Shown: one piece after another, positions 1 through 64,000 of the stretch
How the letters are laid out: every line of letters starts with the position of its first letter
How positions within the stretch are numbered: the stretch's first letter is position 1
Source of the DNA: Pelagomonas calceolata
Taxonomy: Eukaryota; Sar; Pelagophyceae; Pelagomonadales; Pelagomonadaceae
Assembly: GCA_918797485.1 (NCBI GenBank)
Contig: CAKKNE010000002.1
Coordinates: 834,501 to 898,500 of the forward strand
Reading direction: 5' to 3'
Length of the DNA: 64,000 nt
Program-made: the position numbers and the translations under genes
The notes under the pieces: generated by a model
What the model was told of the DNA's origin: nothing
Databases searched by the model: none
The model's input: the letters and a program-made list of their open reading frames with translations, nothing else

Positions 1-2
1 AA

Positions 3-683
3 GGTTTTAGTGACGAGGACGTTTGTTTGACGAAAGCATTAGGATTGGCTGTTGAGCGGGAGGGCGGCGCCGCGCGCGCTCGTGCGTTATTACGTCGAGG
101 CGCCGCGCGCGCGGACCTGGAACGCTTCGCTGAAGCAAAAGACGATCTGAAACGAGCAGCCCAGGACGCGCGAAAAATAGCGACGGATGCGAACGCATCA
201 ATGGAAGCGCGCAAAGATATGCGAGACGCCTATGAGGCTTGTAGGACTGAGCTCGAGCGACTGGTGCGCCAGCGGAAGGAACAAAAGGCTCGAGAGAAGG
301 CGGGCCTGTTCGGCGGATTGGATAGGGCCTTCTCCGACGTCGTCGAGGTCTCGGATGACAAGCCGCCCAAACCGCCGCCGTTGTTGTACGAGAAAGAAAT
401 TGAGACAACATTACGCAAGAAGCAACCTTGGAACCACGACCCCCGCTACTACGATGTACCAAGGGCGCCCCATGTGGTACCGCCGCCGGCGGAGACTATC
501 AGGACCGATAATTTGAAGGGCGAGTTCGAGGCTATCGACGAGGCCGAAACGGAGCAGGCGAAGTTGTCTTCCATGTTAAGGCAGAACGTGGTCATGCAGC
601 AGATGTACGACTGCAACGGCACGGGCCGGCGGGGGAAGCCGTCGAACGACCCCGAGTATATGGGTGGCGGGATGGTGGCGTGA
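3..683 (+). CDS. TPR-type protein, C-terminal part (5' end outside window)
   Basis: The frame is open from the window edge to a TGA at 681-683, so the start lies upstream. The first 80 residues are an amphipathic Ala/Arg/Glu-rich helix pair that reads like a tetratricopeptide unit (alternating small and aromatic positions around the RFAEAKDDLKRAA segment) followed by a charged coiled coil. After that come a Pro-rich stretch and a low-complexity tail rich in Met and Gly. TPR tails like this occur in cochaperones and dynein-assembly factors, but nothing here picks out a family. The stop is only 17 bp from the convergent gene's stop at 701. The call is that this is real coding sequence with unknown function. 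Confidence 0.6.
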   Translation, partial: GFSDEDVCLTKALGLAVEREGGAARARALLRRGAARADLERFAEAKDDLKRAAQDARKIATDANASMEARKDMRDAYEACRTELERLVRQRKEQKAREKAGLFGGLDRAFSDVVEVSDDKPPKPPPLLYEKEIETTLRKKQPWNHDPRYYDVPRAPHVVPPPAETIRTDNLKGEFEAIDEAETEQAKLSSMLRQNVVMQQMYDCNGTGRRGKPSNDPEYMGGGMVA

Positions 684-700
684 TGAGTAAGACTGTGATT

Positions 701-1084
701 TTATCCTGGCGGCGACGGCGTCTCGCGGGCGCGGAGCACTCCTTGCGCGTATCGTAAACTGTCCTCAATATTCAATGTGAGCGGATGCGCGCCACCGAAC
801 ACGCGCCGCGCGATCCGTTCAATTTCCTCGATCGTCGCCACGGCCTCGCGGAGATCATCGAGCGTGGCGGCGGGGTCCGTGTAGAACGCCCGCGCGTAAA
901 GCGACCTCATTTTGAGCGTCAGTCTATGTCCTTCTCCAAGAACGCGTCGCGCCACAGGTATCGTTTTGTGCAGCAGCGACCTGGCTTCTTCGGCTTCGGG
1001 CGCTTGCTCTAGATCAACGAGGGAGTTCGCATAGTTGAGGGCTGCTATAAAGGTGTTCAAGTGTTCCTCGCCATTGAGCTTCAA
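701..1084 (-). pseudogene. Kinesin-light-chain-like TPR protein, C-terminal fragment
   Basis: This 127-residue frame has two or three TPR units of the kinesin-light-chain/NB-ARC-associated type. Visible pieces are NYANSLVDL, ARRVLGEGHRLTLKMR and RRVFGGAHPLTLNIE, the alternating pattern of large TPR arrays, ending in RARETPSPPG. From memory, long pelagophyte TPR proteins end in a similar way, so this looks like the true C terminus of such a protein. The N-terminal repeats are missing: the only ATG, at 1084, sits within a repeat. A second TPR-like fragment begins a few bases away on the other strand. It could also be a short real gene. Truncated duplicate is preferred because the expected upstream repeats are absent. 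Confidence 0.5.
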
Positions 1085-1425
1085 ACGTCCATGAGGATTA
1101 CGCCGAACGCCCGTTAGACGACTACATCGTTGACGTGACCGAAGCTGTGGAGATCTTGGAGAAGGACGAACGGACGACGCGAAGTGTCCGAGGGAGCGAC
1201 CATCCCGAGGCCCAGCGCGTGGCGGACTTGCTCAGACGGATGCGATTGAGGCTCAAGCGCGCCCGCGACCAACAAAGCGCAGCTGAAATCGCGGCGGACG
1301 CAGAGGATGCTCGTTTAGCGGCCGAGGAGGACGCGTCGTTCGACTCGGACACGTACTCGAACTCCGCTTCCGACGCGTCCGAAGACGAGGACGACGAAGG
1401 AGAAGACTCGGCCTCGGAGAGCTAG
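1078..1425 (+). pseudogene. TPR-like fragment with acidic tail
   Basis: The frame opens after a stop at 1075 and has no early ATG, so it is either an exon or a broken end. It encodes a helix with the kinesin-light-chain-like RGSDHPEAQRVADLL motif, then a basic helix, and ends in a strongly acidic Asp/Glu/Ser tail. Its upstream edge abuts the start of the opposite-strand TPR fragment at 1084, so the two TPR pieces are head to head. An inversion inside one ancestral TPR gene, or two decayed copies, would explain this. The TPR assignment is weak because only one repeat unit is visible. Confidence 0.35.
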
Positions 1426-1477
1426 AGAAGTAAGTTGAGAAGTTCTATTTCTAGTTACCACAACACAAACGGATATA

Positions 1478-2671
1478 TCAGGGCCACAGCATAAAGGGCC
1501 GCCCGAGCGCCTCCCGCCGCTTCACTATTAATTGCGACACCGTCGAGCACGCGACGCCGACGAAGAGCCGCGCGCCCACGGCGAGGTCCATCTCCGCGGC
1601 CACGCGGCCCGGCGCGGACGCCTCCCCCAAGGACGCGTTCAGTATTTCAGAGACGGGCCGCACTCTCGAATTCCCCAGGGCGTCCCGCGCCCTATTGGGG
1701 TCGTCCGAGAGCAGGAGCACCGGCGCGGGATTGTTGAGAGCGTCGAGCACCGCGAAGACGCGGGCGAGGTCGGCGTCCGACGGCGGGCAGAACTTGGGTC
1801 GTTTGGCACATAAAGAGCCGAAGTCGCCCAATCGGACATGCACGGCGTCGTAGGTGCCCGTAGATTTCATGGCGTGCGCGACGACGGTCTGGAGTTGTGA
1901 GGAGGCGCGCAGCGCTGTGAGTAGAGCGCGCGCGCGCGGTTCCGACGCGTCGAGGCGCCCCAAGGCGTGCGCCGCGCAGGGCGCGAGGTGCGTCTTTTCG
2001 CGTCGCGGCGCGACGAGCCCGAGAAATGATGAAGAGGCGTTGAGTGCCGAGTCCCAGCGGAAGCCGGCTCTACACGGACTCGAAGCGACGTCCAGGCCGC
2101 GGCAGGGCCTAGCGCTCTTGAACGCGGAACGCTTATAAGCCTCTTGGTGGCACGGCCCCAGCAGCAGGAACTCCCTCACATCAACGCCGACGGCGCAGCG
2201 CGGTAATTTATTCAAGGCGACGGCGCCCGGGGCCACGACGCACGTCTGCACGAGCGAAGGCGCCGCGTACGCGCGCGCGTGTTTTTTCATCAGGCTGAAC
2301 GCGTACGCCGCCGGCGGAGAAAAAGCGTCGCACGTGTGCTCGTCGCCTTCCACGACGAAACTAACACCCTCACAATCATGCAGCATGGCGCGCCACGTCG
2401 CCACGTTCGCGACGGTTCGTAAGCGAGGGACGTCGAACACATCCTCGAAGGCGTGGTGCCGCGCGTCGCCTCGCATCGAAGACCGGTCCGCCCTCAAATC
2501 GGGCAGCACCAGGGTCCGCGTCGCGTCGCCGGCGCACTGCACGCGGCCGAGTAGCTGTTCCAGTTGATTCCCCAGGCCGCCGCCGCGCGCATAGTGATCC
2601 GGCCAGGCCATCCAGTAGTCCGTCGCATGCGCGGCTTGTAGGAGCCATGCGGCCGCGAGGCGTTTCGTCAT
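1478..2671 (-). CDS. O-fucosyltransferase-like glycosyltransferase, secretory
   Basis: This single-exon protein has 397 residues. A short N-terminal signal (MTKRLAAAWLLQAAHA) suggests ER/Golgi entry. Just after it comes ARGGGLGNQLEQLL, the Gly-rich GGxxNQ donor-site motif of GDP-fucose protein O-fucosyltransferases. The C-terminal half carries VHVRLGDFGS, matching the family's H-x-R-x-GD substrate/nucleotide motif, then LLLSDDPNRARD and VACSTVSQLIVKRR, equivalent to the late conserved S/T-x-F/S motif. Many Cys residues fit an oxidising compartment. The length is typical for POFUT-like enzymes (about 390-430). It likely fucosylates secreted proteins or wall polymers in the Golgi. Donor and acceptor are inferred from family only; a nodulation-type alpha-1,6 enzyme is an alternative. 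Confidence 0.65.
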   Translation of the reverse strand: MTKRLAAAWLLQAAHATDYWMAWPDHYARGGGLGNQLEQLLGRVQCAGDATRTLVLPDLRADRSSMRGDARHHAFEDVFDVPRLRTVANVATWRAMLHDCEGVSFVVEGDEHTCDAFSPPAAYAFSLMKKHARAYAAPSLVQTCVVAPGAVALNKLPRCAVGVDVREFLLLGPCHQEAYKRSAFKSARPCRGLDVASSPCRAGFRWDSALNASSSFLGLVAPRREKTHLAPCAAHALGRLDASEPRARALLTALRASSQLQTVVAHAMKSTGTYDAVHVRLGDFGSLCAKRPKFCPPSDADLARVFAVLDALNNPAPVLLLSDDPNRARDALGNSRVRPVSEILNASLGEASAPGRVAAEMDLAVGARLFVGVACSTVSQLIVKRREALGRPFMLWP

Positions 2672-3215
2672 CGCTGCTGGCTCATCGTTGCGGCGGTGGC
2701 GTCTTTGGGCAGCCGCTCTGTGTATGCAAATTTGAGTTCGGGTTCGTGCCAGGTCTGGGGCCGACGTGTGGTTTTTCGGATTGGCTTGAAGCCAGCACGA
2801 CTCCCTCTGCTGTGGAAATGTCTGCTCGGCTGCATCTCTGGGCTAGTAGGTTCCAATCGCCCATTTTGCAGGCTGGGCCGCAAAAGCGAGGGCTTATTGC
2901 GCACCGTGCGACGCCGTGCTGACTAAACCGACATCGTTTATCGAAAGCTTACCTCAGCGTGTGGGCCTCCTCTGCAAACCAGACTCTCGGAGGACGCGTA
3001 AGCGCCGCAAAAGCCCTGTCTAGCTCTGCAGCGAGCACTGCTATAGCGCGGGACTTGTAGCGACGCGCGGCCGTCACTGGTGCTGCTACGGGACCGCCTT
3101 GCACCTAGAGAGACGAGAGATCGTCAACTTGAGACGCACGCACGCAAACTATTCGAGCGCTCACCGCACTGCGAGACGCGCCGCTCACCCACCCCCAATA
3201 ACGCAGGTCGCCACC
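2672..3215. promoter_or_regulatory. Divergent promoter region of the fucosyltransferase-like and eL27 genes
   Basis: No coding frame is convincing here. The stretch is pyrimidine-rich near 3070-3200 and ends in a strong translation-start context (CCACCATGG) for eL27. A partial copy of the window's recurring promoter motif, GGCTAGTAGG, sits at 2841-2850; the same 10-mer recurs at 24415-24424. Confidence 0.4.
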
Positions 3216-3644
3216 ATGGGCGTCATCAAGAGCGGCAAGGTCGTCATCGTCCTGCAGGGACGGTTCGCGGGCCGCAAGGCTATTGTGGTGAAAGCCTACG
3301 ACGATGGCAATGCGGAGCGGCGATTCGCGCACGCGATGGTTGCGGGCATCGACCGCGCGCCCCGGAAGGTGACGCGGAGCATGTCCAAGGAGAAGATCCA
3401 GAAGCGCACGAAGATGAAGCCCTTTTTGAAGTACGTCAACTACACGCACCTCATGCCCACGAGATATGTGGTCGATCTTGATCTGAAGAAGATCGTGGAC
3501 GAGAGCGGGCTCAAGGAGGGCAAGGCCGAGGCGCGCAAGGCCATCAAGAAGGTCTTCGAGGAGCGGTACCACCAGCAGTCGTCGGCGAAGAAGGAGAAGA
3601 AGGCCGCGGGCACGATGTACTTCTACAAGAAGATGGCGTTCTAA
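3216..3644 (+). CDS. RPL27: 60S ribosomal protein eL27
   Basis: This 142-residue protein aligns from end to end with eukaryotic eL27. It has the N-terminal KOW segment (GKVVIVLQGRFAGRKAIVVK), then the YDDGNAERRFAHAMVAGIDRAPRKV block, the KPFLKYVNYTHLMPTRYVVDL block, and the C-terminal YHQQ plus FYKKMAF ending. The protein is a structural component of the cytosolic large subunit. I chose the ATG at 3216 because it sits in a perfect CCACCATGG context and gives the usual length (about 136-143); the open frame continues upstream only without homology. There is no intron, although ribosomal protein genes often have them. Its stop is 50 bp from the convergent GlnRS stop. Confidence 0.97.
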   Translation: MGVIKSGKVVIVLQGRFAGRKAIVVKAYDDGNAERRFAHAMVAGIDRAPRKVTRSMSKEKIQKRTKMKPFLKYVNYTHLMPTRYVVDLDLKKIVDESGLKEGKAEARKAIKKVFEERYHQQSSAKKEKKAAGTMYFYKKMAF

Positions 3645-3693
3645 GTTATGTTTCCTTAATTGTCTCGCCGACGGCGTCTAGAACTAGATATAC

Positions 3694-6437
3694 TTATCCA
3701 ACGCTCGCCCCGTCGCCGACGTCCACGGCGGCCACCGCGCGGTCCGCCGCGAGGACGCAGTCGCCCAATACCACACGATTGGAGGAAGTCGACAGCGCCG
3801 CCTGCGCCGTCGGCCAGAGCTTCTTGTTGTTCATCTGGTTCGGCGTCGCGGGGTCCGCCGCCGGAAGGCCGTTGAACAGGGCCCGCGTTCCGGGTGCCGC
3901 GTCCACTTCCACCAGTCGGGTCGTATCATCTAGAGTAGCGCAGACGAGCATGCCCTGGCTCTTGAAGCCCGCCAAATTGCGCGGCTTCGTGTTGGCCAAT
4001 ACTATAACGTTCTTCCCCGCGAGGCCGTCGGGGTAGGCTTCGCGTAGCGCGGCGCCGATGGTGCGAGGCTCGCCCTCGCCGACGTCCACCGAGCACTTCC
4101 ACAACGTGTCCGAGTCCTCGACAGGTTCTGACGATACTACACTACCAACCAACAACTCGAGGCGCGCCGCCGCGGCCTGGTCCGCCGGCAGATCTAAGGC
4201 TGCCTCTTTTTTCTTCTTGGGCTGCGTTAATTTCTCCGCTGATTTCCGCTTCTTGCCGCCGAAGACGTCTTTCAAAGGAGCGCACCGATTCAGTACCAAT
4301 GGCGCACCCGGCAAGCGCTGGGGAGGAATCGCGGGGCTCCCCGCCGCGTCGACGCAAAAGTAGCCGTTCCGCTCGAGCTGCGTTACCGAACGAGGCTCGT
4401 CGTAGGCCCGATCGACCACATCCCTTTCCACGAGTGCTTCCACCAACTCCTCCAAGGCTCCTTGTGGATCTGCGTTATCATCACCACTAGGTTTTTCTGC
4501 TTTAAATAAATTGCCGTACAACCTCACGATGCAGGGCACGGCGTCGTCTCTCCGCAACCAATGAATGATGCCCTTGCATCTTGCTCCTGATCCTTTGGCG
4601 CCCGCGCGCGTGTCGCGCTCGACCGAACATAACAGTCTACATACATCTCCGTTGTCGTCCCTTTCCACAGAATTACACTGAACGACGTAGGCGTACCTCA
4701 GGCGCACGCGACCGCCCTCGACCAATCTGTTAAATCCCTTCGGGGGCTCGCCCGCCTGCAGGTCGTGAAAGTCGGTCCGCTCGATCACGAGGTCGGAACC
4801 GAAGCGCAACGGTCTCACGCCAAAGTCTTTCTTCGGGTGCCGCGGCGCCTCCAGCGCTTCGTCGGCTTCGTCAGCTTCCGTCCAGTCTACGACGGTTAAC
4901 GGTAAAGGCCGCAACACCCCAAACGCTCTCGCGGCCGACTCGTCGAGGACGTCTCGCACGCAGTCCTCCAGCACCTCGCTCTCGATGAACGCGTCGGCCT
5001 TGGATACGCCGACGCGCTCCGCGTACTCCCTTAACGCAGCGGGCGGCACGCCCTTCCTTCGCAGACCTGCGCGGAGCATTTCTGTCAAATCGGTCCGAAC
5101 GGCCTCAAGATCATCTCCTGGAGACGACGCGCGTCGATGGCGTGAAGGACGCCGAGATCAGACCTGACAAGGTGGGCAACCGGGGATCATCCCAGCCGTT
5201 GACCAGTCGATCATCGACGAGCTTCGCGAGTTTTCTTTTGGACATGACCGTGTGCGCCACGTTCAACCGGGAAAACTCGATCTGGCGCGGCGGCTTTAAC
5301 CTGTGTGGAAATCAAAATTTTACGGCGCGGTCGTGCTGAATCTTCGCGTCAACCTCCACGCCATCGACGCGACGCCTGCTCGATGGCGTGCACCCGACGC
5401 ACTGGTTGATTTCCACACAGGTCTAACGGAGGCTCCGTCTCGATCGGCGTCGGCGTTTCCGGTGATGCTCGATAGTCCTCGGGATTGCCGCCAGCCTTGG
5501 ACAAGCACCCGAGGACCCAGGCGTCGTCCCTGACTTCGGGACACTTGGCCACGACCCAGTCGTAGAGCGGTCGGTGGTCCTCGAACTCCAGAGTACACAA
5601 GCTATGAGTAATCCCCTCAATCGCGTCGCTCAAGGCGTGGGCGAAGTCGTACATGGGGTACAACCTCCAAGCATCTCCGGTCCGAGGGTGCGTCGCTTCC
5701 TTCACTCGGTACAAGGCCGGATCCCTCAGATTTAAGTTGGGAGACGCCATGTCGATCTTCGCTCGCAAAACAGCACTCCCGGCCGGTAAATCGCCGTTGC
5801 GCATCGCTTCTAGTAATTGCAGGTTCTCGTCGACGGTTCTATCTCGATATGGGGAATTTTCACCAGGGGACGTTAACGAGCCTCGTCTCAATTTCATGTC
5901 CTCGGCGGACTGAGAATCGACGTAGGCGTCGCCTCGTCTAACGAGTAACTTCGCACACGCGTACAGCACGTCAAAATAATCGGAAGCGTGGCGCACGCCC
6001 TCGAACCACGGGTCCTCATCATTTTCACCGACCAACCACCTTACATCCTCCAAAATCGCGTCGGCAAAGATCTGCTGCTCCTTCTCGGGGTTCGTGTCGT
6101 CCAGTCGCAAATGCGTCCGGCCCCCATAGTCCTTCGCAATCCCGAAATTGAGGCAGATCGACTTCGCGTGGCCGAGATGCAAGTACCCGTTCGGTTCCGG
6201 CGGGAACCTCGTAATGATGGTCTCGTGCTTCTTTTCTTTTATGTCGTTCTCGATGATGTCTCGAATAAAGTGCTTGCGTCCCGTGATTTCCTGGGGCGGT
6301 TCTGCTGGCGTTTGCTTGCGCTGGCGCCGCGCGTCGACTACTTCTATTTCCTCGGCTTTTAGTAATGTGTGCTTGCGCCGCGGAGCTGGCGGCTGCAGCG
6401 CTGCTGCGCTGACGAGCAGCAGTGCCAGCGACCGCAT
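3694..6437 (-). CDS. QARS: Glutaminyl-tRNA synthetase with C-terminal EMAPII-like tRNA-binding domain (3 exons)
   Basis: The class I synthetase charges tRNA-Gln with glutamine. Exons are 6437-5428, 5300-5164 and 5066-3694, giving about 839 residues. Landmarks are [17 protein letters not shown] with the HIGH-type motif, [30 protein letters not shown], and [17 protein letters not shown] with the MSKRK signature followed by [14 protein letters not shown]. Splicing is needed to reach GWDDPR and again to reach LRRKGV, which supports both introns. After the anticodon-binding barrels a charged Lys-rich linker leads to an OB-fold ([12 protein letters not shown] ... [13 protein letters not shown]) like EMAPII/Arc1p/MetRS tails. 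The ATG at 6437 gives a signal-like leader ending in an AAALQPP plastid-type motif; an in-frame ATG at 6491 also exists. The first intron is an introner. Confidence 0.9.
5067..5163 (-). other. GlnRS intron 2, decayed introner
   Basis: Splicing from TCAG|GTCTGA to GCGCAG|GTCTG joins PTLSG to LRRKG and restores the conserved synthetase sequence. The terminal inverted repeats are gone, but the hairpin core found in intact introners (GCGTCGATGGCGTG, 5131-5144) remains. Both splice junctions are followed by GTCTG, which may be the remains of a target duplication. Confidence 0.75.
5301..5420 (-). mobile_element. Introner, long subfamily, forming GlnRS intron 1
   Basis: This 120-bp element has inverted ends CTGTGTGGAAATCAA / TTGATTTCCACACAG. 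On the gene strand the flanks are GTTAGACC before and GTTAAAGC after, an 8-bp target duplication with two mismatches. Using the first GT as the 5' splice site and the element's CAG as the 3' site (intron 5427-5301) keeps the synthetase frame. An alternative 5' site inside the element end is also in frame and adds three residues. The interior has the family's hairpin core. Confidence 0.88.
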
Positions 6438-6822
6438 CGTTTCGCGAATGCTGGCGTGGGAGAGCAAGTGCTCCTGCTCGACGTGGTGCACTACAGCGGC
6501 GCGTGCGCGAGGAACAAGCTCGGTGGCCCGTGCTATACCGATAAACAGATCGTTACAACGCCTTCGCAGCTGTGTAAGCGCAGCGACGACGGCCTACAAC
6601 ATCAAACTCAAACCCATCGCGATACCCGCACGTAAGCCATTTGTGTCTCTAGGCCCTGATATTCTTGTTGTCGGCCTGAAAGACGTCGTGGATTCGAAAG
6701 GCGTTAACTTTTGAGCGCTCCGCGTCGGCGCCTCTCGTTCCCAGAGACGGCGTCTCAGTGGCACAATTACGTCCGCGCGCGCCTCTTCTAACGCATTTGG
6801 ATTGATTCCCACACGCATCGTC
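6438..6822. promoter_or_regulatory. Divergent upstream region, GlnRS and KEN-box gene
   Basis: No supported gene was found. It must hold the promoters of the GlnRS gene (minus) and the small KEN-box gene (plus). A TTGATTCCCACACGC string at 6802-6816 resembles an introner end but has no partner, so I do not call an element. No tRNA cloverleaf was found. Confidence 0.3.
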
Positions 6823-6999
6823 ATGGATAACGTCGCTCACAATAAGGAGAACTCGCCGCTCGTCGCTCGGAAGGAGCTAGAGCCTCAGGACGCAAGCAAG
6901 ACCCAGGAACATTCGAGCGACCTGCGGGGGCCGCGCAAACCCAATATCACGTCTTTCGTGTTGAAACCGGTGACGCTCCCCAAGCCGCTGCAAATTTAG
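6823..6999 (+). CDS. 58-residue microprotein with a KEN box
   Basis: The ATG at 6823 opens a 58-residue hydrophilic protein with no membrane or signal segment. Residues 8-12 are KENSP, the canonical KEN-box degron context recognised by the APC/C ubiquitin ligase, and a basic Pro-rich segment (LRGPRKPNITSFVLKP) follows. The gene lies 49 bp upstream of the ABM gene on the same strand and shares the intergenic space with GlnRS. A cell-cycle-regulated small protein is possible but is inferred from one short motif. The frame could also be an upstream ORF of the ABM transcript or a chance ORF. Confidence 0.45.
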   Translation: MDNVAHNKENSPLVARKELEPQDASKTQEHSSDLRGPRKPNITSFVLKPVTLPKPLQI

Positions 7000-7048
7000 A
7001 GCCGAATTGAGCTAAATCAATACGTTTACAAGTACTCGACGCGACGTA

Positions 7049-7411
7049 ATGGAGCGCCCCGCCGAACATAATTGTCCGACGACGCACAAGGCGCCGCCGG
7101 CACCTTATTACGCCGTGATCTTCTCCTCGACGCTATCAGACAACGCGGAGGGCTACGGCGCCATGGCCGAGCGCATGGTCGAGCTCGCGAGGCAGCAAGA
7201 AGGATTTATTGACGTCGAGAGCGCGAGCCGCACGAGCGAGGGCTTCGGCATCACCGTGTCCTACTGGAGAGACCTCGAGTCCATATCAAGATGGAAGGCT
7301 CAATCCGAGCACGCCGCCGCGCAGAGGATGGGCCGCGACGCGTTCTACCGAAGCTATAAGTTGCGGATCGCGCGCGTCGAGAGGGACTACGGCTTCGACC
7401 GGGACGCGTAA
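7049..7411 (+). CDS. ABM (antibiotic biosynthesis monooxygenase)-fold protein
   Basis: This 120-residue protein is the size of a single ABM ferredoxin-like domain with a short N-terminal extension. Visible family features are the first strand YYAVIFSSTL, the helix GAMAERMVELARQQEGFIDVES, the strand GFGITVSYWRDLESISRWK and the late Arg/Tyr-rich helix. Members (YgiN/PA-type) act as small quinol monooxygenases or heme-degrading enzymes, and many have unknown substrates. There is no signal peptide, so it is likely cytosolic. Its stop is 16 bp from the convergent YqeY gene's stop. Confidence 0.75.
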   Translation: MERPAEHNCPTTHKAPPAPYYAVIFSSTLSDNAEGYGAMAERMVELARQQEGFIDVESASRTSEGFGITVSYWRDLESISRWKAQSEHAAAQRMGRDAFYRSYKLRIARVERDYGFDRDA

Positions 7412-7427
7412 ATATGAACACAAGTTG

Positions 7428-8458
7428 TTACCCACACATCTCGTTGCAGAGCTCCCGCGCCAGCTTCCCGTCGAGCTCGTCCTTGTGGTCCTTCATCAGC
7501 ATACCCATGAGCTTCCCCGGGTTCGTGTTGCCGGCGTCTATTAACGATTGGATCCACCCTCGTACCGTATCTTCGGACGCCAGCGCCGGGAGCCACTGCG
7601 CAATCACATCCAACTCGGCCTTCTCGGCCGCCGCGCGCTCGGGCTCGCCGCCCTTCTCGAACATCTCTATCGACTCCTGGCGCATCTTGCTCCTGTGTGA
7701 TGAAAACGGTCGCGGCGACTGCGCGTGGGGGCGGACGCTGTACCACATACATCTTCCGCAATACCTTCACCGCTTCCGCGTCGGAGACGGCCTCGACGCC
7801 CGACTCCTTCGCCGCGTTCGTGAGCGCCGTCTTGATGAGGCGTAACGTGGAGGTCAGGTCCTTGTCGCGCGCCTTCATGGCCTGGATCACGCGCGTGTCT
7901 ACCTGTGCGCACATCACCGCGTCGCGTCGATGGCGTAAGGCGCTTCCGACGCCGCGTTCAAACATCAGCAGCAATAGGCAGCGGCTCCGCCGGGGGCGCG
8001 GGGGCCGGCGCGGGCGCGGGAGCTGGGGCCGGCGCGGGTGCGGGCTCCGACACCTCTACCGCCGCAGCAGACACGTCGCCGCGCTCCGCCGCGCGCAGCT
8101 CCTCGGCGAATTCTTCTTCTGAGAGCTCGTCGAACATCTCCTCCTCCTCCTCGCTCATGAGCCCGATCTGGTAGCCGAGCGACGCGGCCTTCTTCTGGAT
8201 CTTCGTCATCAATCTACCAGACATACGGCGGTTCGCGAGGTAGAATTCCGGCGAGGAGATGACTTCCGCGAGGTCGTCTATTGTGACGACCTTCTGGAGG
8301 TCGGACTTGACGCGCTGCCTTATTTTAAGCTGCTTGCGGCCGTAGCGCATCGAGATGCCGCTGCTTTGAACTCTCCGTTGCTGCACGGGGAGGCGGTTGC
8401 GCGACGGCGCGAGAGCACTCACCGCCAGTGCATTGATGGTGATCAGGGAGAGCAGCAT
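7428..8458 (-). CDS. Plastid-type YqeY/GatB-tail protein with a novel N-terminal domain (3 exons)
   Basis: Exons are 8458-7964, 7902-7751 and 7692-7428, about 303 residues. The C-terminal half is a complete YqeY (GatB/GatE tail) domain: VIQAMKARDKDLTSTLRLIKTAL, then MRQESIEMFEKGG after the second splice, then IAQWLPALASEDTV and NPGKLMGMLMKDHK. That fold binds tRNA and occurs as a tail on GatB and on some bacterial GlnRS. The N-terminal half is new to me: MLLSLITINALAVSALAPS looks like a signal peptide plus plastid motif, then an Arg/Lys-rich domain (residues 25-85), an acidic stretch and an Ala-Pro linker. Both splice joins are in frame. A role in organellar tRNA or amidotransferase work is inference; the GlnRS gene lies about 1 kb away. 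Confidence 0.82.
7693..7750 (-). other. YqeY intron 2 (58 bp)
   Basis: The intron runs GTATGTGG to ATCACACAG and joins LRKM to SKMRQESI, the expected YqeY sequence. No introner core is visible. The CACACAG end matches the introner terminus, so it may be a very reduced copy. Confidence 0.75.
7903..7963 (-). other. YqeY intron 1, decayed introner (61 bp)
   Basis: The intron starts GTTTGAAC and ends GCGCACAG|GTAGACAC, joining the Ala-Pro linker to the YqeY domain in frame. The family hairpin core (CGTCGATGGCGTAAGG on the plus strand) is retained, along with one recognisable end (CTGTGCGC). The flanking octamers match at only 4 of 8 positions, which suggests an old insertion. Confidence 0.8.
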
Positions 8459-8605
8459 GTTGTATGAAGCTCCTGGGAGCGATGTTGGAGCGGAATTGTT
8501 GGTGCCGTGCTGCTGCAAGTACGAACGCTAAATTGTGCTTTACAACGAGCTGCCAAAGTGCTCTCGACAGCAACAGGCGATGGCGCCCAGACTTGCTGGG
8601 GATGC

Positions 8606-8628
8606 CTAGTGTCTTACAAGCCGCTAGC
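8606..8628 (-). promoter_or_regulatory. GCTAG palindromic promoter motif, copy 1
   Basis: The motif reads CTAGTGTCTTAC then AAGCCGCTAGC. It lies in the divergent spacer (8459-8833) between the YqeY gene, 148 bp from its ATG, and the coiled-coil/Tudor gene, 206 bp from its ATG. No other feature was recognised in that spacer. Confidence 0.7.
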
Positions 8629-8833
8629 AATCGCGCTGGGGCGAGAGGTACCCAGGAGATAAAAGTACGGACACGGATAGCTCGTCGGCGCCCCTCTCCG
8701 TGCGGGGCTCTCGCCTCGTTTGAGTGGTTTGCTCGAACTGTGCGAGGGGCAGCCCACCGACGACGACCGCAATCAACGCGAGGCAGCCCTAAAAAAGCTA
8801 TCGAAGGACGCCGTCGCCGCGGGGCAGTGAAGA

Positions 8834-10429
8834 ATGCCGCTCCACGACACCGCCAACGTCCTGGCAAAGCCACAACATGACGCCACCGCCGTAGCCAGAA
8901 GGAAGGCCTCTCTACTGAAAAAGCAGCGCCAGCTGCGGAGGGAGCTGCGCACCCTGCAAGACCAGTCCGCGAAAGACCTAGCATTGCTAGAAAAGGAGCG
9001 CCAGGAACTGCGGGACGGCCGCCTGAACGCCGCCGCGTCGCACGCCGCCAGGAAGGGCCTTGCCCAGAAGCCGCGGTCCAGTCGCGATAGGGCCGAGTTC
9101 GACGCGCGGACTCTGAAGGTCGAGGCGCCGCGGGCGGAGCAGGCTGCGAAGCGGGCCGAGGCGCGCTGTTCTTTAGCCTTGAAAAGGCTGGCCGTTGCTA
9201 AAGAGAAAGTGGAGTCGCTGCCGGGCAACCTGGGACGCGGGCCGGACCAGATCGACCAAATACGGCGCCAGCGGGAGGCCGCCCGTCTTTCTGAAGAGAA
9301 AATCAAGCTTAAGGAGGAGGCGGGACGAGTCCGCGAGGCGGCCAAGCTGGACCATGCGTTACGAAGGCTGAGATCAGAAGCGCGCGATCTGCGAGACGAC
9401 GCCGACGCCGAGGACGACCGCGTTTCCAGGGCGCGAGGCAGCGCCGCCGCGGCGTACGAGCGGGCGCTGCCGGCTCGGCGGCGCGTCGCGGCCTTGCAAT
9501 CTGAGTTACGGGACCAGTGCGACGTTTTGTGTGAAGACGGGCCCCTCGCCGTCGCCGACGCGTTGTTCGACGGGGAGCGCGTCGAGGGTGGGGTAGATGA
9601 AGGCATCTCCGCCAAGGCCTGCGCGCGGCTGCTGGCGCTGGTCTGGCTCGACGCTCCGGATTTGACAGATCCCGAGGAGTTGCCCGAGGCGCCTTGTGAT
9701 GCTGGTGGCGATCTCGTGGCCTTGTACGGGCCGCCGCCGCCGCCTCCATCAAGCGCGGCGCGGGCCGGCGAGCTGGCCTTCGATCTGGCCGATAACGTGT
9801 ACGACCGGGACGCCTTCCGGGCGGTCTTCGTGAAAGCCGCGGCGGCGGGGCCGCTGCCCTGGCCGGACCAGGCTTTTCAACGCATGCCGCTGCCGCGGTC
9901 GCCGTCGCCGTCGCCGCCCTCGTCTCCGGTCGACGACGTGTCGCCGCCGCCCTCGCCAGTCGCCGCGCCGTCGCCCTCAGCGTCGCCGCCGCGGTCACCC
10001 GCGACGCCCGCGTCGTCGCGCCGGGCGAAGACGCCCAAGTCGTCGCGCCCGCCGTCGTCGCGCCAAAAAACGCCGCAGGGCTCCCCCGAGGCGGCCGCGC
10101 CGCCCTCGCCCGAGGAAGATGCTCCGCCCTCACCAGAGGCTGATGCGCCGCCCTCGCCCGCGGCGGACGCACCGGCGTTCATCGTCGGCCAGAGGGTGGA
10201 GGCGAACTTCGAGGGAGAAGGGGAATGGTTCACAGGCGTCGTGGAGAAGGTCACGGAGGACGGACGCTACGACATCACCTACGACGACGGCGACGAGGAG
10301 TTCGGCGTCGAGGCGGCGCGCATGCGCGCGGCGACGGGCGACGCCGACGTCCTCGCGCCGCTGCCGGCGCCGCAGGACGAGCTCCGCCGCTCGGACGAGT
10401 ACGAGGAGTCGTTCGAGGCGGAGAACTAA
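8834..10429 (+). CDS. Coiled-coil protein with Ser/Pro-rich linker and C-terminal Tudor/agenet-like domain
   Basis: This single-exon protein has 531 residues. Residues 20-210 are a nearly continuous Arg/Glu/Lys/Leu coiled coil. A mixed region containing AGELAFDLADNVYDRDAFRAVF follows, then a Ser/Pro-rich repeat region (residues 355-450, SPSPSP and APPSPE units). At the C terminus a Tudor/agenet-type barrel is visible: FIVGQRVEANFEGEGEWFTG, then YDITYDDGDEEFGV, the W-x-G-x-V and YDDGD pattern of domains that read methylated lysine or arginine. The Ser-Pro content suggests kinase regulation. It is probably nuclear or cytoskeletal; I do not recognise the orthologue. Its stop is 16 bp from the convergent kinase's stop. 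Confidence 0.8.
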   Translation: MPLHDTANVLAKPQHDATAVARRKASLLKKQRQLRRELRTLQDQSAKDLALLEKERQELRDGRLNAAASHAARKGLAQKPRSSRDRAEFDARTLKVEAPRAEQAAKRAEARCSLALKRLAVAKEKVESLPGNLGRGPDQIDQIRRQREAARLSEEKIKLKEEAGRVREAAKLDHALRRLRSEARDLRDDADAEDDRVSRARGSAAAAYERALPARRRVAALQSELRDQCDVLCEDGPLAVADALFDGERVEGGVDEGISAKACARLLALVWLDAPDLTDPEELPEAPCDAGGDLVALYGPPPPPPSSAARAGELAFDLADNVYDRDAFRAVFVKAAAAGPLPWPDQAFQRMPLPRSPSPSPPSSPVDDVSPPPSPVAAPSPSASPPRSPATPASSRRAKTPKSSRPPSSRQKTPQGSPEAAAPPSPEEDAPPSPEADAPPSPAADAPAFIVGQRVEANFEGEGEWFTGVVEKVTEDGRYDITYDDGDEEFGVEAARMRAATGDADVLAPLPAPQDELRRSDEYEESFEAEN

Positions 10430-10445
10430 GTAGTAAAACACAAAC

Positions 10446-13031
10446 TTAGCGCGGCCCGGGCGTCCGCGGCGACGGCGGCAGCGGTCGCCCCCCGAGCTGC
10501 AGCGCCGCCTCATCCCCAGCCTCGAAGGCGGCCTTGACCTCCATCACGGGCGTGTGCAGCTGCGCCGCGAGCGCCGCGAGCTGGTCGTCGGTCCAGTCGC
10601 AGCGGCACTCGCTCCGCGCCGACGAATGCGGCGACGACTGCGACGACGAGGGTCGCGTCCGCCGCCAGGCCGTCGCCTTGCGCGCGAGGGCCTCCAAATC
10701 CTGGGCCTTCTTCTCCTCGTTTCCACCATCTTCGTCGGCGAGGTGCCAGACCGGGAAGCCGAAGCGCCCGGGCGACGATTGGGTGGTTTGGGCCGCCCTT
10801 CTATCTCGCTCCGTCGCGGCCGCGGCGTAGATGGACTGGCCCCGGCGCACGAAGGGGTGATCTAGGAGCTGCTGCGCCGTCGGTCGTGAGGCCGCGTCCC
10901 TTCGTAGGCAGGCGTTCGTCGCGTCGCAGAGCTGCGCGTCGTGGCCATCTTTTGGATCTAATTGTGGGGGATCACCATCACAAATAGCTCTAACCACGGC
11001 CCAGTAGCCGTCCGCCTGCGGCAGCGGGATCTTGCCCAGAGCACAAGTGGCAAAACATAGACCCACGCTCCACAAATCGGAAGCATAAGAATAATCACCT
11101 CCCACAATCCGCTCCGGAGCCATGAAGGCCAACGTCCCGACATACGTTTGAGCTACACCTAACGTATTATCTACCGCCCTAGAAACGCCAAAATCCGATA
11201 ATTTGACGCGCCACTTCCAGTCCAGCAAGATATTGGACGGCTTGACGTCTCTGTGTAATTGCCTATCGGCATGCAACGCGGCCAACCCCGCAATGCACCC
11301 GCGAGCAACCACAGCCAAGGCGTCATCCTCTAAAGGTCGCCAGCCCCTAGCCTCCATGACGTCGTGCACCGAGCGCGCGTCCATATACTCCAAGACCGCA
11401 CAAACGCACCCCGCTTGAGGATTCGTGAAGGCGCCGTGGAAGGCCACGATGTGGGCCCGGAGGGCTTTTTGTGATCTAGAATCTCTATGAGCGGAAAAAT
11501 CTTCCGAGTCGCGGCCGCCCATGGCCCCATCTTGACTCAAGGCTCGTTGTCTGGCATCATCCGTGAGTGGTACTGTCGACAGTTGATGCAACGCGGCCAG
11601 CTCCCTCAGCAACTGCCGTCTTCTCGCGTCGTCGTGGACGGCCACCATCTTCACGGCCACCAATGTGAGAGTAGGCGCATGTAGTGCTCGTCGCACCGAC
11701 GCGCAGGCGCCTCGTCCGAGTTCGCCCAGTACGATCAAATCTGAAGGGGCAATGGAAGTCACGGACGAAGGCATCGGGCCATCAACAATAGAAGCACCTC
11801 TAGGTCTATTTTCTCCATCCTGGATCGTGTTGATCGCTAAACCACGCCGCCAATCAATCAACGTGCCGCCCTCGGAGAAGTCGTAGGACTCCTCGCCCGC
11901 GTCCCGCGCGTCCCTATCCACGGCCGCCAAATCCATTTGTAGATTGCCAGCGACGAGCAAGCGGGCCTCGGGCGTCTGCTTCGGGGACTGCGTCGCCGCC
12001 GGCGGCGTGAGGGAGGCCATGCGGGCCTCGACGTTGTCCTCGCAGCGCTGCCGCGCCTTCTCGCCGTCCCGCGACCAGATGGGCCGTCGCTTCACGCCCT
12101 TGCCCTCCTCGCGCACCTCCTCGGTCGACACCTCGCGCCGCCGCCGCTCCGGCGTCGACAAGGGAGGCAGCTCCGCGTCGGGCTGGACCCTACCAGGAGC
12201 TCGCAATGCGCGCCGCTGGCCTCTTTGCACAACCCTACCGACGGGCCGGCGCGTCCGCACTGGTTGCAATTCTTCGGGAAAGGCCGCTCGCAGGGCATCT
12301 AACTCCCTCAAGAGTAACCTTTGGTGCACGGCGAGAGACACGCCGAGTACGCGCGCCACATCATCTCGAGAACGAACCCGTAGAAGTTGCCTCCCGTCGA
12401 CCCGCGGCGTCGAAGGAGACATGGAATAGGAAGACAAAGCCTCGATGCCGCGCAACCACCGCGCGACATCTGCCGGCCGCCATCTTGAGACGTCCGCATC
12501 CAAAGAGCCAAGGGCCACGTCGGCCGGAGACCCGCGCGGCACGGACGACACGTCCATGGCCGCCATGCTCGTGATCACGTCCGCGGGCCGCCGGTGAATC
12601 GTTTCGATGCTGAGCGTGCCCCGCTCGCCGCCGACTCGAGCCTGGCCGTCGAAGCTCTGGAGCGCCCGCCGCAGCTGCTTGAGGGACACGTCGCAGGCCG
12701 TCGCGTTGCCCGTCGCGTCCCTCAACGTCACGCGGACGTCGTCGCTCTTGCCCGGGCTCAGGCTTTCGCCGTCACTCAGCACGGGTTCCGGCGTCGGCGC
12801 GCGCGGCCGCGGCCCCCGCGCACTATCAGAATCGCCGCGCTGCGCCGCCGCGGCCGCCGCTGCTCTTTTGGCATGCACATCGTCGAGACCACAATCTAAA
12901 AAGTCGCGTTCGACGCAAAACCGGAGGTCGTCGCACGAGTATCTAGCGGATAATTGCGCGGCGTAGTTCCGCGTGTCGATGGCGCCTAATTGCGCATGTA
13001 GTTCCAGCCACCGGGCTATCGGCTGGGCCAT
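10446..13031 (-). CDS. SAM-domain STE/MAPKK-like protein kinase
   Basis: The start at 13031 (MAQPIARW) gives 861 residues; an upstream GTG-started extension has low complexity and is dropped. A sterile-alpha-motif-like domain lies around residues 187-245 (WRPADVARWLRG to LLLRELDALR). The kinase domain spans about 425-735: Gly loop GELGRGACASV, Lys in VAVKMV, catalytic HRDVKPSNILL, DFGVS, and MAPERIVGG in place of APE. That combination (DFGVS, MAPER, GTLAFMAPE) is typical of STE7/MAPKK kinases. All catalytic residues are present, so it should be active. The SAM domain would allow oligomerisation or scaffold binding. A small C-terminal helical segment (WTDDQLAALAAQ) may be UBA-like. Confidence 0.88.
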   Translation of the reverse strand: MAQPIARWLELHAQLGAIDTRNYAAQLSARYSCDDLRFCVERDFLDCGLDDVHAKRAAAAAAAQRGDSDSARGPRPRAPTPEPVLSDGESLSPGKSDDVRVTLRDATGNATACDVSLKQLRRALQSFDGQARVGGERGTLSIETIHRRPADVITSMAAMDVSSVPRGSPADVALGSLDADVSRWRPADVARWLRGIEALSSYSMSPSTPRVDGRQLLRVRSRDDVARVLGVSLAVHQRLLLRELDALRAAFPEELQPVRTRRPVGRVVQRGQRRALRAPGRVQPDAELPPLSTPERRRREVSTEEVREEGKGVKRRPIWSRDGEKARQRCEDNVEARMASLTPPAATQSPKQTPEARLLVAGNLQMDLAAVDRDARDAGEESYDFSEGGTLIDWRRGLAINTIQDGENRPRGASIVDGPMPSSVTSIAPSDLIVLGELGRGACASVRRALHAPTLTLVAVKMVAVHDDARRRQLLRELAALHQLSTVPLTDDARQRALSQDGAMGGRDSEDFSAHRDSRSQKALRAHIVAFHGAFTNPQAGCVCAVLEYMDARSVHDVMEARGWRPLEDDALAVVARGCIAGLAALHADRQLHRDVKPSNILLDWKWRVKLSDFGVSRAVDNTLGVAQTYVGTLAFMAPERIVGGDYSYASDLWSVGLCFATCALGKIPLPQADGYWAVVRAICDGDPPQLDPKDGHDAQLCDATNACLRRDAASRPTAQQLLDHPFVRRGQSIYAAAATERDRRAAQTTQSSPGRFGFPVWHLADEDGGNEEKKAQDLEALARKATAWRRTRPSSSQSSPHSSARSECRCDWTDDQLAALAAQLHTPVMEVKAAFEAGDEAALQLGGRPLPPSPRTPGPR

Positions 13032-13440
13032 TTTGCTGGTGGCTTCGTGGAGTCCTGGCTGGCTGTACGAAGACGCTGCCCGCCGGGCCCGCGTGGACTG
13101 TATGATTGAGCTGCGTCCTTCCACCTGCTTTGGTCGCGTGCACGTGGGTGCTTCCACGAAATTTATCCGGATTTTAGGCGTGGGGCGCCGGCTGAACAGC
13201 CGTGGCCGGGTATTGCGCGCGGGAGCCGTCTGTTTTGTGTCCTGACGCTTCGTGCTGTGGTGGGGAGCGCTCGGGGGGCGGGTGGGAAGCCGTCGACCGT
13301 TTTTCTTTTGTGCGGGTCTGAGATGAGAGCAGCACTCTCGGTGGGATAAAGTGCAGCGAAGCCGCCGCACGGCTGCCCCTGGCATCGCTTTGATCGCTTT
13401 GAGGCTGTCCGGTCGCGCACCGCATCGATTGGCCAGACCG
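13032..13440. promoter_or_regulatory. Divergent spacer of the kinase and MYND genes
   Basis: This 409-bp spacer must carry both promoters. There is no palindromic GCTAG motif and no repeat or RNA gene that I could recognise. Confidence 0.3.
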
Positions 13441-14658
13441 ATGGCGAGCGCACGTGATGCCGCGAGCAAGTTGGAGCAGTCGCGTGCTGCCGTGAGGCGG
13501 CTAAATCAAGACCTGGAAGACATGGGCCTTGACACCAAGATGACGCACTACGTTGCGGGGCAGCCTTTCACGGCGGAAATGCCCGAGGACACGCTCGTCA
13601 GGGTGGGAGCCCTCATGACGCCCAAATGCGGGGGCTGCGGCAGGGTGGACGAGCAGCGGGCGTTCCTCAAGTGCGCCGGTTGCAAGGTCACGCTCTACTG
13701 CTCGCGAGCCTGCCAGAAGAAAGACTGGAAAACGCACAAACCGAATTGCAAGTCGATTCGGCGCCTCCGCAAGTCGGAGGCGCCGACGACCGCCGACGGC
13801 GCCTACACGTTCGAGGGCCTCGCGTTCCTCTACCAGGAGCACGCCATGTCGAAGGTCCAGGGATCAAAAATGATGGAATTCGCGCACACCGAGCAGGCGA
13901 CCGGTCGACGGAGCGGCCTCTGGCCACCTCTGTGGAACTTGAAGGGTCGCGCCGGGCCGATCTCCGGACGTCGTGAAGTTCTCGCGGCGGCTGGTCTCCC
14001 GGGCGTGCCGGACATCCTGAATAATCCGCCCGACGCGTTGAAGGCGCCGCCGAACGACGCTGGCGCGACGGCGCTGAGGGCCGGCGGGCACTGGCAGGAG
14101 CTGCAGCTGCGCCACTTCGGCCCGACGGCGCCGTCGGGCGTGGCGGCGTCCTCCTGGGAGGACATGTACGAAAGGTGCCGCGAAGCCAGTCGCCAGCATC
14201 CCCTCAGGTGGATCGAAGGATTCGTTCTTCGGCCCTTCGTGAATCGCTTCGTCTGGTTCCGCCTCCCTGGCAAGTCCGGGCTACATCAACCCAACCAAAA
14301 GCTACTTGATCGCATCGCCTTCGACGGGCCGGTGCTTCGCCTGGACCAGGCGGCCTACGAGCGCGCGCACGCGGGCACAGAATTCGGCAATCCGGCGCCC
14401 GAGGTCCCGTACGGCCCGTGTAGCATCGCGGCGCCCCAGGGACAGGACTACTTCACCATCGAGCAGTTCGCCTGCGCGCTGCACGCGTATTATTTCCGGA
14501 CGCTCAAGCCGGACGGTTCCCCCGCAAAGAACATGGGCTTTCCCCAAAAGCCCGGCGGCGGGGACTTCTTCGCCATCGGCAGAATCGCGCCCGTCGACGA
14601 CGCCCTCGTGAAAGGAGCCTCCTATCCCGACGCGGTCTACGGCTGTACGTGGGTATGA
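13441..14658 (+). CDS. MYND zinc-finger protein
   Basis: The ATG at 13441 gives 405 residues; the longer frame from 13351 begins at GTG and adds a basic, low-value leader. A complete MYND finger lies near residues 61-101: CGGCGRVDEQ, LKCAGCKVTLYCSRACQKKDW, then HKPNC, with all Cys/His ligands present. MYND fingers bind proline-rich peptides. The rest is a 300-residue region with no SET domain and no ankyrin repeats. It is rich in Trp, Phe and Pro and ends in DAVYGCTWV. It is probably an adaptor, with partner unknown. The convergent U2AF65 gene's stop is 8 bp away. Confidence 0.82.
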   Translation: MASARDAASKLEQSRAAVRRLNQDLEDMGLDTKMTHYVAGQPFTAEMPEDTLVRVGALMTPKCGGCGRVDEQRAFLKCAGCKVTLYCSRACQKKDWKTHKPNCKSIRRLRKSEAPTTADGAYTFEGLAFLYQEHAMSKVQGSKMMEFAHTEQATGRRSGLWPPLWNLKGRAGPISGRREVLAAAGLPGVPDILNNPPDALKAPPNDAGATALRAGGHWQELQLRHFGPTAPSGVAASSWEDMYERCREASRQHPLRWIEGFVLRPFVNRFVWFRLPGKSGLHQPNQKLLDRIAFDGPVLRLDQAAYERAHAGTEFGNPAPEVPYGPCSIAAPQGQDYFTIEQFACALHAYYFRTLKPDGSPAKNMGFPQKPGGGDFFAIGRIAPVDDALVKGASYPDAVYGCTWV

Positions 14659-14666
14659 TAAGTCTC

Positions 14667-16331
14667 TTAGTCCATGTCGTCCACCGGAGCAACAGGCGCC
14701 TGCTGCGTCTCCGTCATCCAGGCCGGTCGGTTGTCGACGCCGCGGCCCGCCCCGTTCGGTGGAGGCGGCGGCGGCGCCAGCACGATCGGCGGCGCGGCCG
14801 CGACGCCGCCGATGCCCGCGACGCCGGCCGCGACGGCCTGGGCCGCGAGGACCCCTCCTGATGGCTCCAAGGACGGAGCAGCTGCCTCAGGAGCCGGCTC
14901 CACCGGCGGTAATGGAGTGGAGTCGAACCTTTTCTCCTTAAATAAGTCCTCTGGATAATAACCGGCCAGTATGGTTTTGCCATTCAGACTCCGATCCGCG
15001 AAGGCCTCGATGGCTTGTTCAGCAAATAATTCATCCCCAAAACGCACGAAGATGGACCCTTGGGCTTCGTGCTTGTCGTCGCCGTCCGGGCGCGGGATTT
15101 CCACGGCGTCGACGTCGCCGTAGGTCCCGCACTCTGTTAATACGTCATCTACTAGCTCAGCGTACAACTCGTCGTCCTGCAGGTCCTCCTCAAGGACAGC
15201 GTTCCGCAGGTGGACGACTCGAGTCCGTTGCTCGGGATCGTGAGGCGGTGGTTTCGGCCGCTCACCCGTCTTCGTCGGAGCCATCAGCGTCGTGATCATC
15301 TGCGGCGGGACTCTTTGAACAACAAGCTTCACGTCGCCCAGTTGCCGCCCATTGAGCCCGCCGATCGCGTTCGACGCCGCGATGTCAACTTCATATTTAA
15401 AGACAGCAGCACCCTTAAATGCTCCCGTGTCGTCCTTCAGCAAATTGAACTCCGCTAAACTCCCAAAGGGGCAGATGAGTTTCTTCACGTCGAGTTCCTC
15501 GAGAAAACATGGTAAATTCAGGAGCATGAGGACGTTGCTGCGAGCCATCAGCGGGTTGAGAGACGCGGGATTCCCCGCGCCAAACGCGCCCATGGTCGGC
15601 AGCGGTTGGCTGAGTCCATCACCGTAGTTCTTCGGTCGGCCCAGCTTCAACTCCTCCTCGTTCCATTGTATTCCATCTAGTTTGAGTAAATCATCAGTCT
15701 CTTCGACGGATCGTAACTCAAGAAATGCGGTCGATCCGTCTTCGGCGACCCAGCAGTTCGAGATGGCTCCCTTACAGGAAGGCTTGCACGTTGTTAATGC
15801 AGCATCTAAGAACGCTCTCACGTGTTGCGAGGTGCAGCCATAGGGAACGTTCTTGACGTACAGTTCGCGTTTGGGTTTATTGGACTGCAACGTGGCCGTG
15901 GCCGTGGCCGTCGCGGCGGATTGGGCCGCTAAAGCTAGGCCCTGGGCGGCGCCGCCGCCGCCGACGGCCGGGGCGCTCGCGACGCCGCCCAATTGCGCAC
16001 CGAGCGCACCTTGAAAGGCTAAAGCCTGGCCGGACTGGGCCATGTTCATGCCGGCCATCTGCTTCATGATCTGGAGTTTCGCGAGAGCCTCTTGCACGGA
16101 GAGGTTCGGGTTTTCTCGCATGACCACCGTGAGCGACAACCCTTGCGGCACGCCCACTATGTTTTCGTCGTCGCTCGAGTCGCTCCGCCGCCTCCTACGT
16201 TTCTCCTCGGGCCGCGCGTCGGGCATGCCGTCGCCGCGCCGCCGCCGTCTTCCTCTACTCCGCGAGCGGTCCCTTCGTCGGCGGCCGCGGCTTCGTGACC
16301 TGCTGTCTCGTCTTCTTCGGTCGCCGCCCAT
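14667..16331 (-). CDS. U2AF2: Splicing factor U2AF large subunit (U2AF65)
   Basis: This 554-residue, intronless protein recognises the polypyrimidine tract and 3' splice site. The RS region (residues 1-45) is nearly pure Arg/Ser/Asp/Gly. RRM1 starts at ELYVKNVPYG (about 153). RRM2 at about 267 carries LNLPCFLEELDVKKLICPFG and GLNGRQLGDVKLVVQR, very close to animal RRM2. The UHM-type third RRM begins near 372 (VVHLRNAVLEEDL). A Pro/Ala-rich tail after the UHM is not found in animals. The helix linking the RS region to RRM1 holds VVMRENPNLSVQEALAKL, in place of the usual U2AF35-binding stretch. In a genome whose introns end in a uniform introner CACAG with no clear pyrimidine tract, the specificity of this factor is of interest. 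Confidence 0.93.
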   Translation of the reverse strand: MGGDRRRRDSRSRSRGRRRRDRSRSRGRRRRRGDGMPDARPEEKRRRRRSDSSDDENIVGVPQGLSLTVVMRENPNLSVQEALAKLQIMKQMAGMNMAQSGQALAFQGALGAQLGGVASAPAVGGGGAAQGLALAAQSAATATATATLQSNKPKRELYVKNVPYGCTSQHVRAFLDAALTTCKPSCKGAISNCWVAEDGSTAFLELRSVEETDDLLKLDGIQWNEEELKLGRPKNYGDGLSQPLPTMGAFGAGNPASLNPLMARSNVLMLLNLPCFLEELDVKKLICPFGSLAEFNLLKDDTGAFKGAAVFKYEVDIAASNAIGGLNGRQLGDVKLVVQRVPPQMITTLMAPTKTGERPKPPPHDPEQRTRVVHLRNAVLEEDLQDDELYAELVDDVLTECGTYGDVDAVEIPRPDGDDKHEAQGSIFVRFGDELFAEQAIEAFADRSLNGKTILAGYYPEDLFKEKRFDSTPLPPVEPAPEAAAPSLEPSGGVLAAQAVAAGVAGIGGVAAAPPIVLAPPPPPPNGAGRGVDNRPAWMTETQQAPVAPVDDMD

Positions 16332-16527
16332 GGCTTATTTCGTGTTTATGCGCTATCGCGGCGGCTCGCGGCGACGGCGTGGATCTGCTTTGGCACGGCT
16401 GCTGGAGTCGTATAGATGTGAGCGCTGCAGGAGCGTGTTGTTCGCAGTGAAAGCACCAATTATAACCACAGCGAGCGTACGGTGTCGTGCCTAGCGCTGC
16501 GTAATCGACTTGCGCGCCGCACCGCGA

Positions 16528-16551
16528 GCTAGCGGCATGTAAGACACTAGC
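16528..16551 (+). promoter_or_regulatory. GCTAG palindromic promoter motif, copy 2
   Basis: This is a full 24-bp copy: GCTAGC, GGCATG, TAAGAC, ACTAGC. It lies in the divergent spacer 16332-16722 between U2AF65 (start 197 bp away) and the STI1-like gene (start 172 bp away). The rest of the spacer holds nothing recognised. Confidence 0.8.
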
Positions 16552-16722
16552 AATCGAAGCCTCTCAGGTCGACCCGCCTCTACATCGCATACGTGCCTTG
16601 GTGTGATTGTGACGCGGCTCACTGTCTCCCTAGACGCGCTCCGCAGCCTGTGGAACCGCTGAGTTGAGAACAACAGCCAGCGAGGCAACAAAAGCCACGA
16701 GACGCCAATCGCCGCGACAGCC

Positions 16723-18161
16723 ATGACTGCGTCGAACCCGCGCAAGACCGAGGCCGACGCCTTGTATCGGAAGAAGAAGTACGGCGAAGCCGCCACGGCT
16801 TATAGCGCCGCTTTAAAACTGGAACCGCATAACGAGAAGATCTATTCCAATCGCGCCGCGTGCTGCGAGCAATTGTGTAAAGAACTCTGGGGCCCGGAGA
16901 AGCAGGGCTGGTTGACGTGCGGGCTGGGGGATGCCCGCAAGTGCCAGGAGTTAGCCCCGGAGTGGCCCAAGGCCCACGCGCGCGTCGTGGCGGCGTGCGT
17001 CCAGAAATGTAGCCACGAAAAAGATAGCGCCTGGGAGCGCGACGATTATGATGAAGAGGCGGCAGCGCGGTCGATTGGTAAGATCGCGGGTCCCTCGTCC
17101 CAGATCTTTTCTAGGAGTTGTCGGGAGGAATGCTCCGCTCTGAAACGCGAGGCCGAAGATGCCTGTAGGAGAGGATTGGCATATGACGCGTCGGACTTGT
17201 ACTTGCGAGCGGCTTTGAATAAATTAAGGGACGACGCCGACTATGTCGTACGTAAAGAAGATTCGTATCCATCGGGCAAGTACGCTTCCGATGCGTCCTT
17301 GCAGAAGACGGAGCCCGCCGGGCGCTTGAAGCAGAAGGGCAACGACTTGTTTGAGAAGAAGATGTATCCGCAAGCCGAAAAGGCCTATAGCGATGCTCTA
17401 GCCTTCGATCCCTTGGATGCCGTGCTGTACTCCAATAGATCAGCATGTCGAGTCCATCAAGATGAATATAGAGGAGCTTTAAGGGACGCGGAGAAGTGCG
17501 TCACATATAACCCGGACTGGGCCAAGGGCTATTTGCGCGTGGCGAACGCGTTGTTCGGCCTGGGGGATTACGTCGGCGCGGAGCAGGCTTGTATGAGAGG
17601 GTTAGCCATCGACCCGGACCATTCGGCACTGTCCAAGCTCAAAATACGTCTGAAGGTCGAAACGAAGGAGCCCCTGGAGGTGCAGCGGGAGATGCATAGA
17701 CTGAGGGAGGACCAGCGCCACCGCGGGTCCCTGAAAAAGACCCTGAAAGGCCTCCGGGAGCACGGCGGCGGCGCGGGGCCCGACATCTCCAAGGGCATCG
17801 AGGAGATGATGTCGAAGATGGGCATGCCTGTCACTGTGTGAAAATCAACCAGTGGGTTGGGTTTACGGGAACATCGTCGCGTCGATGGCGTGGAGCCTCC
17901 ACGCCATCGAGCAGACGCAGTTACGGGGACACCATCGCGTCGATGGCGTGGGGCGTCCGAAATCTGATTCCACACAGGCCGCCCGGCGTCGCGGGGATGG
18001 CTGGTTTGGATATGGCCAATTTACCCTCCGCGGCGGCGGACCAGCCCACGATGTCCGAGGCGCAGATGCGGCGGCACGCTCGGCATCGCGCGGGCGTGAA
18101 GCCTCCGCCTCCGCCTGACGGCGCGGTCGAGGTGGGGAGCGATGGGGCGTTTAACATGTGA
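16723..18161 (+). CDS. STI1/HOP-like TPR cochaperone (2 exons)
   Basis: Two TPR arrays are visible. The N-terminal one has ADALYRKKKYGEAATAYSAAL and YSNRAACCEQL. The second, near residues 200-310, has KQKGNDLFEKKMYPQAEKAY and LYSNRSACRVHQDEYRGAL. The Asn/Lys/Arg clamp residues that bind the Hsp70/Hsp90 EEVD end are present in both. A helical segment with GPDISKGIEEMMSKMG follows and is split by an introner. Reading straight through would stop at 17841. Splicing to 17978 instead gives PPGVAGMAGLDMAN and a 61-residue end, about 430 residues in total. The first array is enlarged by a roughly 30-residue insertion. It is likely a cytosolic chaperone adaptor; exact orthology to HOP is uncertain because DP domains are not clear. 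Confidence 0.85.
17834..17977 (+). mobile_element. Introner, short-type ends with duplicated core, in the STI1-like gene
   Basis: This 144-bp element runs from CTGTGTGAAAATCAACC to CTGATTCCACACAG. It has two copies of the hairpin core (17879-17893 and 17937-17951). The octamers flanking it are GCCTGTCA and GCCGCCCG. The target octamer starts with GC, so the intron would be GC-AG if the duplication supplies the donor. A GT inside the element end (17838) also gives an in-frame join. Confidence 0.85.
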
Positions 18162-18189
18162 TAGGCTACTTGTACCGATGAATTCTTCT

Positions 18190-18230
18190 CAGGCTCAGGC
18201 TAGTTACGTCGCGCCCCCCCCCGTACCCCT
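18190..18230 (+). repeat. Intergenic repeat B, copy 1
   Basis: The sequence CAGGCTCAGGCTAGTTACGTCG, here split as CAGGCTCAGG + CTAGTTACGTCG, is followed by a C-run and CCGTACCCC. It recurs inverted at 39480-39518. It lies just upstream of a GCTAG motif and the CreA gene. Confidence 0.6.
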
Positions 18231-18260
18231 TTTTTGGCTCAGGCTCCGTTACGTTTTCCG

Positions 18261-18282
18261 GCTAGTGTCTTACCACGCTAGC
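18261..18282 (-). promoter_or_regulatory. GCTAG palindromic promoter motif, copy 3
   Basis: The copy reads GCTAGTGTCTTACC then ACGCTAGC (22 bp). It lies 71 bp upstream of the CreA ATG, between two genes on the same strand, so here it can be assigned to the downstream gene. Confidence 0.75.
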
Positions 18283-18352
18283 TCTGCTCTGCTTTGCTGT
18301 GCAAGCTCTGCCGAGCTCTCAGAGCAAACAACACAAAGCGAGTGTCAGTACG

Positions 18353-18928
18353 ATGCGTTGCCTCACAGTCCTGCTCGCAGCGTCGACGGCGTCGGCGCTG
18401 CAGCCGCATGCGCTCAAAAAACCTTGGAGAGCGCTTGGCAAGGCTGTCGCACCAGCACTCTTGGGCGTTGGCTGCCTCAGCAGCATTGCGGCACCGCCGG
18501 CGAACGCGGCGGACAAGCGCCAGATCGCGTCGATCACCGCTTCTGGTTTGGTCTTCAAGGACAAGCTCATCGTGGACGCCTTCGCCGATCCTAAAGTCGA
18601 GGGCGTCACGCTCTACGTGTCGGACTTCGAGCGGCCCGTCGTGGAACGCGTCCAGAAGGACTTCTTCTCGGACCCGTCGCAGAGTGGCCTCGCGTGCTCG
18701 CGCCGCGCGGCGCCGCTCAAAGTCGGCAACGTCGACACGAGCGCCGAGGGCGAAGACGTCGTCAGCGAAGCCAAGTCGCTGCTGTTCAAGACGCTGCGCG
18801 TCAAGCGCATCGTCGACAAGGAGGCGAACGCCCTCGTGTACGTGTCTTACTCGACGCGTATCAACAAAGACGATGACTCCAACAAGGCGCGCTTCGCGTC
18901 GTCGCTGTGCACCGTCTCCATGGACTAG
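18353..18928 (+). CDS. CreA family protein, predicted thylakoid lumen
   Basis: This 191-residue protein matches bacterial CreA throughout: the DKLIVDAFADPKVEGVTLYVSDFER segment, GLACSRRAAPL, then SLLFKTLRVKRIVDKEANALVYVSYSTR. CreA is a small conserved periplasmic protein of unknown biochemistry. The ATG at 18353 gives a leader with three parts. The first is a signal peptide ending ASALQP, the second a basic stretch, and the third a hydrophobic segment ending APPANAADK with an AxA cleavage site. That is the layout of a protein imported across the plastid membranes and on into the thylakoid lumen. Origin from the cyanobacterial endosymbiont is likely but was not tested. Confidence 0.88.
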   Translation: MRCLTVLLAASTASALQPHALKKPWRALGKAVAPALLGVGCLSSIAAPPANAADKRQIASITASGLVFKDKLIVDAFADPKVEGVTLYVSDFERPVVERVQKDFFSDPSQSGLACSRRAAPLKVGNVDTSAEGEDVVSEAKSLLFKTLRVKRIVDKEANALVYVSYSTRINKDDDSNKARFASSLCTVSMD

Positions 18929-18966
18929 AATAATGTGATAACCGAGAGAATATTTTTTACAGAACC

Positions 18967-19614
18967 CTACGCCGACTCCGCCGGCGCCGGCTCCGGCGCG
19001 GGCGCCGGCGCAGATGCAGGCGCCGACGCGTGCTTGCCCATGAACTCGGCCATCCACTCGTCGGACGCGCCGAGCGAGCCGTAGAGCGACGGCGCGGGCC
19101 CGCGGAAGAAGACGAGCCGCGTGGCCGCGCCCGACGACGCCTGGATCGCGCCGAGGCACGCGTCGAAGTCCGCGCCCTTGACGGTGGTCCCGGCCACGGC
19201 CACGAGCTGGTCGCCCGCCTTTAGTGAGGCGTCGGCCTCGGCCGCGCCGCCCTCGGCCAGGGAGGCGACAAAAACGCCACCAGTCCCCGGGTCGTTCTCC
19301 TCGAAGACGATCCCCATCGGCTTCGGGAGGTCCACAAACACATAGTTCGACTCGTCCATGGAGTCCACGAAGTCGTCGGGCACGGCGAAGGCCTCGGCCT
19401 GGCCCTGGCTCTCGTCGCTGCGCACGTCGATGCCGAGCCACCGGTCGAACGGCGTCACGCGGTCCTCGTCGAGGATCGTCGTTTCCTGGCTGAACGCCTC
19501 CTTGACGCCGTCAAAGATGCCATGTCGTACCGTGAGCGGTGCAGCGGTCTGGCTCGGGGGCGCGACGAGGGCGGCCGCGCCGACGGCCGTCAGGGAGAGC
19601 GTCTTAAAGCCCAT
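18967..19614 (-). CDS. Plastid-type PDZ domain protein
   Basis: Starting at the ATG at 19614 gives 215 residues with a short hydrophobic leader (MGFKTLSLTAVGAAALVAPP) of the secretory/plastid type. The PDZ domain spans about residues 95-175: PKPMGIVFEENDPGTGGVFVAS (carboxylate-loop strand), EADASLKAGDQLVAVAGTTV (GDxL motif) and TRLVFFRG. A Pro/Ala-repeat tail follows. There is no protease domain, so it is probably a scaffold or a membrane-peripheral adaptor. An upstream in-frame ATG at 19689 would add 25 residues without a signal. The convergent CreA stop is 38 bp away. Confidence 0.8.
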   Translation of the reverse strand: MGFKTLSLTAVGAAALVAPPSQTAAPLTVRHGIFDGVKEAFSQETTILDEDRVTPFDRWLGIDVRSDESQGQAEAFAVPDDFVDSMDESNYVFVDLPKPMGIVFEENDPGTGGVFVASLAEGGAAEADASLKAGDQLVAVAGTTVKGADFDACLGAIQASSGAATRLVFFRGPAPSLYGSLGASDEWMAEFMGKHASAPASAPAPAPEPAPAESA

Positions 19615-19990
19615 GGTTCGCGCGCGTTGGCTGTTGCGCTGGACGAGGCAACGCTTTCGCACGTCTGGAACGTATGGAACGAGTTGCACCCGCGTCGACA
19701 GCGATTAGGGCGGTCTACGGGCCCGAGACGTCGCATCAACAAAAGCCACGCAATTTGGGTGCGGGTCTGCGATCGACGATTCCTCTTAAAACTCGTCGTG
19801 ACGGGTTCTGATTCGTCTCATGACGAAGGATAGGTACGTAAAAGCATCATTTTGCACCCTTAATTAATTCTTTGATTTGACTGGCTGCCCCAGGCCAACG
19901 AATGCAAATGCGCGGCGAGAACGCCGCGAATGTGGCAACCTGTAATGGTTCACCACCACTAACAATGCCGAAATCCACCACGGACCCGGC
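19615..19990. promoter_or_regulatory. Divergent spacer of the PDZ and mucin-like genes
   Basis: No gene, repeat or palindromic motif was seen in these 376 bp. They must contain two promoters. The 3' half is less GC-rich than its surroundings. Confidence 0.3.
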
Positions 19991-22105
19991 ATGAGAGCGC
20001 TGGGGCCGCGCGCCGCCTTGCTGCTGCTGCTCGCAGCCAGGTCGGCCGCACGCCGCTTGGACGACGGCGACTGCCACGACGTCTTCGGCAACTGCGCCGC
20101 CTACGTCGCCGCGGGCCACACGTGTGAAGCGAGCTTCTGTGAAGGCTGCGACTGGGCCGGGCAATGCGACGCGTACTGTGGTGTCTGTGGGGGCGAGTGT
20201 AGAGACACCTACGACCACTGCCAGGCGTTCATTTCTACATCAGAGGAAAGTTGTTCGGACTTGTTTTGTGAGGACTGCTCATTTAGCGGCTACTGCGACG
20301 CGTCGTGCGGCCTGTGCTACGTGCCGCCGTCGGCGGCGCCGACGCCGCAGCCCTCGGCCGTACCGTCGTCAAGGCCTTCCTTGAGACCGACGCGGGTCCC
20401 GACGACGGCGCCACCGACGTCGTCCATGCCTTCGGACCGGCCGAGTGTTTCGCCGACGACCGCGGCGCCGTCGTCGAAGCCGTCTTCACTACCTACGTTT
20501 GCGCCGACCGCACGACCGTCACCTGCGCCATCTCCACGCCCATCAGCGACGCCTTCGGTGCGGCCTACACTAACACCGTCGCGCGCGCCTTCCACGAGCC
20601 CGACGCTGCGGCCCACATTTGAGCCTTCATCAAAGCCAACGGCGACGCCGTCGACGGCTGCGCCCTCGCCGCGGCCCACGCCGGCCCCGTCGCCGGCCCC
20701 TTCGCCGTCGCCTTCATCGATGCCGACGACGCCCGCGCCCTCGTCGGAACCCACGGCTGCGCCAACGCCGCGGCCCACGACGCCGGCGCCGACGGCAGAG
20801 CCGGGCCACCCGACGGCGGCGCCCGTCCCGCGGCCGTCTCCCGGACCGTCCGCGGCGCCGACGCGGAGCCCCTCGCGACGGCCGACCCTCGTCCCCGTGC
20901 CCGTGCCGACGGCCGTGCCGTCGCCGGGACCGAGTGCCGCTCCGACTCTTGGGCCGACGCGAGGACCGAGCCCTCGGCCGACGACGCTCCGGCCGACGCC
21001 GCACCCGACGCCAGCGGCGGGCGATCCCACGGCGGCGCCGGTCGTCGCGCCGTCGCGGCCGCCGACCTCGCCGGAAGCGACGCACGCGCCGAGCCCGGGA
21101 CCGACGCAAACGCCGTCGCCCGGTCCGAGCCGCTCGCCGTCGCGCCAGCCGAGCGCCGCGCCGACGACGCCGGCGCCGTCGCGGCGCCCGACGCCGGCGC
21201 CGACGGCGCGGCCCGGCGACCCCACGGCCGCGCCCGCGCCGCTGCCGACGCTGACGCCGACGCCGCGCCCGTCGACCGTCGTGCCGACGCTCCTGCCTTC
21301 GGCCGCGCCCACTACGGAGCCCACGGCCGAGCCCACGGCCGAGCCGACCGCGGAGCCCACTTCGAAGCCGACAAGCGAACCGTCGGCCGCGCCCGCGCCC
21401 GCGCCGACGCTCGCGCCGACGACGCGGCCTCCGACCGTCGCGCCGGGCCGCCCGACGGCGCCTCCCGCCGCGAGTCCGACGGCGGCGCCCACGACGCTGC
21501 CGACCGCGCTTCCGACGGCCGAGCCGACGTCGGAGCCCACTCCTGAGCCGACGACTGAGCCGCCGACTGCGGAGCCTGCGGCCGAGCCCACGGCCGAGCC
21601 GACGACCGAGCGGCCTACGGCTGGGCCTTCGAGCGAGCCCACGGCCGAGCCAACGACCGAGCGGCCTACGCCTGCGCCCACGACGCCGCGGCCGACCACT
21701 GGCGAGCCGACGGCGCAACCGACGACGGCACAGCCGACGACCGGCGCGCCGACGACGGCCCGAGACGAACAAAACTCCTACGTCGCCGACAACAAGGAAG
21801 GGCCCCCGACGGCCGAGGAGGCGCGGGCCGGCGCCGGCGCGACGCTCGCCGCCGGGTCGTCGCTGCTCGTCGTCGTCGCGGTCGGCGCCGCCGCGGTCGT
21901 CCAGAAGCGCGACGACGTCAAGAGGAGGTGGGAGCGCGCGTCCTTCGGCTGGCTGCCGAGCCACGCGTGGTACGCGCACGCGGAGCCCGTCGACTTCCCC
22001 GGCGACGCGCGGCGCTGGTTCGCGTACGCGGAGCCGGCCACGCCGCTGGCGCGGGCGCGGCCGCTGGGCGTCGAGGCGGCGCCGTTGCTCACTACCGACG
22101 TGTAA
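19991..22105 (+). CDS. Mucin-like membrane protein with two ShKT-like Cys modules
   Basis: This 704-residue type I membrane protein has a signal peptide at residues 1-22 (ALLLLLAARSAA). Two tandem eight-Cys modules follow at about 27-67 and 69-108; each has CHD/CRD, FC-x2-C and a CG-x-C end, resembling the small ShKT fold found in many secreted proteins. About 500 residues of Pro-Thr repeats (PTAEPT, APTPRPT units) come next, a likely heavily O-glycosylated stalk. One membrane helix lies near 613-636 (SSLLVVVAVGAAAVV), followed by a basic stop-transfer and a 60-residue cytoplasmic tail. It is likely a cell-surface or theca protein. The long antisense frames here are products of the GC-rich repeat. 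Confidence 0.85.
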   Translation: MRALGPRAALLLLLAARSAARRLDDGDCHDVFGNCAAYVAAGHTCEASFCEGCDWAGQCDAYCGVCGGECRDTYDHCQAFISTSEESCSDLFCEDCSFSGYCDASCGLCYVPPSAAPTPQPSAVPSSRPSLRPTRVPTTAPPTSSMPSDRPSVSPTTAAPSSKPSSLPTFAPTARPSPAPSPRPSATPSVRPTLTPSRAPSTSPTLRPTFEPSSKPTATPSTAAPSPRPTPAPSPAPSPSPSSMPTTPAPSSEPTAAPTPRPTTPAPTAEPGHPTAAPVPRPSPGPSAAPTRSPSRRPTLVPVPVPTAVPSPGPSAAPTLGPTRGPSPRPTTLRPTPHPTPAAGDPTAAPVVAPSRPPTSPEATHAPSPGPTQTPSPGPSRSPSRQPSAAPTTPAPSRRPTPAPTARPGDPTAAPAPLPTLTPTPRPSTVVPTLLPSAAPTTEPTAEPTAEPTAEPTSKPTSEPSAAPAPAPTLAPTTRPPTVAPGRPTAPPAASPTAAPTTLPTALPTAEPTSEPTPEPTTEPPTAEPAAEPTAEPTTERPTAGPSSEPTAEPTTERPTPAPTTPRPTTGEPTAQPTTAQPTTGAPTTARDEQNSYVADNKEGPPTAEEARAGAGATLAAGSSLLVVVAVGAAAVVQKRDDVKRRWERASFGWLPSHAWYAHAEPVDFPGDARRWFAYAEPATPLARARPLGVEAAPLLTTDV

Positions 22106-22483
22106 TGTTGTTGTTTGCTGTGTCTCCTGTTCGTTCCTGGGGGTCGCGGCGATGGCGTGTTCGTGGTCTTTTCTGTTATGGTGCTAGGACTAGTGGGCGG
22201 AGTCCCTGCCCAAGGCGGGGGGGAGACGCCGTCCGCGTCGCCGAATCATCGGCGGCGGGCGCGGGCCGCGTTTTTCATAACAGCATACCTCCTTCTAAGC
22301 AGAACCGCCTCGGCACTGAACTAGCGAGCGTAAAGACACTAGCGGCGTCTCCGAGTCGCCGTCGCAGTTGTGCTGAGGCTGTTCACGTACCACACAGCTG
22401 ATACCGCCTAGACTATACGCCATCGCCGCGTCATATCACAGAGATCATACCCAGCCACCAGCGACGACGCAGCATAAAACGCC
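22106..22483. other. 3' region of the mucin-like gene and promoter of prohibitin 2
   Basis: The first 60 bp hold a GCGGCGATGGCGTG string like the introner core without element ends. The rest is the prohibitin upstream region with a GCTAG motif at 22321. No gene was seen. Confidence 0.4.
22321..22343 (+). promoter_or_regulatory. GCTAG palindromic promoter motif, copy 4
   Basis: The copy reads CTAGCGAGCG, TAAAGAC, ACTAGC. It lies 141 bp upstream of the prohibitin ATG between same-strand genes, so it can be assigned to prohibitin. Confidence 0.7.
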
Positions 22484-23461
22484 ATGCGTGCCGCCACCTC
22501 AATCGCACGGAGCGCCCGGCGCGCCAGCCGCCGCTCGCTCGCGACGATGCGCGACCGCTTGAACGATTTGGGCAACCAGTTGCCGGGGGGGTTGCCGCAG
22601 GGCGGCCCGCCGTCGGGGTTAATCGGCGCCGTCGCCGGCGTGAGCGCGGTTGGGTACGTCGGGTATAACTCGGTCTTCACGGTCGAGGGCGGCCAGCGCG
22701 CGGTGTTATGGAGTAGGGTCCAGGGCGTCAAGCCTGCCGTGTATGGGGAGGGCATGCACCCGCGCATTCCGCTCATCGAGTACCCGGTTCACTTTGACGT
22801 CCGCACAAGACCTAGAAATGTCCAGTCGCTGACGGGGTCCAAAGATCTCCAGATGGTCAACGTTACTTTGAGAGTCTTGTTCTACCCGAACAAGCAGGAA
22901 TTGCCCTGGATCTACACGATGCTCGGCCACGATTACGACGACAGAGTATTGCCTTCGATCGTCAACGAGGTCACGAAGGCCGTCGTCGCGCGCTACAACG
23001 CGTCTGAATTATTGACGAAGCGCGAGGCGGTCTCGAACGAGATCAGATACGCTTTGACGAAACGCGCCGCGGATTTCAGAATTGTCCTCGACGACTTCGC
23101 CCTAACTCATCTGAGCTTCTCGAACGAGTACACGGCGGCCGTCGAGGCGAAGCAGGTCGCCCAGCAGGAGGCCGAGCGCGCGCGCTACGTCGTGGAGAAG
23201 GCCATCCAGGAGAAGAAGAGCATCATTGTGAAGGCCGAGGGCGAGGCCGAAAGTGCCAGACTGGTCGGCAAGGCCATCCAGGACAACCCGGGCTTCGTGA
23301 AGCTGCGCAAGATCGACACGGCGAAGGAGATCGCGACGACGGTGGCGCGGAACCAGGGCAAGGTCTACCTGAACTCGGACTCGCTCCTCATCAATGTCTT
23401 GGGAGAGAAGAACCTCGCCGACGACGAGACGAAAAAGGGGCGCGGCGGGTGGGGGCGCTGA
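22484..23461 (+). CDS. PHB2: Prohibitin 2
   Basis: This 325-residue protein is the PHB2-type subunit of the ring complex in the mitochondrial inner membrane. An Arg-rich amphipathic leader (RAATSIARSARRASRRSLA) comes first. A hydrophobic anchor follows near residues 45-65 (LIGAVAGVSAVGYVGY). The SPFH domain carries GQRAVLWSRVQGVKPAVYGEGMH, PRNVQSLTGSKDLQMVN, and LPSIVNEVTKAVVARYNASEL. The C-terminal coiled coil has AVEAKQVAQQEAERARYVVEKA. ITxR and the PHB2-specific ASELLTKRE pattern separate it from PHB1. The length is close to the usual 300-310 with a slightly longer leader. It has no introns. Confidence 0.95.
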   Translation: MRAATSIARSARRASRRSLATMRDRLNDLGNQLPGGLPQGGPPSGLIGAVAGVSAVGYVGYNSVFTVEGGQRAVLWSRVQGVKPAVYGEGMHPRIPLIEYPVHFDVRTRPRNVQSLTGSKDLQMVNVTLRVLFYPNKQELPWIYTMLGHDYDDRVLPSIVNEVTKAVVARYNASELLTKREAVSNEIRYALTKRAADFRIVLDDFALTHLSFSNEYTAAVEAKQVAQQEAERARYVVEKAIQEKKSIIVKAEGEAESARLVGKAIQDNPGFVKLRKIDTAKEIATTVARNQGKVYLNSDSLLINVLGEKNLADDETKKGRGGWGR

Positions 23462-23497
23462 TCTTTCGCTGGTGGTGTAACTTGGAATACTAGTGTT

Positions 23498-23528
23498 GCG
23501 TCGACGGCGTTGGACGCCTCGTCGACGC
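23498..23528. terminator. Convergent-spacer hairpin
   Basis: The arms GCGTCGACG and CGTCGACGC pair around an inner GGCGT/ACGCC stem with a TGG loop. It lies between the convergent stops of prohibitin 2 (23461) and uS15 (23593). It resembles the hairpin core of the introners. A role in 3' end formation is a guess. Confidence 0.4.
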
Positions 23529-23592
23529 GGAACTAAAGCGGTATAATATTACACGTTGAGAAAGCGGGGTTTGACGCGCGGAGCACCAACAT

Positions 23593-24216
23593 CTACTTCT
23601 TCATCTTTTTGTTCGCCGCGATGGTGTACTGGCGGTACTTCTCGGCGCGGTCCGGCATGGCGCTCTTGAAGCGGAAGCGGATGCCCAGGTCGTTCGTCAG
23701 CTTCTCGGCCTTGGCCGCGTCCCGCGAGTGGAGGTAGTTGATCAGGCGTCGCCGTTTGCTGACGAGCGCGAGGAGGCCCCGCCGCGAGGCGTGGTCCTTG
23801 GGGTTCGAGATCACGTGGTCCGTGATGTGCTTGATGCGCGCCGTGAAGAGCGCGATCTGGACCTCGGACGAGCCGCAGTCGGTGTCGTGGCGCGCGTGCG
23901 CCGCCTTGGCCGCGGCGCGCTCCTCGACGCAGATCTCGCGCGGCGTCACCGACCACTCCTTGATCTCGCCGACGTCGGCGCCCTCTAAATCGAAACCCGC
24001 AAGTAGGTCTTCGTCCCCGCTTTCCTCGGTGTCCCAGGCGGCGTCGTCGACGAGCGCATCCTCGAACTCGGCTCCCAGACCCTCGGTGTCCTCGAGCGAC
24101 GATGTCCCCCGCTCGACAACAGAAAACAATTGCGCGGCGCGCGGCGCCCGCGGGGGTGCGATGGTGGGCACCAGCGCCAGCGCCGGGAGGGCTAAAATAG
24201 CGAGGCGCAGCGGCAT
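23593..24216 (-). CDS. Organellar (plastid-type) ribosomal protein uS15
   Basis: The C-terminal 95 residues are a complete bacterial-type uS15: DTDCGSSEVQIALFTARIKHITDHV, then KDHASRRGLLALVSKRRRLINYL, then YRQYTIAANKKM. It binds 16S rRNA in the small-subunit platform. The N-terminal 110 residues begin with a signal (MPLRLAILALPALALVPT) and a basic stretch, then a long acidic segment, consistent with a plastid presequence plus extension. Mitochondrial location cannot be excluded. In many red-lineage plastids some small-subunit proteins have moved to the nucleus, and this looks like such a case. Confidence 0.88.
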   Translation of the reverse strand: MPLRLAILALPALALVPTIAPPRAPRAAQLFSVVERGTSSLEDTEGLGAEFEDALVDDAAWDTEESGDEDLLAGFDLEGADVGEIKEWSVTPREICVEERAAAKAAHARHDTDCGSSEVQIALFTARIKHITDHVISNPKDHASRRGLLALVSKRRRLINYLHSRDAAKAEKLTNDLGIRFRFKSAMPDRAEKYRQYTIAANKKMKK

Positions 24217-24660
24217 TATTGGCCGATGTCGCTGAAGAGCGCTGACTTCAGGTAGTCGCCGGCGAGGCGATATGTCTCCACACCAGCGCGTGAGCTGGTG
24301 AGGGTATAAGCAAAAGGTGTATAGAGTGCGTCGGTTGCACCGCGCGGGCCGCCGGGGCCTAGCAGCAGTGCAATTTGTGACGCTGTGTGTCTCTGGACCG
24401 CAACTTGGCGCTCAGGCTAGTAGGCCGGGTCGAGCACCCGTCTTTTTAACGCTCCCTGGAGAGGCTCCTGGACAGGTAGGCCGCCCAGGCATCGGCCAAA
24501 AACGGTGCCTCCGGGCCTGCCGGGTGCAGCAGCGCCGCCACCCCAATTGCTGGGGCCTCACGCCGAGCGGAGCTCCTCTGAGACGCACGAGGCAAACGCC
24601 GAGACCACCCGTACCCACACCGAACCGGTGAAGGAGCGCTGCCCGCCAGGGAAGGGCAGC
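24217..24660. promoter_or_regulatory. Divergent spacer of uS15 and the hypothetical gene
   Basis: These 444 bp hold no supported gene. GGCTAGTAGG at 24415-24424 equals the partial motif at 2841-2850. Confidence 0.3.
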
Positions 24661-25725
24661 ATGGCCACACTCACCCCAACCTCCCCAGCAGACAGCTTCA
24701 TCGTGTCCGACAGCGGCGACGACGAGAGCGTAGCCTCAGACAGCGGTGACGACGACAGCGTCTGGGCCCTGGACCTCGACGACGACGAAGCCGCCGCCGA
24801 TACGCCGGTCGCGTCGCCGGTAGGCCCCAACGTGACCGTCGGCCGCGTCTGCGCTCGGGCCGCCGCGGCGCGGGCGCGCGCCCTCGACCGCGCGCGGGCC
24901 ATGGCAAGAGCCGACGCGTACCTGGACCTGAACGGCGAGGCTAGACAAGCGCACGCGGCGAGACAGCTCCGCCTCGACCACTTGCGGCGCGAGTGCGCGG
25001 CGCTGCGGCTGTCGGCGGCGCTCGTGCTGGCGAGCGCGCCCGACGCCGTCGTGGCGGACGCCGACGAGTTACTAGATCAGGGCTACGCCGCCGACGAGGT
25101 GTTGGCCGTCGTCGCGGCGACGCAGCCCGCCGCCGCCGCGGCCGCGCGGCGGCGCTGGGAGGTCGACGCTGACGACGAGGGCCCGCCCCTCAAGTCGGAG
25201 ATGTCGAACCGGAGCGCGACGATCGCCCGAGGGTTGCTACAACTTTTCTTCGCCGACGGCACGATGGCCGGGCTCGCGCGGTGCGCGGCCGCGTGCGACC
25301 CCACGGAATACGCGCGCGACGCGGCCATTCTGAAGCTCCTCGCGTCGACGCTGGACCTGCCCCTCGAGATCGTGCGGCTCGTCGGCGAGTTCGCCGTGCA
25401 GTCGCCGCTCGCGCGCTTCTCGATGGCGGGCCGCGTCGACGGCGCGGTCCTGGCGCGGCTCCTGCGGCCGCACATCGACGGCGTCGTCGGCAAGCTCAAG
25501 CGCACGAAGCACTTTGGGCGCGTCGTGGCCGTCGCGCGCGGCGCCGCCGTCGCGCTGCCGGCGCCAAAGCCGCGGCCGAAGAAGAAGCCGCTCCCGAAGC
25601 GGCGCTGGAACGCGTCGTCCATCAAACGCGACCCGCGCGGCGTCGCGCGCCACTGCCTCCGCGGCGCGCGCGGCCGACGGTGCTTCTGCGTGGACTGCTG
25701 GAGCGCGACGCAACTTATTAAGTAG
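24661..25725 (+). CDS. Hypothetical protein with acidic N terminus and basic Cys-containing C terminus
   Basis: The ATG at 24661 gives 354 residues; the frame extends upstream only from a GTG. The order is an acidic repeat (SDSGDD twice, residues 15-45), then an Ala/Arg-rich helical region (residues 65-175), then a helical domain with LDLPLEIVRLVGEFAVQSPL that looks like an F-box-type helix pair. The C terminus is basic (KPRPKKKPLPKRRW) and ends with CLRGARGRRCFCVDCW. I do not recognise the family. The nuclear-localisation-like Lys/Arg cluster suggests the nucleus. Its stop is 28 bp from the convergent cupin gene's stop. Confidence 0.65.
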   Translation: MATLTPTSPADSFIVSDSGDDESVASDSGDDDSVWALDLDDDEAAADTPVASPVGPNVTVGRVCARAAAARARALDRARAMARADAYLDLNGEARQAHAARQLRLDHLRRECAALRLSAALVLASAPDAVVADADELLDQGYAADEVLAVVAATQPAAAAAARRRWEVDADDEGPPLKSEMSNRSATIARGLLQLFFADGTMAGLARCAAACDPTEYARDAAILKLLASTLDLPLEIVRLVGEFAVQSPLARFSMAGRVDGAVLARLLRPHIDGVVGKLKRTKHFGRVVAVARGAAVALPAPKPRPKKKPLPKRRWNASSIKRDPRGVARHCLRGARGRRCFCVDCWSATQLIK

Positions 25726-25752
25726 TAGTAGTGATTACTTGCAGGGAGGAAC

Positions 25753-26227
25753 TCAGTCCTTCATCTTGGCCTGGACCTCGGCGCTCGTGTAGGTCGTGTC
25801 CTGCGTGAACTCGACCATGACGGCGTCCTCGTTCATGACGGGGATGTGGCCCGGCGGCACGAGGTAGGTCTCGCCCGCCTGTGCGCAAATCGACCAGTGA
25901 GCAGGCGTCGATGGCGTGCAGTGGCGAAGCCCGCGAAATCTGATTTCCACACGGCCGCCCCACCTTGATGATCTTGATGTTGTCGGGGTCGTCCTTGAAC
26001 TTGATGCCCATGGAGCCGCTCTCGAGGTAGCCGAAGTGCGTCACCGGGCACCACATGACGGGGCCCTCGCCGGCCTTCGAGAGCATCGGGCTGATGGTTT
26101 TCACCCAGTCGAAGCCCTTGGGGATGAAGATGCGCTGCACCTGGCGGCCGTCGGGCAGGTCCTTCTTGAGCCACATCTTGGCGCCGCCGAACCTGCACAA
26201 GAATATCTCGAACCCACGAACGGTCAT
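25753..26227 (-). CDS. Small cupin-domain protein (2 exons)
   Basis: Exons are 26227-25964 and 25878-25753, about 129 residues. Spliced, it reads WCPVTHFGYLESGSMGIKF followed by IIKAGETYLVPPGHIPVMNEDAVMVEF, the two conserved halves of a single cupin barrel (HxxYLxxG...and G-x5-P-x-G-x6). Only some of the usual metal-binding His/Glu positions are clear, so an enzymatic role is not certain. The intron falls exactly between the halves and is an introner. The start at 26227 gives a normal short cupin with no signal peptide. Confidence 0.78.
25879..25953 (-). mobile_element. Introner, short subfamily, in the cupin gene
   Basis: This 75-bp element has ends CTGTGCGCAAATCG and CTGATTTCCACACG and a single core (CGTCGATGGCGTG). 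The intron used is 25963-25879, starting GTGGGG upstream of the element and ending GCACAG. A clear target duplication is no longer visible, so it is probably an older copy. Confidence 0.8.
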
Positions 26228-26683
26228 GATGTCGATGCGGCGCGACGACAGCGCTTGAAATTTTTCTCGATCGCGGCGCCCGCGGACGGTCGTGACGTCG
26301 CGATGCGGCGCGACAGCGGTTGCGCGGTTGAAGTAAGATGCTTACTGCTGCGCGATCGGGAACATTGCGACCGCGAGTATCACTCGTGGGCGCTCCGACT
26401 GCCCAATTCTTCGGCTGACAGCTGGAAACGAGGTTATCTCACGCTGGCGCTGCACTCCTTCGTGGGTGCCCCGAGTGCGGAGCCGCAGGGCTGGCAGACG
26501 ACATCCGGCGAGGCCATTTTTGCTGTGTTTGCGTTTTTGGGGGGTCTGGGCTAAAATGTTCCAGCGCCTGGGTCTGGGCACGGCGGCGCCCAGCATCGCA
26601 GAAGGAAAGGTGGCAAGCCTCGCCCGACGACTCGCACTGATCGTTTTGTTGCAATTTTCGGCAGGAGAGGCCGGCCCCAAACG

Positions 26684-26707
26684 GCTAGTGACTTTACAGA
26701 CGCTAGC
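26684..26707 (-). promoter_or_regulatory. GCTAG palindromic promoter motif, copy 5
   Basis: The copy reads GCTAGTGACTTTAC then AGACGCTAGC. It lies in the 590-bp divergent spacer 26228-26817, 110 bp before the lipase ATG. The remainder of this spacer holds no supported gene. Confidence 0.65.
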
Positions 26708-26817
26708 TCGCTTTCAGGCGCAGCACGAAACCAGGCTCAAAACCCAGTAGCGAGCAAGCCGAGTGCAAGCTGAGCAAGCATTTTGATCACTAATCGAGCA
26801 GCGAAGCCGAGCGAAGC

Positions 26818-27807
26818 ATGAAACTCCTCCTCTGCAGCCTCCTCTGCAGCCTCCTCTGCAGCACAGGGCTAGCAGCAAGCGCCGCCCCGCAAAAGCACCT
26901 CGTAGTGCTCGTCCACGGCCTCTCCGGCACCGCCGCAGATCTCGGCTACCTCGCGCGCCGGCTCGAAGCGGACGCTAGCGTGCGCGTGCTCGCGTCGGGC
27001 GCGAACGAGCCCTTCCCGCGGACGCTCGACGGCGTCGACGCGGGCGGCGCGCGCGTCGCCGACGAGGTGCGGCAAGTGGCGAGCGCGTACAAAACCATCA
27101 GCTTCGTGGGCAACTCGCTGGGCGGCCTCTACGCGCGCGCGGCGCTCCGCGAGCTGCGCGACGCTGCGAAGGACACGTTCGCCGGTCTGACGCCGGCCGT
27201 CTTCGTCACGACGGCGGCGCCGCACCTCGGCGCGCGGCAGACGACATACGGCCCGCTCGCGCCGCTGCTCCGACTCCTCCCGTCGGGGGTGGCGATCGCA
27301 AAGAGTGCACGAGACGCCATGCTCCAGACATCTGCCGTGGCGGACCTCTCCTGTTGCGAGGCGCTCGCGGCGCTCGCGCTGTTTCCGAAGCGCCGCGCCT
27401 ACGGCTCGGCAGCCGGCGACTTCATGGTGCCGACCGCTTCGGCATTATTTACCGCGGCGTCAAGTGACGAGCTGCGGGCCGCGGGCATGAGACTGGGGAG
27501 TGAAGACGCGCCCGAAAACGGTGCCGCGTACCTCATCCGTGAACTAGACGGCGTCGACGCGCAGCTGCCGCCGGCGGAAGCGGAGCTGGCAAAAGCTCTC
27601 GACAGCGTCGGCTTCGAGCGCGTCATGATCGAGTTCGAGAGCCCGGGGCCGCTGGGCACGCCGTTCGCCCACAACAAACTGGTCGCGCTCGAGCGGCGGC
27701 CGGGGCCGACGGCCTCGCTGATCAAATACCTCGAATTGACGGCCGACGGTCGCCCTGTCATGGACGGCCTCGCGCGGTACATCCTCGAGGAGCTCGCCGC
27801 GTTTTAG
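26818..27807 (+). CDS. Secreted DUF676-type serine lipase/esterase
   Basis: This 329-residue alpha/beta hydrolase has a signal peptide (residues 1-22) containing three copies of LLCS, encoded by a tandem CTCCTCTGCAGC repeat. The oxyanion loop VLVHGLSGTAADL is near residue 30. The nucleophile elbow is SFVGNSLGGLYARAAL (G-N-S-L-G-G, Ser about 101), and VTTAAPHLGAR follows in the usual place. A late HNKLVAL supplies the likely catalytic His, with Asp in SAAGDFMVP. The family (ROG1/DUF676) acts on membrane lipids. The signal peptide suggests secretion or the ER/plastid route rather than the cytosol. Substrate is unknown. Confidence 0.87.
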   Translation: MKLLLCSLLCSLLCSTGLAASAAPQKHLVVLVHGLSGTAADLGYLARRLEADASVRVLASGANEPFPRTLDGVDAGGARVADEVRQVASAYKTISFVGNSLGGLYARAALRELRDAAKDTFAGLTPAVFVTTAAPHLGARQTTYGPLAPLLRLLPSGVAIAKSARDAMLQTSAVADLSCCEALAALALFPKRRAYGSAAGDFMVPTASALFTAASSDELRAAGMRLGSEDAPENGAAYLIRELDGVDAQLPPAEAELAKALDSVGFERVMIEFESPGPLGTPFAHNKLVALERRPGPTASLIKYLELTADGRPVMDGLARYILEELAAF

Positions 27808-27888
27808 ACGTTTCTGTTTGTTGTACTCTCACTACTAGCAGACGTAGTAGCAATCTTGTATGTTCTATTTATTACGTGCCCCCGTGAC

Positions 27889-28770
27889 CTATCGTTCGCC
27901 CCGGATGAGCGCCCCACTACTGCCATCACGCCACACACCAGCACCAACATGCTCATATGAGCCAAAGTGCGTCCCCAGCTCGCGAGCGTAACCGACGACG
28001 CTCCACGGACATAACGGTCTGCTCGTCCGCGTGACGAGAAGCGGCAAAACGTGGTCCGACCAAACAGGCACCAGCGCACCGGACCCGATCTGGTAGCCCA
28101 GTCGCAGCAGCTCCGCGGCGGCGTAGCGCGCGGGCCGCGGGTGTTTGCGGTGCGTCTTCCGCGAGTATCGGAGGCGCGCGGCTTCCTCGAGCACATTCAC
28201 AATATCCCTATTTCCCAATTCCCGAGCGTAATCGAACACGTCCCAGCCGATCGTAGTGTCGTTATCGACTGTACGCGATAGACACGCATTCATTACATGT
28301 CTGAAGTAATCATCGTCGCGAGTTGCCTTGTGGTCGAACGAAGCTCCCGCGTTGATCAGAATTCTCACGCAGGCCAACACGTCGGCAGGGGTTTGTCTGT
28401 ACCTGTAGCCGAGCGGCGGATGCAAACCAAGTACTGCATCTCTAAATAACATCATGAGCGGCGTAAGGTCCATAGTAAAGTTGCAGCTCCAGCGTTGGGG
28501 GGCATATGTGACCTGATCGAGCTGCGCGAGGTTCCCGGTCGCCACCAGCGCCCTCAAACAGTCGGCGCGCGCGAACAAGGAGCATTCGTGGATAGCTAGA
28601 AATACAGAGTCAGTGGAATCCATGCATTGCTTTGCGGGCCCGCGGGCGGGTCTTGGCGCTAGCAGATCAGCGCCCTCCGCCAGGCATTGTTGGACACTTG
28701 CAAGATCTCCATCATAGCACGCTCGTGATAAGCCGTCGGCCCTAGGGCGTTTAGGCCGATTTTCTGGCAT
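27889..28770 (-). CDS. Ankyrin-repeat protein
   Basis: This 293-residue protein starts with a basic MPENRPKRPR leader. Ankyrin-like units run through residues 15-190: ACYDGDLASVQQCLAEGAD, FARADCLRALVATGNL, LACVRILINAGASFDH and ARELGNRDIVNVLEEAA. A C-terminal region with Trp and Gly-rich blocks (PWSVVGYARELG, GAGVWRDGSSG) is not ankyrin. Codon use is less GC-biased than in neighbouring genes. Function is probably protein binding; no partner can be named. The transporter gene follows on the same strand after 145 bp. Confidence 0.7.
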   Translation of the reverse strand: MPENRPKRPRADGLSRACYDGDLASVQQCLAEGADLLAPRPARGPAKQCMDSTDSVFLAIHECSLFARADCLRALVATGNLAQLDQVTYAPQRWSCNFTMDLTPLMMLFRDAVLGLHPPLGYRYRQTPADVLACVRILINAGASFDHKATRDDDYFRHVMNACLSRTVDNDTTIGWDVFDYARELGNRDIVNVLEEAARLRYSRKTHRKHPRPARYAAAELLRLGYQIGSGALVPVWSDHVLPLLVTRTSRPLCPWSVVGYARELGTHFGSYEHVGAGVWRDGSSGALIRGER

Positions 28771-28915
28771 GCCGCCTCTCGTCTAGACGCACCTAAAAGT
28801 GGCCTTGCGCTTTTTTGTGTGCGGACTGGCCCTGACCTGCACAAAACGGGTTTTACAGGCTGCGCGCGAGTTGTTGGCAAAGACGCGCCCGGTAGTACCA
28901 CAAGTTTTACAACAG

Positions 28916-30255
28916 CTACTTCAGGAACACGAACGTCAGCGCCGCAGGCATGATCACGCAGCCGAGGAAGAACTGCCCGGCGGCGAGGTACCGCTTGGGC
29001 CCCGCCGGCCCGACGCGCCAGTAGATCCCGCCGGGCAGGATGTAGGAGATCGTCGTCGAGCCGGTCGCGCCGACGAGCGACAGCACCTTGCCTAGCGACC
29101 GGACCGAGAGCGCGATGGCCAACGCTCCTGCCAGGAAGGCAAGGGTGATGGAAATGTGCTCGACGTCGCGCGGCGCCTCGGGCGGGTCGTCGTCGCCCTG
29201 GGACGACGACCGCCGGCGGGACGGCGACTCGCCGTCGATGAGCGAATAGTCCGCGGCCGGCGCGTCGCGCTGGAGCAGCGATTTGATGCACTCGCGCGAG
29301 GGATGGAGCTGGAGCGGGATGGCGCTCGTCACCTCGAGGGCGACGGCGACGCGCGCCAGGGCGATCGCGGGCGCCGCGGCGTAGTTTGTAAGCACCTGTG
29401 CGTGGAAGCTCCACCCGTCGCGTCGATGGCGTGGGGCGGCCGAAATTTGATTTCCACACGGGTAAGCACGTCCGAGTGGATGCTCGCGCCGAACGTCGCG
29501 TAGCCGGCGTTCGCTATTATAAGGTAGAAGGCCAGGGCGAGCGACACCGCGCCCACGACGACGAGGTCCAGGCGTCGCCGCGTCGGGTCTCGCAGTTCGT
29601 TGTTGACCGCGAAGATGTTCTGGTGGCACGTAAAGCCGAAGACGAAGATCGGCAGATTCTTGAGCGTGCGGAAGTCGGCCACGACGTAGCTCGTCTCCGC
29701 GTCTCGGTCCGACGCGAACATCTCGCTCACGACGAGGAGCGCGATGCCGGCGCAGCAGAGGAGCGACGCCGCGCTCACGAGGCGCAGGTTGTCTAATTTC
29801 TTTTTTAGCGCGAGCGGCGTCACGACGAGCGCGGCGAACAAGATCCACGGCTCGCGCCGCGCTGCGAACGGGACGTCCGGCAGCGCCCTTTGCGCGACGA
29901 TCGGCAAGCTGTCGCCGACGACGATGAGGTACGAGCAGGCGACGCCGAAGCACTTGATGATCACGGCCAGGTCCACGAACGTCGCGAACCGCGGCGCCGC
30001 GGCGGACGCGACGGCCCGGAACGACGCCTTGTCACCGTCAACGATCTGCGCCGAGAGTGAGAGCAGGTGTAGGCCGTGCGCGCTGAACAGCGCGAAAACA
30101 AGCAACAATCCCGATCCCAAGGCCGAGCCGCACGTGGCGAACGCTGCGGGGAGCGCCAGGACGCCGCTGCCAATTATGGTGTTTGTGAGGTTGTAGACGC
30201 ATGAGCTGATCGATGCCACGCCGCCTTGCGCCGGCTCTGGAGGTGCTGCTGTCAT
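28916..30255 (-). CDS. Amino acid/auxin permease family transporter (2 exons)
   Basis: Exons are 30255-29470 and 29395-28916, 421 residues with about 11 membrane helices. The start of the first helix, TNTIIGSGVLALPAAF, is the family's hallmark. Others are FGVACSYLIVVGDSL, WILFAALVVTPLAL, FTCHQNIFAVNNEL, and AGYATFGASIHSDVLTNYA, which is restored only after splicing. This is the SLC36/SLC38/AVT-like group, which moves neutral amino acids across plasma or vacuolar membranes with H+ or Na+. The introner removes exactly one target copy. A hydrophilic loop of about 45 residues after helix 8 is rich in Asp/Arg/Ser. Confidence 0.9.
29396..29461 (-). mobile_element. Introner, short subfamily, in the transporter gene
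   Basis: This is the shortest copy (66 bp). On the gene strand it runs CCGTGTGGAAATC to CCACGCACAG and is flanked by perfect 8-bp duplications GTGCTTAC (plus-strand 29462-29469 and 29388-29395). Only the donor at the first base of the left duplication gives an in-frame join (IHSD|VLTNYA), so the intron is 29469-29396. Confidence 0.92.
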
Positions 30256-30346
30256 GACTCACGCAGCGAGCACGGATCGCAAGCCCTCTTGGAGTGTGTC
30301 AAAAGTGCTTGGACGTGTCAAAAATGAAATGCGCCCCTCTCAGGCA

Positions 30347-30369
30347 GCTAGCGGCAGTAAGACACTAGC
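30347..30369 (+). promoter_or_regulatory. GCTAG palindromic promoter motif, copy 6
   Basis: The copy reads GCTAGCGGCAG, TAAGAC, ACTAGC. It lies between the transporter (minus, start 92 bp away) and the PDZ/PA gene (plus, start 175 bp away). Confidence 0.78.
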
Positions 30370-30543
30370 AACAAGCAAGCAAGCCGCCAAAGCGGCCAAG
30401 CCGGGCGCAAAACAGCGCCGATGAATTGGCAAGGCGCCGCCCAATAGTAACAGAAAATAATACAAGCAAAGCGGCAGCCCAAAACGGCACGCAGAGGCAG
30501 CCCAAACCGGCTCATGATGGAGCATAGCTCAGCATAGTAGCCC

Positions 30544-32160
30544 ATGCGCCTCGTCGCCGTCCTCTATTGGTGCCTCGTCGCGGCAGCAGCCAAGAAGCAC
30601 GTCCTCTTCGACCACACCATCAATGCGGGCCCGATCGGTATCGACCTCGACAACCAACTCACCGTCACGGGCTTTGGCAAGCGGGGCGCGTACCACCCGC
30701 TCGCGGTGGCTGGCGTGAAAATAGGCGACGTGATCGTGCAGGTCGACGGCGAGGCGCAGCCGCCGGGCGGGCTGGCGCGGCCGCGGACGCTGCCGCGGCG
30801 CTACCGCGAGGCGCGGGCTCGATTAAACGAGGACTGGCCGCAGCGGCGGCGGATCCGGTTCCGGCGCGAGGTGGGGGAGGAAACGGCGGCGCCCGCGCCC
30901 GAGCCCGCGGCCGACGCCGGGCCGACGGCGGCCGCCGGGCCGACGGCGCCGGAGGAGACGGGCCCGACGCAAGCGGCGACGACGCCGGCCAGCCCGGAGG
31001 GCGGCGGGCGGGTCGAGGTGGCCATCGGCGGCGACCGGAAGAACCGCGGCGGCCGCACCGTGACCGCGGGGGCGGCCCTGGCGCCGTTCGGCGCGGCGCC
31101 GTCCTGCAAGGAGCGCCCGGCCTTTGTAGTGGACGGCGACGGCTGCGACCCCCGGGCATTGGTCGGCGCGCGCGGCCGCGTCGCGCTGGTGCGGCGGGGC
31201 GGCTGCGGCTTCGCGGAGAAGGCCTACGTCGCCGCGGCGCAGGGCGCCTTTGGCGTTATCGTCCTCGAGACGGACGCGGGCCGGCTCGGGGCCGAGGCGC
31301 CGGTCGCGACGGACGAGGCGTTCCTGGCGCGGCACCCGGCGGCGCGCGACGTCGCCGTCGCCGTCGTCGGCTTCGAGGGCGCGCAGCAGATCCGCTTCGC
31401 GCTGTCCGAGCACGCCGCGCGGCGCGGCGTCGCGGCGCGCTTCGTCTTCGGCGGCTGCGAGGGCGACAAGGCGCGGCCGAAGGACCGGGGCTCCGTCGAC
31501 GCGGCCGAGGCCGAGGCCGCCGCGCTGGTGCAGGCCGCCTTCCGGCCGGGGGCGCCGCGGACCTTCAACTTCGCGACGCACACGCTGCGGGGCGCGCTCT
31601 GGACCTTGCGTGGCGGCGTGAACGAGACGCTCGGCGTCGTCGCCGCGGGCGCGCGTGGCCTGCCCGCGCGGGCGGAGGAGCTGCCCGCGCGCATTGTCCT
31701 CGCGGACGTGGAAAAGTGCGCCGCCGCGACGGAACGCGGCGCCGTCGTGGCCCTGGCGGTGCGGAACTGCTCGTGCGCGGGCTGTGCGCTCCACGACGTC
31801 GTGCCGACGCTCGCCGCGCCGTCGATGGTGCTGCTCCTGCCGGACGACGACGACGCGCCGCCTCGATGCGCCTTCAGTGGTGCCGTTCCCGTGGCCGCGG
31901 CGCCGTCCACGGGATTACTCGCCGCGCTCCGGCGCGGGGCGTCCGTGTCGCTCGTCAGCACGCACCCGGCGCCGCGCCTCGAGCGCACGTGGCGCGAGCT
32001 CGAGGACCTGCGAGACCCGGCGAATTGGCCCGACGACTCTCGCCAGCGGCGGCGCGTGCGCGGGGCCATGCGGAGGGTCTGCGACGATCGTGCTACCCGC
32101 GCTCATCTCGACGCGAGCTGGGAACTCGTCGCTGCTGAAGGTGGGCGGGACGAGCTTTAG
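30544..32160 (+). CDS. Secreted protein with N-terminal PDZ-like and protease-associated (PA) domains
   Basis: This 538-residue protein has a signal peptide at 1-16 (MRLVAVLYWCLVAAAA). Residues 25-100 have PDZ character (GPIGIDLDNQLTVTGF, GVKIGDVIVQVDGEA). An Ala/Pro/Thr linker follows. The PA domain spans about 175-300: ALVGARGRVALVRRGGCGFAEKAYVAAAQGAFGVIV is the classic PA signature. The C-terminal 240 residues contain paired Cys (CAAATERG, CSCAGC) but no protease or RING domain. Vacuolar-sorting receptors and some E3s carry PA domains at lumenal faces; this one lacks a membrane helix. It is likely lumenal or secreted. Confidence 0.8.
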   Translation: MRLVAVLYWCLVAAAAKKHVLFDHTINAGPIGIDLDNQLTVTGFGKRGAYHPLAVAGVKIGDVIVQVDGEAQPPGGLARPRTLPRRYREARARLNEDWPQRRRIRFRREVGEETAAPAPEPAADAGPTAAAGPTAPEETGPTQAATTPASPEGGGRVEVAIGGDRKNRGGRTVTAGAALAPFGAAPSCKERPAFVVDGDGCDPRALVGARGRVALVRRGGCGFAEKAYVAAAQGAFGVIVLETDAGRLGAEAPVATDEAFLARHPAARDVAVAVVGFEGAQQIRFALSEHAARRGVAARFVFGGCEGDKARPKDRGSVDAAEAEAAALVQAAFRPGAPRTFNFATHTLRGALWTLRGGVNETLGVVAAGARGLPARAEELPARIVLADVEKCAAATERGAVVALAVRNCSCAGCALHDVVPTLAAPSMVLLLPDDDDAPPRCAFSGAVPVAAAPSTGLLAALRRGASVSLVSTHPAPRLERTWRELEDLRDPANWPDDSRQRRRVRGAMRRVCDDRATRAHLDASWELVAAEGGRDEL

Positions 32161-32265
32161 GGGTGTGTGGTTTTGTTATAGTTGAATTTAGAAGTTGAAT
32201 TTTGTACTAGTATTTGAGGTATCTCAGGTTATAGTGAATGCTATCCCTAAGTTACAACAGGGCGG

Positions 32266-33049
32266 CTAGTTGTCCCGTGCGCGCTTCCTCTGGGCCCACC
32301 AGCCTGCGATGAGACTCTTCAGCGCGTAGTTCGGGGCCAGCGTCGTCGAGGCGAGTGTCGCGCCCGTCGAGGGCGACGTTTTGGTACCGGGCCGCGACCA
32401 CCACCGCTCGACGGCACAGCGCTCGTAAGTCTGTCCGTCTTCAACACAGAGAACCGGATCTTTCATCAATTCGCACGTAATGGGGCAGCAGTACTCGTCC
32501 GGGACCTCCCTCCGCTGTATCTTCAGCCTTTCGATTTCCGCCCGGTGCTCGCGCAATTCCTCCTCGATGGCACTCTGATGCGTAGCGACGTCGTGCAAAA
32601 TATCCTCAGCTTCCAATTTCTTCTCTTTTCCGCTTGCGGCGGTGGCCCCGAGAATCGCGAGACACGTCATCGGCGCGACGCCCATCTAATTTCACAACTG
32701 CGGCAAGGTGTAATGGTGTCATAGACTTGGAATGCAGAGCATTTACTTCTGCGCCGGCGCTAAGGATGAGGTCGACCATCGCAGGTGAACCGCTCATTAT
32801 CGCAACGCGAAGCGGCGTTGTTGATAAACCCTGGAACCCTTGCTCTGCGGGGTCTTTATTCATATATACAGCGCTGGGGGGCGCTCCCCGCTCGAGCAAC
32901 GTCTGCGCCGCGGAGTAGTTGCCTTTCGCAATAGCTTCTATTAGGGGCTCCAATAGCTCATGCTCGCTATCTGGCGTGACGATCCATTGTCCCTGAGCGG
33001 TAGTGCCCGCGGACGCCGCGCAGACGAGCGCCGCGGCCAGCAATCTCAT
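32266..33049 (-). CDS. Ankyrin/coiled-coil/U-box protein (two frames, probably one gene)
   Basis: Frame one (33049 to 32606) starts with a signal-like MRLLAAALVCAASAG and has ankyrin units (LIEAIAKGNYSAAQTLLERGA, LRVAIMSGSPAMVDLILSAGAEVNALHSKSMTPLHLAAV). Frame two (from 32685) has a coiled coil and a complete U-box: DEYCCPITCELMKDPVLCVEDGQTYER, then W, then APNYALKSLI. The frames overlap with different phase. A candidate 55-bp intron, 32686-32632 (GTCGCG to GGAAAAG), would join KLDG to QKKLEAED in frame, but its acceptor is not the usual CAG; a frameshift or assembly error is equally possible. U-boxes recruit E2 enzymes in the cytosol, so a signal peptide is odd. Confidence 0.65.
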
Positions 33050-33272
33050 CCGCCCTATTACGGTGCCGTTACGCGCAAATCTATCGCGAGCGGCGCTTAA
33101 GCGCGGGCGCCAAAATCACCCCTGGAGGGTCAAATTACAAAACTTTGTGTGGCGCTCGAAACTAATCCCGAGGAGCCGAGGGCGTGAAAGCAATGAGCCG
33201 CAATGGCCACGAGTCCACTAGCGTGCCAAGCGCGTCTTGCGACAGGCGCGCGAGGAAAAGTGTATGCTGGGT

Positions 33273-33296
33273 GCTAGCGGCTGGTAAGACACTAGC
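33273..33296 (+). promoter_or_regulatory. GCTAG palindromic promoter motif, copy 7
   Basis: The copy reads GCTAGCGGCTGG, TAAGAC, ACTAGC, in the divergent spacer 33050-33499 between the ankyrin/U-box and F-box genes. Nothing else was recognised in that spacer. Confidence 0.78.
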
Positions 33297-33499
33297 CTGC
33301 TCCAGGTAGAAGCTCAGGACGCGGAGCCAGTGCTTTTTGTGGGCCGTTACGCATCACAAATTATTGAAGCAGTCTCTCCGCGGCACCACGGGTCCTGCTG
33401 GCGTTCCAAAATACAGGCAACACCTCCCAGAAACAGCCTCCCAGTGAGAGCTGCTACGCCGGCTTGGAGCCGGGGAGCCGAATCGCATCAAAGAAAAAA

Positions 33500-35656
33500 A
33501 TGGCCTCGCTCCGCCTCGCCCTGCGCCTGAGCCGCGAGGCCAGCGAGGCGCCCGCGCCCGCGCCGCAAGTTCAAGAAGACGAGCCGCCGGCGCGCCCGAA
33601 AAAGAAGAAGCCGTCGAAGCGCAAGCCGAAGCCCGCCGCCGCGCGCCCGAAAGCCCGAAGCCGCAAGCCGCCGGCGACGGCCGTCGGCGGCGGGACCCTC
33701 GAAAGGCTGCCCTGGGAGCTTCTCGGCGCGGTGGCCAAGTACCTGACGGTAGAAGATGCGGCGCGGTGGCGCGGCTGCGGCCGGAGCAGCGCCGCCGGCG
33801 TCGGCGCGCTCTGGGGCGAGGACCGGCCGGAGCTTTGTGCTGGCGAGCTGAGCGCGCAGATTTCGAGGCTCGCGTGCACGAGCGCCGAGGACGAAGAGGC
33901 GCTCTGGGCGCACCCGCACAACACGCTCTGCCAGGTATGTGGAAACGGCGGCCGCGTCGTGGCCTGCGCCTACTGCAACCTCGTGTGGCACGCGCAGTGT
34001 TTGGCCGAGGCGGCCGCCGCGGGCGACAAGTGGCGCTGCCCCGAGTGCGTCGCGGACCAGACGGCGCCGGTCATCGGCGCCACGTCCGCTTTTGTGAGGC
34101 GTCGCGGCGACGGCCTCGAGTTGGTTGTGGGCGGCGGCTACCACTTCAGCAGCTTCACGCCTAACGGGAGCCGCTACGTCGCTTCGTTGAAAGAAAGCGC
34201 GGCGGCCTGGCGGCGCACATCCCATGAAGAGGCGCCGCCGGCGGGCTTCTCGGCGTCGGACGCCCTCGCGGCCGACGACGGCACTATACGCTGCTTCGCG
34301 CGTTATGGTGATGGCGAGAGGACCGAGGGCCCGGCCTGGGACGCGGTCGACGCCTGTGTGGAAATCAACCAGTGCGTCGGGTGCCCTCGGCCGTCCTGGC
34401 TCGGTCGAGCGGTGAGGAACCGGCATCGCCACGCCATCGAGCAGGCGTCGCGTCGATGGAGGACGACGCGATGATTCAGCACGAACGCGCCGTAAAATTT
34501 GATTTCCACACAGGTCGACGCGCCGCCCCTCGTGGCGGCGGCCGGCGCGGCGACGGTCTACGACGCGCTCTGGACGTTGGATGAGGACGGCTGGCGCCGG
34601 CGGCCGCTCGCGGGCCCGCGGCCGACGCTCCGCGCGGACGCGTCGCTCGCTCAGATCCGGATCCGGGGCCGCGAAGTTTTGGTCGTCTTCGGCGGCTTCG
34701 CGCCCGACCTGCGGCGGCCCCTAGGCGGCCTCCACGCCCTCGACGTCGCCAGCGGCACCTGGTCGACCCTCGCACCGGACGACCTCGCGCCGAAGCCGCG
34801 CGCCAAGCCCGTCCGCGTCGCGGCGCCGGCGCCGGCGCCGCCCGCGCCGCCGGCCCAGAACACGCGCGGCCGCGCCGAGCCCGCGCGCGGCGCGCGGACG
34901 CCGACGGAAGCTATTTTTGGTGAGCCCGACAGCGACGCGGACTCCGAGGTCGAGTTCGACGCCGACGCCGCGCCCGAGCTGCCGCCGGCCGCGGACCAGG
35001 CGCGCCTCGCGGCGCTGGGCCTGCGCGGCGCGACGCGGCCGGCGGAGCGCTGGGAGCCCGAGGTCGCGCCGCGCCGGAAGCGCGGGCCCCGCCGGAAGCG
35101 GGCGCGCGCCGCGCCGACGGCGCCGTCGCCGCGCGCGGGCCACTCGTGCACGCGCGTGGGGCGGGAGCTCGTCCTGCTCTGCGGCCTCGGCCGCGTCGAG
35201 GGCCAGTCCGGCCTGCCGCGGAGCGACTACCTCGACGAGGCCTGGTTCCTGTCCTTCGACGGCGCGACGGGCGCCGCGCGGTGGCGCCTGCCGCGGGTCC
35301 AGGGCCGGCCGCCGGGCGGCCGCGCGGGCCACGCCGCGGCCGCCGTCGGGCCGCACGTCGTCGTCTTCGGCGGCGTCAACGCGAAGCAGTTCCTGGGCGA
35401 CCTGCACGTCCTCTACGCGCCCGCGCGGATCTGGTCCGCGCCGCGGCTGGCCGGCCCGGCCGTCGCGCCGCGCATGCGGCCCGCGCTAGTAGTCGCGCGC
35501 GCCGACGCCGACGACGCGACGACGCCGACGCTCTACGTCTTCGGCGGCACGCGCGCCTGGGGCGCCGCGGCGGCCGTGGCGACGGCGACGCAGCGCCACG
35601 ACGGCGACCTCTTCGCGGTCGTGCTCGCGCCAGCGCCTGTGGCCGAGATGTTCTAA
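33500..35656 (+). CDS. F-box/PHD-finger/kelch protein (2 exons)
   Basis: Exons 33500-34345 and 34514-35656 encode 662 residues. A basic, nuclear-signal-like stretch ([18 protein letters not shown]) precedes the F-box ([24 protein letters not shown], residue 65 on). The PHD finger (142-187) has [22 protein letters not shown] and WRCPEC with all eight ligands. Kelch blades fill the second exon ([55 protein letters not shown]). An F-box plus kelch suggests an SCF substrate adaptor; the added PHD finger suggests it reads chromatin. Splicing restores WDAVDAPPLV. The start at 33500 sits in an A-rich context (AAAAAAATGG). Confidence 0.88.
34354..34513 (+). mobile_element. Introner, long subfamily, in the F-box gene
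   Basis: This 160-bp element has perfect 13-15 bp inverted ends (CTGTGTGGAAATCAA / TTGATTTCCACACAG) and perfect 8-bp target duplications GTCGACGC at 34346-34353 and 34514-34521. The intron is 34346-34513. The interior from GAGGAACCGGCA to the end is almost identical to the copy at 53120-53268, suggesting recent movement. Confidence 0.95.
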
Positions 35657-35683
35657 TAAGGATTACGCGGGTGCCTACTGTGA

Positions 35684-35903
35684 TCAGTCCTTCAGAGGAG
35701 AAGAGACTCGTCGACGGGGCTTCCGGGCGGGCGGGATGATTTCATGCACTGGCACTGGCGTCGGCATCGGCGTCGGAGCCGGCGTCGGAGCCGGCGTCGG
35801 CATCGGCGTCGGAGCCGGCGTCGGAGCTGGCGTCGGAGCGGGCGTCGGAGCCGGCGTCGGAGCAGGCGTTGGAGCCGGCGTCGGCATCGGCGTCGGCTGC
35901 GGC
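35684..35903 (-). CDS. Possible last exon of a Pro-Thr-repeat protein
   Basis: The frame opens after a GCACAG acceptor-like site near 35904, reads about 45 residues of PTPAPT repeats and ends in [17 protein letters not shown]. The upstream gene could not be found in the non-coding island beyond it. It could be chance translation of the 12-bp tandem repeat; only the non-repetitive end argues otherwise. Confidence 0.25.
35757..35898 (+). repeat. 12-bp tandem repeat (GGCGTCGGAGCC)
   Basis: About 12 imperfect units of GGCGTCGGAGCC / GGCGTCGGCATC are visible. It lies downstream of the F-box gene and upstream of the gene-free island. Confidence 0.85.
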
Positions 35904-37422
35904 CTGTGCGTAGATCAATCGGTAGGGCGCCCTACGGTGTATGGCGGCCGCGCCAGTGGAATCCTGTCAATCCCCGCCGAAGAGGTGTCCCTGGGGTCGC
36001 CTAGGGTCGGTACTATACACGTGCAATCGCCTACAGCGCATGCGCGGGCGCTTCCATCGGCAGATGCATATCAGTACAGGTCCTCAGCCAGCTGTCGGGC
36101 TTGAGGCCAAGTCCCCAAGGTTTTCGATCCAGAGCTCTCTGGAGAGCCCCAAGTACTACCGCATGCGGTGTACGCGACTACCCCACCCCAGACCTATCCC
36201 AGAGGGAGTCCAGGAGCCGATCTGCCCCCGAAAAAAGTGTGCAATTTGGGCCCGATGGCGCCCCGTTCCAGTAAAAAACGTCAATTACCCGAGGCCCCCC
36301 AGTAGTCGCCGTAGCGGTCTCGTTTGACCCTATAGTACCCCACCGATAGTCAACTACGAGCATATGACATCTACACGGCGAGAAGGGTACTTTGGGCAGT
36401 CCACGCTCGGGACGTGAACATCTTGATCTGGACCGCGCGCAAGTCGGTCGGTCATGAAACAAATGATCGCGTCATGGTCCATGGTGATGGTACACGGGCT
36501 GATGGTCGCAGGTCCGGGTTTAAAGCCCATCTAAGCAAGATAGTGGGGTCTCGAGACCGACAAGGCGCGAGTTGTAAATGGGACAGGTAATCCAATGTAG
36601 TAGCTGTTCAGGCCGGTTATCTGGCCCGTCCCTCAACTAAAGCGCCTGAAACGCAAATTTATTTTATAATCCACCGGTCTGGGGCCAATTCAGTGCCCCG
36701 CGTACGCACCGTCGTTCGCGGAGAACGGGCAAGTCGGTCGATTGTGAATAGAACAACGGCGTTATGGTCCATCTGGATGGTGGCGTCGCTGATACTCGCG
36801 GGTTTAGGATAGTGGCTCATCTTCACATAAACTTGGGGTCGTGGAGTCGCTGTTTCGCGCGGCTCTAACGGGTCATCTAAAATAGCTCAGTAGTCGCTGA
36901 TTTGGCCTAAATGGACTCTACGACTAACAAACGAAAGGAAACGAACATAAACTCGGGAGTTGTCTAGTAGAATTCTTTTCCCGCCCTCCGAGCGCGCGCC
37001 GTCGGCTCCGGTTCCGTTAATTGTGGATGAAAACTGGGCTGGAGTTGATATAATGTCCCATTTGGACGACAGATGGCGGCGTCAATCGCTGGTGTATTTT
37101 GGCAAGCCGTAAGACTCATCCGCAAATGTCGCGGGCGGTGCCTTCCGGGAGGCGCGAGGGTATGTTCCCGGGCCGCTACTCTGAAATCTTTGGTCGCGGC
37201 GAACGACTAGGATGTGTTCTGAATTTGGGTCAGTCTTTTGACGCCATCGAGGCGTCTCTTTGGATTTGCTAGTGTGTCGATATACGCTAGCTCGGTTTGG
37301 CTTTTCTTTGTATAACGTGGGGGCCCGGAGCGGAATAATCTCGCACCTTGGTACATGGGACTACTTCGGGCGCTGTTGTGAGGCGTATCTGCGAATTGTG
37401 GCTGTGATGGATTCAACAACAC
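35904..37422. other. Gene-free, lower-GC island
   Basis: About 1.5 kb has no credible coding frame on either strand and visibly lower GC than the rest. It contains a degenerate direct repeat (see 36439-37205). It lies between the F-box gene's 3' end and the next gene's 3' end. No RNA gene was identified. Confidence 0.6.
36439..37205. repeat. Three diverged direct repeats of about 290 bp
   Basis: Copy A begins at 36439 and copy B at 36729, both with GCAAGTCGGTCG. TCATGGTCCATGGTGATGG (A) matches TTATGGTCCATCTGGATGG (B) exactly 290 bp later, and copy C follows near 37050 (TAATGTCCCATTTGGACG). The similarity continues through a GGTTATCTGGCC / GCTGATTTGGCC block. I aligned these by eye; identity is perhaps 60 percent. 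Confidence 0.6.
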
Positions 37423-39252
37423 TCACTTAAAGAACTGACCGCCCGCCCCCTTTTTCGACTGGCGTGAGACGCGATTCGAAAAGGTGTTGGTGCGCATATG
37501 TGCGCGTACCTTCGAAACGCGGGCTGCGCGGCGCCGCGAGCCGCCACGCGTCTTCGCCTTGATGCGTATCATACGCTTGGCCTCGCCTTCTCGCGCGTCG
37601 CCGTACCAGGTCGGAGAGCTCGTTTGCGCTCGCCGCTGCGACGCCGTCGTCCCCGGTCTTAAGGGCGAGGGCGTCGGGGAGTACTGCGCCACGCGCGCGT
37701 CGGCGGTCTCGGCCCGCGGTGGCGCGGCGGACGTGCCCGGCCGCCCCCCCACGAGCGGCCGCCCGCCCGGCGGCGGCCCAAAGAGAAGTGGGCGGCCGTC
37801 TGGCGGCGCCTCGGGCATGTCCGCGACGTCGAAGGTCACCTCGGGCGTCGGCGCCAGCTCCCGCATCACGATCGGGTCGTCATCATCGTCGAAGCGGTCC
37901 AGCAGCGAATCCAAGGCCTCGTCGTGGGCGCCCGGGCGCCAGCCGTCGCCGCCCTCGGCCATGGCCTTCTCGGCCTTGGCGCGCTCGTACGCGTGGTCCT
38001 TGCCCTTGCGTTCTTTTGCGAACTCGGCAAAATCCGCCCACTCGCTCCGCGTCCCGAAGCGCGTCTCCCGGTCGTCGGGGCCGCGCGCGAGGGGCGAGTC
38101 CGCGAGCCCCGCGGCGCCGGCGCCGGCCTTACGCATGCCGAGCTCGAGCATGCGCAGCATCTTCGGCGCGGCCTCGCGCGACAGCGGCTGCAGGTCGACC
38201 TGTGTGGAAATCAACCAGTGAGTCAGGTTATCCTGGGAGTTATTGCGAGAGACCTCTGTCGCGTCGATGGCGTGGGGCGTCCGAAATTTGATTTCCACAC
38301 AGAAGTCGACGGCTTCCACGGCGTCGCTGGACCGCGCCGAGAACTGGCGCCTCAGCTTCAGCTCGCGCTGGTGCCGCGGCAGCGTGTTCCGGAAGAACTC
38401 GAGCGCCCGGATCGTGTTCGAGGCCGCGTAGGCGCCGTCGCCGCGGCGCGGCCCCTCCCGCAGGTAACGCCCGTAGAGCGGCCGGACGCCGACCTTCTCC
38501 AGGACGTCGTAAAAGTCCTTCCCACTGGCTTGCAGCTCGGGGTCGTAGAGGCGGCCCATCGCGGCCCGGACCGCGCGGCTGTCGTCCGTCACCACGCTGT
38601 CGCTCCCCGCGGAGCGCGGCGCCCGCACCTTCGAGTCCTCGACGGCGTCCGCCAGGCCAGCAACGACCGAGCCGTCGGTGAACAGCACGCGCACGGCGAG
38701 GTCCCGCCGCGCCGCGAGGGCCCGCCGGTCGCGCATCGCCACTTTGCCGACCTCCGCGGTCTTCTTCGTGTCGCGGAACTGCCGCAGCGCCTCCGCGGCG
38801 CCGACGGCGCGGTTCCCGTCGAAAGTGTTCCGGTTCCTGTCGTCGGCCCGCTTCTTGCGGATCTGGAGCTCCGTGAGGCCGCAGGCGTCGAGCGACGGGT
38901 AGGCCGTCGGCGCCGGGTCGGCGACGACGCCGGAGCAGACGGGGCAGAGCAGCTCGGCCGCCGCGATCACCTGGAAGCAGCGCCCGCACCGCAGCTCGCG
39001 GCCGAGGTTCGCCGCCTGCTCGCCGTTCACCAAAAAGCCGTAGTCGACGTCGAGGGGCGGCGGCGCGCGCTCCTTCTTCGGGCGCGGGCGCCGCTTCTTC
39101 TGGCCCGGGACCCTGTAGTGGTCGCGGACCCTTCGTAAAGTTTCCTGGCGCCGGGCCTCGATGGCCGGGTCGTGGGACTTGATGGACGAGCGGGGGCAGC
39201 GGCTCGTCTCCATGCGCTCCATGGCGGCGATCTCCGCGGGCGTGAGGGCCAT
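37423..39252 (-). CDS. Unknown protein with a zinc ribbon (2 exons)
   Basis: Exons 39252-38311 and 38199-37423 encode 572 residues. I do not recognise the family. A basic N-terminal region with RRPRPKKERAPPP leads to a four-Cys ribbon (LRCGRCFQVIAAAELLCPVCSG, residues 95-115). Then comes a helical region with LFTDGSVVAGL and DFYDVLEKVGVRPLYGRYLREG, a likely folded core. After the intron there is an acidic stretch (DRFDDDDDPIVM), a Pro/Gly-rich linker and a very basic end. The start at 39252 (MALTPAEIAAMERM) has an ATGG context; an upstream ATG at 39294 adds little. The composition suggests a cytoskeletal or flagellar protein, but that is a guess. Confidence 0.72.
   Translation of the reverse strand: MALTPAEIAAMERMETSRCPRSSIKSHDPAIEARRQETLRRVRDHYRVPGQKKRRPRPKKERAPPPLDVDYGFLVNGEQAANLGRELRCGRCFQVIAAAELLCPVCSGVVADPAPTAYPSLDACGLTELQIRKKRADDRNRNTFDGNRAVGAAEALRQFRDTKKTAEVGKVAMRDRRALAARRDLAVRVLFTDGSVVAGLADAVEDSKVRAPRSAGSDSVVTDDSRAVRAAMGRLYDPELQASGKDFYDVLEKVGVRPLYGRYLREGPRRGDGAYAASNTIRALEFFRNTLPRHQRELKLRRQFSARSSDAVEAVDFCVEIKFRTPHAIDATEVSRNNSQDNLTHWLISTQVDLQPLSREAAPKMLRMLELGMRKAGAGAAGLADSPLARGPDDRETRFGTRSEWADFAEFAKERKGKDHAYERAKAEKAMAEGGDGWRPGAHDEALDSLLDRFDDDDDPIVMRELAPTPEVTFDVADMPEAPPDGRPLLFGPPPGGRPLVGGRPGTSAAPPRAETADARVAQYSPTPSPLRPGTTASQRRAQTSSPTWYGDAREGEAKRMIRIKAKTRGGSRRRAARVSKVRAHMRTNTFSNRVSRQSKKGAGGQFFK
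38200..38302 (-). mobile_element. Introner, short subfamily, translatable copy
   Basis: This 103-bp element has both ends intact (CTGTGTGGAAATC). On the gene strand the duplications are GTCGACTT and GTCGACCT (one mismatch). The intron (38310-38200) is 111 bp, a multiple of three, with no stop in the host frame, so retention would insert 37 residues without breaking the protein. Splicing gives VEAVDLQPL. Confidence 0.9.
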
Positions 39253-39608
39253 GGTTGCTGCCCGGCGGCTCCGCCCTGCTGTGTGGGGCAGCACTGCCGA
39301 GGGGCAGCCGGGGAGAGGTGCCGCAGCGCCGTGGGATTATTGGGCGCTTGCTAGGAGAGGCATACTAGTAAATATACGCGTCCCAAACAAGATCTCAAAA
39401 AAGGGGGGGCGTGCGAGTCCCTGCGACTCAGCCCTTGCGTCCTAGTCCAGCCGGACGGGTGGGCCCGGGGGGAGCGGGAGGGGTACGGGGGACCCCGACG
39501 TAACTAGCCTGAGCCTGATACATTGTATCCTGGTAACATCCGTCGCGGCGGCGCCCGCCACTAACAAAAGGGAAGAACAAGCCCTTAGAAAAGCGCGCCA
39601 AGTGCAAC
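39253..39608. other. Spacer with inverted copy of intergenic repeat B
   Basis: No gene is supported in these 356 bp. A G-run (AAAAAAGGGGGGGC) at about 39400 and repeat B at 39480-39518 are the visible features. Both flanking genes are on the minus strand, so this is the promoter of the zinc-ribbon gene and the 3' end of the four-repeat gene. Confidence 0.4.
39480..39518 (-). repeat. Intergenic repeat B, copy 2
   Basis: On the minus strand it reads CAGGCTCAGG, CTAGTTACGTCG, then a C-rich run and CCGTACCCC, as at 18190-18230. Confidence 0.6.
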
Positions 39609-40592
39609 CTACCGCTCGACCTCCTGCCACCACGTGTGCTTCTTGTCGTCGACGCGCACGCCCCAGCCCTCGAGGAGCCGGTCGCGGATCGCGTCCGCTT
39701 CCCCGAACTGGCGCCGGAGCTTGTGGAGCGCGCGCTCGGCGACGAGCCCGGCGACGTGCTCGCGGTCGTGCGGGTCCATCGTGCCCTTGCAATTGGCCGC
39801 GCACGGCACGTAGTCGATCGTCGCGGCGTAGGTCCGCGTCTTGTCGTTGACGACGACGCCCAGGTCCAGGAGCTGCTCGAGGATGTCATCAGCCAACTGC
39901 CAGTGGCGCCGCCGCCGCGCGACGCTGCGCCGCCGCAACAGCGCCTGCACCGCCGCGTCGTCGACGGCGCCGCCGCCGTCTCTAGCGTCGCGCTCGTAGA
40001 CGTCCTCGACGCGCGCCCAGGGGTCCGCCGTGTCGGCGTCGACGCCGGCGCGCCAGACCTTGCGCCCGTCGTGGACGCGGACCCCGTGCACCGACGAGAG
40101 CTCGGCTCGGAGCGCGTCGGCCCTCGTAAAGTCCCGCGTCATCTTCGCGTGCATTCTTTGTAATAACAAAGCGTCGACGGCGGCCTCGTCGACCAAGGGC
40201 GTGTTGTCGCCGATCTCCCGCGCGTAGCCGTGGTCGCTCGGCAGCGGCGGCCTTTGGGGACGCGCCGCGCGCTGCTGCCGCCCGAGCCACCACGTGCGGT
40301 CGCGGTCGTGCACGCCGACGTTGTGCTCCACTTTTAATTCGTCGCGGATGGCGTCCGCAACCACAAAATCGCGCCGCTTTTTGGCCTCGTTCCGCTGGGT
40401 CAAGAGCAAATCAACGGTTGGGATGTCCACGAACCCGTCGTCCTCGCCGGGCCCGCGCGTGTAGCCGTGGCCCGCCGGGCGCTGGAGGTCGTCCTCCGAA
40501 AAGCTGCTCCCCAGGCGCCGCGGTAAATGGCTTCGCGGCGCCGGGGGGGTGAGCGCGAGGGCGCAGGTGCAGAGGAGCGCGAGTTTCGTCAT
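39609..40592 (-). CDS. Four-repeat protein of a CysRS-tail-like helical module, plastid-type leader
   Basis: This 327-residue protein opens with MTKLALLCTCALALTPPAP, a signal with plastid-type motif. Four repeats of about 40 residues follow, each of form R-x3-K-x2-RDF-x2-AD-x-IRDEL-x4-GV-x-V-x-D-x4-TWW. Clear copies are KKRRDFVVADAIRDEL with VHDRDRTWW, MTRDFTRADALRAEL with VHDGRKVW, RRRHWQLADDILEQL with VNDKTRTY, and RRQFGEADAIRDRL with VDDKKHTWW. The unit matches the C-terminal helical end of cysteinyl-tRNA synthetase, without any catalytic domain. It may bind RNA in the plastid; that is inference. Confidence 0.8.
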   Translation of the reverse strand: MTKLALLCTCALALTPPAPRSHLPRRLGSSFSEDDLQRPAGHGYTRGPGEDDGFVDIPTVDLLLTQRNEAKKRRDFVVADAIRDELKVEHNVGVHDRDRTWWLGRQQRAARPQRPPLPSDHGYAREIGDNTPLVDEAAVDALLLQRMHAKMTRDFTRADALRAELSSVHGVRVHDGRKVWRAGVDADTADPWARVEDVYERDARDGGGAVDDAAVQALLRRRSVARRRRHWQLADDILEQLLDLGVVVNDKTRTYAATIDYVPCAANCKGTMDPHDREHVAGLVAERALHKLRRQFGEADAIRDRLLEGWGVRVDDKKHTWWQEVER

Positions 40593-40934
40593 TTTTCGTT
40601 CGTTGCGCGCGTCGACGGCGCGTATCAGTCACACGAGCAACGCGCAGCAACGCCTCCTTGCGTCGCCGCGCTCAGAGACACTGCCAGGCAGCGAGTTGCT
40701 CTCTCCAGTTGTCGGCGGTCACGCCGCGACCGCGAGGAGCTTTCGCCGCGACTGCTTGAATTAGCTGTCCGGCACAGCTGCCAGAGCACGTCTATGCCCG
40801 CTCGAGGTGCACTGCAGCCTTTTGAGCTTGATGCTTGCTCTTTGCTAAGGCTGGTGGTGCTGGTTTGACTGTCGACCTGTGCCGACCTGTGCACGCGTGC
40901 AGCAGTGGGAGAGGAGGCACTGAATCGAAAACTG

Positions 40935-40956
40935 CCTAGCGGCTGTAAGACACTAG
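40935..40956 (+). promoter_or_regulatory. GCTAG palindromic promoter motif, copy 8
   Basis: The copy reads CCTAGCGGCTG, TAAGAC, ACTAG with a further GCTAGC 2 bp on. It lies in the 566-bp divergent spacer 40593-41158. No other feature was recognised in the spacer. Confidence 0.72.
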
Positions 40957-41158
40957 AGCTAGCAACGCAAGCAAGCAAAACCAAGTTGAGACGAGCGTTG
41001 AGGCCTCGGTCGCGCCATTTACGCAAGCGAACGCTGCTCCAAAGACGTCATATATCGTCTTCTTGCAGAAGCAGCGCCGACACAGCGTCGATTGCAGCAA
41101 AGGTCGACGCGCTGATCTTTTCGCCAGCAGCAGGATCCAGCTGCGCGGCGCCGTTGCA

Positions 41159-41668
41159 ATGGCCGCGGCGCTCCTCCGCCTCGCCTGGTGCGCATCCACG
41201 GCGACGGCCCTCTTCGTCCACCCCGGCGCGGGCAACACCGCGACCCTGAAACCGCCCGTCATCGACCCGTTCAACCCTTTCGGGACGCCGGCCGAGGACC
41301 CCATGCACGGTCATAGTGTGGCCGCGTCGCACCTGACGACGGACCACCTCGACGTCTTGGCGCGCCTGGCTTCCAAATTAAAACACATGAGGTTGGAGGA
41401 CATCGAGCAGGTGATCGTGATCGGCCTCTCGGACCACGACTTGGAATTGCAGGTCATGACCTGCGAGGACGAGGAGTGCGTTTCTGTGCTCGTGCCGGTG
41501 GAGTTCATCGCGCCGTGCTGCCAGGCCGACGAGGAGGGCTACGAGGAGTGCGTTCTCGATAATCTCATGAGGCTCGACGAGAACCTCGAGCCGGACCCGG
41601 ACGAGGAGTGCGCGCGGCCGTCGGCGCGGTACGTGCGGAACGACCTCCAGCGCTCGGGCGAGCTCTGA
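41159..41668 (+). CDS. Plastid-type hypothetical protein
   Basis: The ATG at 41159 gives 169 residues; the leader MAALLRLAWCASTATALFVHP is a signal plus a plastid motif (ATA|LFVHP with aromatic near +1). The mature part is acidic, with a predicted helix-strand core: VLARLASKLKHMRLEDIEQVIVIGL, LELQVMTCEDEECVSVLVPVEF, then CCQADEEGYEECVLDNLMRL. Six Cys are paired along it. I do not recognise the family; the fold could be a small alpha/beta sandwich in the stroma. The upstream frame from 41063 lacks an ATG. Confidence 0.68.
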   Translation: MAAALLRLAWCASTATALFVHPGAGNTATLKPPVIDPFNPFGTPAEDPMHGHSVAASHLTTDHLDVLARLASKLKHMRLEDIEQVIVIGLSDHDLELQVMTCEDEECVSVLVPVEFIAPCCQADEEGYEECVLDNLMRLDENLEPDPDEECARPSARYVRNDLQRSGEL

Positions 41669-41786
41669 CCTTCGCTGTTTAGTACTTCCGCGCGCTGTAT
41701 CCTTCCGCGCGGTCGAACCCCTGTTTAGTAACCACAAAGTATAGCTTACACAAATTCCGGCGCCTCTCTCCCGCCGTCGTATAGGC

Positions 41787-41845
41787 GCGTCGATGGCGTG
41801 GAGGTCGTCGTCGACGGCGCGGAGGTCGTCGCGCACTCGCCACAG
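41787..41845. repeat. Introner-core relic in a convergent spacer
   Basis: GCGCGTCGATGGCGTGGAGG followed by GTCGTCGTCGACGGCGCGG is the hairpin core without element ends. It lies between the convergent stops at 41668 and 41864. Confidence 0.5.
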
Positions 41846-41863
41846 ACGGCGCGGTCGTCGCGT

Positions 41864-43168
41864 TCACAGCGCGACGAAGACCGGCCCCGCATCACTCATA
41901 GACAGGCGCCGGCCCGGCGCCGGCCGCGCCAGGTCCAGCCCGCCCCGGCGCGCGTTCGTCGCGCATGTGGAGTGAGACAGGTTCGAATTAAACGAAGCGC
42001 AGTCGTCCGGCGTGTAGACGCGCCAGCCCCGCGGGAGTCTTTTGGATGCATCGTCGACCGCCGTCGCGGACCGGAATCCTGAAATATTAGCTGCTTTCAC
42101 CTCCGCGGCTGCGTACCCGGCTCGCACGGACGCCTCGAAGTCGTTGTAATGGTTGTGCAAACCAACATGGCTCCTCAAAACGCCGTCGGGGCCCGAGGGA
42201 CCTTTCAAGCCGCCGACCGTGACATCACCCTTGTACCGCTTGACGCTGTGCACTGCCACACTGTCCTCTTTACCTGCCGTAGTCCCGGTTATCTGCTTCT
42301 GGAGGACGACCGTCGGGAGCGACGCCATCCAGTTCAAGATACCTAACCCAACATCGTGCGTGACCCCGAAGGCCGTGCACTCCGCGGTTAATCCGCTTTG
42401 TCGTATCGCGGGCGCGAGATGTCGCAGCGCCGCCCGCGAAAAGGCCGCGGGCTGCATCCAGGGGAACATGAAGGTGCACTGCGAATTGGACAAACAGCCC
42501 TTCTCGCGGTAGACGGGCCACATGCCGGGGGCGAAGCCTCTCAAATTATTATGGCCGGAAATGGACATGGCTCGATCCGGATCGTACCTCGAGAGTAACG
42601 CAACTAACGCCGGGCCCCGGATATACATGTCGTCGTCCTGGAACAGGTACCACTTGATATGAGGTCGATAGTTGAGCACCCATCTCATCGATTCTTGGTT
42701 GCGACAGCACGGCCCTTTTGAACCATAGTAGTCGTTCGTGCAGTTCGCGAACCTCAAAATAGCGAAGGTCCCGCACACGGACCGCGTCCAGTCGCGGCCG
42801 CGCTCGACGACGTGGCAACTCAAAAAACCTTCAGGGGTCTCGTGACCTCTCTCTGCGGCATCCCGTTCCAGCTTGCCATTCCCACCAAACACGTAGGTCA
42901 ACTCCGGAAACTGGGCGCCCCACGTCGCCGCGCTCCCATATAATCGATCCACGAACCAGTCGTACGTACCAGCTCTATGGTGCGGCACGCGGAACGGCTG
43001 GTGGTGCGCCGTCGCCAGGACATGAATGGCGATGTCTGCTGCATCTAACCCGTTTACCGTCAAGGTCACTCGTTGGATGTGTACCGTGTGGTTCGTGCGG
43101 TTTCTCTGGCGCCAGCGCGGCTGTGCTTGGGTTTTTACTGCTACTAATGTTAGGAGAGCGGTGCGCAT
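41864..43168 (-). CDS. Fringe-like (GT31) glycosyltransferase, secretory
   Basis: From the ATG at 43168 the protein has 434 residues with a signal (MRTALLTLVAVKTQAQ); an ATG at 43225 is also in frame. The core matches beta-1,3-glycosyltransferases of the Fringe/DUF604 type: WGAQFPELTYVFGG, WVLNYRPHIKWYLFQDDDMYIRG with the metal-binding DDD, then GCTFMFPW-like region SQCTFMFPWMQPAAFSRAAL and HDVGLGILNW (acidic catalytic position). Several Cys and N-x-S/T sites fit the Golgi lumen. The C-terminal 60 residues are variable. Donor sugar is unknown. The neighbouring genes do not inform the pathway. Confidence 0.8.
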   Translation of the reverse strand: MRTALLTLVAVKTQAQPRWRQRNRTNHTVHIQRVTLTVNGLDAADIAIHVLATAHHQPFRVPHHRAGTYDWFVDRLYGSAATWGAQFPELTYVFGGNGKLERDAAERGHETPEGFLSCHVVERGRDWTRSVCGTFAILRFANCTNDYYGSKGPCCRNQESMRWVLNYRPHIKWYLFQDDDMYIRGPALVALLSRYDPDRAMSISGHNNLRGFAPGMWPVYREKGCLSNSQCTFMFPWMQPAAFSRAALRHLAPAIRQSGLTAECTAFGVTHDVGLGILNWMASLPTVVLQKQITGTTAGKEDSVAVHSVKRYKGDVTVGGLKGPSGPDGVLRSHVGLHNHYNDFEASVRAGYAAAEVKAANISGFRSATAVDDASKRLPRGWRVYTPDDCASFNSNLSHSTCATNARRGGLDLARPAPGRRLSMSDAGPVFVAL

Positions 43169-43396
43169 GGCTGCCCCTGCCGCGGCGACGTGGCGTCGTG
43201 CGCAGCTGTACTGTTCGGCTGCCAATGCCAGCTGCCTCTTCGGCTGCCGATGCCAATGCTAATGCCAGCTCCAGCTCCAAAAAATAAATCATCTCCACAG
43301 GCCGGGCTCGAGAGGCCGCGCGCGGAGGGCGCGGGCGAACTGCTCCCTAGCCCCTCGAGGACGTATCCGGAGGCGTGGTGGCTGCGGGCTTTGCTT

Positions 43397-43420
43397 GCTA
43401 GTGTCTTACAGGCCGCTAGC
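43397..43420 (-). promoter_or_regulatory. GCTAG palindromic promoter motif, copy 9
   Basis: A full 24-bp copy: GCTAGTGTCTTAC, AGGCCGCTAGC. It lies between the GT31-like gene (minus) and the gene at 43613 (plus). The spacer 43169-43612 otherwise holds a GCCAATGC/TGCCGATGC low-complexity tract near 43210-43270. Confidence 0.8.
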
Positions 43421-43612
43421 CTCGCATTTTTGAAAATCGCTCTGCCACATTGAACGGGCACATAGCAGTCGCTGTTATACGCTACAGCCAGCGCGCAGTG
43501 CGCCTGAACATCACTGGTCGCATTGCCAAAGAAAAGACGCCAAACGGAGCTGCGCGCGCGGCTCAAAGTAAGAGTTTCGCCTGGGCAACCAGTTGCACAG
43601 ACAAACACGAGG

Positions 43613-44605
43613 ATGCCGTCCGTCTTCGAGCGCTACGCATTGGGCCGCCGTCCGGCGGCGCAGGGCCGCGGCCGCGGCCGCTCGTCGCCGCCCAAGAAGC
43701 CCGGTAAGAAGAAGCCGCAGCCGGCGTGGAACGGCTACCTCACCGACTCGGCGCGCTACAAGCTGCCTCTGAAAGAGCAGGAACGGCGCAAAAACAACTA
43801 CAACTTCTGCGGGCCCGTGCAGCCGAAGCTGTCTCCCAAAAAACAGTGGCACCGGAAGAAGCGCGTCGACGCGACGCCGGAGCGCCGGCCGCAGCCGCGC
43901 GCGTCGTCGGCGGCGACCGAGGTCGACGTGTTTGATTTATTGGCCGAGGGTGATGCCGTCGTCGACGACGAGGCGCCGCCGACCGTCGAGCGCCGCGCGA
44001 CGGTGCGCCGGCTCTTCGGGCCCAAACGAAAGGCAGTGAAGAAGAAGCCTGTTGCAAAGGAGGATGCCATTCTAGCAATCCGCGTCGCGGACCTCGAGGA
44101 GCGCCTCGCGCGGTCTGAGGCGCGGGCCGCGCGCTTTGCGTCGCAGCTCGACGCCATGAGCCAGACGGTCGACGCGCTCCAGGCGCGCGACCTCGCGCGC
44201 GCCGCGACGCGCACGCCGCCGCCGGCGCCGACCACGACGCCGCCGCCGCCCTCGACGCCGCCGCCGCCGCCCGTGGTGACGGCGCGGCGCTCGCTCGAGG
44301 CGCTCGATCTGAAAATCGGTAGAGACGGGTCCGTCGTGGACGACTTCCTCGCGGCGCGCGAGGCCACGGGCGTCTGCCCGGACTCGCCGGAGCCGCCGCG
44401 GGAGCCGCCCGCGCCGACGTCGGCGCCGCCGCCGCCGCCGCCGCTCGCCGAGGACGAGGCGCCCGCGCCGCCGCCGCGCCGCGTCAAGCTGAGCGGTTGG
44501 ACGGCCGCCGCCCTCGACGCGGGCCCGCCGCCCGCGCCGGCGCGGCCCCGCGCGCCGTCCCTCCTGAGCGACGACGACGACGACCGCGTCATGCCGATCT
44601 GGTAG
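43613..44605 (+). CDS. Basic, Pro-rich coiled-coil protein of unknown family
   Basis: The ATG at 43613 gives 330 residues. The first 85 residues are basic and contain NGYLTDSARYKLPLKEQERRKNNYNF, a conserved-looking short block of the type seen in small flagella-associated proteins. Residues 145-205 form a coiled coil (IRVADLEERLARSEARAARFASQLDAM). The rest is Pro-rich (TTTPPPPSTPPPPP) with a LDLKIGRDGSVVDDFLAAREATG helix. No enzyme motif is present. A cytoskeletal or axonemal role is only a suggestion; the alga would need to be flagellated. Confidence 0.65.
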   Translation: MPSVFERYALGRRPAAQGRGRGRSSPPKKPGKKKPQPAWNGYLTDSARYKLPLKEQERRKNNYNFCGPVQPKLSPKKQWHRKKRVDATPERRPQPRASSAATEVDVFDLLAEGDAVVDDEAPPTVERRATVRRLFGPKRKAVKKKPVAKEDAILAIRVADLEERLARSEARAARFASQLDAMSQTVDALQARDLARAATRTPPPAPTTTPPPPSTPPPPPVVTARRSLEALDLKIGRDGSVVDDFLAAREATGVCPDSPEPPREPPAPTSAPPPPPPLAEDEAPAPPPRRVKLSGWTAAALDAGPPPAPARPRAPSLLSDDDDDRVMPIW

Positions 44606-44650
44606 AGATCCCTACTCCCCGTGTAATCAAACGGTAAGAGACCACACCGA

Positions 44651-44687
44651 CACGCCATCGAGCAGGCGTCGTCGCGTCGATGGCGTG
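44651..44687. mobile_element. Introner hairpin core in a convergent spacer
   Basis: CACGCCATCGAGCAGGCGTC then GTCGCGTCGATGGCGTG is the complete core hairpin of the long introner subfamily, with arms CACGCCATCGA and TCGATGGCGTG. The terminal CTGTGTGG ends are absent. It lies between the convergent stops at 44605 and 44720. Confidence 0.65.
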
Positions 44688-44719
44688 TAGATGGCGTGGA
44701 GGCCATGATAAGTCCTACC

Positions 44720-45385
44720 TCATTTCTTACGCTTCTGGCCCGCGACCGGCATGGACTCCGACGTCTTCCGCCGCACCATCGGCCGCTCGTCGCCCTTGTC
44801 CTCCCTTTCGGTGGCGCAGTCGTGCTCCGACTCCGAGCCCTCGATGTCGCACAAGTCCACCAACAAGTCCTCCATGAGCCGGTTCCGCACGTGCGTCGCC
44901 AGGTCATTATCCGGGAGCCACGGCAGCGCCAGCAACAGGTTCAACACATCCGCGGGCTCGTCCACCAGCGGTAATGCTTGCAATCGCAGCTCGATGAGCG
45001 CGCGGCCGTCGCAGGCCGTCCGCACCTGCAGCTCCTCGAATTCCGGAGCCGCGCCCGTCGCCAGGGCCTGCACCGAGAAGAGCTCCTTGTCGTCCCAGCA
45101 CAAGCGCAGCGACGACGTCGTCGTCGCGTTTTCGAGGAGAGACGCGTCCGGCGTCGGACGCGTCGCTACCAGCAAAACGTCGCCCTTGGCCCGCGTCCGC
45201 CGCGGCAGCCGCAGCTCGTCGCGGCCCTTACTTGTTGCGAATGAAAGTCTCGCGGCGACGTCGCGGAGCTGGCCCTTGGCCATCTTGTCGAGGTCGCGGC
45301 CGCTCGACGAGTCCACCCACGCCGCGACGGCGTCGCGGTAGGCAGTCACGGCGGCGGCGTCGTCTTGCTGGGTGAGCTCAGCCAT
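44720..45385 (-). CDS. Hypothetical protein
   Basis: This 221-residue, single-exon protein is acidic at its N terminus and basic at its C terminus (GQKRKK). A helix (YRDAVAAWVDSSSG) and an Arg/Lys-rich segment (LRLPRRTRAKGDVLLVATRP) lead to a region of alternating strands (LRLCWDDKELFSVQALATG, FEELQVRTACDGRALIELRLQALPL) and a late helix pair (VLNLLLALPWLP, RNRLMEDLLVDL). There is no signal or membrane segment. I do not recognise it. It is kept as a gene because of its coherent domain pattern, standard spacing, and the shared GCTAG motif upstream. Confidence 0.62.
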   Translation of the reverse strand: MAELTQQDDAAAVTAYRDAVAAWVDSSSGRDLDKMAKGQLRDVAARLSFATSKGRDELRLPRRTRAKGDVLLVATRPTPDASLLENATTTSSLRLCWDDKELFSVQALATGAAPEFEELQVRTACDGRALIELRLQALPLVDEPADVLNLLLALPWLPDNDLATHVRNRLMEDLLVDLCDIEGSESEHDCATEREDKGDERPMVRRKTSESMPVAGQKRKK

Positions 45386-45634
45386 GAATTACGACGAGCG
45401 GGCAGCGCGCCACAAATGAGCGCAAAAACTGCACTGGGAGAGATGAAATACGAGGCGTGCGGCAGCAGCGCGACAGCACAAAACTGCACCGGGAGAGCAC
45501 GGCTGTGGCACGGATCAAATCGCTGGTCTTAGGCGACGAAGAGCTGTGATTCGCTACGGACGCAAGACAAAAAGAGTCTAGAACCGCCCCAGAGGAGCCG
45601 TGAGCAGCAAATACGCAAAAGCGTAAGGCAGCGG

Positions 45635-45658
45635 GCTAGCGGCATGTAAGACACTAGC
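45635..45658 (+). promoter_or_regulatory. GCTAG palindromic promoter motif, copy 10
   Basis: Identical in all 24 positions to the copy at 16528. It lies in the divergent spacer 45386-45809, 152 bp before the EMC1 ATG and 250 bp from the opposite gene's start. A TATA-like CATATATAAAT occurs at about 45740. Confidence 0.82.
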
Positions 45659-45809
45659 AAGTAGGCAGTCCTGGAATCGCGGCCGTGTTGTGCATCGGTG
45701 AGCAACGCCGGCAGCGGTAAACGCTTCTGAGCAGCTCCACATATATAAATCTTGGCTGCGCTGGCGAAGACTGCGTGAAAAAGCGCCTTGACGCCACAGC
45801 ACAGCAAGC

Positions 45810-48677
45810 ATGCGCGCGCTCCTCGTAGCCGCATGCCTAGGCCAAGCGGCCGCTCTCTACGCGGACCAGGCCGGCGAGCAGGACTGGCACCGCGAGAACA
45901 TTGGCCGGGTCACGCACGCCGTTTCTAAACAAAAGGCGCTTTTTGTGATGACGGAGGCCGGCGACCGCTCATTGGTAGCGTCGCTCGGCGCGCGGACGGG
46001 CACCCTGAACTGGCGGACGGCGCTGCCGCCTGATGAGAAGGGCCACGCCGTCGCGCTGACCGACAAGGCCGTCGTCACTCTGAGTGGAGAAGGGAAGTGC
46101 CGGGCCTGGGCTCAAAATGGAGGCGCGCTCTTGTGGGAGCAGCCGGCGCTGCCCGGTAAGAGCTCCCAGGCGTTGGCCGTCGTCGAGGCCAATAAACAAT
46201 GCACCGTCGCCGTGCTGGCGGGTAACGCGGTGGCCTTCTGGGACTGTAGCACGGGCGCTGCCAGAGGCGCGTGGTTCGCCGAGCGCGACGACGACGCGCA
46301 GTTGGCCGCGGCGTTGCCGCGCGGCGCGGCCTTGGACCTGCGGACGCTCCTGCCGCACAAGGGCCGTATTTTAGTCGCCGGTTTTGTGAACGGGAAGGCT
46401 CTCCTCGCTTCGTTGGACGTGCCGAGCGGCCAGTCGGTGCAGGCGTCGTCCGCGGTGCTCGTGGGACGCGGTCTATCGGAAATAACTCTGGCGGCCCGGG
46501 CCCAGGGCCCGCCGCTCCTCGTCACACTAGATGAATCGGGATCGATCACGGCCTACGACGCGTTATTAGCCAAAACGCCGCTCGCGACGTTGGATGGCGC
46601 CGCGTTGTTGGGCGAGAAGCCCCTTGCCCTGGAAGCGGAGGCCAATCAAAGGGTGCTCCGTTTGCAAGGCGCCTCCCGATCTTTACTGGTCGCGGGCGTC
46701 GAGGACATGACGGGCGGCAAGCGCCAGGTCCTGGTTCCGTTGGGCGAAAGTTGCACAAACTGCGCGCTCGGCGCCGCGGAGCAGCACGGTAGGGTGGCGT
46801 GGGCGCGCGTCGATCACGACTATAGTTATCAAGTGCGCGAGCTCGACGGCGCGCTCATCAGCGAGGACAAGGCGCCTCTATCATCAGCGATACACGGCCC
46901 TCCCTCTCATTGTACGCCGCAGTTGTTTGAATTAAAGAAGGGCGGCGCGGGGGCTAGAGTGTTTGTGGTGAGCCGCGCGCATACCCTTGCATCATTGCAA
47001 GGCGACAACGTGGCCTGGTCGCGCGACGAGGCCCTGGCGAACGCCCAGAACCCCGTCTTCGTCGACGCGGCGCCGAAGAAGATCAGCAAGAGGAGCAAGA
47101 TCCCGACCTTCTCCCAGCGCCTCGCGCTGCAGGTCGAGGCTTGTTTGACCTTTGCTGATGGACTCATAGATTCAGTGAAGGACGTCTTCCAACCCACTGC
47201 CTCTTCAAAAGCTTTAAAAAAGAAGCGCAACGCCGTGCGCTACGGTTTTGATAAAATTGCAGTGGTCATGAATAGTGAGGCGGGCCGCGTGTTCGGGCTG
47301 GAGATGGATACGGGAGCCGTGAGGTGGTCCGCGCTCGTGGAACCGGGTGCTAAATTAACGCAGTCTTCGGAAGATGAAGTTCTCATAGTGTCAAAGACGT
47401 CTCTTACGTACTTAAACGCTCTAGATGGCTCGGCGACGGGAACGGACCACATCGCACCCCTAGATGCGTTGGTACCCGCGGCCACGCTCAAGGGGCGCGT
47501 GGCCTTCCTCGGCGTTAACTTGAGGGGCGACGGCGCCTCCGTGCGCGTGTTGCCCGAGGCGGCTGAGACACAAGTGGCCAAGAAACTCGCAGAGACGCCA
47601 ACACACTTCCACGTCATTCGCGACGGAATTGTGAGGTGCTTCCGCGTATCTGATACGAGTAACGCGGTGGAGGTCGGTGCCGTCGTCGTCGCGCCGCTCG
47701 AAACGGACGAAATCGTGAGCGTCGCGCACCCGGACGGCGCTCCCGTGTCGACGGCGGCTCATGTTTTAGGTGATGACGCTCTCTTACTAAAGTACCTGAA
47801 CCCCCACCTGCTGATCGTGCTCACGACATCTAAAGGAGGAGAATCTGCACCGTTGTTAGATGTTTCACTAAGGGCCGAGGGCGAGGACCAGGTCGCGCCG
47901 CCATCTTTGACGGTGACTTTGATAGACGTCGTGGCCGCTTCGGTGGCGCACCGCGTCGTCGTGCCGCACGGGAGCGCGCCGGCCTCCGCGGCGCTTTCGG
48001 AGAATTTCGTGGCCTACACGTATTGGAACGCCAAAGCTAAAAGAAGTGAAGTCGGTGCCATCTCGCTGCACGAGGGGCTCATTGAACGGTTCGGTTTGAG
48101 TCCGTTCAAGGTGCCCGAGCAGTCGGCCACTCGCTCCTCATTGACGGCGCCGCCGCCCGTAGCCTTACAGCGGACCTTTGCCTTGGCGAAGCCCGTGCTT
48201 ACTATATCTTCCACAAGAACACAGCGCGGCGTCTCCTCCAAACACGTTTTGCTGGGCATGGAGCCGGGGCAATTAGCGGCTCTAGATAGAAGAGCACTGG
48301 ATCCGCGACGGCCCGTGCTCGAGGACGACGCGACGAAGGCCCAACGCAAAAAAGCGGAAAGGGAGCTGCAGGAGGGCCTGGCGCCCTACCGGCCCTTCGT
48401 TCCACTAATACCGAGGCAGATGGTCTCGCACACGCTGACGATCGTTGGACTCAAAAACATCTACGCGACGGACTCGAAGCTCGAGTCGACGTCGCTCGTG
48501 CTGGCCTGCGGCGTCGATCTCTTCGGCGCGAGACACACGCCTTCGGGAGCGTTCGATTTGATCGCGGACGACTTCAACTACGCGCTGCTCGTATTATTGC
48601 TCGGCGCGATGGCTGGTGGCATGATTATGCTGCGGCGCGCGGCGGCGGCGAAGAACCTTAGTCTGATGTGGATCTAG
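45810..48677 (+). CDS. EMC1: ER membrane protein complex subunit 1
   Basis: This 955-residue, single-exon protein fits EMC1, the large lumenal subunit of the insertase that places tail-anchored and multi-pass proteins in the ER membrane. A signal peptide (MRALLVAACLGQAAALYADQ) precedes WHRENIGRV, the characteristic EMC1 N terminus. A long PQQ-like beta-propeller region follows (GTLNWRTALPP, GGALLWEQPALPG). The C-terminal DUF1620 block ends in RPFVPLIPRQMVSHTLTIVGLKNI, then STSLVLACGVDLFGARHTPSGAFDLIADDFNYALLVLLLG with the membrane helix, and a short cytosolic tail. The length is typical (about 950-1000). Confidence 0.95.
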   Translation: MRALLVAACLGQAAALYADQAGEQDWHRENIGRVTHAVSKQKALFVMTEAGDRSLVASLGARTGTLNWRTALPPDEKGHAVALTDKAVVTLSGEGKCRAWAQNGGALLWEQPALPGKSSQALAVVEANKQCTVAVLAGNAVAFWDCSTGAARGAWFAERDDDAQLAAALPRGAALDLRTLLPHKGRILVAGFVNGKALLASLDVPSGQSVQASSAVLVGRGLSEITLAARAQGPPLLVTLDESGSITAYDALLAKTPLATLDGAALLGEKPLALEAEANQRVLRLQGASRSLLVAGVEDMTGGKRQVLVPLGESCTNCALGAAEQHGRVAWARVDHDYSYQVRELDGALISEDKAPLSSAIHGPPSHCTPQLFELKKGGAGARVFVVSRAHTLASLQGDNVAWSRDEALANAQNPVFVDAAPKKISKRSKIPTFSQRLALQVEACLTFADGLIDSVKDVFQPTASSKALKKKRNAVRYGFDKIAVVMNSEAGRVFGLEMDTGAVRWSALVEPGAKLTQSSEDEVLIVSKTSLTYLNALDGSATGTDHIAPLDALVPAATLKGRVAFLGVNLRGDGASVRVLPEAAETQVAKKLAETPTHFHVIRDGIVRCFRVSDTSNAVEVGAVVVAPLETDEIVSVAHPDGAPVSTAAHVLGDDALLLKYLNPHLLIVLTTSKGGESAPLLDVSLRAEGEDQVAPPSLTVTLIDVVAASVAHRVVVPHGSAPASAALSENFVAYTYWNAKAKRSEVGAISLHEGLIERFGLSPFKVPEQSATRSSLTAPPPVALQRTFALAKPVLTISSTRTQRGVSSKHVLLGMEPGQLAALDRRALDPRRPVLEDDATKAQRKKAERELQEGLAPYRPFVPLIPRQMVSHTLTIVGLKNIYATDSKLESTSLVLACGVDLFGARHTPSGAFDLIADDFNYALLVLLLGAMAGGMIMLRRAAAAKNLSLMWI

Positions 48678-48791
48678 GCGTGTATACATATTTCTCTACT
48701 CCCTGGGCATCGGCCACGTCCATTACCTGGCGTCGGCGCCGTTCGTCACGGGCGTAGGACTCCTGGACGTGGACGGCGGGCACGGCGTTCG

Positions 48792-49556
48792 TCAATACGC
48801 GGACGCGGCGACGGACCCGAGAGGTTGCTGCGTGGCGGTGGCCGCGGCCGTCGGCGGCGGCGCGTCGATGTTGAGGTGCTTGAGGATCGCGTCGAGCTTG
48901 GCGTCCGTGCTCTGCGCTTGGGCCTTGAGGATCTGGATCTCGCCGAGGAGCTGTTCCGCGCGCTTGATCTGGCCCGTGTCGCCGCGCGCCTTCATGCGCG
49001 TTTTGAGCTCCTTGACGATCTCCGCCACGAGGTCGCCGGCGCAGAAGCACTGGGGCGAGACCTTCGTCTCGGCGAATTGGAAGCAATGGCAGCACCCGAG
49101 GCATCTCAAGTGCTCGACGGCCTGGAGCTCGCCGTAGGGCCGGCGCTGCGTCTGCGTCGAGCAGCACGTGGTCGTCACCAGATGTGCCTCTTCCGGCTCG
49201 AGGAACAGCTTCTGCTCGAGCGTGCAACACAACCTGTGTGGAAATAAAAATTTACGGCACGTTCACGAGTGCTGAATCGTCGCATCGTCCAGGACTCGTC
49301 CTCCACGCCATCAATGCGACGCACTGGTTGATTTCCACACAGAACGTAACGGGATTATCCCCGGAATGATCCAGAACTTCTCGAAGTAGTTCGTCACATT
49401 ATACTCCTTGTGCTCGAAGCGGACCGCGGCGAACGTCCTGTTCGCCGCGGACGGCTGGTGGTCGACGATGCCGTCGCTGCCGGACGCGAGCTGGCTCTCG
49501 GTCACGGGCGACATCTGAGTCGCGGAGACGAGGCGTTTCGAGGCGTCGCGCGTCAT
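48792..49556 (-). CDS. Cys-rich protein of unknown family (2 exons)
   Basis: Exons 49556-49351 and 49233-48792 encode 215 residues. After splicing the centre reads YFEKFWIIPGIIPLCCTLEQKLFLEPEEAHLVTTTCC, then LRCLGCCHCFQF and SPQCFCAGDLVAEIV, with Cys pairs in a pattern suggestive of palmitoylation or metal binding. A C-terminal coiled coil (IKRAEQLLGEIQILKAQ and ILKHLNI) and an Ala/Thr tail follow. It has PLAC8-like Cys pairs next to Trp/Pro-rich segments, but I could not assign the family. Only the spliced form joins IIP to LCC in frame, so the introner intron is supported by phase. Confidence 0.7.
49234..49342 (-). mobile_element. Introner, long subfamily, in the Cys-rich gene
   Basis: This 109-bp element has inverted ends CTGTGTGGAAAT. 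Gene-strand duplications are GTTACGTT and GTTGTGTT (6 of 8). The intron is 49350-49234. The core hairpin is one-armed (GCATTGATGGCGTGG), a sign of decay. Confidence 0.88.
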
Positions 49557-50056
49557 TTGCTTGGCAGAGAGGGAGTACTTGGCAGAGATTTTTCAGGAGT
49601 CAAAGAGGAAGGTTACGGGACCTCTCTTGGCTCGGAACCGGCACCGATGGTATCCAGACGTTCAAAATAGATGCGGAGACCGCGAATCACGCAGCGACGA
49701 CGCGACGCGAGCCACTACAGCGTGACTTTGCCAGTAAAACCCGTTTTGACGCGGCAAGTCGTCTGGCCGAGATATCTATCTTCTTCTCGTCCCTTGATAC
49801 GCCTCTTCAATGATCGGTCCGTGCGACTTGGCGAGGCAGAGCGCCTTCAGCCAGTCACAGTGCCATTGCAGCTAATTCGGCCACCGCACAGTCTCGCGAG
49901 TTCTCACAGCTTCTGGAGGTCGCATTCGTCATAATTTATTGGCTGCACCAGCGCTGCTTTACGCGCTGCAGCCTAGCAACAAGTTGTCAGAGTGCCACCC
50001 ACTGCAACCACCGCTCGTGCGCGCCGACGACGCGACAACCGAGTGATTCCGCAGCC
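49557..50056. promoter_or_regulatory. Divergent spacer of the Cys-rich and uridine kinase genes
   Basis: No gene is supported in these 500 bp. There is no full GCTAG motif; CCTAGCAACAAG at 49971 is a partial resemblance only. Confidence 0.3.
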
Positions 50057-50884
50057 ATGCCGCGCCGCTGGCTGCTGCTCGTCGCAAGCACGCAAGCTTT
50101 GACAGCACCGCAGTTCTACGACAGTGCAACGAAAGCACCGGCCTTCTACAAACTTGTGAGTAGAGGCGGCGGCCCCGTCTTCGCGTCCAAACCCCGCCCC
50201 CAACCGTTGGTGGTCGGCGTCGCCGGCGGCACCGCTTCTGGTAAAACTGCATTAACAGCAAACATCGTGGAGCTGCTCGGCGCGGAGGCGGCAAGCGTCG
50301 CGTCGATCACGCAAGATTCATTCTACAGAGACCTTACGGTCGACGAGATGAACAGAATAGAAGAAATCAATTTCGACGTGCCCGAGGCCTTTGACTTCGA
50401 CGAGATCGAGAGTGTTTTGACAGCCCTGAAACGAGGAGACACGTCCGTACGAGTACCTACGTACGACTTCGTGGCGAACGCGCGACGACCTCCATCGAAT
50501 GATATTATACTGGAGGACTCACCTAGAGTTGTTTTTTTTGAGGGTATATTAGCTCTACACTCGGAGCGATTACGAGACCTCATGGACCTGAAGATCTTTG
50601 TCGACGCCGACGCCGACGTCAGACTCGCAAGGCGTATTAGGAGGGACGTCGCCGAGCGGGGAAGGGACGTGGACGGCGTGCTGCGGGCGTACGAGACGTT
50701 CGTGAAGCCCGCGTTCGACGAATTTGTACTCCCCACAAAGCGCCACGCCGACGTCGTCGTGCCGCGGGGTGCGGAGAACGCCGTGGCGATCGATCTCCTT
50801 GTGAGGGGCATCCGGGAGCGGACGCTGGAGCGGTCGGCGCAGGCGGCGTCATCGAAACCGGCGCGCGTCATCGTCGCGCCCTGA
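50057..50884 (+). CDS. Uridine kinase, plastid-type leader
   Basis: This 275-residue protein phosphorylates uridine/cytidine with ATP or GTP in the pyrimidine salvage pathway. The P-loop is VGVAGGTASGKTAL. Other conserved parts are ITQDSFYRDLT, NFDVPEAFDFDEI, VRVPTYDFVANAR, VVFFEGILAL, LKIFVDADADVRLARRIRRD, ERGRDVDGVLRAYE and FVLPTKRHADVVVPRG. The catalytic Asp and uridine-binding residues are in place. The leader (MPRRWLLLVASTQALTAPQF) has a signal and a plastid motif with Phe soon after cleavage. There is no C-terminal UPRT domain. A plastid uridine kinase fits pyrimidine salvage in plants. Confidence 0.92.
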   Translation: MPRRWLLLVASTQALTAPQFYDSATKAPAFYKLVSRGGGPVFASKPRPQPLVVGVAGGTASGKTALTANIVELLGAEAASVASITQDSFYRDLTVDEMNRIEEINFDVPEAFDFDEIESVLTALKRGDTSVRVPTYDFVANARRPPSNDIILEDSPRVVFFEGILALHSERLRDLMDLKIFVDADADVRLARRIRRDVAERGRDVDGVLRAYETFVKPAFDEFVLPTKRHADVVVPRGAENAVAIDLLVRGIRERTLERSAQAASSKPARVIVAP

Positions 50885-50958
50885 ACTACTTTGTATTTGT
50901 GTAATAAGGATGCATATATATATATCCCTCTCGGCCCGATTGTGATACACGTGTGCGC

Positions 50959-50982
50959 GCTAGCGTTCCGTAAGACACTAGC
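50959..50982 (+). promoter_or_regulatory. GCTAG palindromic promoter motif, copy 11
   Basis: The copy reads GCTAGCGTTCCG, TAAGAC, ACTAGC. It lies between two plus-strand genes, 68 bp before the downstream ATG, so it can be assigned to the U-box gene. Confidence 0.78.
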
Positions 50983-51049
50983 AAGTTGGGGCCTGTGACA
51001 CCACGCGCGCGCGGCTGCCCCTGAGCGGTGGTGGCAGCACTTGGGAGCC

Positions 51050-52738
51050 ATGCCTTCGGCAGCGCAAAAACAGAGGCGACGGAAACTGAAACAGAAGAAA
51101 GAAACGAAGAAAGGCCGAATACGCTTGTGGCAGGACCACCAGGAGCGGGTCAAAGCAGCTGTTTTTAGCGCCTTCAGGGGGTGTCCTCTTTACCTGCATG
51201 GTCGCTCGCCATCCGAGCGGGACCTCTTCGCTGAACAGTTTATTCCGCTTATAGCCGACGCGGTCCAGGAAGCCGCGTGGGACCTGCCAGCTAATGCGCC
51301 TTTGGACGAAGAAGCCGTGAAAGAGTATATGATGGATGTGATAGATGACGATGCCGCCCCATTCACCGGAGCCTTGCAGATTGAGGACATCGAGAAGTAC
51401 GCGGGATTCATTACTCTTGCCACGGCGGCCTACAACTCGCCCCAGGGCACGAATACGGCTACAGCACCCGCCGCGCCGCCCGCGCCCGTGGCCGAGACGG
51501 CGGAAGAGCTGCGGCGGCGCGCCAGAAACCTCAGGAAGAAGCTCTTTCTAACGGCAGGCCTGCAGTCTCGCGTCGACGCTGGCCTCGATCCCAACGAGCA
51601 GCAGGTCGGGAAGCTCGCGCGCCGGGGCGAGCTGGAAAACGAGCTCGCGGCGGTGATGGAGGCGCTCGAGGCACTGCCGCCGCTGGAATCTGGGAGCGAC
51701 GACGAGGCGACGGTGCCCGACAGCGCGGCGTCCGTCCCGGCGGATAGCGGTCTCGGGAGGCGGGTTGCGGAGGCAGCGGCGGCGGCCCCGCCGGCGCCCG
51801 CCTCGACGCCCTCGGATGTCCAGCAAGGCGACGTGGGATGCTGGAGCGCCGGCGGGATGCTGGAGAGCCTGATGAACGCGCCCGGCGGCGCCGCGGCCCT
51901 CGCGCGCGCATTGCAAGCGCGCGAGCAGAACGCCTATCGGGCCGCGCGGGACGACATCTACGATAGCGACGACGAGGAGCGCGACGTCGCGCGGCGGCTC
52001 CAGGGCGCCCGAGGCCAGGAGCGGCGGGAGCGCGAAGCAGTGCCTACAATGGAAGGCAGCTGGGTCTGCACGGCGTGCACCTTCGAGAACCCGGACCCGA
52101 GCGCCCTCGTCTGCGACATCTGCAACACGGGGCGGCCGGACGCGGTGGCTCTCGAGAGCCGACGAATCGCGCTCCGGTTCATGGCCGAAGAGAGTTCCCG
52201 CGCCGCGAACGTCCCGCGCCGCGACCATCCTGCGACCGAGAGCGCGAGCGCCCAGAGTGTCGCGGCTCAGCGGAGGGGTCGCGACAGAGCCGATCGGGAC
52301 CTAGCTGCGACCGGCTTATGGCCCGCCGCGACAGAGCCGCCACCCAGAACGGGGTTGCCGCTGCTCGACGCGGGGGCGTGGGGACAACACCTGCTTGCGA
52401 ACGTGGTCGCCGCGCCGCCGCCCGCGCCGCCGCCCGCGCCCGCAGTCGCCGCGCCGCCGCCCGCGCCGCCGCCCGCGCCGGCCGCCTCGCAAGCCGCGCG
52501 ACCGGACCCCCCGGACGCGCTCGTCTGCCCCATTTCCATGGAGTTGATGGAGGACCCCGTCTTAGCGATGGACGGCCACACGTACGATCGATCGTCCATC
52601 GAGGCATGGCTCAAAACCGGCAAGAAGACGTCTCCGAAGACCAATGCACCTCTGCCCTCGACCGCGCTCTATCCAAATCACGCGGTGAAGAGCATGGTCC
52701 AGGACTACCTCGAAACTTGTAAAAAACACCACTGTTAA
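51050..52738 (+). CDS. U-box E3 ligase with RanBP2-type zinc finger
   Basis: The ATG at 51050 gives 562 residues. The N terminus is very basic (KQRRRKLKQKKETKKG). A central Ala/Pro-rich region contains a RanBP2-type finger (near residue 335): GSWVCTACTFENPDPSALVCDICNTG, with W-x-C-x2-C and C-x2-C. At the C terminus a full U-box reads DALVCPISMELMEDPVLAMDGHTYDRSSIEAWL, followed by TSPKTNAPLPSTALYPNHAVKSMVQDY, with the Pro and hydrophobic residues that contact the E2. RanBP2 fingers often bind ubiquitin chains, so the protein may extend existing chains (E4-like). Its stop is 5 bp from the convergent FKBP gene's stop. Confidence 0.88.
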   Translation: MPSAAQKQRRRKLKQKKETKKGRIRLWQDHQERVKAAVFSAFRGCPLYLHGRSPSERDLFAEQFIPLIADAVQEAAWDLPANAPLDEEAVKEYMMDVIDDDAAPFTGALQIEDIEKYAGFITLATAAYNSPQGTNTATAPAAPPAPVAETAEELRRRARNLRKKLFLTAGLQSRVDAGLDPNEQQVGKLARRGELENELAAVMEALEALPPLESGSDDEATVPDSAASVPADSGLGRRVAEAAAAAPPAPASTPSDVQQGDVGCWSAGGMLESLMNAPGGAAALARALQAREQNAYRAARDDIYDSDDEERDVARRLQGARGQERREREAVPTMEGSWVCTACTFENPDPSALVCDICNTGRPDAVALESRRIALRFMAEESSRAANVPRRDHPATESASAQSVAAQRRGRDRADRDLAATGLWPAATEPPPRTGLPLLDAGAWGQHLLANVVAAPPPAPPPAPAVAAPPPAPPPAPAASQAARPDPPDALVCPISMELMEDPVLAMDGHTYDRSSIEAWLKTGKKTSPKTNAPLPSTALYPNHAVKSMVQDYLETCKKHHC

Positions 52739-52743
52739 TAAAC

Positions 52744-55126
52744 CTAGTCCACGCCGTCATCATCCAGCATCGCGCGCATCTCCCTCAAAGCGTGCGCGCT
52801 GCCGTTGGCGCGCGCCTTGAAGGGCAAGTCCGCCTCGTCGACCATCGACGACGCGCGCTTCGAGCCGCCCTGTTCTCCCTCAACGTCAGGTCGGTCGTGC
52901 GCCACCCCGGCTTTCTCAGGCGGCCGCCGGTTGAAGCCGAGGCCCCGGGCCGGGGGAAAGGCGCCCTTCATCGTACCGTTGCCCGCCTCCAGTTTCGCGA
53001 CGTGCCGCAGCATCTTCTCCGCGTCCTTACAGTCCGCGTCGACGTCCAAACAGCGATGAAATAAACTGCGCGCCCCGTCGTAGTCCTTAATACCTACTAG
53101 GGCCTTGCCGCCCCGGAACCTGTGTGGAAATCAACCAGTGTGTCGGGTGCTCCGTCGAGCGGCGAGGAACCGGCACCGCCACGCTATCGAGCAGGCGTCG
53201 CGTCGATGGCGTGGAGGTCGACGCGATGATTCAGCACGAACGCGCCGTAAATTTTGATTTCCACACAGCCCGGAACAAGGCCTTCAAGTCTTCCGGGTCG
53301 TCCTTCAGCACGCTATGACAATCGTCGCAGACCCGTTGGTACTCGCACCGTTTGAGGTCGCACGCGGCCCGATTCAGTCGACACAACCGTTCCAACTCCA
53401 GACATCGAGCTTGGAGCTCCGCATACCGTCGGTTGCGCTTCTCCCGCAACGAATCCTCCGCCTTGGGCACGTCGGGCACGTCGAAGGTCGGCGGCCGCGG
53501 GAGGTCTTCATAATCAAAATCTGATGAAGGAGTGTCGATGATCGGATCTAGCGCCGCCTTGCAGTATCTAGATGGCTCACTGGGGTCGAACTCATTCTCC
53601 GGATCGTTCTCGAAGTGCTCTAACGCGTCGGCGGCGTCCTCTATTTGTCTAAGAGCGTCGCCGTAGCGTCGCGACGCTCGCGCAAAGGCCGACCGGTCGT
53701 AATGTTGGGAACCTCTTTGTTTGGCGTCCTCGGCTAATGCTAGTCGTGCTTCGCACCGCTGGAGAGCGTCGCCGTCGCTCGACGCGTTGAACCGCTGTAT
53801 GGCCACTAATTCTAGACGACATTGCAAGGGGCACGAGTAGCACCTACTATCAGCTACCGCCGATAAAGCACCTCGATCCCCTCCATAATGAAACGCTTGT
53901 AAGTCGTCAATGCGCGGCGCGGTCGGCGCGCAGGCCGTCGACGGCGGTCGCACAAAGCATAGATCAGGGGCATGTATGGTAACGTCCGCAGTTTCTCCGA
54001 TACTCATGCGCCTTATCGCGAGTTCGATACCTCGACACAGGGGCGCTTTGAGTTCCGACGCACTGTCGAAGGTCGCCGACGCGTCTTCATCAAGCCGCCA
54101 GGATACGGTACCTTCCCCTGTCCCGTAGGCGCACGCTATTGTACCGGAATCTCTAGCCTTGACGACGCCGCGCACCACAACCACATCCAAGTCCGAGGGC
54201 ACGGCGCGCGATCCGTCGGGCGCCTGTATGATTTTTTTTGATATAGCACCGGCTCGCTCGGGAAAACAATCTTCGACCTCGCAAAAATCTATCAAACTAA
54301 GTTCGAAGGCCTCATCCAGCAAAGCTACGATTGCCGTCTCGCCTTTCGCACAGGCCTCCGCGGCGACGCGTAACGGTTCCGCCTTACGTTGCATGGGGTC
54401 CGCACAAGCTCTTGATTCTATTGTTTCATCCATTGATTCGCGGGTGCAGCCTCCTACCAACAATACGGCGTCGTCGTCGCCCGGCCAGCACCATCCCGTC
54501 GGAACATATCGCGCTTGTAACGAATACGTGATGTCGGACCGCGCCGTCGGCCGGCGCCAATGTTCTTCACCATCCTTGAGGGTCTGTTTCAGGACGGAGC
54601 CCTGGCCCAGTCTCCCCGACGCGTCCTCGGTCTTTTGTACTACCGCTACTATTTCGAGAATCTCCAGCTCGAAGCTAATCAGACCTTCAACAGCAAAGCG
54701 CGCGGGCAGCGCGGCGTCGTCGGCCTCGAAGTCGCCCCGCTCGCCCTCGACTAACGAAGCTGCGGCGCACGACAGCCACCGAGGGATTGCTAACGCTCCT
54801 ACTAAAAAGCGACCGTCCTCTATAGATGAAAACACCTCGTTCTGGGACGAACACGCGAGGCGCGCGGCGACCGTGTCGCCGAAGCGCACTCTCCGCCCTT
54901 GTTTAGTAGGCTGGACCTTGCGTCTCAAACCACCTTTGATCTCGACCCAGGCCCGTTGACTTACTTTGGAAGAGGGCGGCCGGGGCCACTCGTCCTTGCA
55001 GAGGTTTGACGGCCAGTCGGGGTTCTCGCTTGCGATCTGGCAGTTCCTCGCGAACTCCTCCCTGAGTTTTTCTTGTTCCTTTCGGGCCTCGTCGGGGTCG
55101 TAATTTAGGTCGACGCGGCCCCACAT
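52744..55126 (-). CDS. Divergent FKBP/TPR cochaperone-like protein (2 exons)
   Basis: Exons 55126-53277 and 53119-52744 encode about 741 residues. The N-terminal half has two FKBP-like segments (residues 75-240 and 335-420) with the barrel pattern but few of the PPIase active-site aromatics, so catalysis is unlikely. A TPR array follows: AKQRGSQHYDRSAFARASRRYGDAL, LCRLNRAACDLKRCEYQRVCDDC, then, after splicing, LKALFRGGKALVGIKDYDGARSLF, where the last unit is created only by removing the introner. The C terminus is a long low-complexity tail. The TPR clamp suggests Hsp90 binding, as in FKBP51/52 or plant TWD1. Confidence 0.8.
53120..53268 (-). mobile_element. Introner, long subfamily, in the FKBP/TPR gene
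   Basis: This 149-bp element has perfect ends (CTGTGTGGAAATCAA) and perfect 8-bp target duplications (GTTCCGGG on the gene strand, plus-strand 53269-53276 and 53112-53119). The intron is 53276-53120. It is inserted in the opposite orientation to the nearly identical copy at 34354-34513, yet both splice. Confidence 0.95.
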
Positions 55127-55380
55127 CGCTCTCTTCTTGCTGCTTCTCAGTGCTGTGGCGAAGGCGTGCTCCGCGCTTGTGACCGACTCAGTGCGCGCTC
55201 GTGCGCGCTTCTTTTTTGCTGCTTTTGGGCAGTGTGCTCTCTGGTGGCTGCAGAGAGTCGTGTGATGCGCTGTCGTGCACGCAGTCGCGTCTGTGCGTGC
55301 TGAGCGATGACAGACGCGTGCCGTCAGCTGTTATTTGCTTGCGTTGCGTGCAGTACGGGCGATTTGGAGGCGCAGAGCTT

Positions 55381-55404
55381 GCTAGTGTCTTACATGACGC
55401 TAGC
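55381..55404 (-). promoter_or_regulatory. GCTAG palindromic promoter motif, copy 12
   Basis: A full 24-bp copy: GCTAGTGTCTTAC, ATGACGCTAGC. It lies in the 506-bp divergent spacer 55127-55632 between the FKBP and E2-like genes. The spacer has no other recognised feature. Confidence 0.8.
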
Positions 55405-55632
55405 TAACAGCGCTATCGACGACCAAAGCTTGCTTCACCTGTAGCGCCCTGCCGGCCGCCTTACCAGCTTTTCCGAGGAAGCTGTGACAGCCATAGACGG
55501 CGCGGAACGCCCCGCGCGGCGAAACGGCGCTCAGCAGCCCTCTACTGGACTGGGTCAATAATCAGCGCCGGCTCCCGCGCCGCGCCGACGCCCGCCGACG
55601 CCCGCCAGCGCGCGGGCCGCCGAACCCCAACC

Positions 55633-56502
55633 ATGGACTACGACACCCCCCACTCGAGCCCGCGCCCCCACGTCGTCGACGACTCGATGCGCGCCGACAG
55701 CCCCTACGGCGGCCCCCTGAACTACGGCCAGACGCCGCACTTAAACAACATGGACACGCAGACGACGGGACGAAGTCGGGGCGTCATCACGTCGGAACTC
55801 CGCATGAAGAAGGACCTCGCGGAGCTCGCCCAGGCGAAGATGACGAGCCCGCACGTCCAGACGACGATCGACTTTCCGGACGGCGACGTGTTGCATTTGA
55901 GGGTTACGTTACGGGTCGCAGCTGGATTCTACGCCGGCGGGACCTTTGTGGTCTCGTTGAAAGTGCCGTCGAACTACCCCTTCCGGGCGCCCACCGCCAC
56001 GGCCCTCACGAGAGTCTGGCATCCCAATATTGATGTCGAGAATGGAAGGATACGGCATCCGCTGTTGGAGCGGGACTGGAAGCCCGTTTTATCGATCAAT
56101 ACCGTCGTGTTTGGATTGCAGTTACTTTTCTTAGAACCGAACGTCCAATGTGCTTCGGTCATCGCGAACGCGGCGGCGGCGCAGACGTTGTTGCATGGGC
56201 GCGACGCCTTCGCCGATGATGTTAGGAGGACATTGCGGGGAGGCACCTTCGGGGGCCACCCGTTCCCGTCGCACACGCATGCTTCTCCTAGAGCGGCGCC
56301 GTCTAGGAAACGCCCGTGCGACGAGGACGATTTGCGGGCCGACGTGAAACGGTTGTCGGTGAGGGATGGGAGGGGCTCGCCGCGGACGGTCCTGGACCCG
56401 ACGTCGTCTCCCAGATCGTTCGTGCCGGTGCAGCACCCGCCGGCGCAGTACTATCGGACCGCGGACGGGTACCCCATCTCCGTGCCGGCGCGGCATCCAT
56501 GA
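55633..56502 (+). CDS. UBC12-like E2 fold protein lacking the catalytic cysteine
   Basis: This 289-residue protein matches the NEDD8-conjugating enzyme UBC12 across residues 58-205: RMKKDLAELAQAK, FPDGDVLHLRVTLRV, GGTFVVSLKVPSNYPFRAPT, VWHPNIDVENG, ERDWKPVLSINTVVFGLQLLFLEPN, and a terminal VRRTLRGGTFGG. The HPN tripeptide is kept, but the cysteine that carries the NEDD8 thioester (G-N-V-C-L-N-I-L in UBC12) is replaced: the segment reads GRIRHPLLERDW, with Arg in that position. The N-terminal 55 residues do not match UBC12's E1-docking tail. A basic/Pro C-terminal tail is extra. It is probably a catalytically dead E2 variant with a scaffold role. Confidence 0.82.
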   Translation: MDYDTPHSSPRPHVVDDSMRADSPYGGPLNYGQTPHLNNMDTQTTGRSRGVITSELRMKKDLAELAQAKMTSPHVQTTIDFPDGDVLHLRVTLRVAAGFYAGGTFVVSLKVPSNYPFRAPTATALTRVWHPNIDVENGRIRHPLLERDWKPVLSINTVVFGLQLLFLEPNVQCASVIANAAAAQTLLHGRDAFADDVRRTLRGGTFGGHPFPSHTHASPRAAPSRKRPCDEDDLRADVKRLSVRDGRGSPRTVLDPTSSPRSFVPVQHPPAQYYRTADGYPISVPARHP

Positions 56503-56529
56503 CGTGTTTAAAAGAATTTGTGCCAGTAC

Positions 56530-56763
56530 TTACTCGTCTAGGACCGGGTCGTAGTTGGCCCGCGCGCCGAACGCTTGCGCCGGCGCGGGCGGCTCGACCG
56601 GTCGCCTGGCAGTGCCGCGGCCCATGAAAGTCGGCACCGGCGGCAGTGCGACCTCCGACGGTGTTCGCGGGCTCCGCGGGACCGGCAGGAAGGTCGCATC
56701 TGCATCGCTCGTGAACGCGACGGGACGCGGAGGCGACTCGACCTCGAGCACGTTTCCAGCGGC
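56530..56763 (-). other. In-frame extension after the CobT stop
   Basis: Immediately after the CobT UAG (56766-56764) the same frame stays open for about 78 codons: AAGNVLEVESPPRPVAF to a Pro-rich end at ANYDPVLDE and a second stop. A candidate 60-bp intron (GTAGGC to TTCACGAG) that swallows the stop would keep the frame. It could instead be stop read-through, or a decayed tail. Confidence 0.35.
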
Positions 56764-57915
56764 CTACGCGGCAAGCCTCGCCTCGGCCGCGCGCTCTTCG
56801 GCCGTCACGGACCCGAGACATTCGAAGCCGTCGTCGTCGTCGTCGTCGGCCGCCGCTGCCGGGGCCGGCGCGTTAGGCGACAACGCCATGGCCTCGTCGA
56901 GCGTCGCCGCGGTGGGGAGGGCGGCTGCGGCGGAGAGTAAAGGAAGCGCGAGCACGGCCGCGGAACACTCGCCGAGGCGCAGGCCCATGTCGAGGGCCGG
57001 TTTCGCACCGAGCGCCTCCGCAAGTATAGCGCCACCGCCGGGGCGCGACGGCTCCTCGGCGAGCGACGTGGCAAAGATCATGCGGGACCGGCAGGACGGT
57101 TGCATCTGGATCGCGCACAACGCGGCCACTCCGCTGATGAAACCGTCGACGACGGCAACGGCCCTCGTCGACGACATAGCTATATATGCGCCGACCATGG
57201 CTGCAATTTCGAGGCCTCCGACACATCGTAGAGCGTTGCGCGTTAGTGGCAAATTGTGATGCGCGAGCGCCGCGCGGACGACCTCGATTTTGTGCGCAAG
57301 CCCCGCGTCGTCGAGACCCGTGCCGCGGCCGCAGACCGTTTCGGCGTCGCTACCCGTCAGCGCGGCGAGCAGACACGCCGCGGAAGTCGTATTGCCAATA
57401 CCTACCTCTCCGATGCATATGACCGTTGCTCCGCAGGAGACCACCTGGACCTGTTGCTGACCGACGCGTAACGCAGCGTCGAGCGCCTCTTCCGACATCG
57501 CCGGTTCGCGCCGTATATCAGAGGTTCCCGGGAGGACTTTGCAGTGGTGCACCTCGATCCCATCCCGGTCTCGGACGTCGGACACGTCGCCATCAACACC
57601 CACGTCGACGACGTGTAGCGTCGCACCTACCGATCGTGCGAGAACGGCCGCGCACGAGACACCGGCGGCTAGCGAGCGGAATATGGCTTGCGTCGCGGAT
57701 GCCGGGTATGGACTGAGCGCCGAGTCGGCTTTTTTGCAACCGTGATCCGCGACAAATACGAGGGCGGCAGCTGAGACCGTCGGCCGTAACGTCTTTTGCG
57801 CGACGCATAGGGTGACGCACCACTCTTCCAATGTACCGAGCGCGCCCGGCGGCTTCGCTAAAAACGCGAGCCGGGCCTCGGCGTCCGCTCTCCACCGCTC
57901 CTCAGGCTCAGCCAT
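56764..57915 (-). CDS. cobT: Nicotinate-nucleotide:dimethylbenzimidazole phosphoribosyltransferase
   Basis: This 383-residue CobT makes alpha-ribazole phosphate from dimethylbenzimidazole (DMB) and nicotinate mononucleotide, the lower-ligand step of cobalamin assembly. Family landmarks are KPPGALGTLEEW near the N terminus, FVADHG, GIGNTTSAACLLAALTG, VCGRGTGLDDAGLAHK, VGGLEIAAMVGAYIA and VVDGFISGVAAL. MGLRLGECSAAVLALPLL carries the Glu proposed as the catalytic base in the Salmonella enzyme. There is no signal peptide, so it is likely cytosolic. Algae cannot make the corrin ring; CobT lets some remodel pseudocobalamin to cobalamin with DMB. The C-terminal acidic segment (DDDDDDGFECLG) is extra. 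Confidence 0.92.
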   Translation of the reverse strand: MAEPEERWRADAEARLAFLAKPPGALGTLEEWCVTLCVAQKTLRPTVSAAALVFVADHGCKKADSALSPYPASATQAIFRSLAAGVSCAAVLARSVGATLHVVDVGVDGDVSDVRDRDGIEVHHCKVLPGTSDIRREPAMSEEALDAALRVGQQQVQVVSCGATVICIGEVGIGNTTSAACLLAALTGSDAETVCGRGTGLDDAGLAHKIEVVRAALAHHNLPLTRNALRCVGGLEIAAMVGAYIAMSSTRAVAVVDGFISGVAALCAIQMQPSCRSRMIFATSLAEEPSRPGGGAILAEALGAKPALDMGLRLGECSAAVLALPLLSAAAALPTAATLDEAMALSPNAPAPAAAADDDDDDGFECLGSVTAEERAAEARLAA

Positions 57916-58061
57916 CAGACTCAGGGATCAGAGAAGAGAACGATCTAAGGGCCGTCTTAAACCGATCAATGCGCCGCGGTCCGCCACCGCTGATCGATTC
58001 CTGTTAATAGAGATTCGAGAGAACCGACGAAACGGCCACCGCGGCCGCGACAATTTCTGCT

Positions 58062-58085
58062 GCTAGCGGCATGTAACACACTAGC
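58062..58085 (+). promoter_or_regulatory. GCTAG palindromic promoter motif, copy 13
   Basis: The copy reads GCTAGCGGCATG, TAACAC, ACTAGC, one base different from copies 2 and 10. It is the closest to a start codon, 36 bp before the ATG at 58122, in a 206-bp divergent spacer with CobT. Confidence 0.8.
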
Positions 58086-58121
58086 AAGCAGGCAGCTCGG
58101 GGTTTGTGCAGGCCGTACGCT

Positions 58122-58808
58122 ATGCACAGCTCATCGATTGGCCTGGCTCTTCTCTGTGGTGGCCCAGCGTTCGCGCTGCGGCCGCCACCGCGACGCATCG
58201 CTGCAAAACGCACGTATGCGGTAAATGGAGCAGTGCTGCCAACTGAGGCCTGCGTTGCCTTACTATACGTAGCGCCGTTGCCGCCCGTTGGCACTATCAT
58301 CGGCAGACGGTGGCGTCGAATACGCGGCGCAGCAGTGGACAACAGCCCGTTGGTCGCGCCACCGCGCGACAAAAACACCCGACGCTACGCCCTGCTCGTG
58401 TTGGCATATGCGCTACGTGCCGCCGCACCGCTCTCGAAAGTGTTTTTCTTCTTCGTCGCCTTGCGCCTCTCGGACCTGCCGAGATATGGCGCGCCCCCCG
58501 ACGAGCGGACGCCGTCGACGCCCATAGTGCGACACGTCGTCAGCGCGGGCGCGGCCGCCGCAGCGCTCACGGTGGCGGTCTCACCAAAAACGCGAGAGGT
58601 CCTGGCCGCGCTGTGGGCCTCCGCACGCGCAAAAGAGAAAGAATGGGACACATACCTGGCGCGATGGATCCCGCCCGTGGGCCAGGGCCACGTCTTCCGC
58701 GCGTGCTACGGGCTGGCGCTCGCACTGACGGTGAATTTCTGGCTGACCGAGTACTTCAACCGGAATCCCCCGAGCGACACGAGCGGGGACCCCGCCCCTG
58801 AAACGTAA
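58122..58808 (+). CDS. Plastid-type membrane protein of unknown family
   Basis: The ATG at 58122 gives 228 residues with the leader MHSSSIGLALLCGGPAFALRPP: a signal peptide, then Phe at the predicted +1 position (GPA|FALRPP), the clearest ASAFAP-type plastid motif in the window. Two or three membrane helices follow, around YALLVLAYALRAAAPLSKVFFFFVAL, HVVSAGAAAAALTVAV and ACYGLALALTVNFWLTEYF. Between them lies a Lys/Trp-rich amphipathic region (SARAKEKEWDTYLARWIPP). No known transporter signature is visible. It is probably an envelope or thylakoid protein. Confidence 0.7.
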   Translation: MHSSSIGLALLCGGPAFALRPPPRRIAAKRTYAVNGAVLPTEACVALLYVAPLPPVGTIIGRRWRRIRGAAVDNSPLVAPPRDKNTRRYALLVLAYALRAAAPLSKVFFFFVALRLSDLPRYGAPPDERTPSTPIVRHVVSAGAAAAALTVAVSPKTREVLAALWASARAKEKEWDTYLARWIPPVGQGHVFRACYGLALALTVNFWLTEYFNRNPPSDTSGDPAPET

Positions 58809-58902
58809 CTCACGGCACCGACTCGCGCCGATCGCGGCGACGGCGTGCTGGTGGGGTCTACACCGCTTTTGCGGTCCTAAATGTTAGTATCACAATAACA
58901 CA

Positions 58903-61900
58903 TTACTCGTTGGCCAGCAGCTTCAGGTTCCGCTCCTCCGTCTGGTGCCGCAACCGCCCGACTTTGGGAGGAGAAGCATCACCGGTCACCTCCTCCCGCT
59001 TATAGTTCACCTGCAACATGCTCCACTTCGGCACCTCTTCCCGAGAAGCCATCCTAGGTTGATCGGGCACCAAATTCGCCGGCTGGTAGCGCGTCTCCTG
59101 CATCGTATTCCGCTGCTGGACGGCCATCTGGGAAGCTTTCCCGCCGCCCATCGCTTGTGATTTGAGCTGTTTGGCCGATAATCTTGGAAAAATAGAATAA
59201 ATCTTCTTCTGCGACTTGATGTACTGGATCTCGCCCTCGTGCAACGCGCGGCAGCCGCAGACGCAGTAGTAGCCGTGCGGATATCTTTTTTTGGACTTCT
59301 TCGCCGCCTCGAGCTTCACATGCGCACCATCGGATTGTAAAGCTTCCACATTTTCATCCCTTTCTATATCTTTAAGATCGCCAAAACGACTGAAAGCCCC
59401 TCTTTTGCCCTTCTTCAACGTGATCATCGCGAGCACGAACTCATCAAAATCAATCTCGCCGGACCGGTCAAAATCCACTTCATACATGATGCCCCTTAAT
59501 TTGGCATCACTATACGTCTCGCCCGTCAGCGCTCGGATCAACAGTTTGAGTTCGCCGATGTCAATCGCTCCCGACCCGTCGAGGTCCATGGCGTCGAACT
59601 GCGTCTCCATCTCCGCGAGCTCGTCGTCGTCGACCCATTTTTTTGCTTCTTCTTGCAGCCTGCGCGGGGCATCTCTCGTGAACGCGGTCCGAACGGGCCC
59701 CTATTCGAAAATAAAACCAGCCACGACCTCGTCTGATGGACACGAGTCGTATGGAAGTGAAGGCACCGACGTGGGACGCCGAGATCGCACGCTTGTGGCA
59801 GAAAGTACTTTATGGCTTCCGGCGTGTCGTAACTCGTTTCTCCGGTCTCCGGGTTCACCCAGTACGTGCTCCCCTTGATTTCGGGGTGGGGCACCTTCGT
59901 CCACGCTCCAACACGCTCGTGGATCTCGTCCTCCTTGGCTGCTACTAGTTTTTTCATTGCTCGAGGTACTCGGGGCCTTCTCATAAATTCTTTCATATCT
60001 CGAAACTTGGCCGGCATCCACCGCCAGAAGGGCGCTCGTTCGATGCGAGCTCTTTTTAGGGTAGCTATGGCTCGCGCAAAGGCCGCATAACTCAATTCCG
60101 CCGAAGGATCCAGGTCGGACTGGTAAAACAACCATAACAAGTCTGTGGGAGATAAGACCTCCCCGAGAGCCGGTAGAGCGGCTTCGAACTCCCTCAGTGA
60201 AACAGCATTGCTTCGATCGTAGTCCTTATCTGTAAAAACATCCTGCAAATGGGTGAGCTCATCAGAGGTGAACTGCAAAAACACTTCTGTTGGGAGAGCA
60301 AAGGGGTCCTTGTCCGGCCGGTCCCAAGTGGTTTGTCTAGTTTTAACATTGTAGTAGTAGGTCTTGGAGCCGTCCGGCGGCTCGACCTGCTTCCAGCCCT
60401 CGGGCAGAGGCCTTTGGACCCTGCAATCATTGCTCCAGTTGCTCGGTGTGCTCAACCCAACGTCATTGTGCGAGTAGACTCGGAACCGGTACCACGAATC
60501 ATTGGCCAACTCATCAACGATCAACGCGCAGGGCGGCTGGTTACTTCGCGCCGCCTCGAGTTCGGCCTTCGTTAATGACCTTCCTGCGGCTTTCGCCGCT
60601 CTGGAATCAGCTTTTCGTTGCGCCGCGGCGTCGACGTACACGGTCCCCTTGTCCTCCCAGGTCTCCAACCCATCTCTTTTGCGCTGGCGCTCCACCGAAA
60701 ACCCTTTCACGGGCGGCCCGTTCGGCCGCGACGGCTTCCACCAGATTCGGGCAGAGGCGTCGCCACCCGCTCCCGACACCTGTCTAGGTGGTTCGGGGAA
60801 TCCGCGTTTAGCTCTCAACAACGGCAGAGGTAGCTGACTGTGTGTATCTCCCGTGTGTAAGCGCTCGAACTCCGCAATCTCGGCAGCAAGGGCCTCCTGC
60901 GCCGGCCGCGGGTCGTCCCAGAAGCGCTCCCGCGTGCACACGTCGTACCAGTAGACTTTCCCGGTCCTCGCGTCGGTCTCGGAGGCGTATTCTGCATTAA
61001 CTTCAGGCCTCCGTCTTTTATCTATTCTTCCCGGGATGCACGACGCCTCAATATATAAAGTTACTTTGGCTCCTGTCGCATTGCCCTCACTATCGATAAC
61101 GTCTCGCAGCCCGGGCGCGTCGTGCGGCCAGATGAGCTCCTCGTGCTCGATCGACGCAACGCCAATCAACTCGTCACTACTCACGGTTTTCGTACTGAAA
61201 AATCTACGCTTCTTCTCTCCCTTGTCGTAGACCAACACCTCGAGCGGTGACCCGTAATTCCCGTCGTCCGGGACGGGGACGTCGACGTCCACCGCATGGT
61301 ACCAGACCGGCCGCAGACTATCTGTTCGAGGCGGCGTCCGGGCGCCCCACTCCCGGTCCAGGTACTTGACGACACAGAAGGGGTCCGGCACGGCGTCCTC
61401 GCTCCTGTCGTTTCTTTTCAGACCAATGACGCCGACGATCGTCACTCGTACCGTCACTATCAACTTCGTTCTTATCGTCAGCGTCCCGCGAAGATGGACC
61501 TTGGACTGGACCTTATTGTCCTCCTCCTTCTCTCTTCCAATGACACCTGCGTGATACGTATCGCGTCGACGGCGTGACGGGACGCCGCGAGCGCACCGGC
61601 CGGGTCATCAATAAGATCCAAATTGCGCCAGCCTTGCCCCGGCATCTTGTAGAGCAGCTCCTTGTGCTCCAATTGCGCATACCCCAGAAAGTCCGGCGTG
61701 CTCACGAGCTCGTCGTCCATGACGCGCAGCTCGAGCTTGCCGTCCATTTCATCTTGCACGTTGCGGACGATACCTGTGTGGGAACGGCACCGTCGCGACA
61801 CGACCGCGACTCTCTCACGAGGCGCGTCGGCGCTCTGGCGGCCGCGTCGACGACGTCGAGGCGGCGCAGTCTCATGAAGACGTCATCGCCTCCACCAGAT

Positions 61901-64000
61901 CAAGTTCAAGGTCACTGAAGACGCCGAGTCAGTACCAGGCACGTTACGTAACTTAAAGAACTCGCCGTCCCATTTCGGGTTTAAGGTCTTCCAGATGGTC
62001 TTTGTTCGGCCGATCTTTTCGCCGCCGCAGTAGATTTCGACGAAGGGATCGGACTTGCCGAGTAGATCCGCCTGCGGCAGGTCGTCGGCCCGGGAGACCT
62101 CTACTTCCACCGTGCATCTTGGGAGATTATTAGCTGAGGGCATCTGTAAGTTACTATGCGCAAAGTTGGCATATTCTTGCAACGTGCCTGGTGGTGCGAC
62201 ACATCTGACAATAAGTAGATCGCCGTGGCCCCGATCTATCTCTAACGATCGTCTCGCTAGTGTCCTCTTGGAGAAACTCTTGGATAGCATGGGCGGCTTC
62301 TCGAACGTCTTCTTTTGAGTAACAGGCCACTTCAGGAGCTTCGCGACGAAGCCCCACGGCTTCTGCGGGTCCTTGGCCGACGCTTTCGTGCTGAACAGGC
62401 CGTCCCATAAAGCTTTGCGAGACGGGAACATCGAATGAGCCGCAAAGAGCTCCTCCGGTTCACTTTCAAAGGATCGCAGCGATTGCGCTAGAGATTCGTC
62501 CATGTGCGACTGCTCCGCATACGACTCTTCGTCCTGTGGATATGTATATGTTATATGTATGTATACATACGAGGAGCGCATCGATGGCGTAAGGCGGCGT
62601 AGTAGACCTCGGTCGCCGCGCCACGTTGAAATATATATGTATATGATATATGTGTGTGTGTGTGAATATATAGATATGGACGCCGACATACGCACCGGCT
62701 CTTCTTTGACCTCGTCGTACGTGACCCTGGAGAGGTGGTTCGCTATGGGCGACGCCGGGTCTCCGAGGTCGTCCTCTTCCGCGTACCTTTCTAGCTCAAG
62801 TTGCTCGTCAAAACTGCGAGACGACGACGGCCTTTTCCTCTTACTCTCGATCTCGGCCTGCTCCCAGCTTGGTCGTCGGAAGTTCTTGCCGCGCTTCACC
62901 AAGCCTTTCCGGTTCAGGTCGCGCTTCTTGACCGGTACCGATAGATCATTACTGAATGATAGGGGGAAGCGTAGGATGGGTGCCTCGGGCGGCTTTTCCC
63001 CTTCTTTGAAACTGATAGGCAACAACGTCGAAGCATCGACTCGCACGGAACCGAGTAACGCATCTTCACCTTCGGTCCTGTGTTCTCGCACCGTCAAAAC
63101 TAGAACGTCGAGGGGCCACCGCACCGGTATGGCAATCGCAAACCTATGGCCCCAGAGCGCTAGCCCATCTTCAGGATTTGTTGTAGGTGTCCTGCCACAT
63201 TCGCCGCACTCGCGACCCTCCCAGGACGCGGAACAATAGACGTCTCGCGCCTCTTGCGTCCGTAGCGAGTTGATCTCAAATACACATTTCAATTTGCACT
63301 CAAAATGGACCTCGATCGACCCCTGGGCCGCGGGCTGGCCCGGTTTGGCCGCTAATTGTAATGTGGCGACCTTGTCGGCGTTCGCATATAATTGCGCTGA
63401 GGTTAATCGCGCCTCGCCTAACAAATCATCCCTACCTCCGCCACCGTCGTCGTCCCAGACCTCTATTACGACCTCAGTAGCTTCATCACCAAGAGGCAAG
63501 ACGCCCCTGATACCCTCGAACCACTCGGGGTCGAGACAGTCTTTTACTGTTGCTGTTCTTCCTATAACTTCGGAACCAAATCTAATGGTAGCATAAGGGT
63601 CCGACTTGCCCGAGAGCATGCCACCATCCGTGTTCCTCAGATTATGAGCCCGTATGAGTATCATCCCCAGCACCATCTGCGGCTCGAGGCTATTGGCGGT
63701 CAGCCGGTCCAAGCCGTGCAACAGCGCCTCACTATCACCTCTCAAGTCAGATTCTTGCTTCGAAGCGAACCAGGACTTCTTCTTACGTTTGGCCTGGAGT
63801 TCTTGGATGCGTAACTGCGACTTCTTGTTGCGCGCCAGCGTCTCCCGTTCTCGTTTCAGCACCTCCCCAGGATGCACCCAGAACGTCTCCCGCGTCCACA
63901 CATCAAACCAGAAATTCCTTCCCGTGACGGGGTCCGTGAGCTCTCTGTAATGCCCGAGAGACCCGAACTGGCGGCGGGGCGCCGGGTCGAGCGTGCCCGG
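58903..64000 (-). CDS. C2/WW/Fn3/EF-hand multidomain protein (5 exons seen, 5' end outside window)
   Basis: Exons are 64000-62696, 62533-61948, 61773-61597, 61546-59809 and 59659-58903; phases agree at every join (1520 residues seen). The order is: WW-like (TGRNFWFDVWTRETFW); coiled coil; C2 (ILIRAHNLRNTDGG ... VVIEVWDDD); further C2-like; C2 with DDLPQADLLGKSDPFVEIYCGG; C2 with IVGVIGLKRNDRSEDAVPDPF; WW (TGKVYWYDVCTRERFWDDP); fibronectin III (SWYRFRVYSHNDVGLSTPSNWS); WW (YYYNVKTRQTTWDRP); EF-like; WW; then two canonical EF-hands (DLDGSGAIDIGEL, DFDRSGEIDFDEF). A calcium- and membrane-responsive scaffold is likely, perhaps flagellar or for membrane traffic. I know no orthologue with this layout. 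Confidence 0.85.
59660..59808 (-). other. Intron 4 of the C2/WW gene (149 bp)
   Basis: The intron runs from AAA|GTACTTTC to CCGCGCAG|GCTG and joins TPEAIK to LQEEAKKW, opening the EF-hand exon. No introner ends are visible; it may be a decayed copy. Confidence 0.7.
61547..61596 (-). other. 50-bp intron of the C2/WW gene, introner-core relic
   Basis: The intron runs from G|GTGCGC to TATCACGCAG|GTGTC and holds the family core (CACGCCGTCGACGCG). It joins DDPAG to VIGREKEEDN in the only open phase. It is the shortest intron in the window. Confidence 0.72.
61774..61947 (-). mobile_element. Decayed introner in the C2/WW gene
   Basis: The intron (174 bp) starts GTAACGTG and is followed after CCCACACAG by GTATCGTC (6 of 8 match). 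The right-hand end is intact; the left end (CCTGGTAC) is degraded. Splicing gives WDGEFFKLRIVRNVQDEMDG, a continuous C2 strand pair. Confidence 0.75.
62534..62695 (-). other. Intron with TG/TATATG microsatellite and introner-core relic
   Basis: The intron (162 bp) runs from CCG|GTGCGTATG to CATATCCACAG|GAC and joins VKEEP to DEESYAEQ. The core GCATCGATGGCGTAAGG remains in the middle, while both arms have become TATATG/TGTG microsatellites. Confidence 0.75.

Follow-up and report, generated by a model that had tools for sequence, protein, structure and literature searches.

The window, a 64,000-nt stretch of Pelagomonas calceolata DNA with a GC content of 63.8%, contains eight short elements that interrupt coding sequence, at 5301, 17834, 25879, 29396, 34354, 38200, 49234 and 53120, as a preliminary description of the sequence had proposed. 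Each is interpreted here as an introner, that is, as a copy of a transposable element that would be read as an intron. The predicted introns and some related features are listed in window coordinates.

5067..5163, minus strand: intron 2 of the glutaminyl-tRNA synthetase gene; removal joins TLSG to LRRKGVPP
5301..5427, minus strand: predicted introner intron 1 of the glutaminyl-tRNA synthetase gene; 120-bp element 5301-5420 plus a 7-nt donor-side flank copy; GT..AG
17826..17977, plus strand: predicted introner intron of a TPR protein gene; 144-bp element 17834-17977 plus an 8-nt flank copy; GC..AG
25879..25963, minus strand: predicted introner intron; 76-bp element 25879-25954 with degenerate ends, plus 9 nt; GT..AG
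29396..29469, minus strand: predicted introner intron of an amino-acid transporter gene; 66-bp element 29396-29461 plus a perfect 8-bp duplication
34346..34513, plus strand: predicted introner intron; 160-bp element 34354-34513 with exact ends and a perfect 8-bp duplication, GTCGACGC
38200..38310, minus strand: predicted introner intron; 103-bp element 38200-38302 with exact ends; duplication 7/8
44627..44693, no strand assigned: core-only fragment with no recognisable ends, just 3' of a gene's stop codon; nhmmer E 9.9e-10
49234..49350, minus strand: predicted introner intron; 109-bp element 49234-49342; duplication 6/8
53120..53276, minus strand: predicted introner intron; 149-bp element 53120-53268 with exact ends and a perfect 8-bp duplication
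61774..61947, minus strand: candidate intron; one end recognisable, on the acceptor side; duplication 6/8

Both motifs on which the elements were first recognised are enriched in the window at no more than three mismatches, the end motif with 30 occurrences against 9.1 expected (maximum of 15 in 100 shuffles) and the core motif with 153 against 51.8. The inverted ends ascribed to all eight copies are intact in half of them: both 13-bp ends are exact at 5301, 34354, 38200 and 53120, and not in the other four. Similarly, the flanking duplication does have the length of 8 bp first reported, with identical copies in only three of the eight cases (29396, 34354 and 53120). The remaining duplications match at 7/8 (38200), 6/8 (49234), 5/8 (25879), 4/8 (17834) and, ungapped, 3/8 positions (5301), where GTTAGAC and GTTAAAG can be paired by eye with a one-base indel. 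That three of the eight duplications stand at 5/8 or worse counts against the introner model. The boundaries at 5301 and 25879 were set by hand, with flank copies of 7 and 9 nt instead of 8.

Excision was said to restore the host frames, and coding-like frames are joined in 8/8 cases, provided that the element is removed together with one copy of the duplication rather than alone. Removal leaves open frames of 388+63 codons at 5301, 387+61 at 17826..17977, 126+41 at 25879 (LLR 0.194 per codon), 326+380 at 34346..34513, 342+258 at 38200, 80+147 at 49234 (LLR 0.19 per codon) and 499+125 at 53120. Six of the eight spliced products were included in a Pfam scan. The Aa_trans match of the transporter runs unbroken over the 29396 junction (residues 15-390 of 422, junction at 263). 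For two products the best-matching stretch precedes the junction (tRNA-synt_1c, and TPR families in the upstream exon of the 17826..17977 host), and three have no match (25879, 49234 and 53120). The host at 5301 is a glutaminyl-tRNA synthetase (GlnRS), with GlnRS matches on both sides of the junction. The best alignment to a solved GlnRS chain breaks off at 351 and restarts at 392, with the junction at 388 and about 37 extra residues in the exon ahead of it. With both introns of this gene removed (5067-5163 and the 5301 copy), the frame spans 891 residues from stop to stop.

The second intron of the GlnRS gene has no recognisable ends. It retains a core-like stretch, agrees with the next exon at 5 of its first 8 nt, and is probably an eroded introner copy; its boundaries were set by eye from the GlnRS alignment. 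The core-only fragment at 44627..44693 is either a non-intronic copy or an eroded one. A weaker core-like fragment without recognisable ends lies between genes at 41772-41809 (nhmmer E 0.0021, absent at a cut-off of 0.001). At 7903 on the minus strand an eroded acceptor-like end, GATGTGCGCACAG, coincides with a gap between two coding segments and marks a probable further eroded introner.

Further copies, which the preliminary description led one to expect, are abundant in the genome. Over the 32,445,274 bases searched (8 contigs), the exact 13-bp end occurs 1,721 times (878 + 843), against 1 + 0 for a control with reversed letters. At no more than two mismatches there are 1,913 + 1,892 ends (3,805), against 142 + 112 (254) in the reversed control. 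Subtraction of the control leaves about 3,551 ends, equivalent to roughly 1,780 elements with every end paired, or 3,550 with every end single. The pattern is that of introners: many sequence-similar introns at separate gene positions in one genome.

The elements collected for comparison come from loci around exact ends on one contig (C1) and from one region of another (C4), part of the C1 loci having been chosen mostly around seemingly unpaired ends, and are not a random sample. Among 47 elements retained by a size filter of 40-320 bp, sizes range from 57 to 204 bp, which leaves no room for a transposase gene. Small size, terminal inverted repeats and a target duplication of fixed length are together the anatomy of miniature inverted-repeat transposable elements (MITEs). 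Beyond the shared CTGTGTGGAAATCAA the two ends differ and are called A and B. Of 45 copies collected, the 19 that reach 160 bp or more were aligned; the longest measure 200-204 bp, and shorter ones are internal-deletion forms. Among the 45, four elements of 203 bp and a single one of 204 are the longest. Sixteen of the aligned copies are 92-98.5% identical to the majority sequence, and the window copy at 34346..34513 stands at 96.3%; the other three aligned copies lie at 58-71%. Two interior types occur beneath the common ends. In one copy, at locus L022, the interior is clearly distinct (57.8% identity with the majority sequence). This element (L022:669-848) has nearly the same 13-bp ends, a 7/8 duplication and an unrelated interior, which suggests a further family using the same ends. 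A profile derived from the copies finds 69 introner-like places in 320 kb, 21 of them without one or both recognisable ends.

The length of the duplication was determined on the 47 elements with paired ends (at most 3 edits per end and 4 in all, 40-320 bp). Their flanking 8-mers are identical in 19/47 cases and differ at no more than two positions in 38/47, whereas shuffled pairing of the flanks gives 2.2 such cases on average and at most 7 (500 shuffles). Exact duplications of 6, 7, 9 or 10 bp were found in 0/47, so that the duplication is 8 bp long. AG terminates the element on either strand, and the predicted 5' splice site consists of the two opening bases of the duplication. This donor is GT in 81% and GC in 19% of the 37 oriented elements, among 40 with good duplications, GT being given preference where both strands offered a donor.

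Coding frames support the same splice sites. Among the 46 elements with enough flanking sequence (of 49 given), removal of the element plus 8 nt yields an open, coding-like frame in 38 and no such frame in 8. When the removal is shifted, the number falls to 1 at +1 nt and 4 at +2 nt and recovers to 36 at +3 nt; left unspliced, 3 of the 46 are open and coding-like. All 38 frame-restoring copies have a donor on the coding strand, and in 11 the other strand has one too. An earlier and stricter run on 51 elements, with 3 dropped as too near an end, gave a coding-strand donor in 21/21 cases with a single-strand donor and a clear frame (14 minus, 7 plus). The remainder comprised 14 one-donor elements too weak to call, 12 with donors on both strands and 1 with none. 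The copies thus lie in genes and their exact removal restores a coding frame, in 38/46 elements at large and 8/8 in the window, as expected of introners.

Could the elements simply be MITEs that landed in genes, either as insertions that are never spliced or in pseudogenes? Their anatomy would fit, down to the internal deletion derivatives. In the window, the chosen frame read without splicing meets a stop inside the insert in 5/8 cases and 22 codons beyond it at 29396; at 25879 and 38200 it runs on through the insert, as such a reading would allow. However, the rise from 3/46 coding-like frames unspliced to 38/46 excised, and the presence of the donor on the coding strand in 38/38, are hard to obtain in this way, and two of the eight window hosts, the glutaminyl-tRNA synthetase and the amino-acid transporter, are recognisably conserved. 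Unspliced insertion is therefore regarded as the least probable of the explanations considered, with next to no weight.

The acceptor provides a separate test of the introner interpretation. Of 49 elements, 45 were used, 4 with an ambiguous donor strand being left out and the strand of the 5301 copy set by hand. The AG at the acceptor is intact in 45/45, against 38/45 at the unused end (Fisher p = 0.012), which indirectly favours excision of the copies from the mRNA. In the window, the 29396 copy lacks AG at its unused end. In the same 45 elements, the base that makes the A of this AG takes 7 of the 19 mismatches of the unused end, the most of any position. Beyond the AG, the used 13-bp end is no better kept than the unused one (21 against 19 mismatches in the 45 elements). 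Since the counts are alike at both ends, no selection on a branch site or pyrimidine tract is detected, and the idea that the end also contains these signals was dropped. Predicted intron phases in this set are 21 in phase 0, 4 in phase 1 and 11 in phase 2, with 9 not called.

The orientation of the elements relative to the gene is evenly divided (21:21, with 3 of the 45 unassigned). This bears on a second alternative, that the copies are ordinary introns spread through RNA by reverse splicing, the inverted ends being merely structural. Reverse splicing should yield a single orientation and no duplication of the kind seen here. Neither the even split nor an 8-bp duplication lying outside conserved inverted ends is thus expected from it. 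It would accommodate the location of most copies in coding sequence (38/46) and the fold of the one copy analysed at the RNA level, a 212-nt sequence that forms a long hairpin whose ends pair as a 15-bp stem, from just inside the 8-nt donor flank to the acceptor (z-scores of -3.7 and -5.6 on its two strands). The inverted repeats by themselves account for such a stem, which need not have a function. Spread by reverse splicing is accordingly very improbable.

The preferred reading, to which we assign a probability of about 95% on the strength of sequence comparisons, is that the introner family consists of non-autonomous, MITE-like cut-and-paste DNA transposons that would have become spliceosomal introns on insertion. 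The proposal made for the window agrees with this, and the duplication length, frame, donor-strand and acceptor tests all back it. As the sequences show, insertion duplicates 8 bp of the target. The inverted end, which reads ...CCACACAG outgoing in either orientation, supplies each strand with a predicted 3' splice site, and the duplication, which begins with GT or GC on the coding strand, supplies the predicted 5' splice site. A cut from GT/GC to AG takes out the element and one copy of the duplication and restores the frame. The elements appear to be read as introns because their ends give one splice signal and the duplicated site the other; as the intron equals one duplication copy plus the element, splicing is predicted to leave the pre-insertion sequence and an mRNA of unchanged length. 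The reading further supposes that the spliceosome really does remove these introns, that a transposase acting in trans moved the copies, that selection mostly eliminates insertions lacking a donor on the coding strand, and that ends and duplication would erode with age until a copy resembles an ordinary intron.

Why do nearly all copies have a donor? Among the 1,721 exact ends, GY is found eight bases out in 1,074 and RC just outside in 1,105, with 537 sharing both, so that a possible donor is present on one or both strands at 1,642 ends (95.4%) and absent from 79. Among the C1 ends listed for all three patterns, the figure is 68/69. It is possible that the donor dinucleotide reflects a target preference of the transposase alone and not the survival of splice-competent insertions. 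Some preference is present: flanks with both GY and RC make up 31% of ends (537/1,721), against a background in which RC follows 16% of GT and 21% of GC, and among 100 GY flanks listed RC follows GT in 44% of cases and GC in 61%. A weak preference for palindromic targets is thereby indicated. However, a chance of about 31% for GY on each side independently would give only about 53% of ends with a donor, and under preference alone the donor of many copies should be confined to the non-coding strand, a case found in 0/38. Loss of insertions without a donor is therefore the simpler explanation for the rest, in a model that assumes independent sides, and preference as the sole cause is unlikely. 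A control at position -9 (171/1,721) was not used as a background rate because it is confounded, a G at -8 excluding Y at -9.

The P. calceolata RCC100 assembly comprises 6 nuclear contigs of 32.4 Mb in addition to the plastid and mitochondrion, at a GC content of 63.6% (PMC9481584). The genome paper mentions introner elements and, from transcriptome-aided gene models, an intron-length peak of about 210 bp (PMC9481584). The elements described here are very probably the same, given that peak (PMC9481584). The longest copies, at 203-204 bp plus 8, predict introns of about 211-212 bp, an independent fit to the published value (PMC9481584). There, as far as the cited part of the paper goes, introners were inferred from intron length, whereas ends, duplication, donor rule and copy number are given here (PMC9481584). 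It is the only paper found to pair introners with Pelagomonas, and none was found on Pelagomonas introns and transposable elements. The end sequence, donor rule and counts were not found in print in the parts of the sources covered.

Introners of the same general design are known from other protists. Those of Aureococcus anophagefferens (Huff et al., 2016) are described as having direct repeats of constant length, terminal inverted repeats and canonical splice motifs (according to PMC7789003), co-opted splice sites and both insertion orientations (according to PMC10228655), and a characteristic length around 210 bp (according to PMC9481584). By these descriptions alone, they resemble the present family in pelagophyte host, repeats, co-opted sites, orientations and the length of about 210 bp. 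Introners that bring their own 3' site and take the 5' site from the duplication have already been reported, as have GC donors in introners (PMC9860276). Among them, those of Symbiodinium microadriaticum (Gozashti et al., 2022; PMC9860276) are described as sharing the terminal inverted repeats, the carried 3' site and the duplication-derived 5' site, but have a duplication of 4 bp against the 8 bp seen here and an unrelated host (PMC9860276). Family 4 of Aureococcus sp. is given the same 8-bp duplication and also a pelagophyte host; its members bring both splice sites with them and lengthen the mRNA by 12 nt, in contrast to the unchanged length predicted here (PMC9860276). Amoebophrya introners likewise appear as an inverted-repeat hairpin joining the exon borders, with direct repeats at the borders and no internal transposase, but with mostly non-canonical splice sites and direct repeats of 3-5 nt, against GT/GC..AG and 8 bp here (PMC7789003). 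The mechanism matches that of published introners, and the present set is a well-resolved family of a known kind. Since the main principle is already published, its value is that of a clean dataset and not of a new mechanism. The origin of new introns is an old question, and this compact, chromosome-level algal genome holds copies of different ages with readable duplications and splice sites, so that the shares of target preference and selection in intron gain become measurable.

What fraction of the introns does the family supply? With 16,667 genes and 0.45 intron per gene in the genome paper (PMC9481584), there are about 7,500 introns, of which the family would represent roughly 24-47% if all copies are introns. 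The claim that it accounts for essentially all introns in the 64 kb is not borne out, the window containing the end-less intron 5067-5163 and further candidates. Among same-strand gaps with a recognisable end, a duplication of at least 6/8 is found in 25/52, against 4.7 in shifted controls; among those without, the count is 14/68 against 7.6, in a test that is weak, many gaps not being proven introns. On this last count an origin of all introns from the introner family is not supported. A frame-score method for locating boundaries did not rank the right one first at the known introns 34346, 53120 and 25879, nor at 5067-5163.

An autonomous element with the same ends, as the preliminary description suggested looking for, was not found among end pairs in 320 kb (~1% of the genome). 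In 41 sources covering these 320 kb, 10 pairs of ends lie 400-9,500 bp apart, 2 of them with flanks differing at no more than two positions, and 24 of the 103 ends (at most 2 edits) lack a partner within 320 bp. The two pairs with such flanks, L010:125-726 and L030:638-8525, were rejected, at least one end of each belonging to a short copy. A third, the 3.45-kb L030:5075-8525, was also rejected: its right end is that of a 72-bp copy (8454-8525), which lacks one base at its own left end. No recognisable partner exists for the left end at 5075, and 6 of the 8 flanking positions disagree between the two sides of the 3.45-kb pair. Models of KDZ, MULE, IS1595 and TNP-RNaseH gave 0 matches genome-wide, KDZ and TNP-RNaseH matching no control genome either. 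The 8-bp duplication is of the length characteristic of the hAT superfamily; a hAT transposase with introner ends was not found, the sole hAT dimerisation match in the genome sitting in an element whose ends are different. Two exact-pattern scans of viral contigs as possible carriers gave 0 matches. A 2025 paper reportedly deals with horizontal transfer of introners.

A more speculative account would combine these elements. The end would act as a 3' splice site on either strand, while the transposase would favour near-palindromic GY....RC targets, so that many insertions bring donors on both strands, making the element a pre-adapted intron maker. The mobiliser would be lost, or of a type missed by the models tried, and most remaining introns may be worn copies of the same or sister families. 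As a whole this account is tentative and on balance doubtful.

The hAT element itself lies on contig C4 (L010:5550-9200, ~4.4995-4.5032 Mb), with perfect 20-bp ends, CAGGGCAGCAGAAGGGCAAG, and an 8-bp duplication, TTGCTCGC; its protein has one match genome-wide. It shares the duplication length with the introner but differs in its ends, which are unlike CTGTGTGGAAATC of the introner, and was rejected as the mobiliser. An eroded introner seems to form an intron of its gene (profile E 6.9e-16). On both sides of the element lie inverted arms of 314 bp that are 74% alike (L010:4802-5115 and 9633-9946), and these may be two related host genes in opposite orientation.
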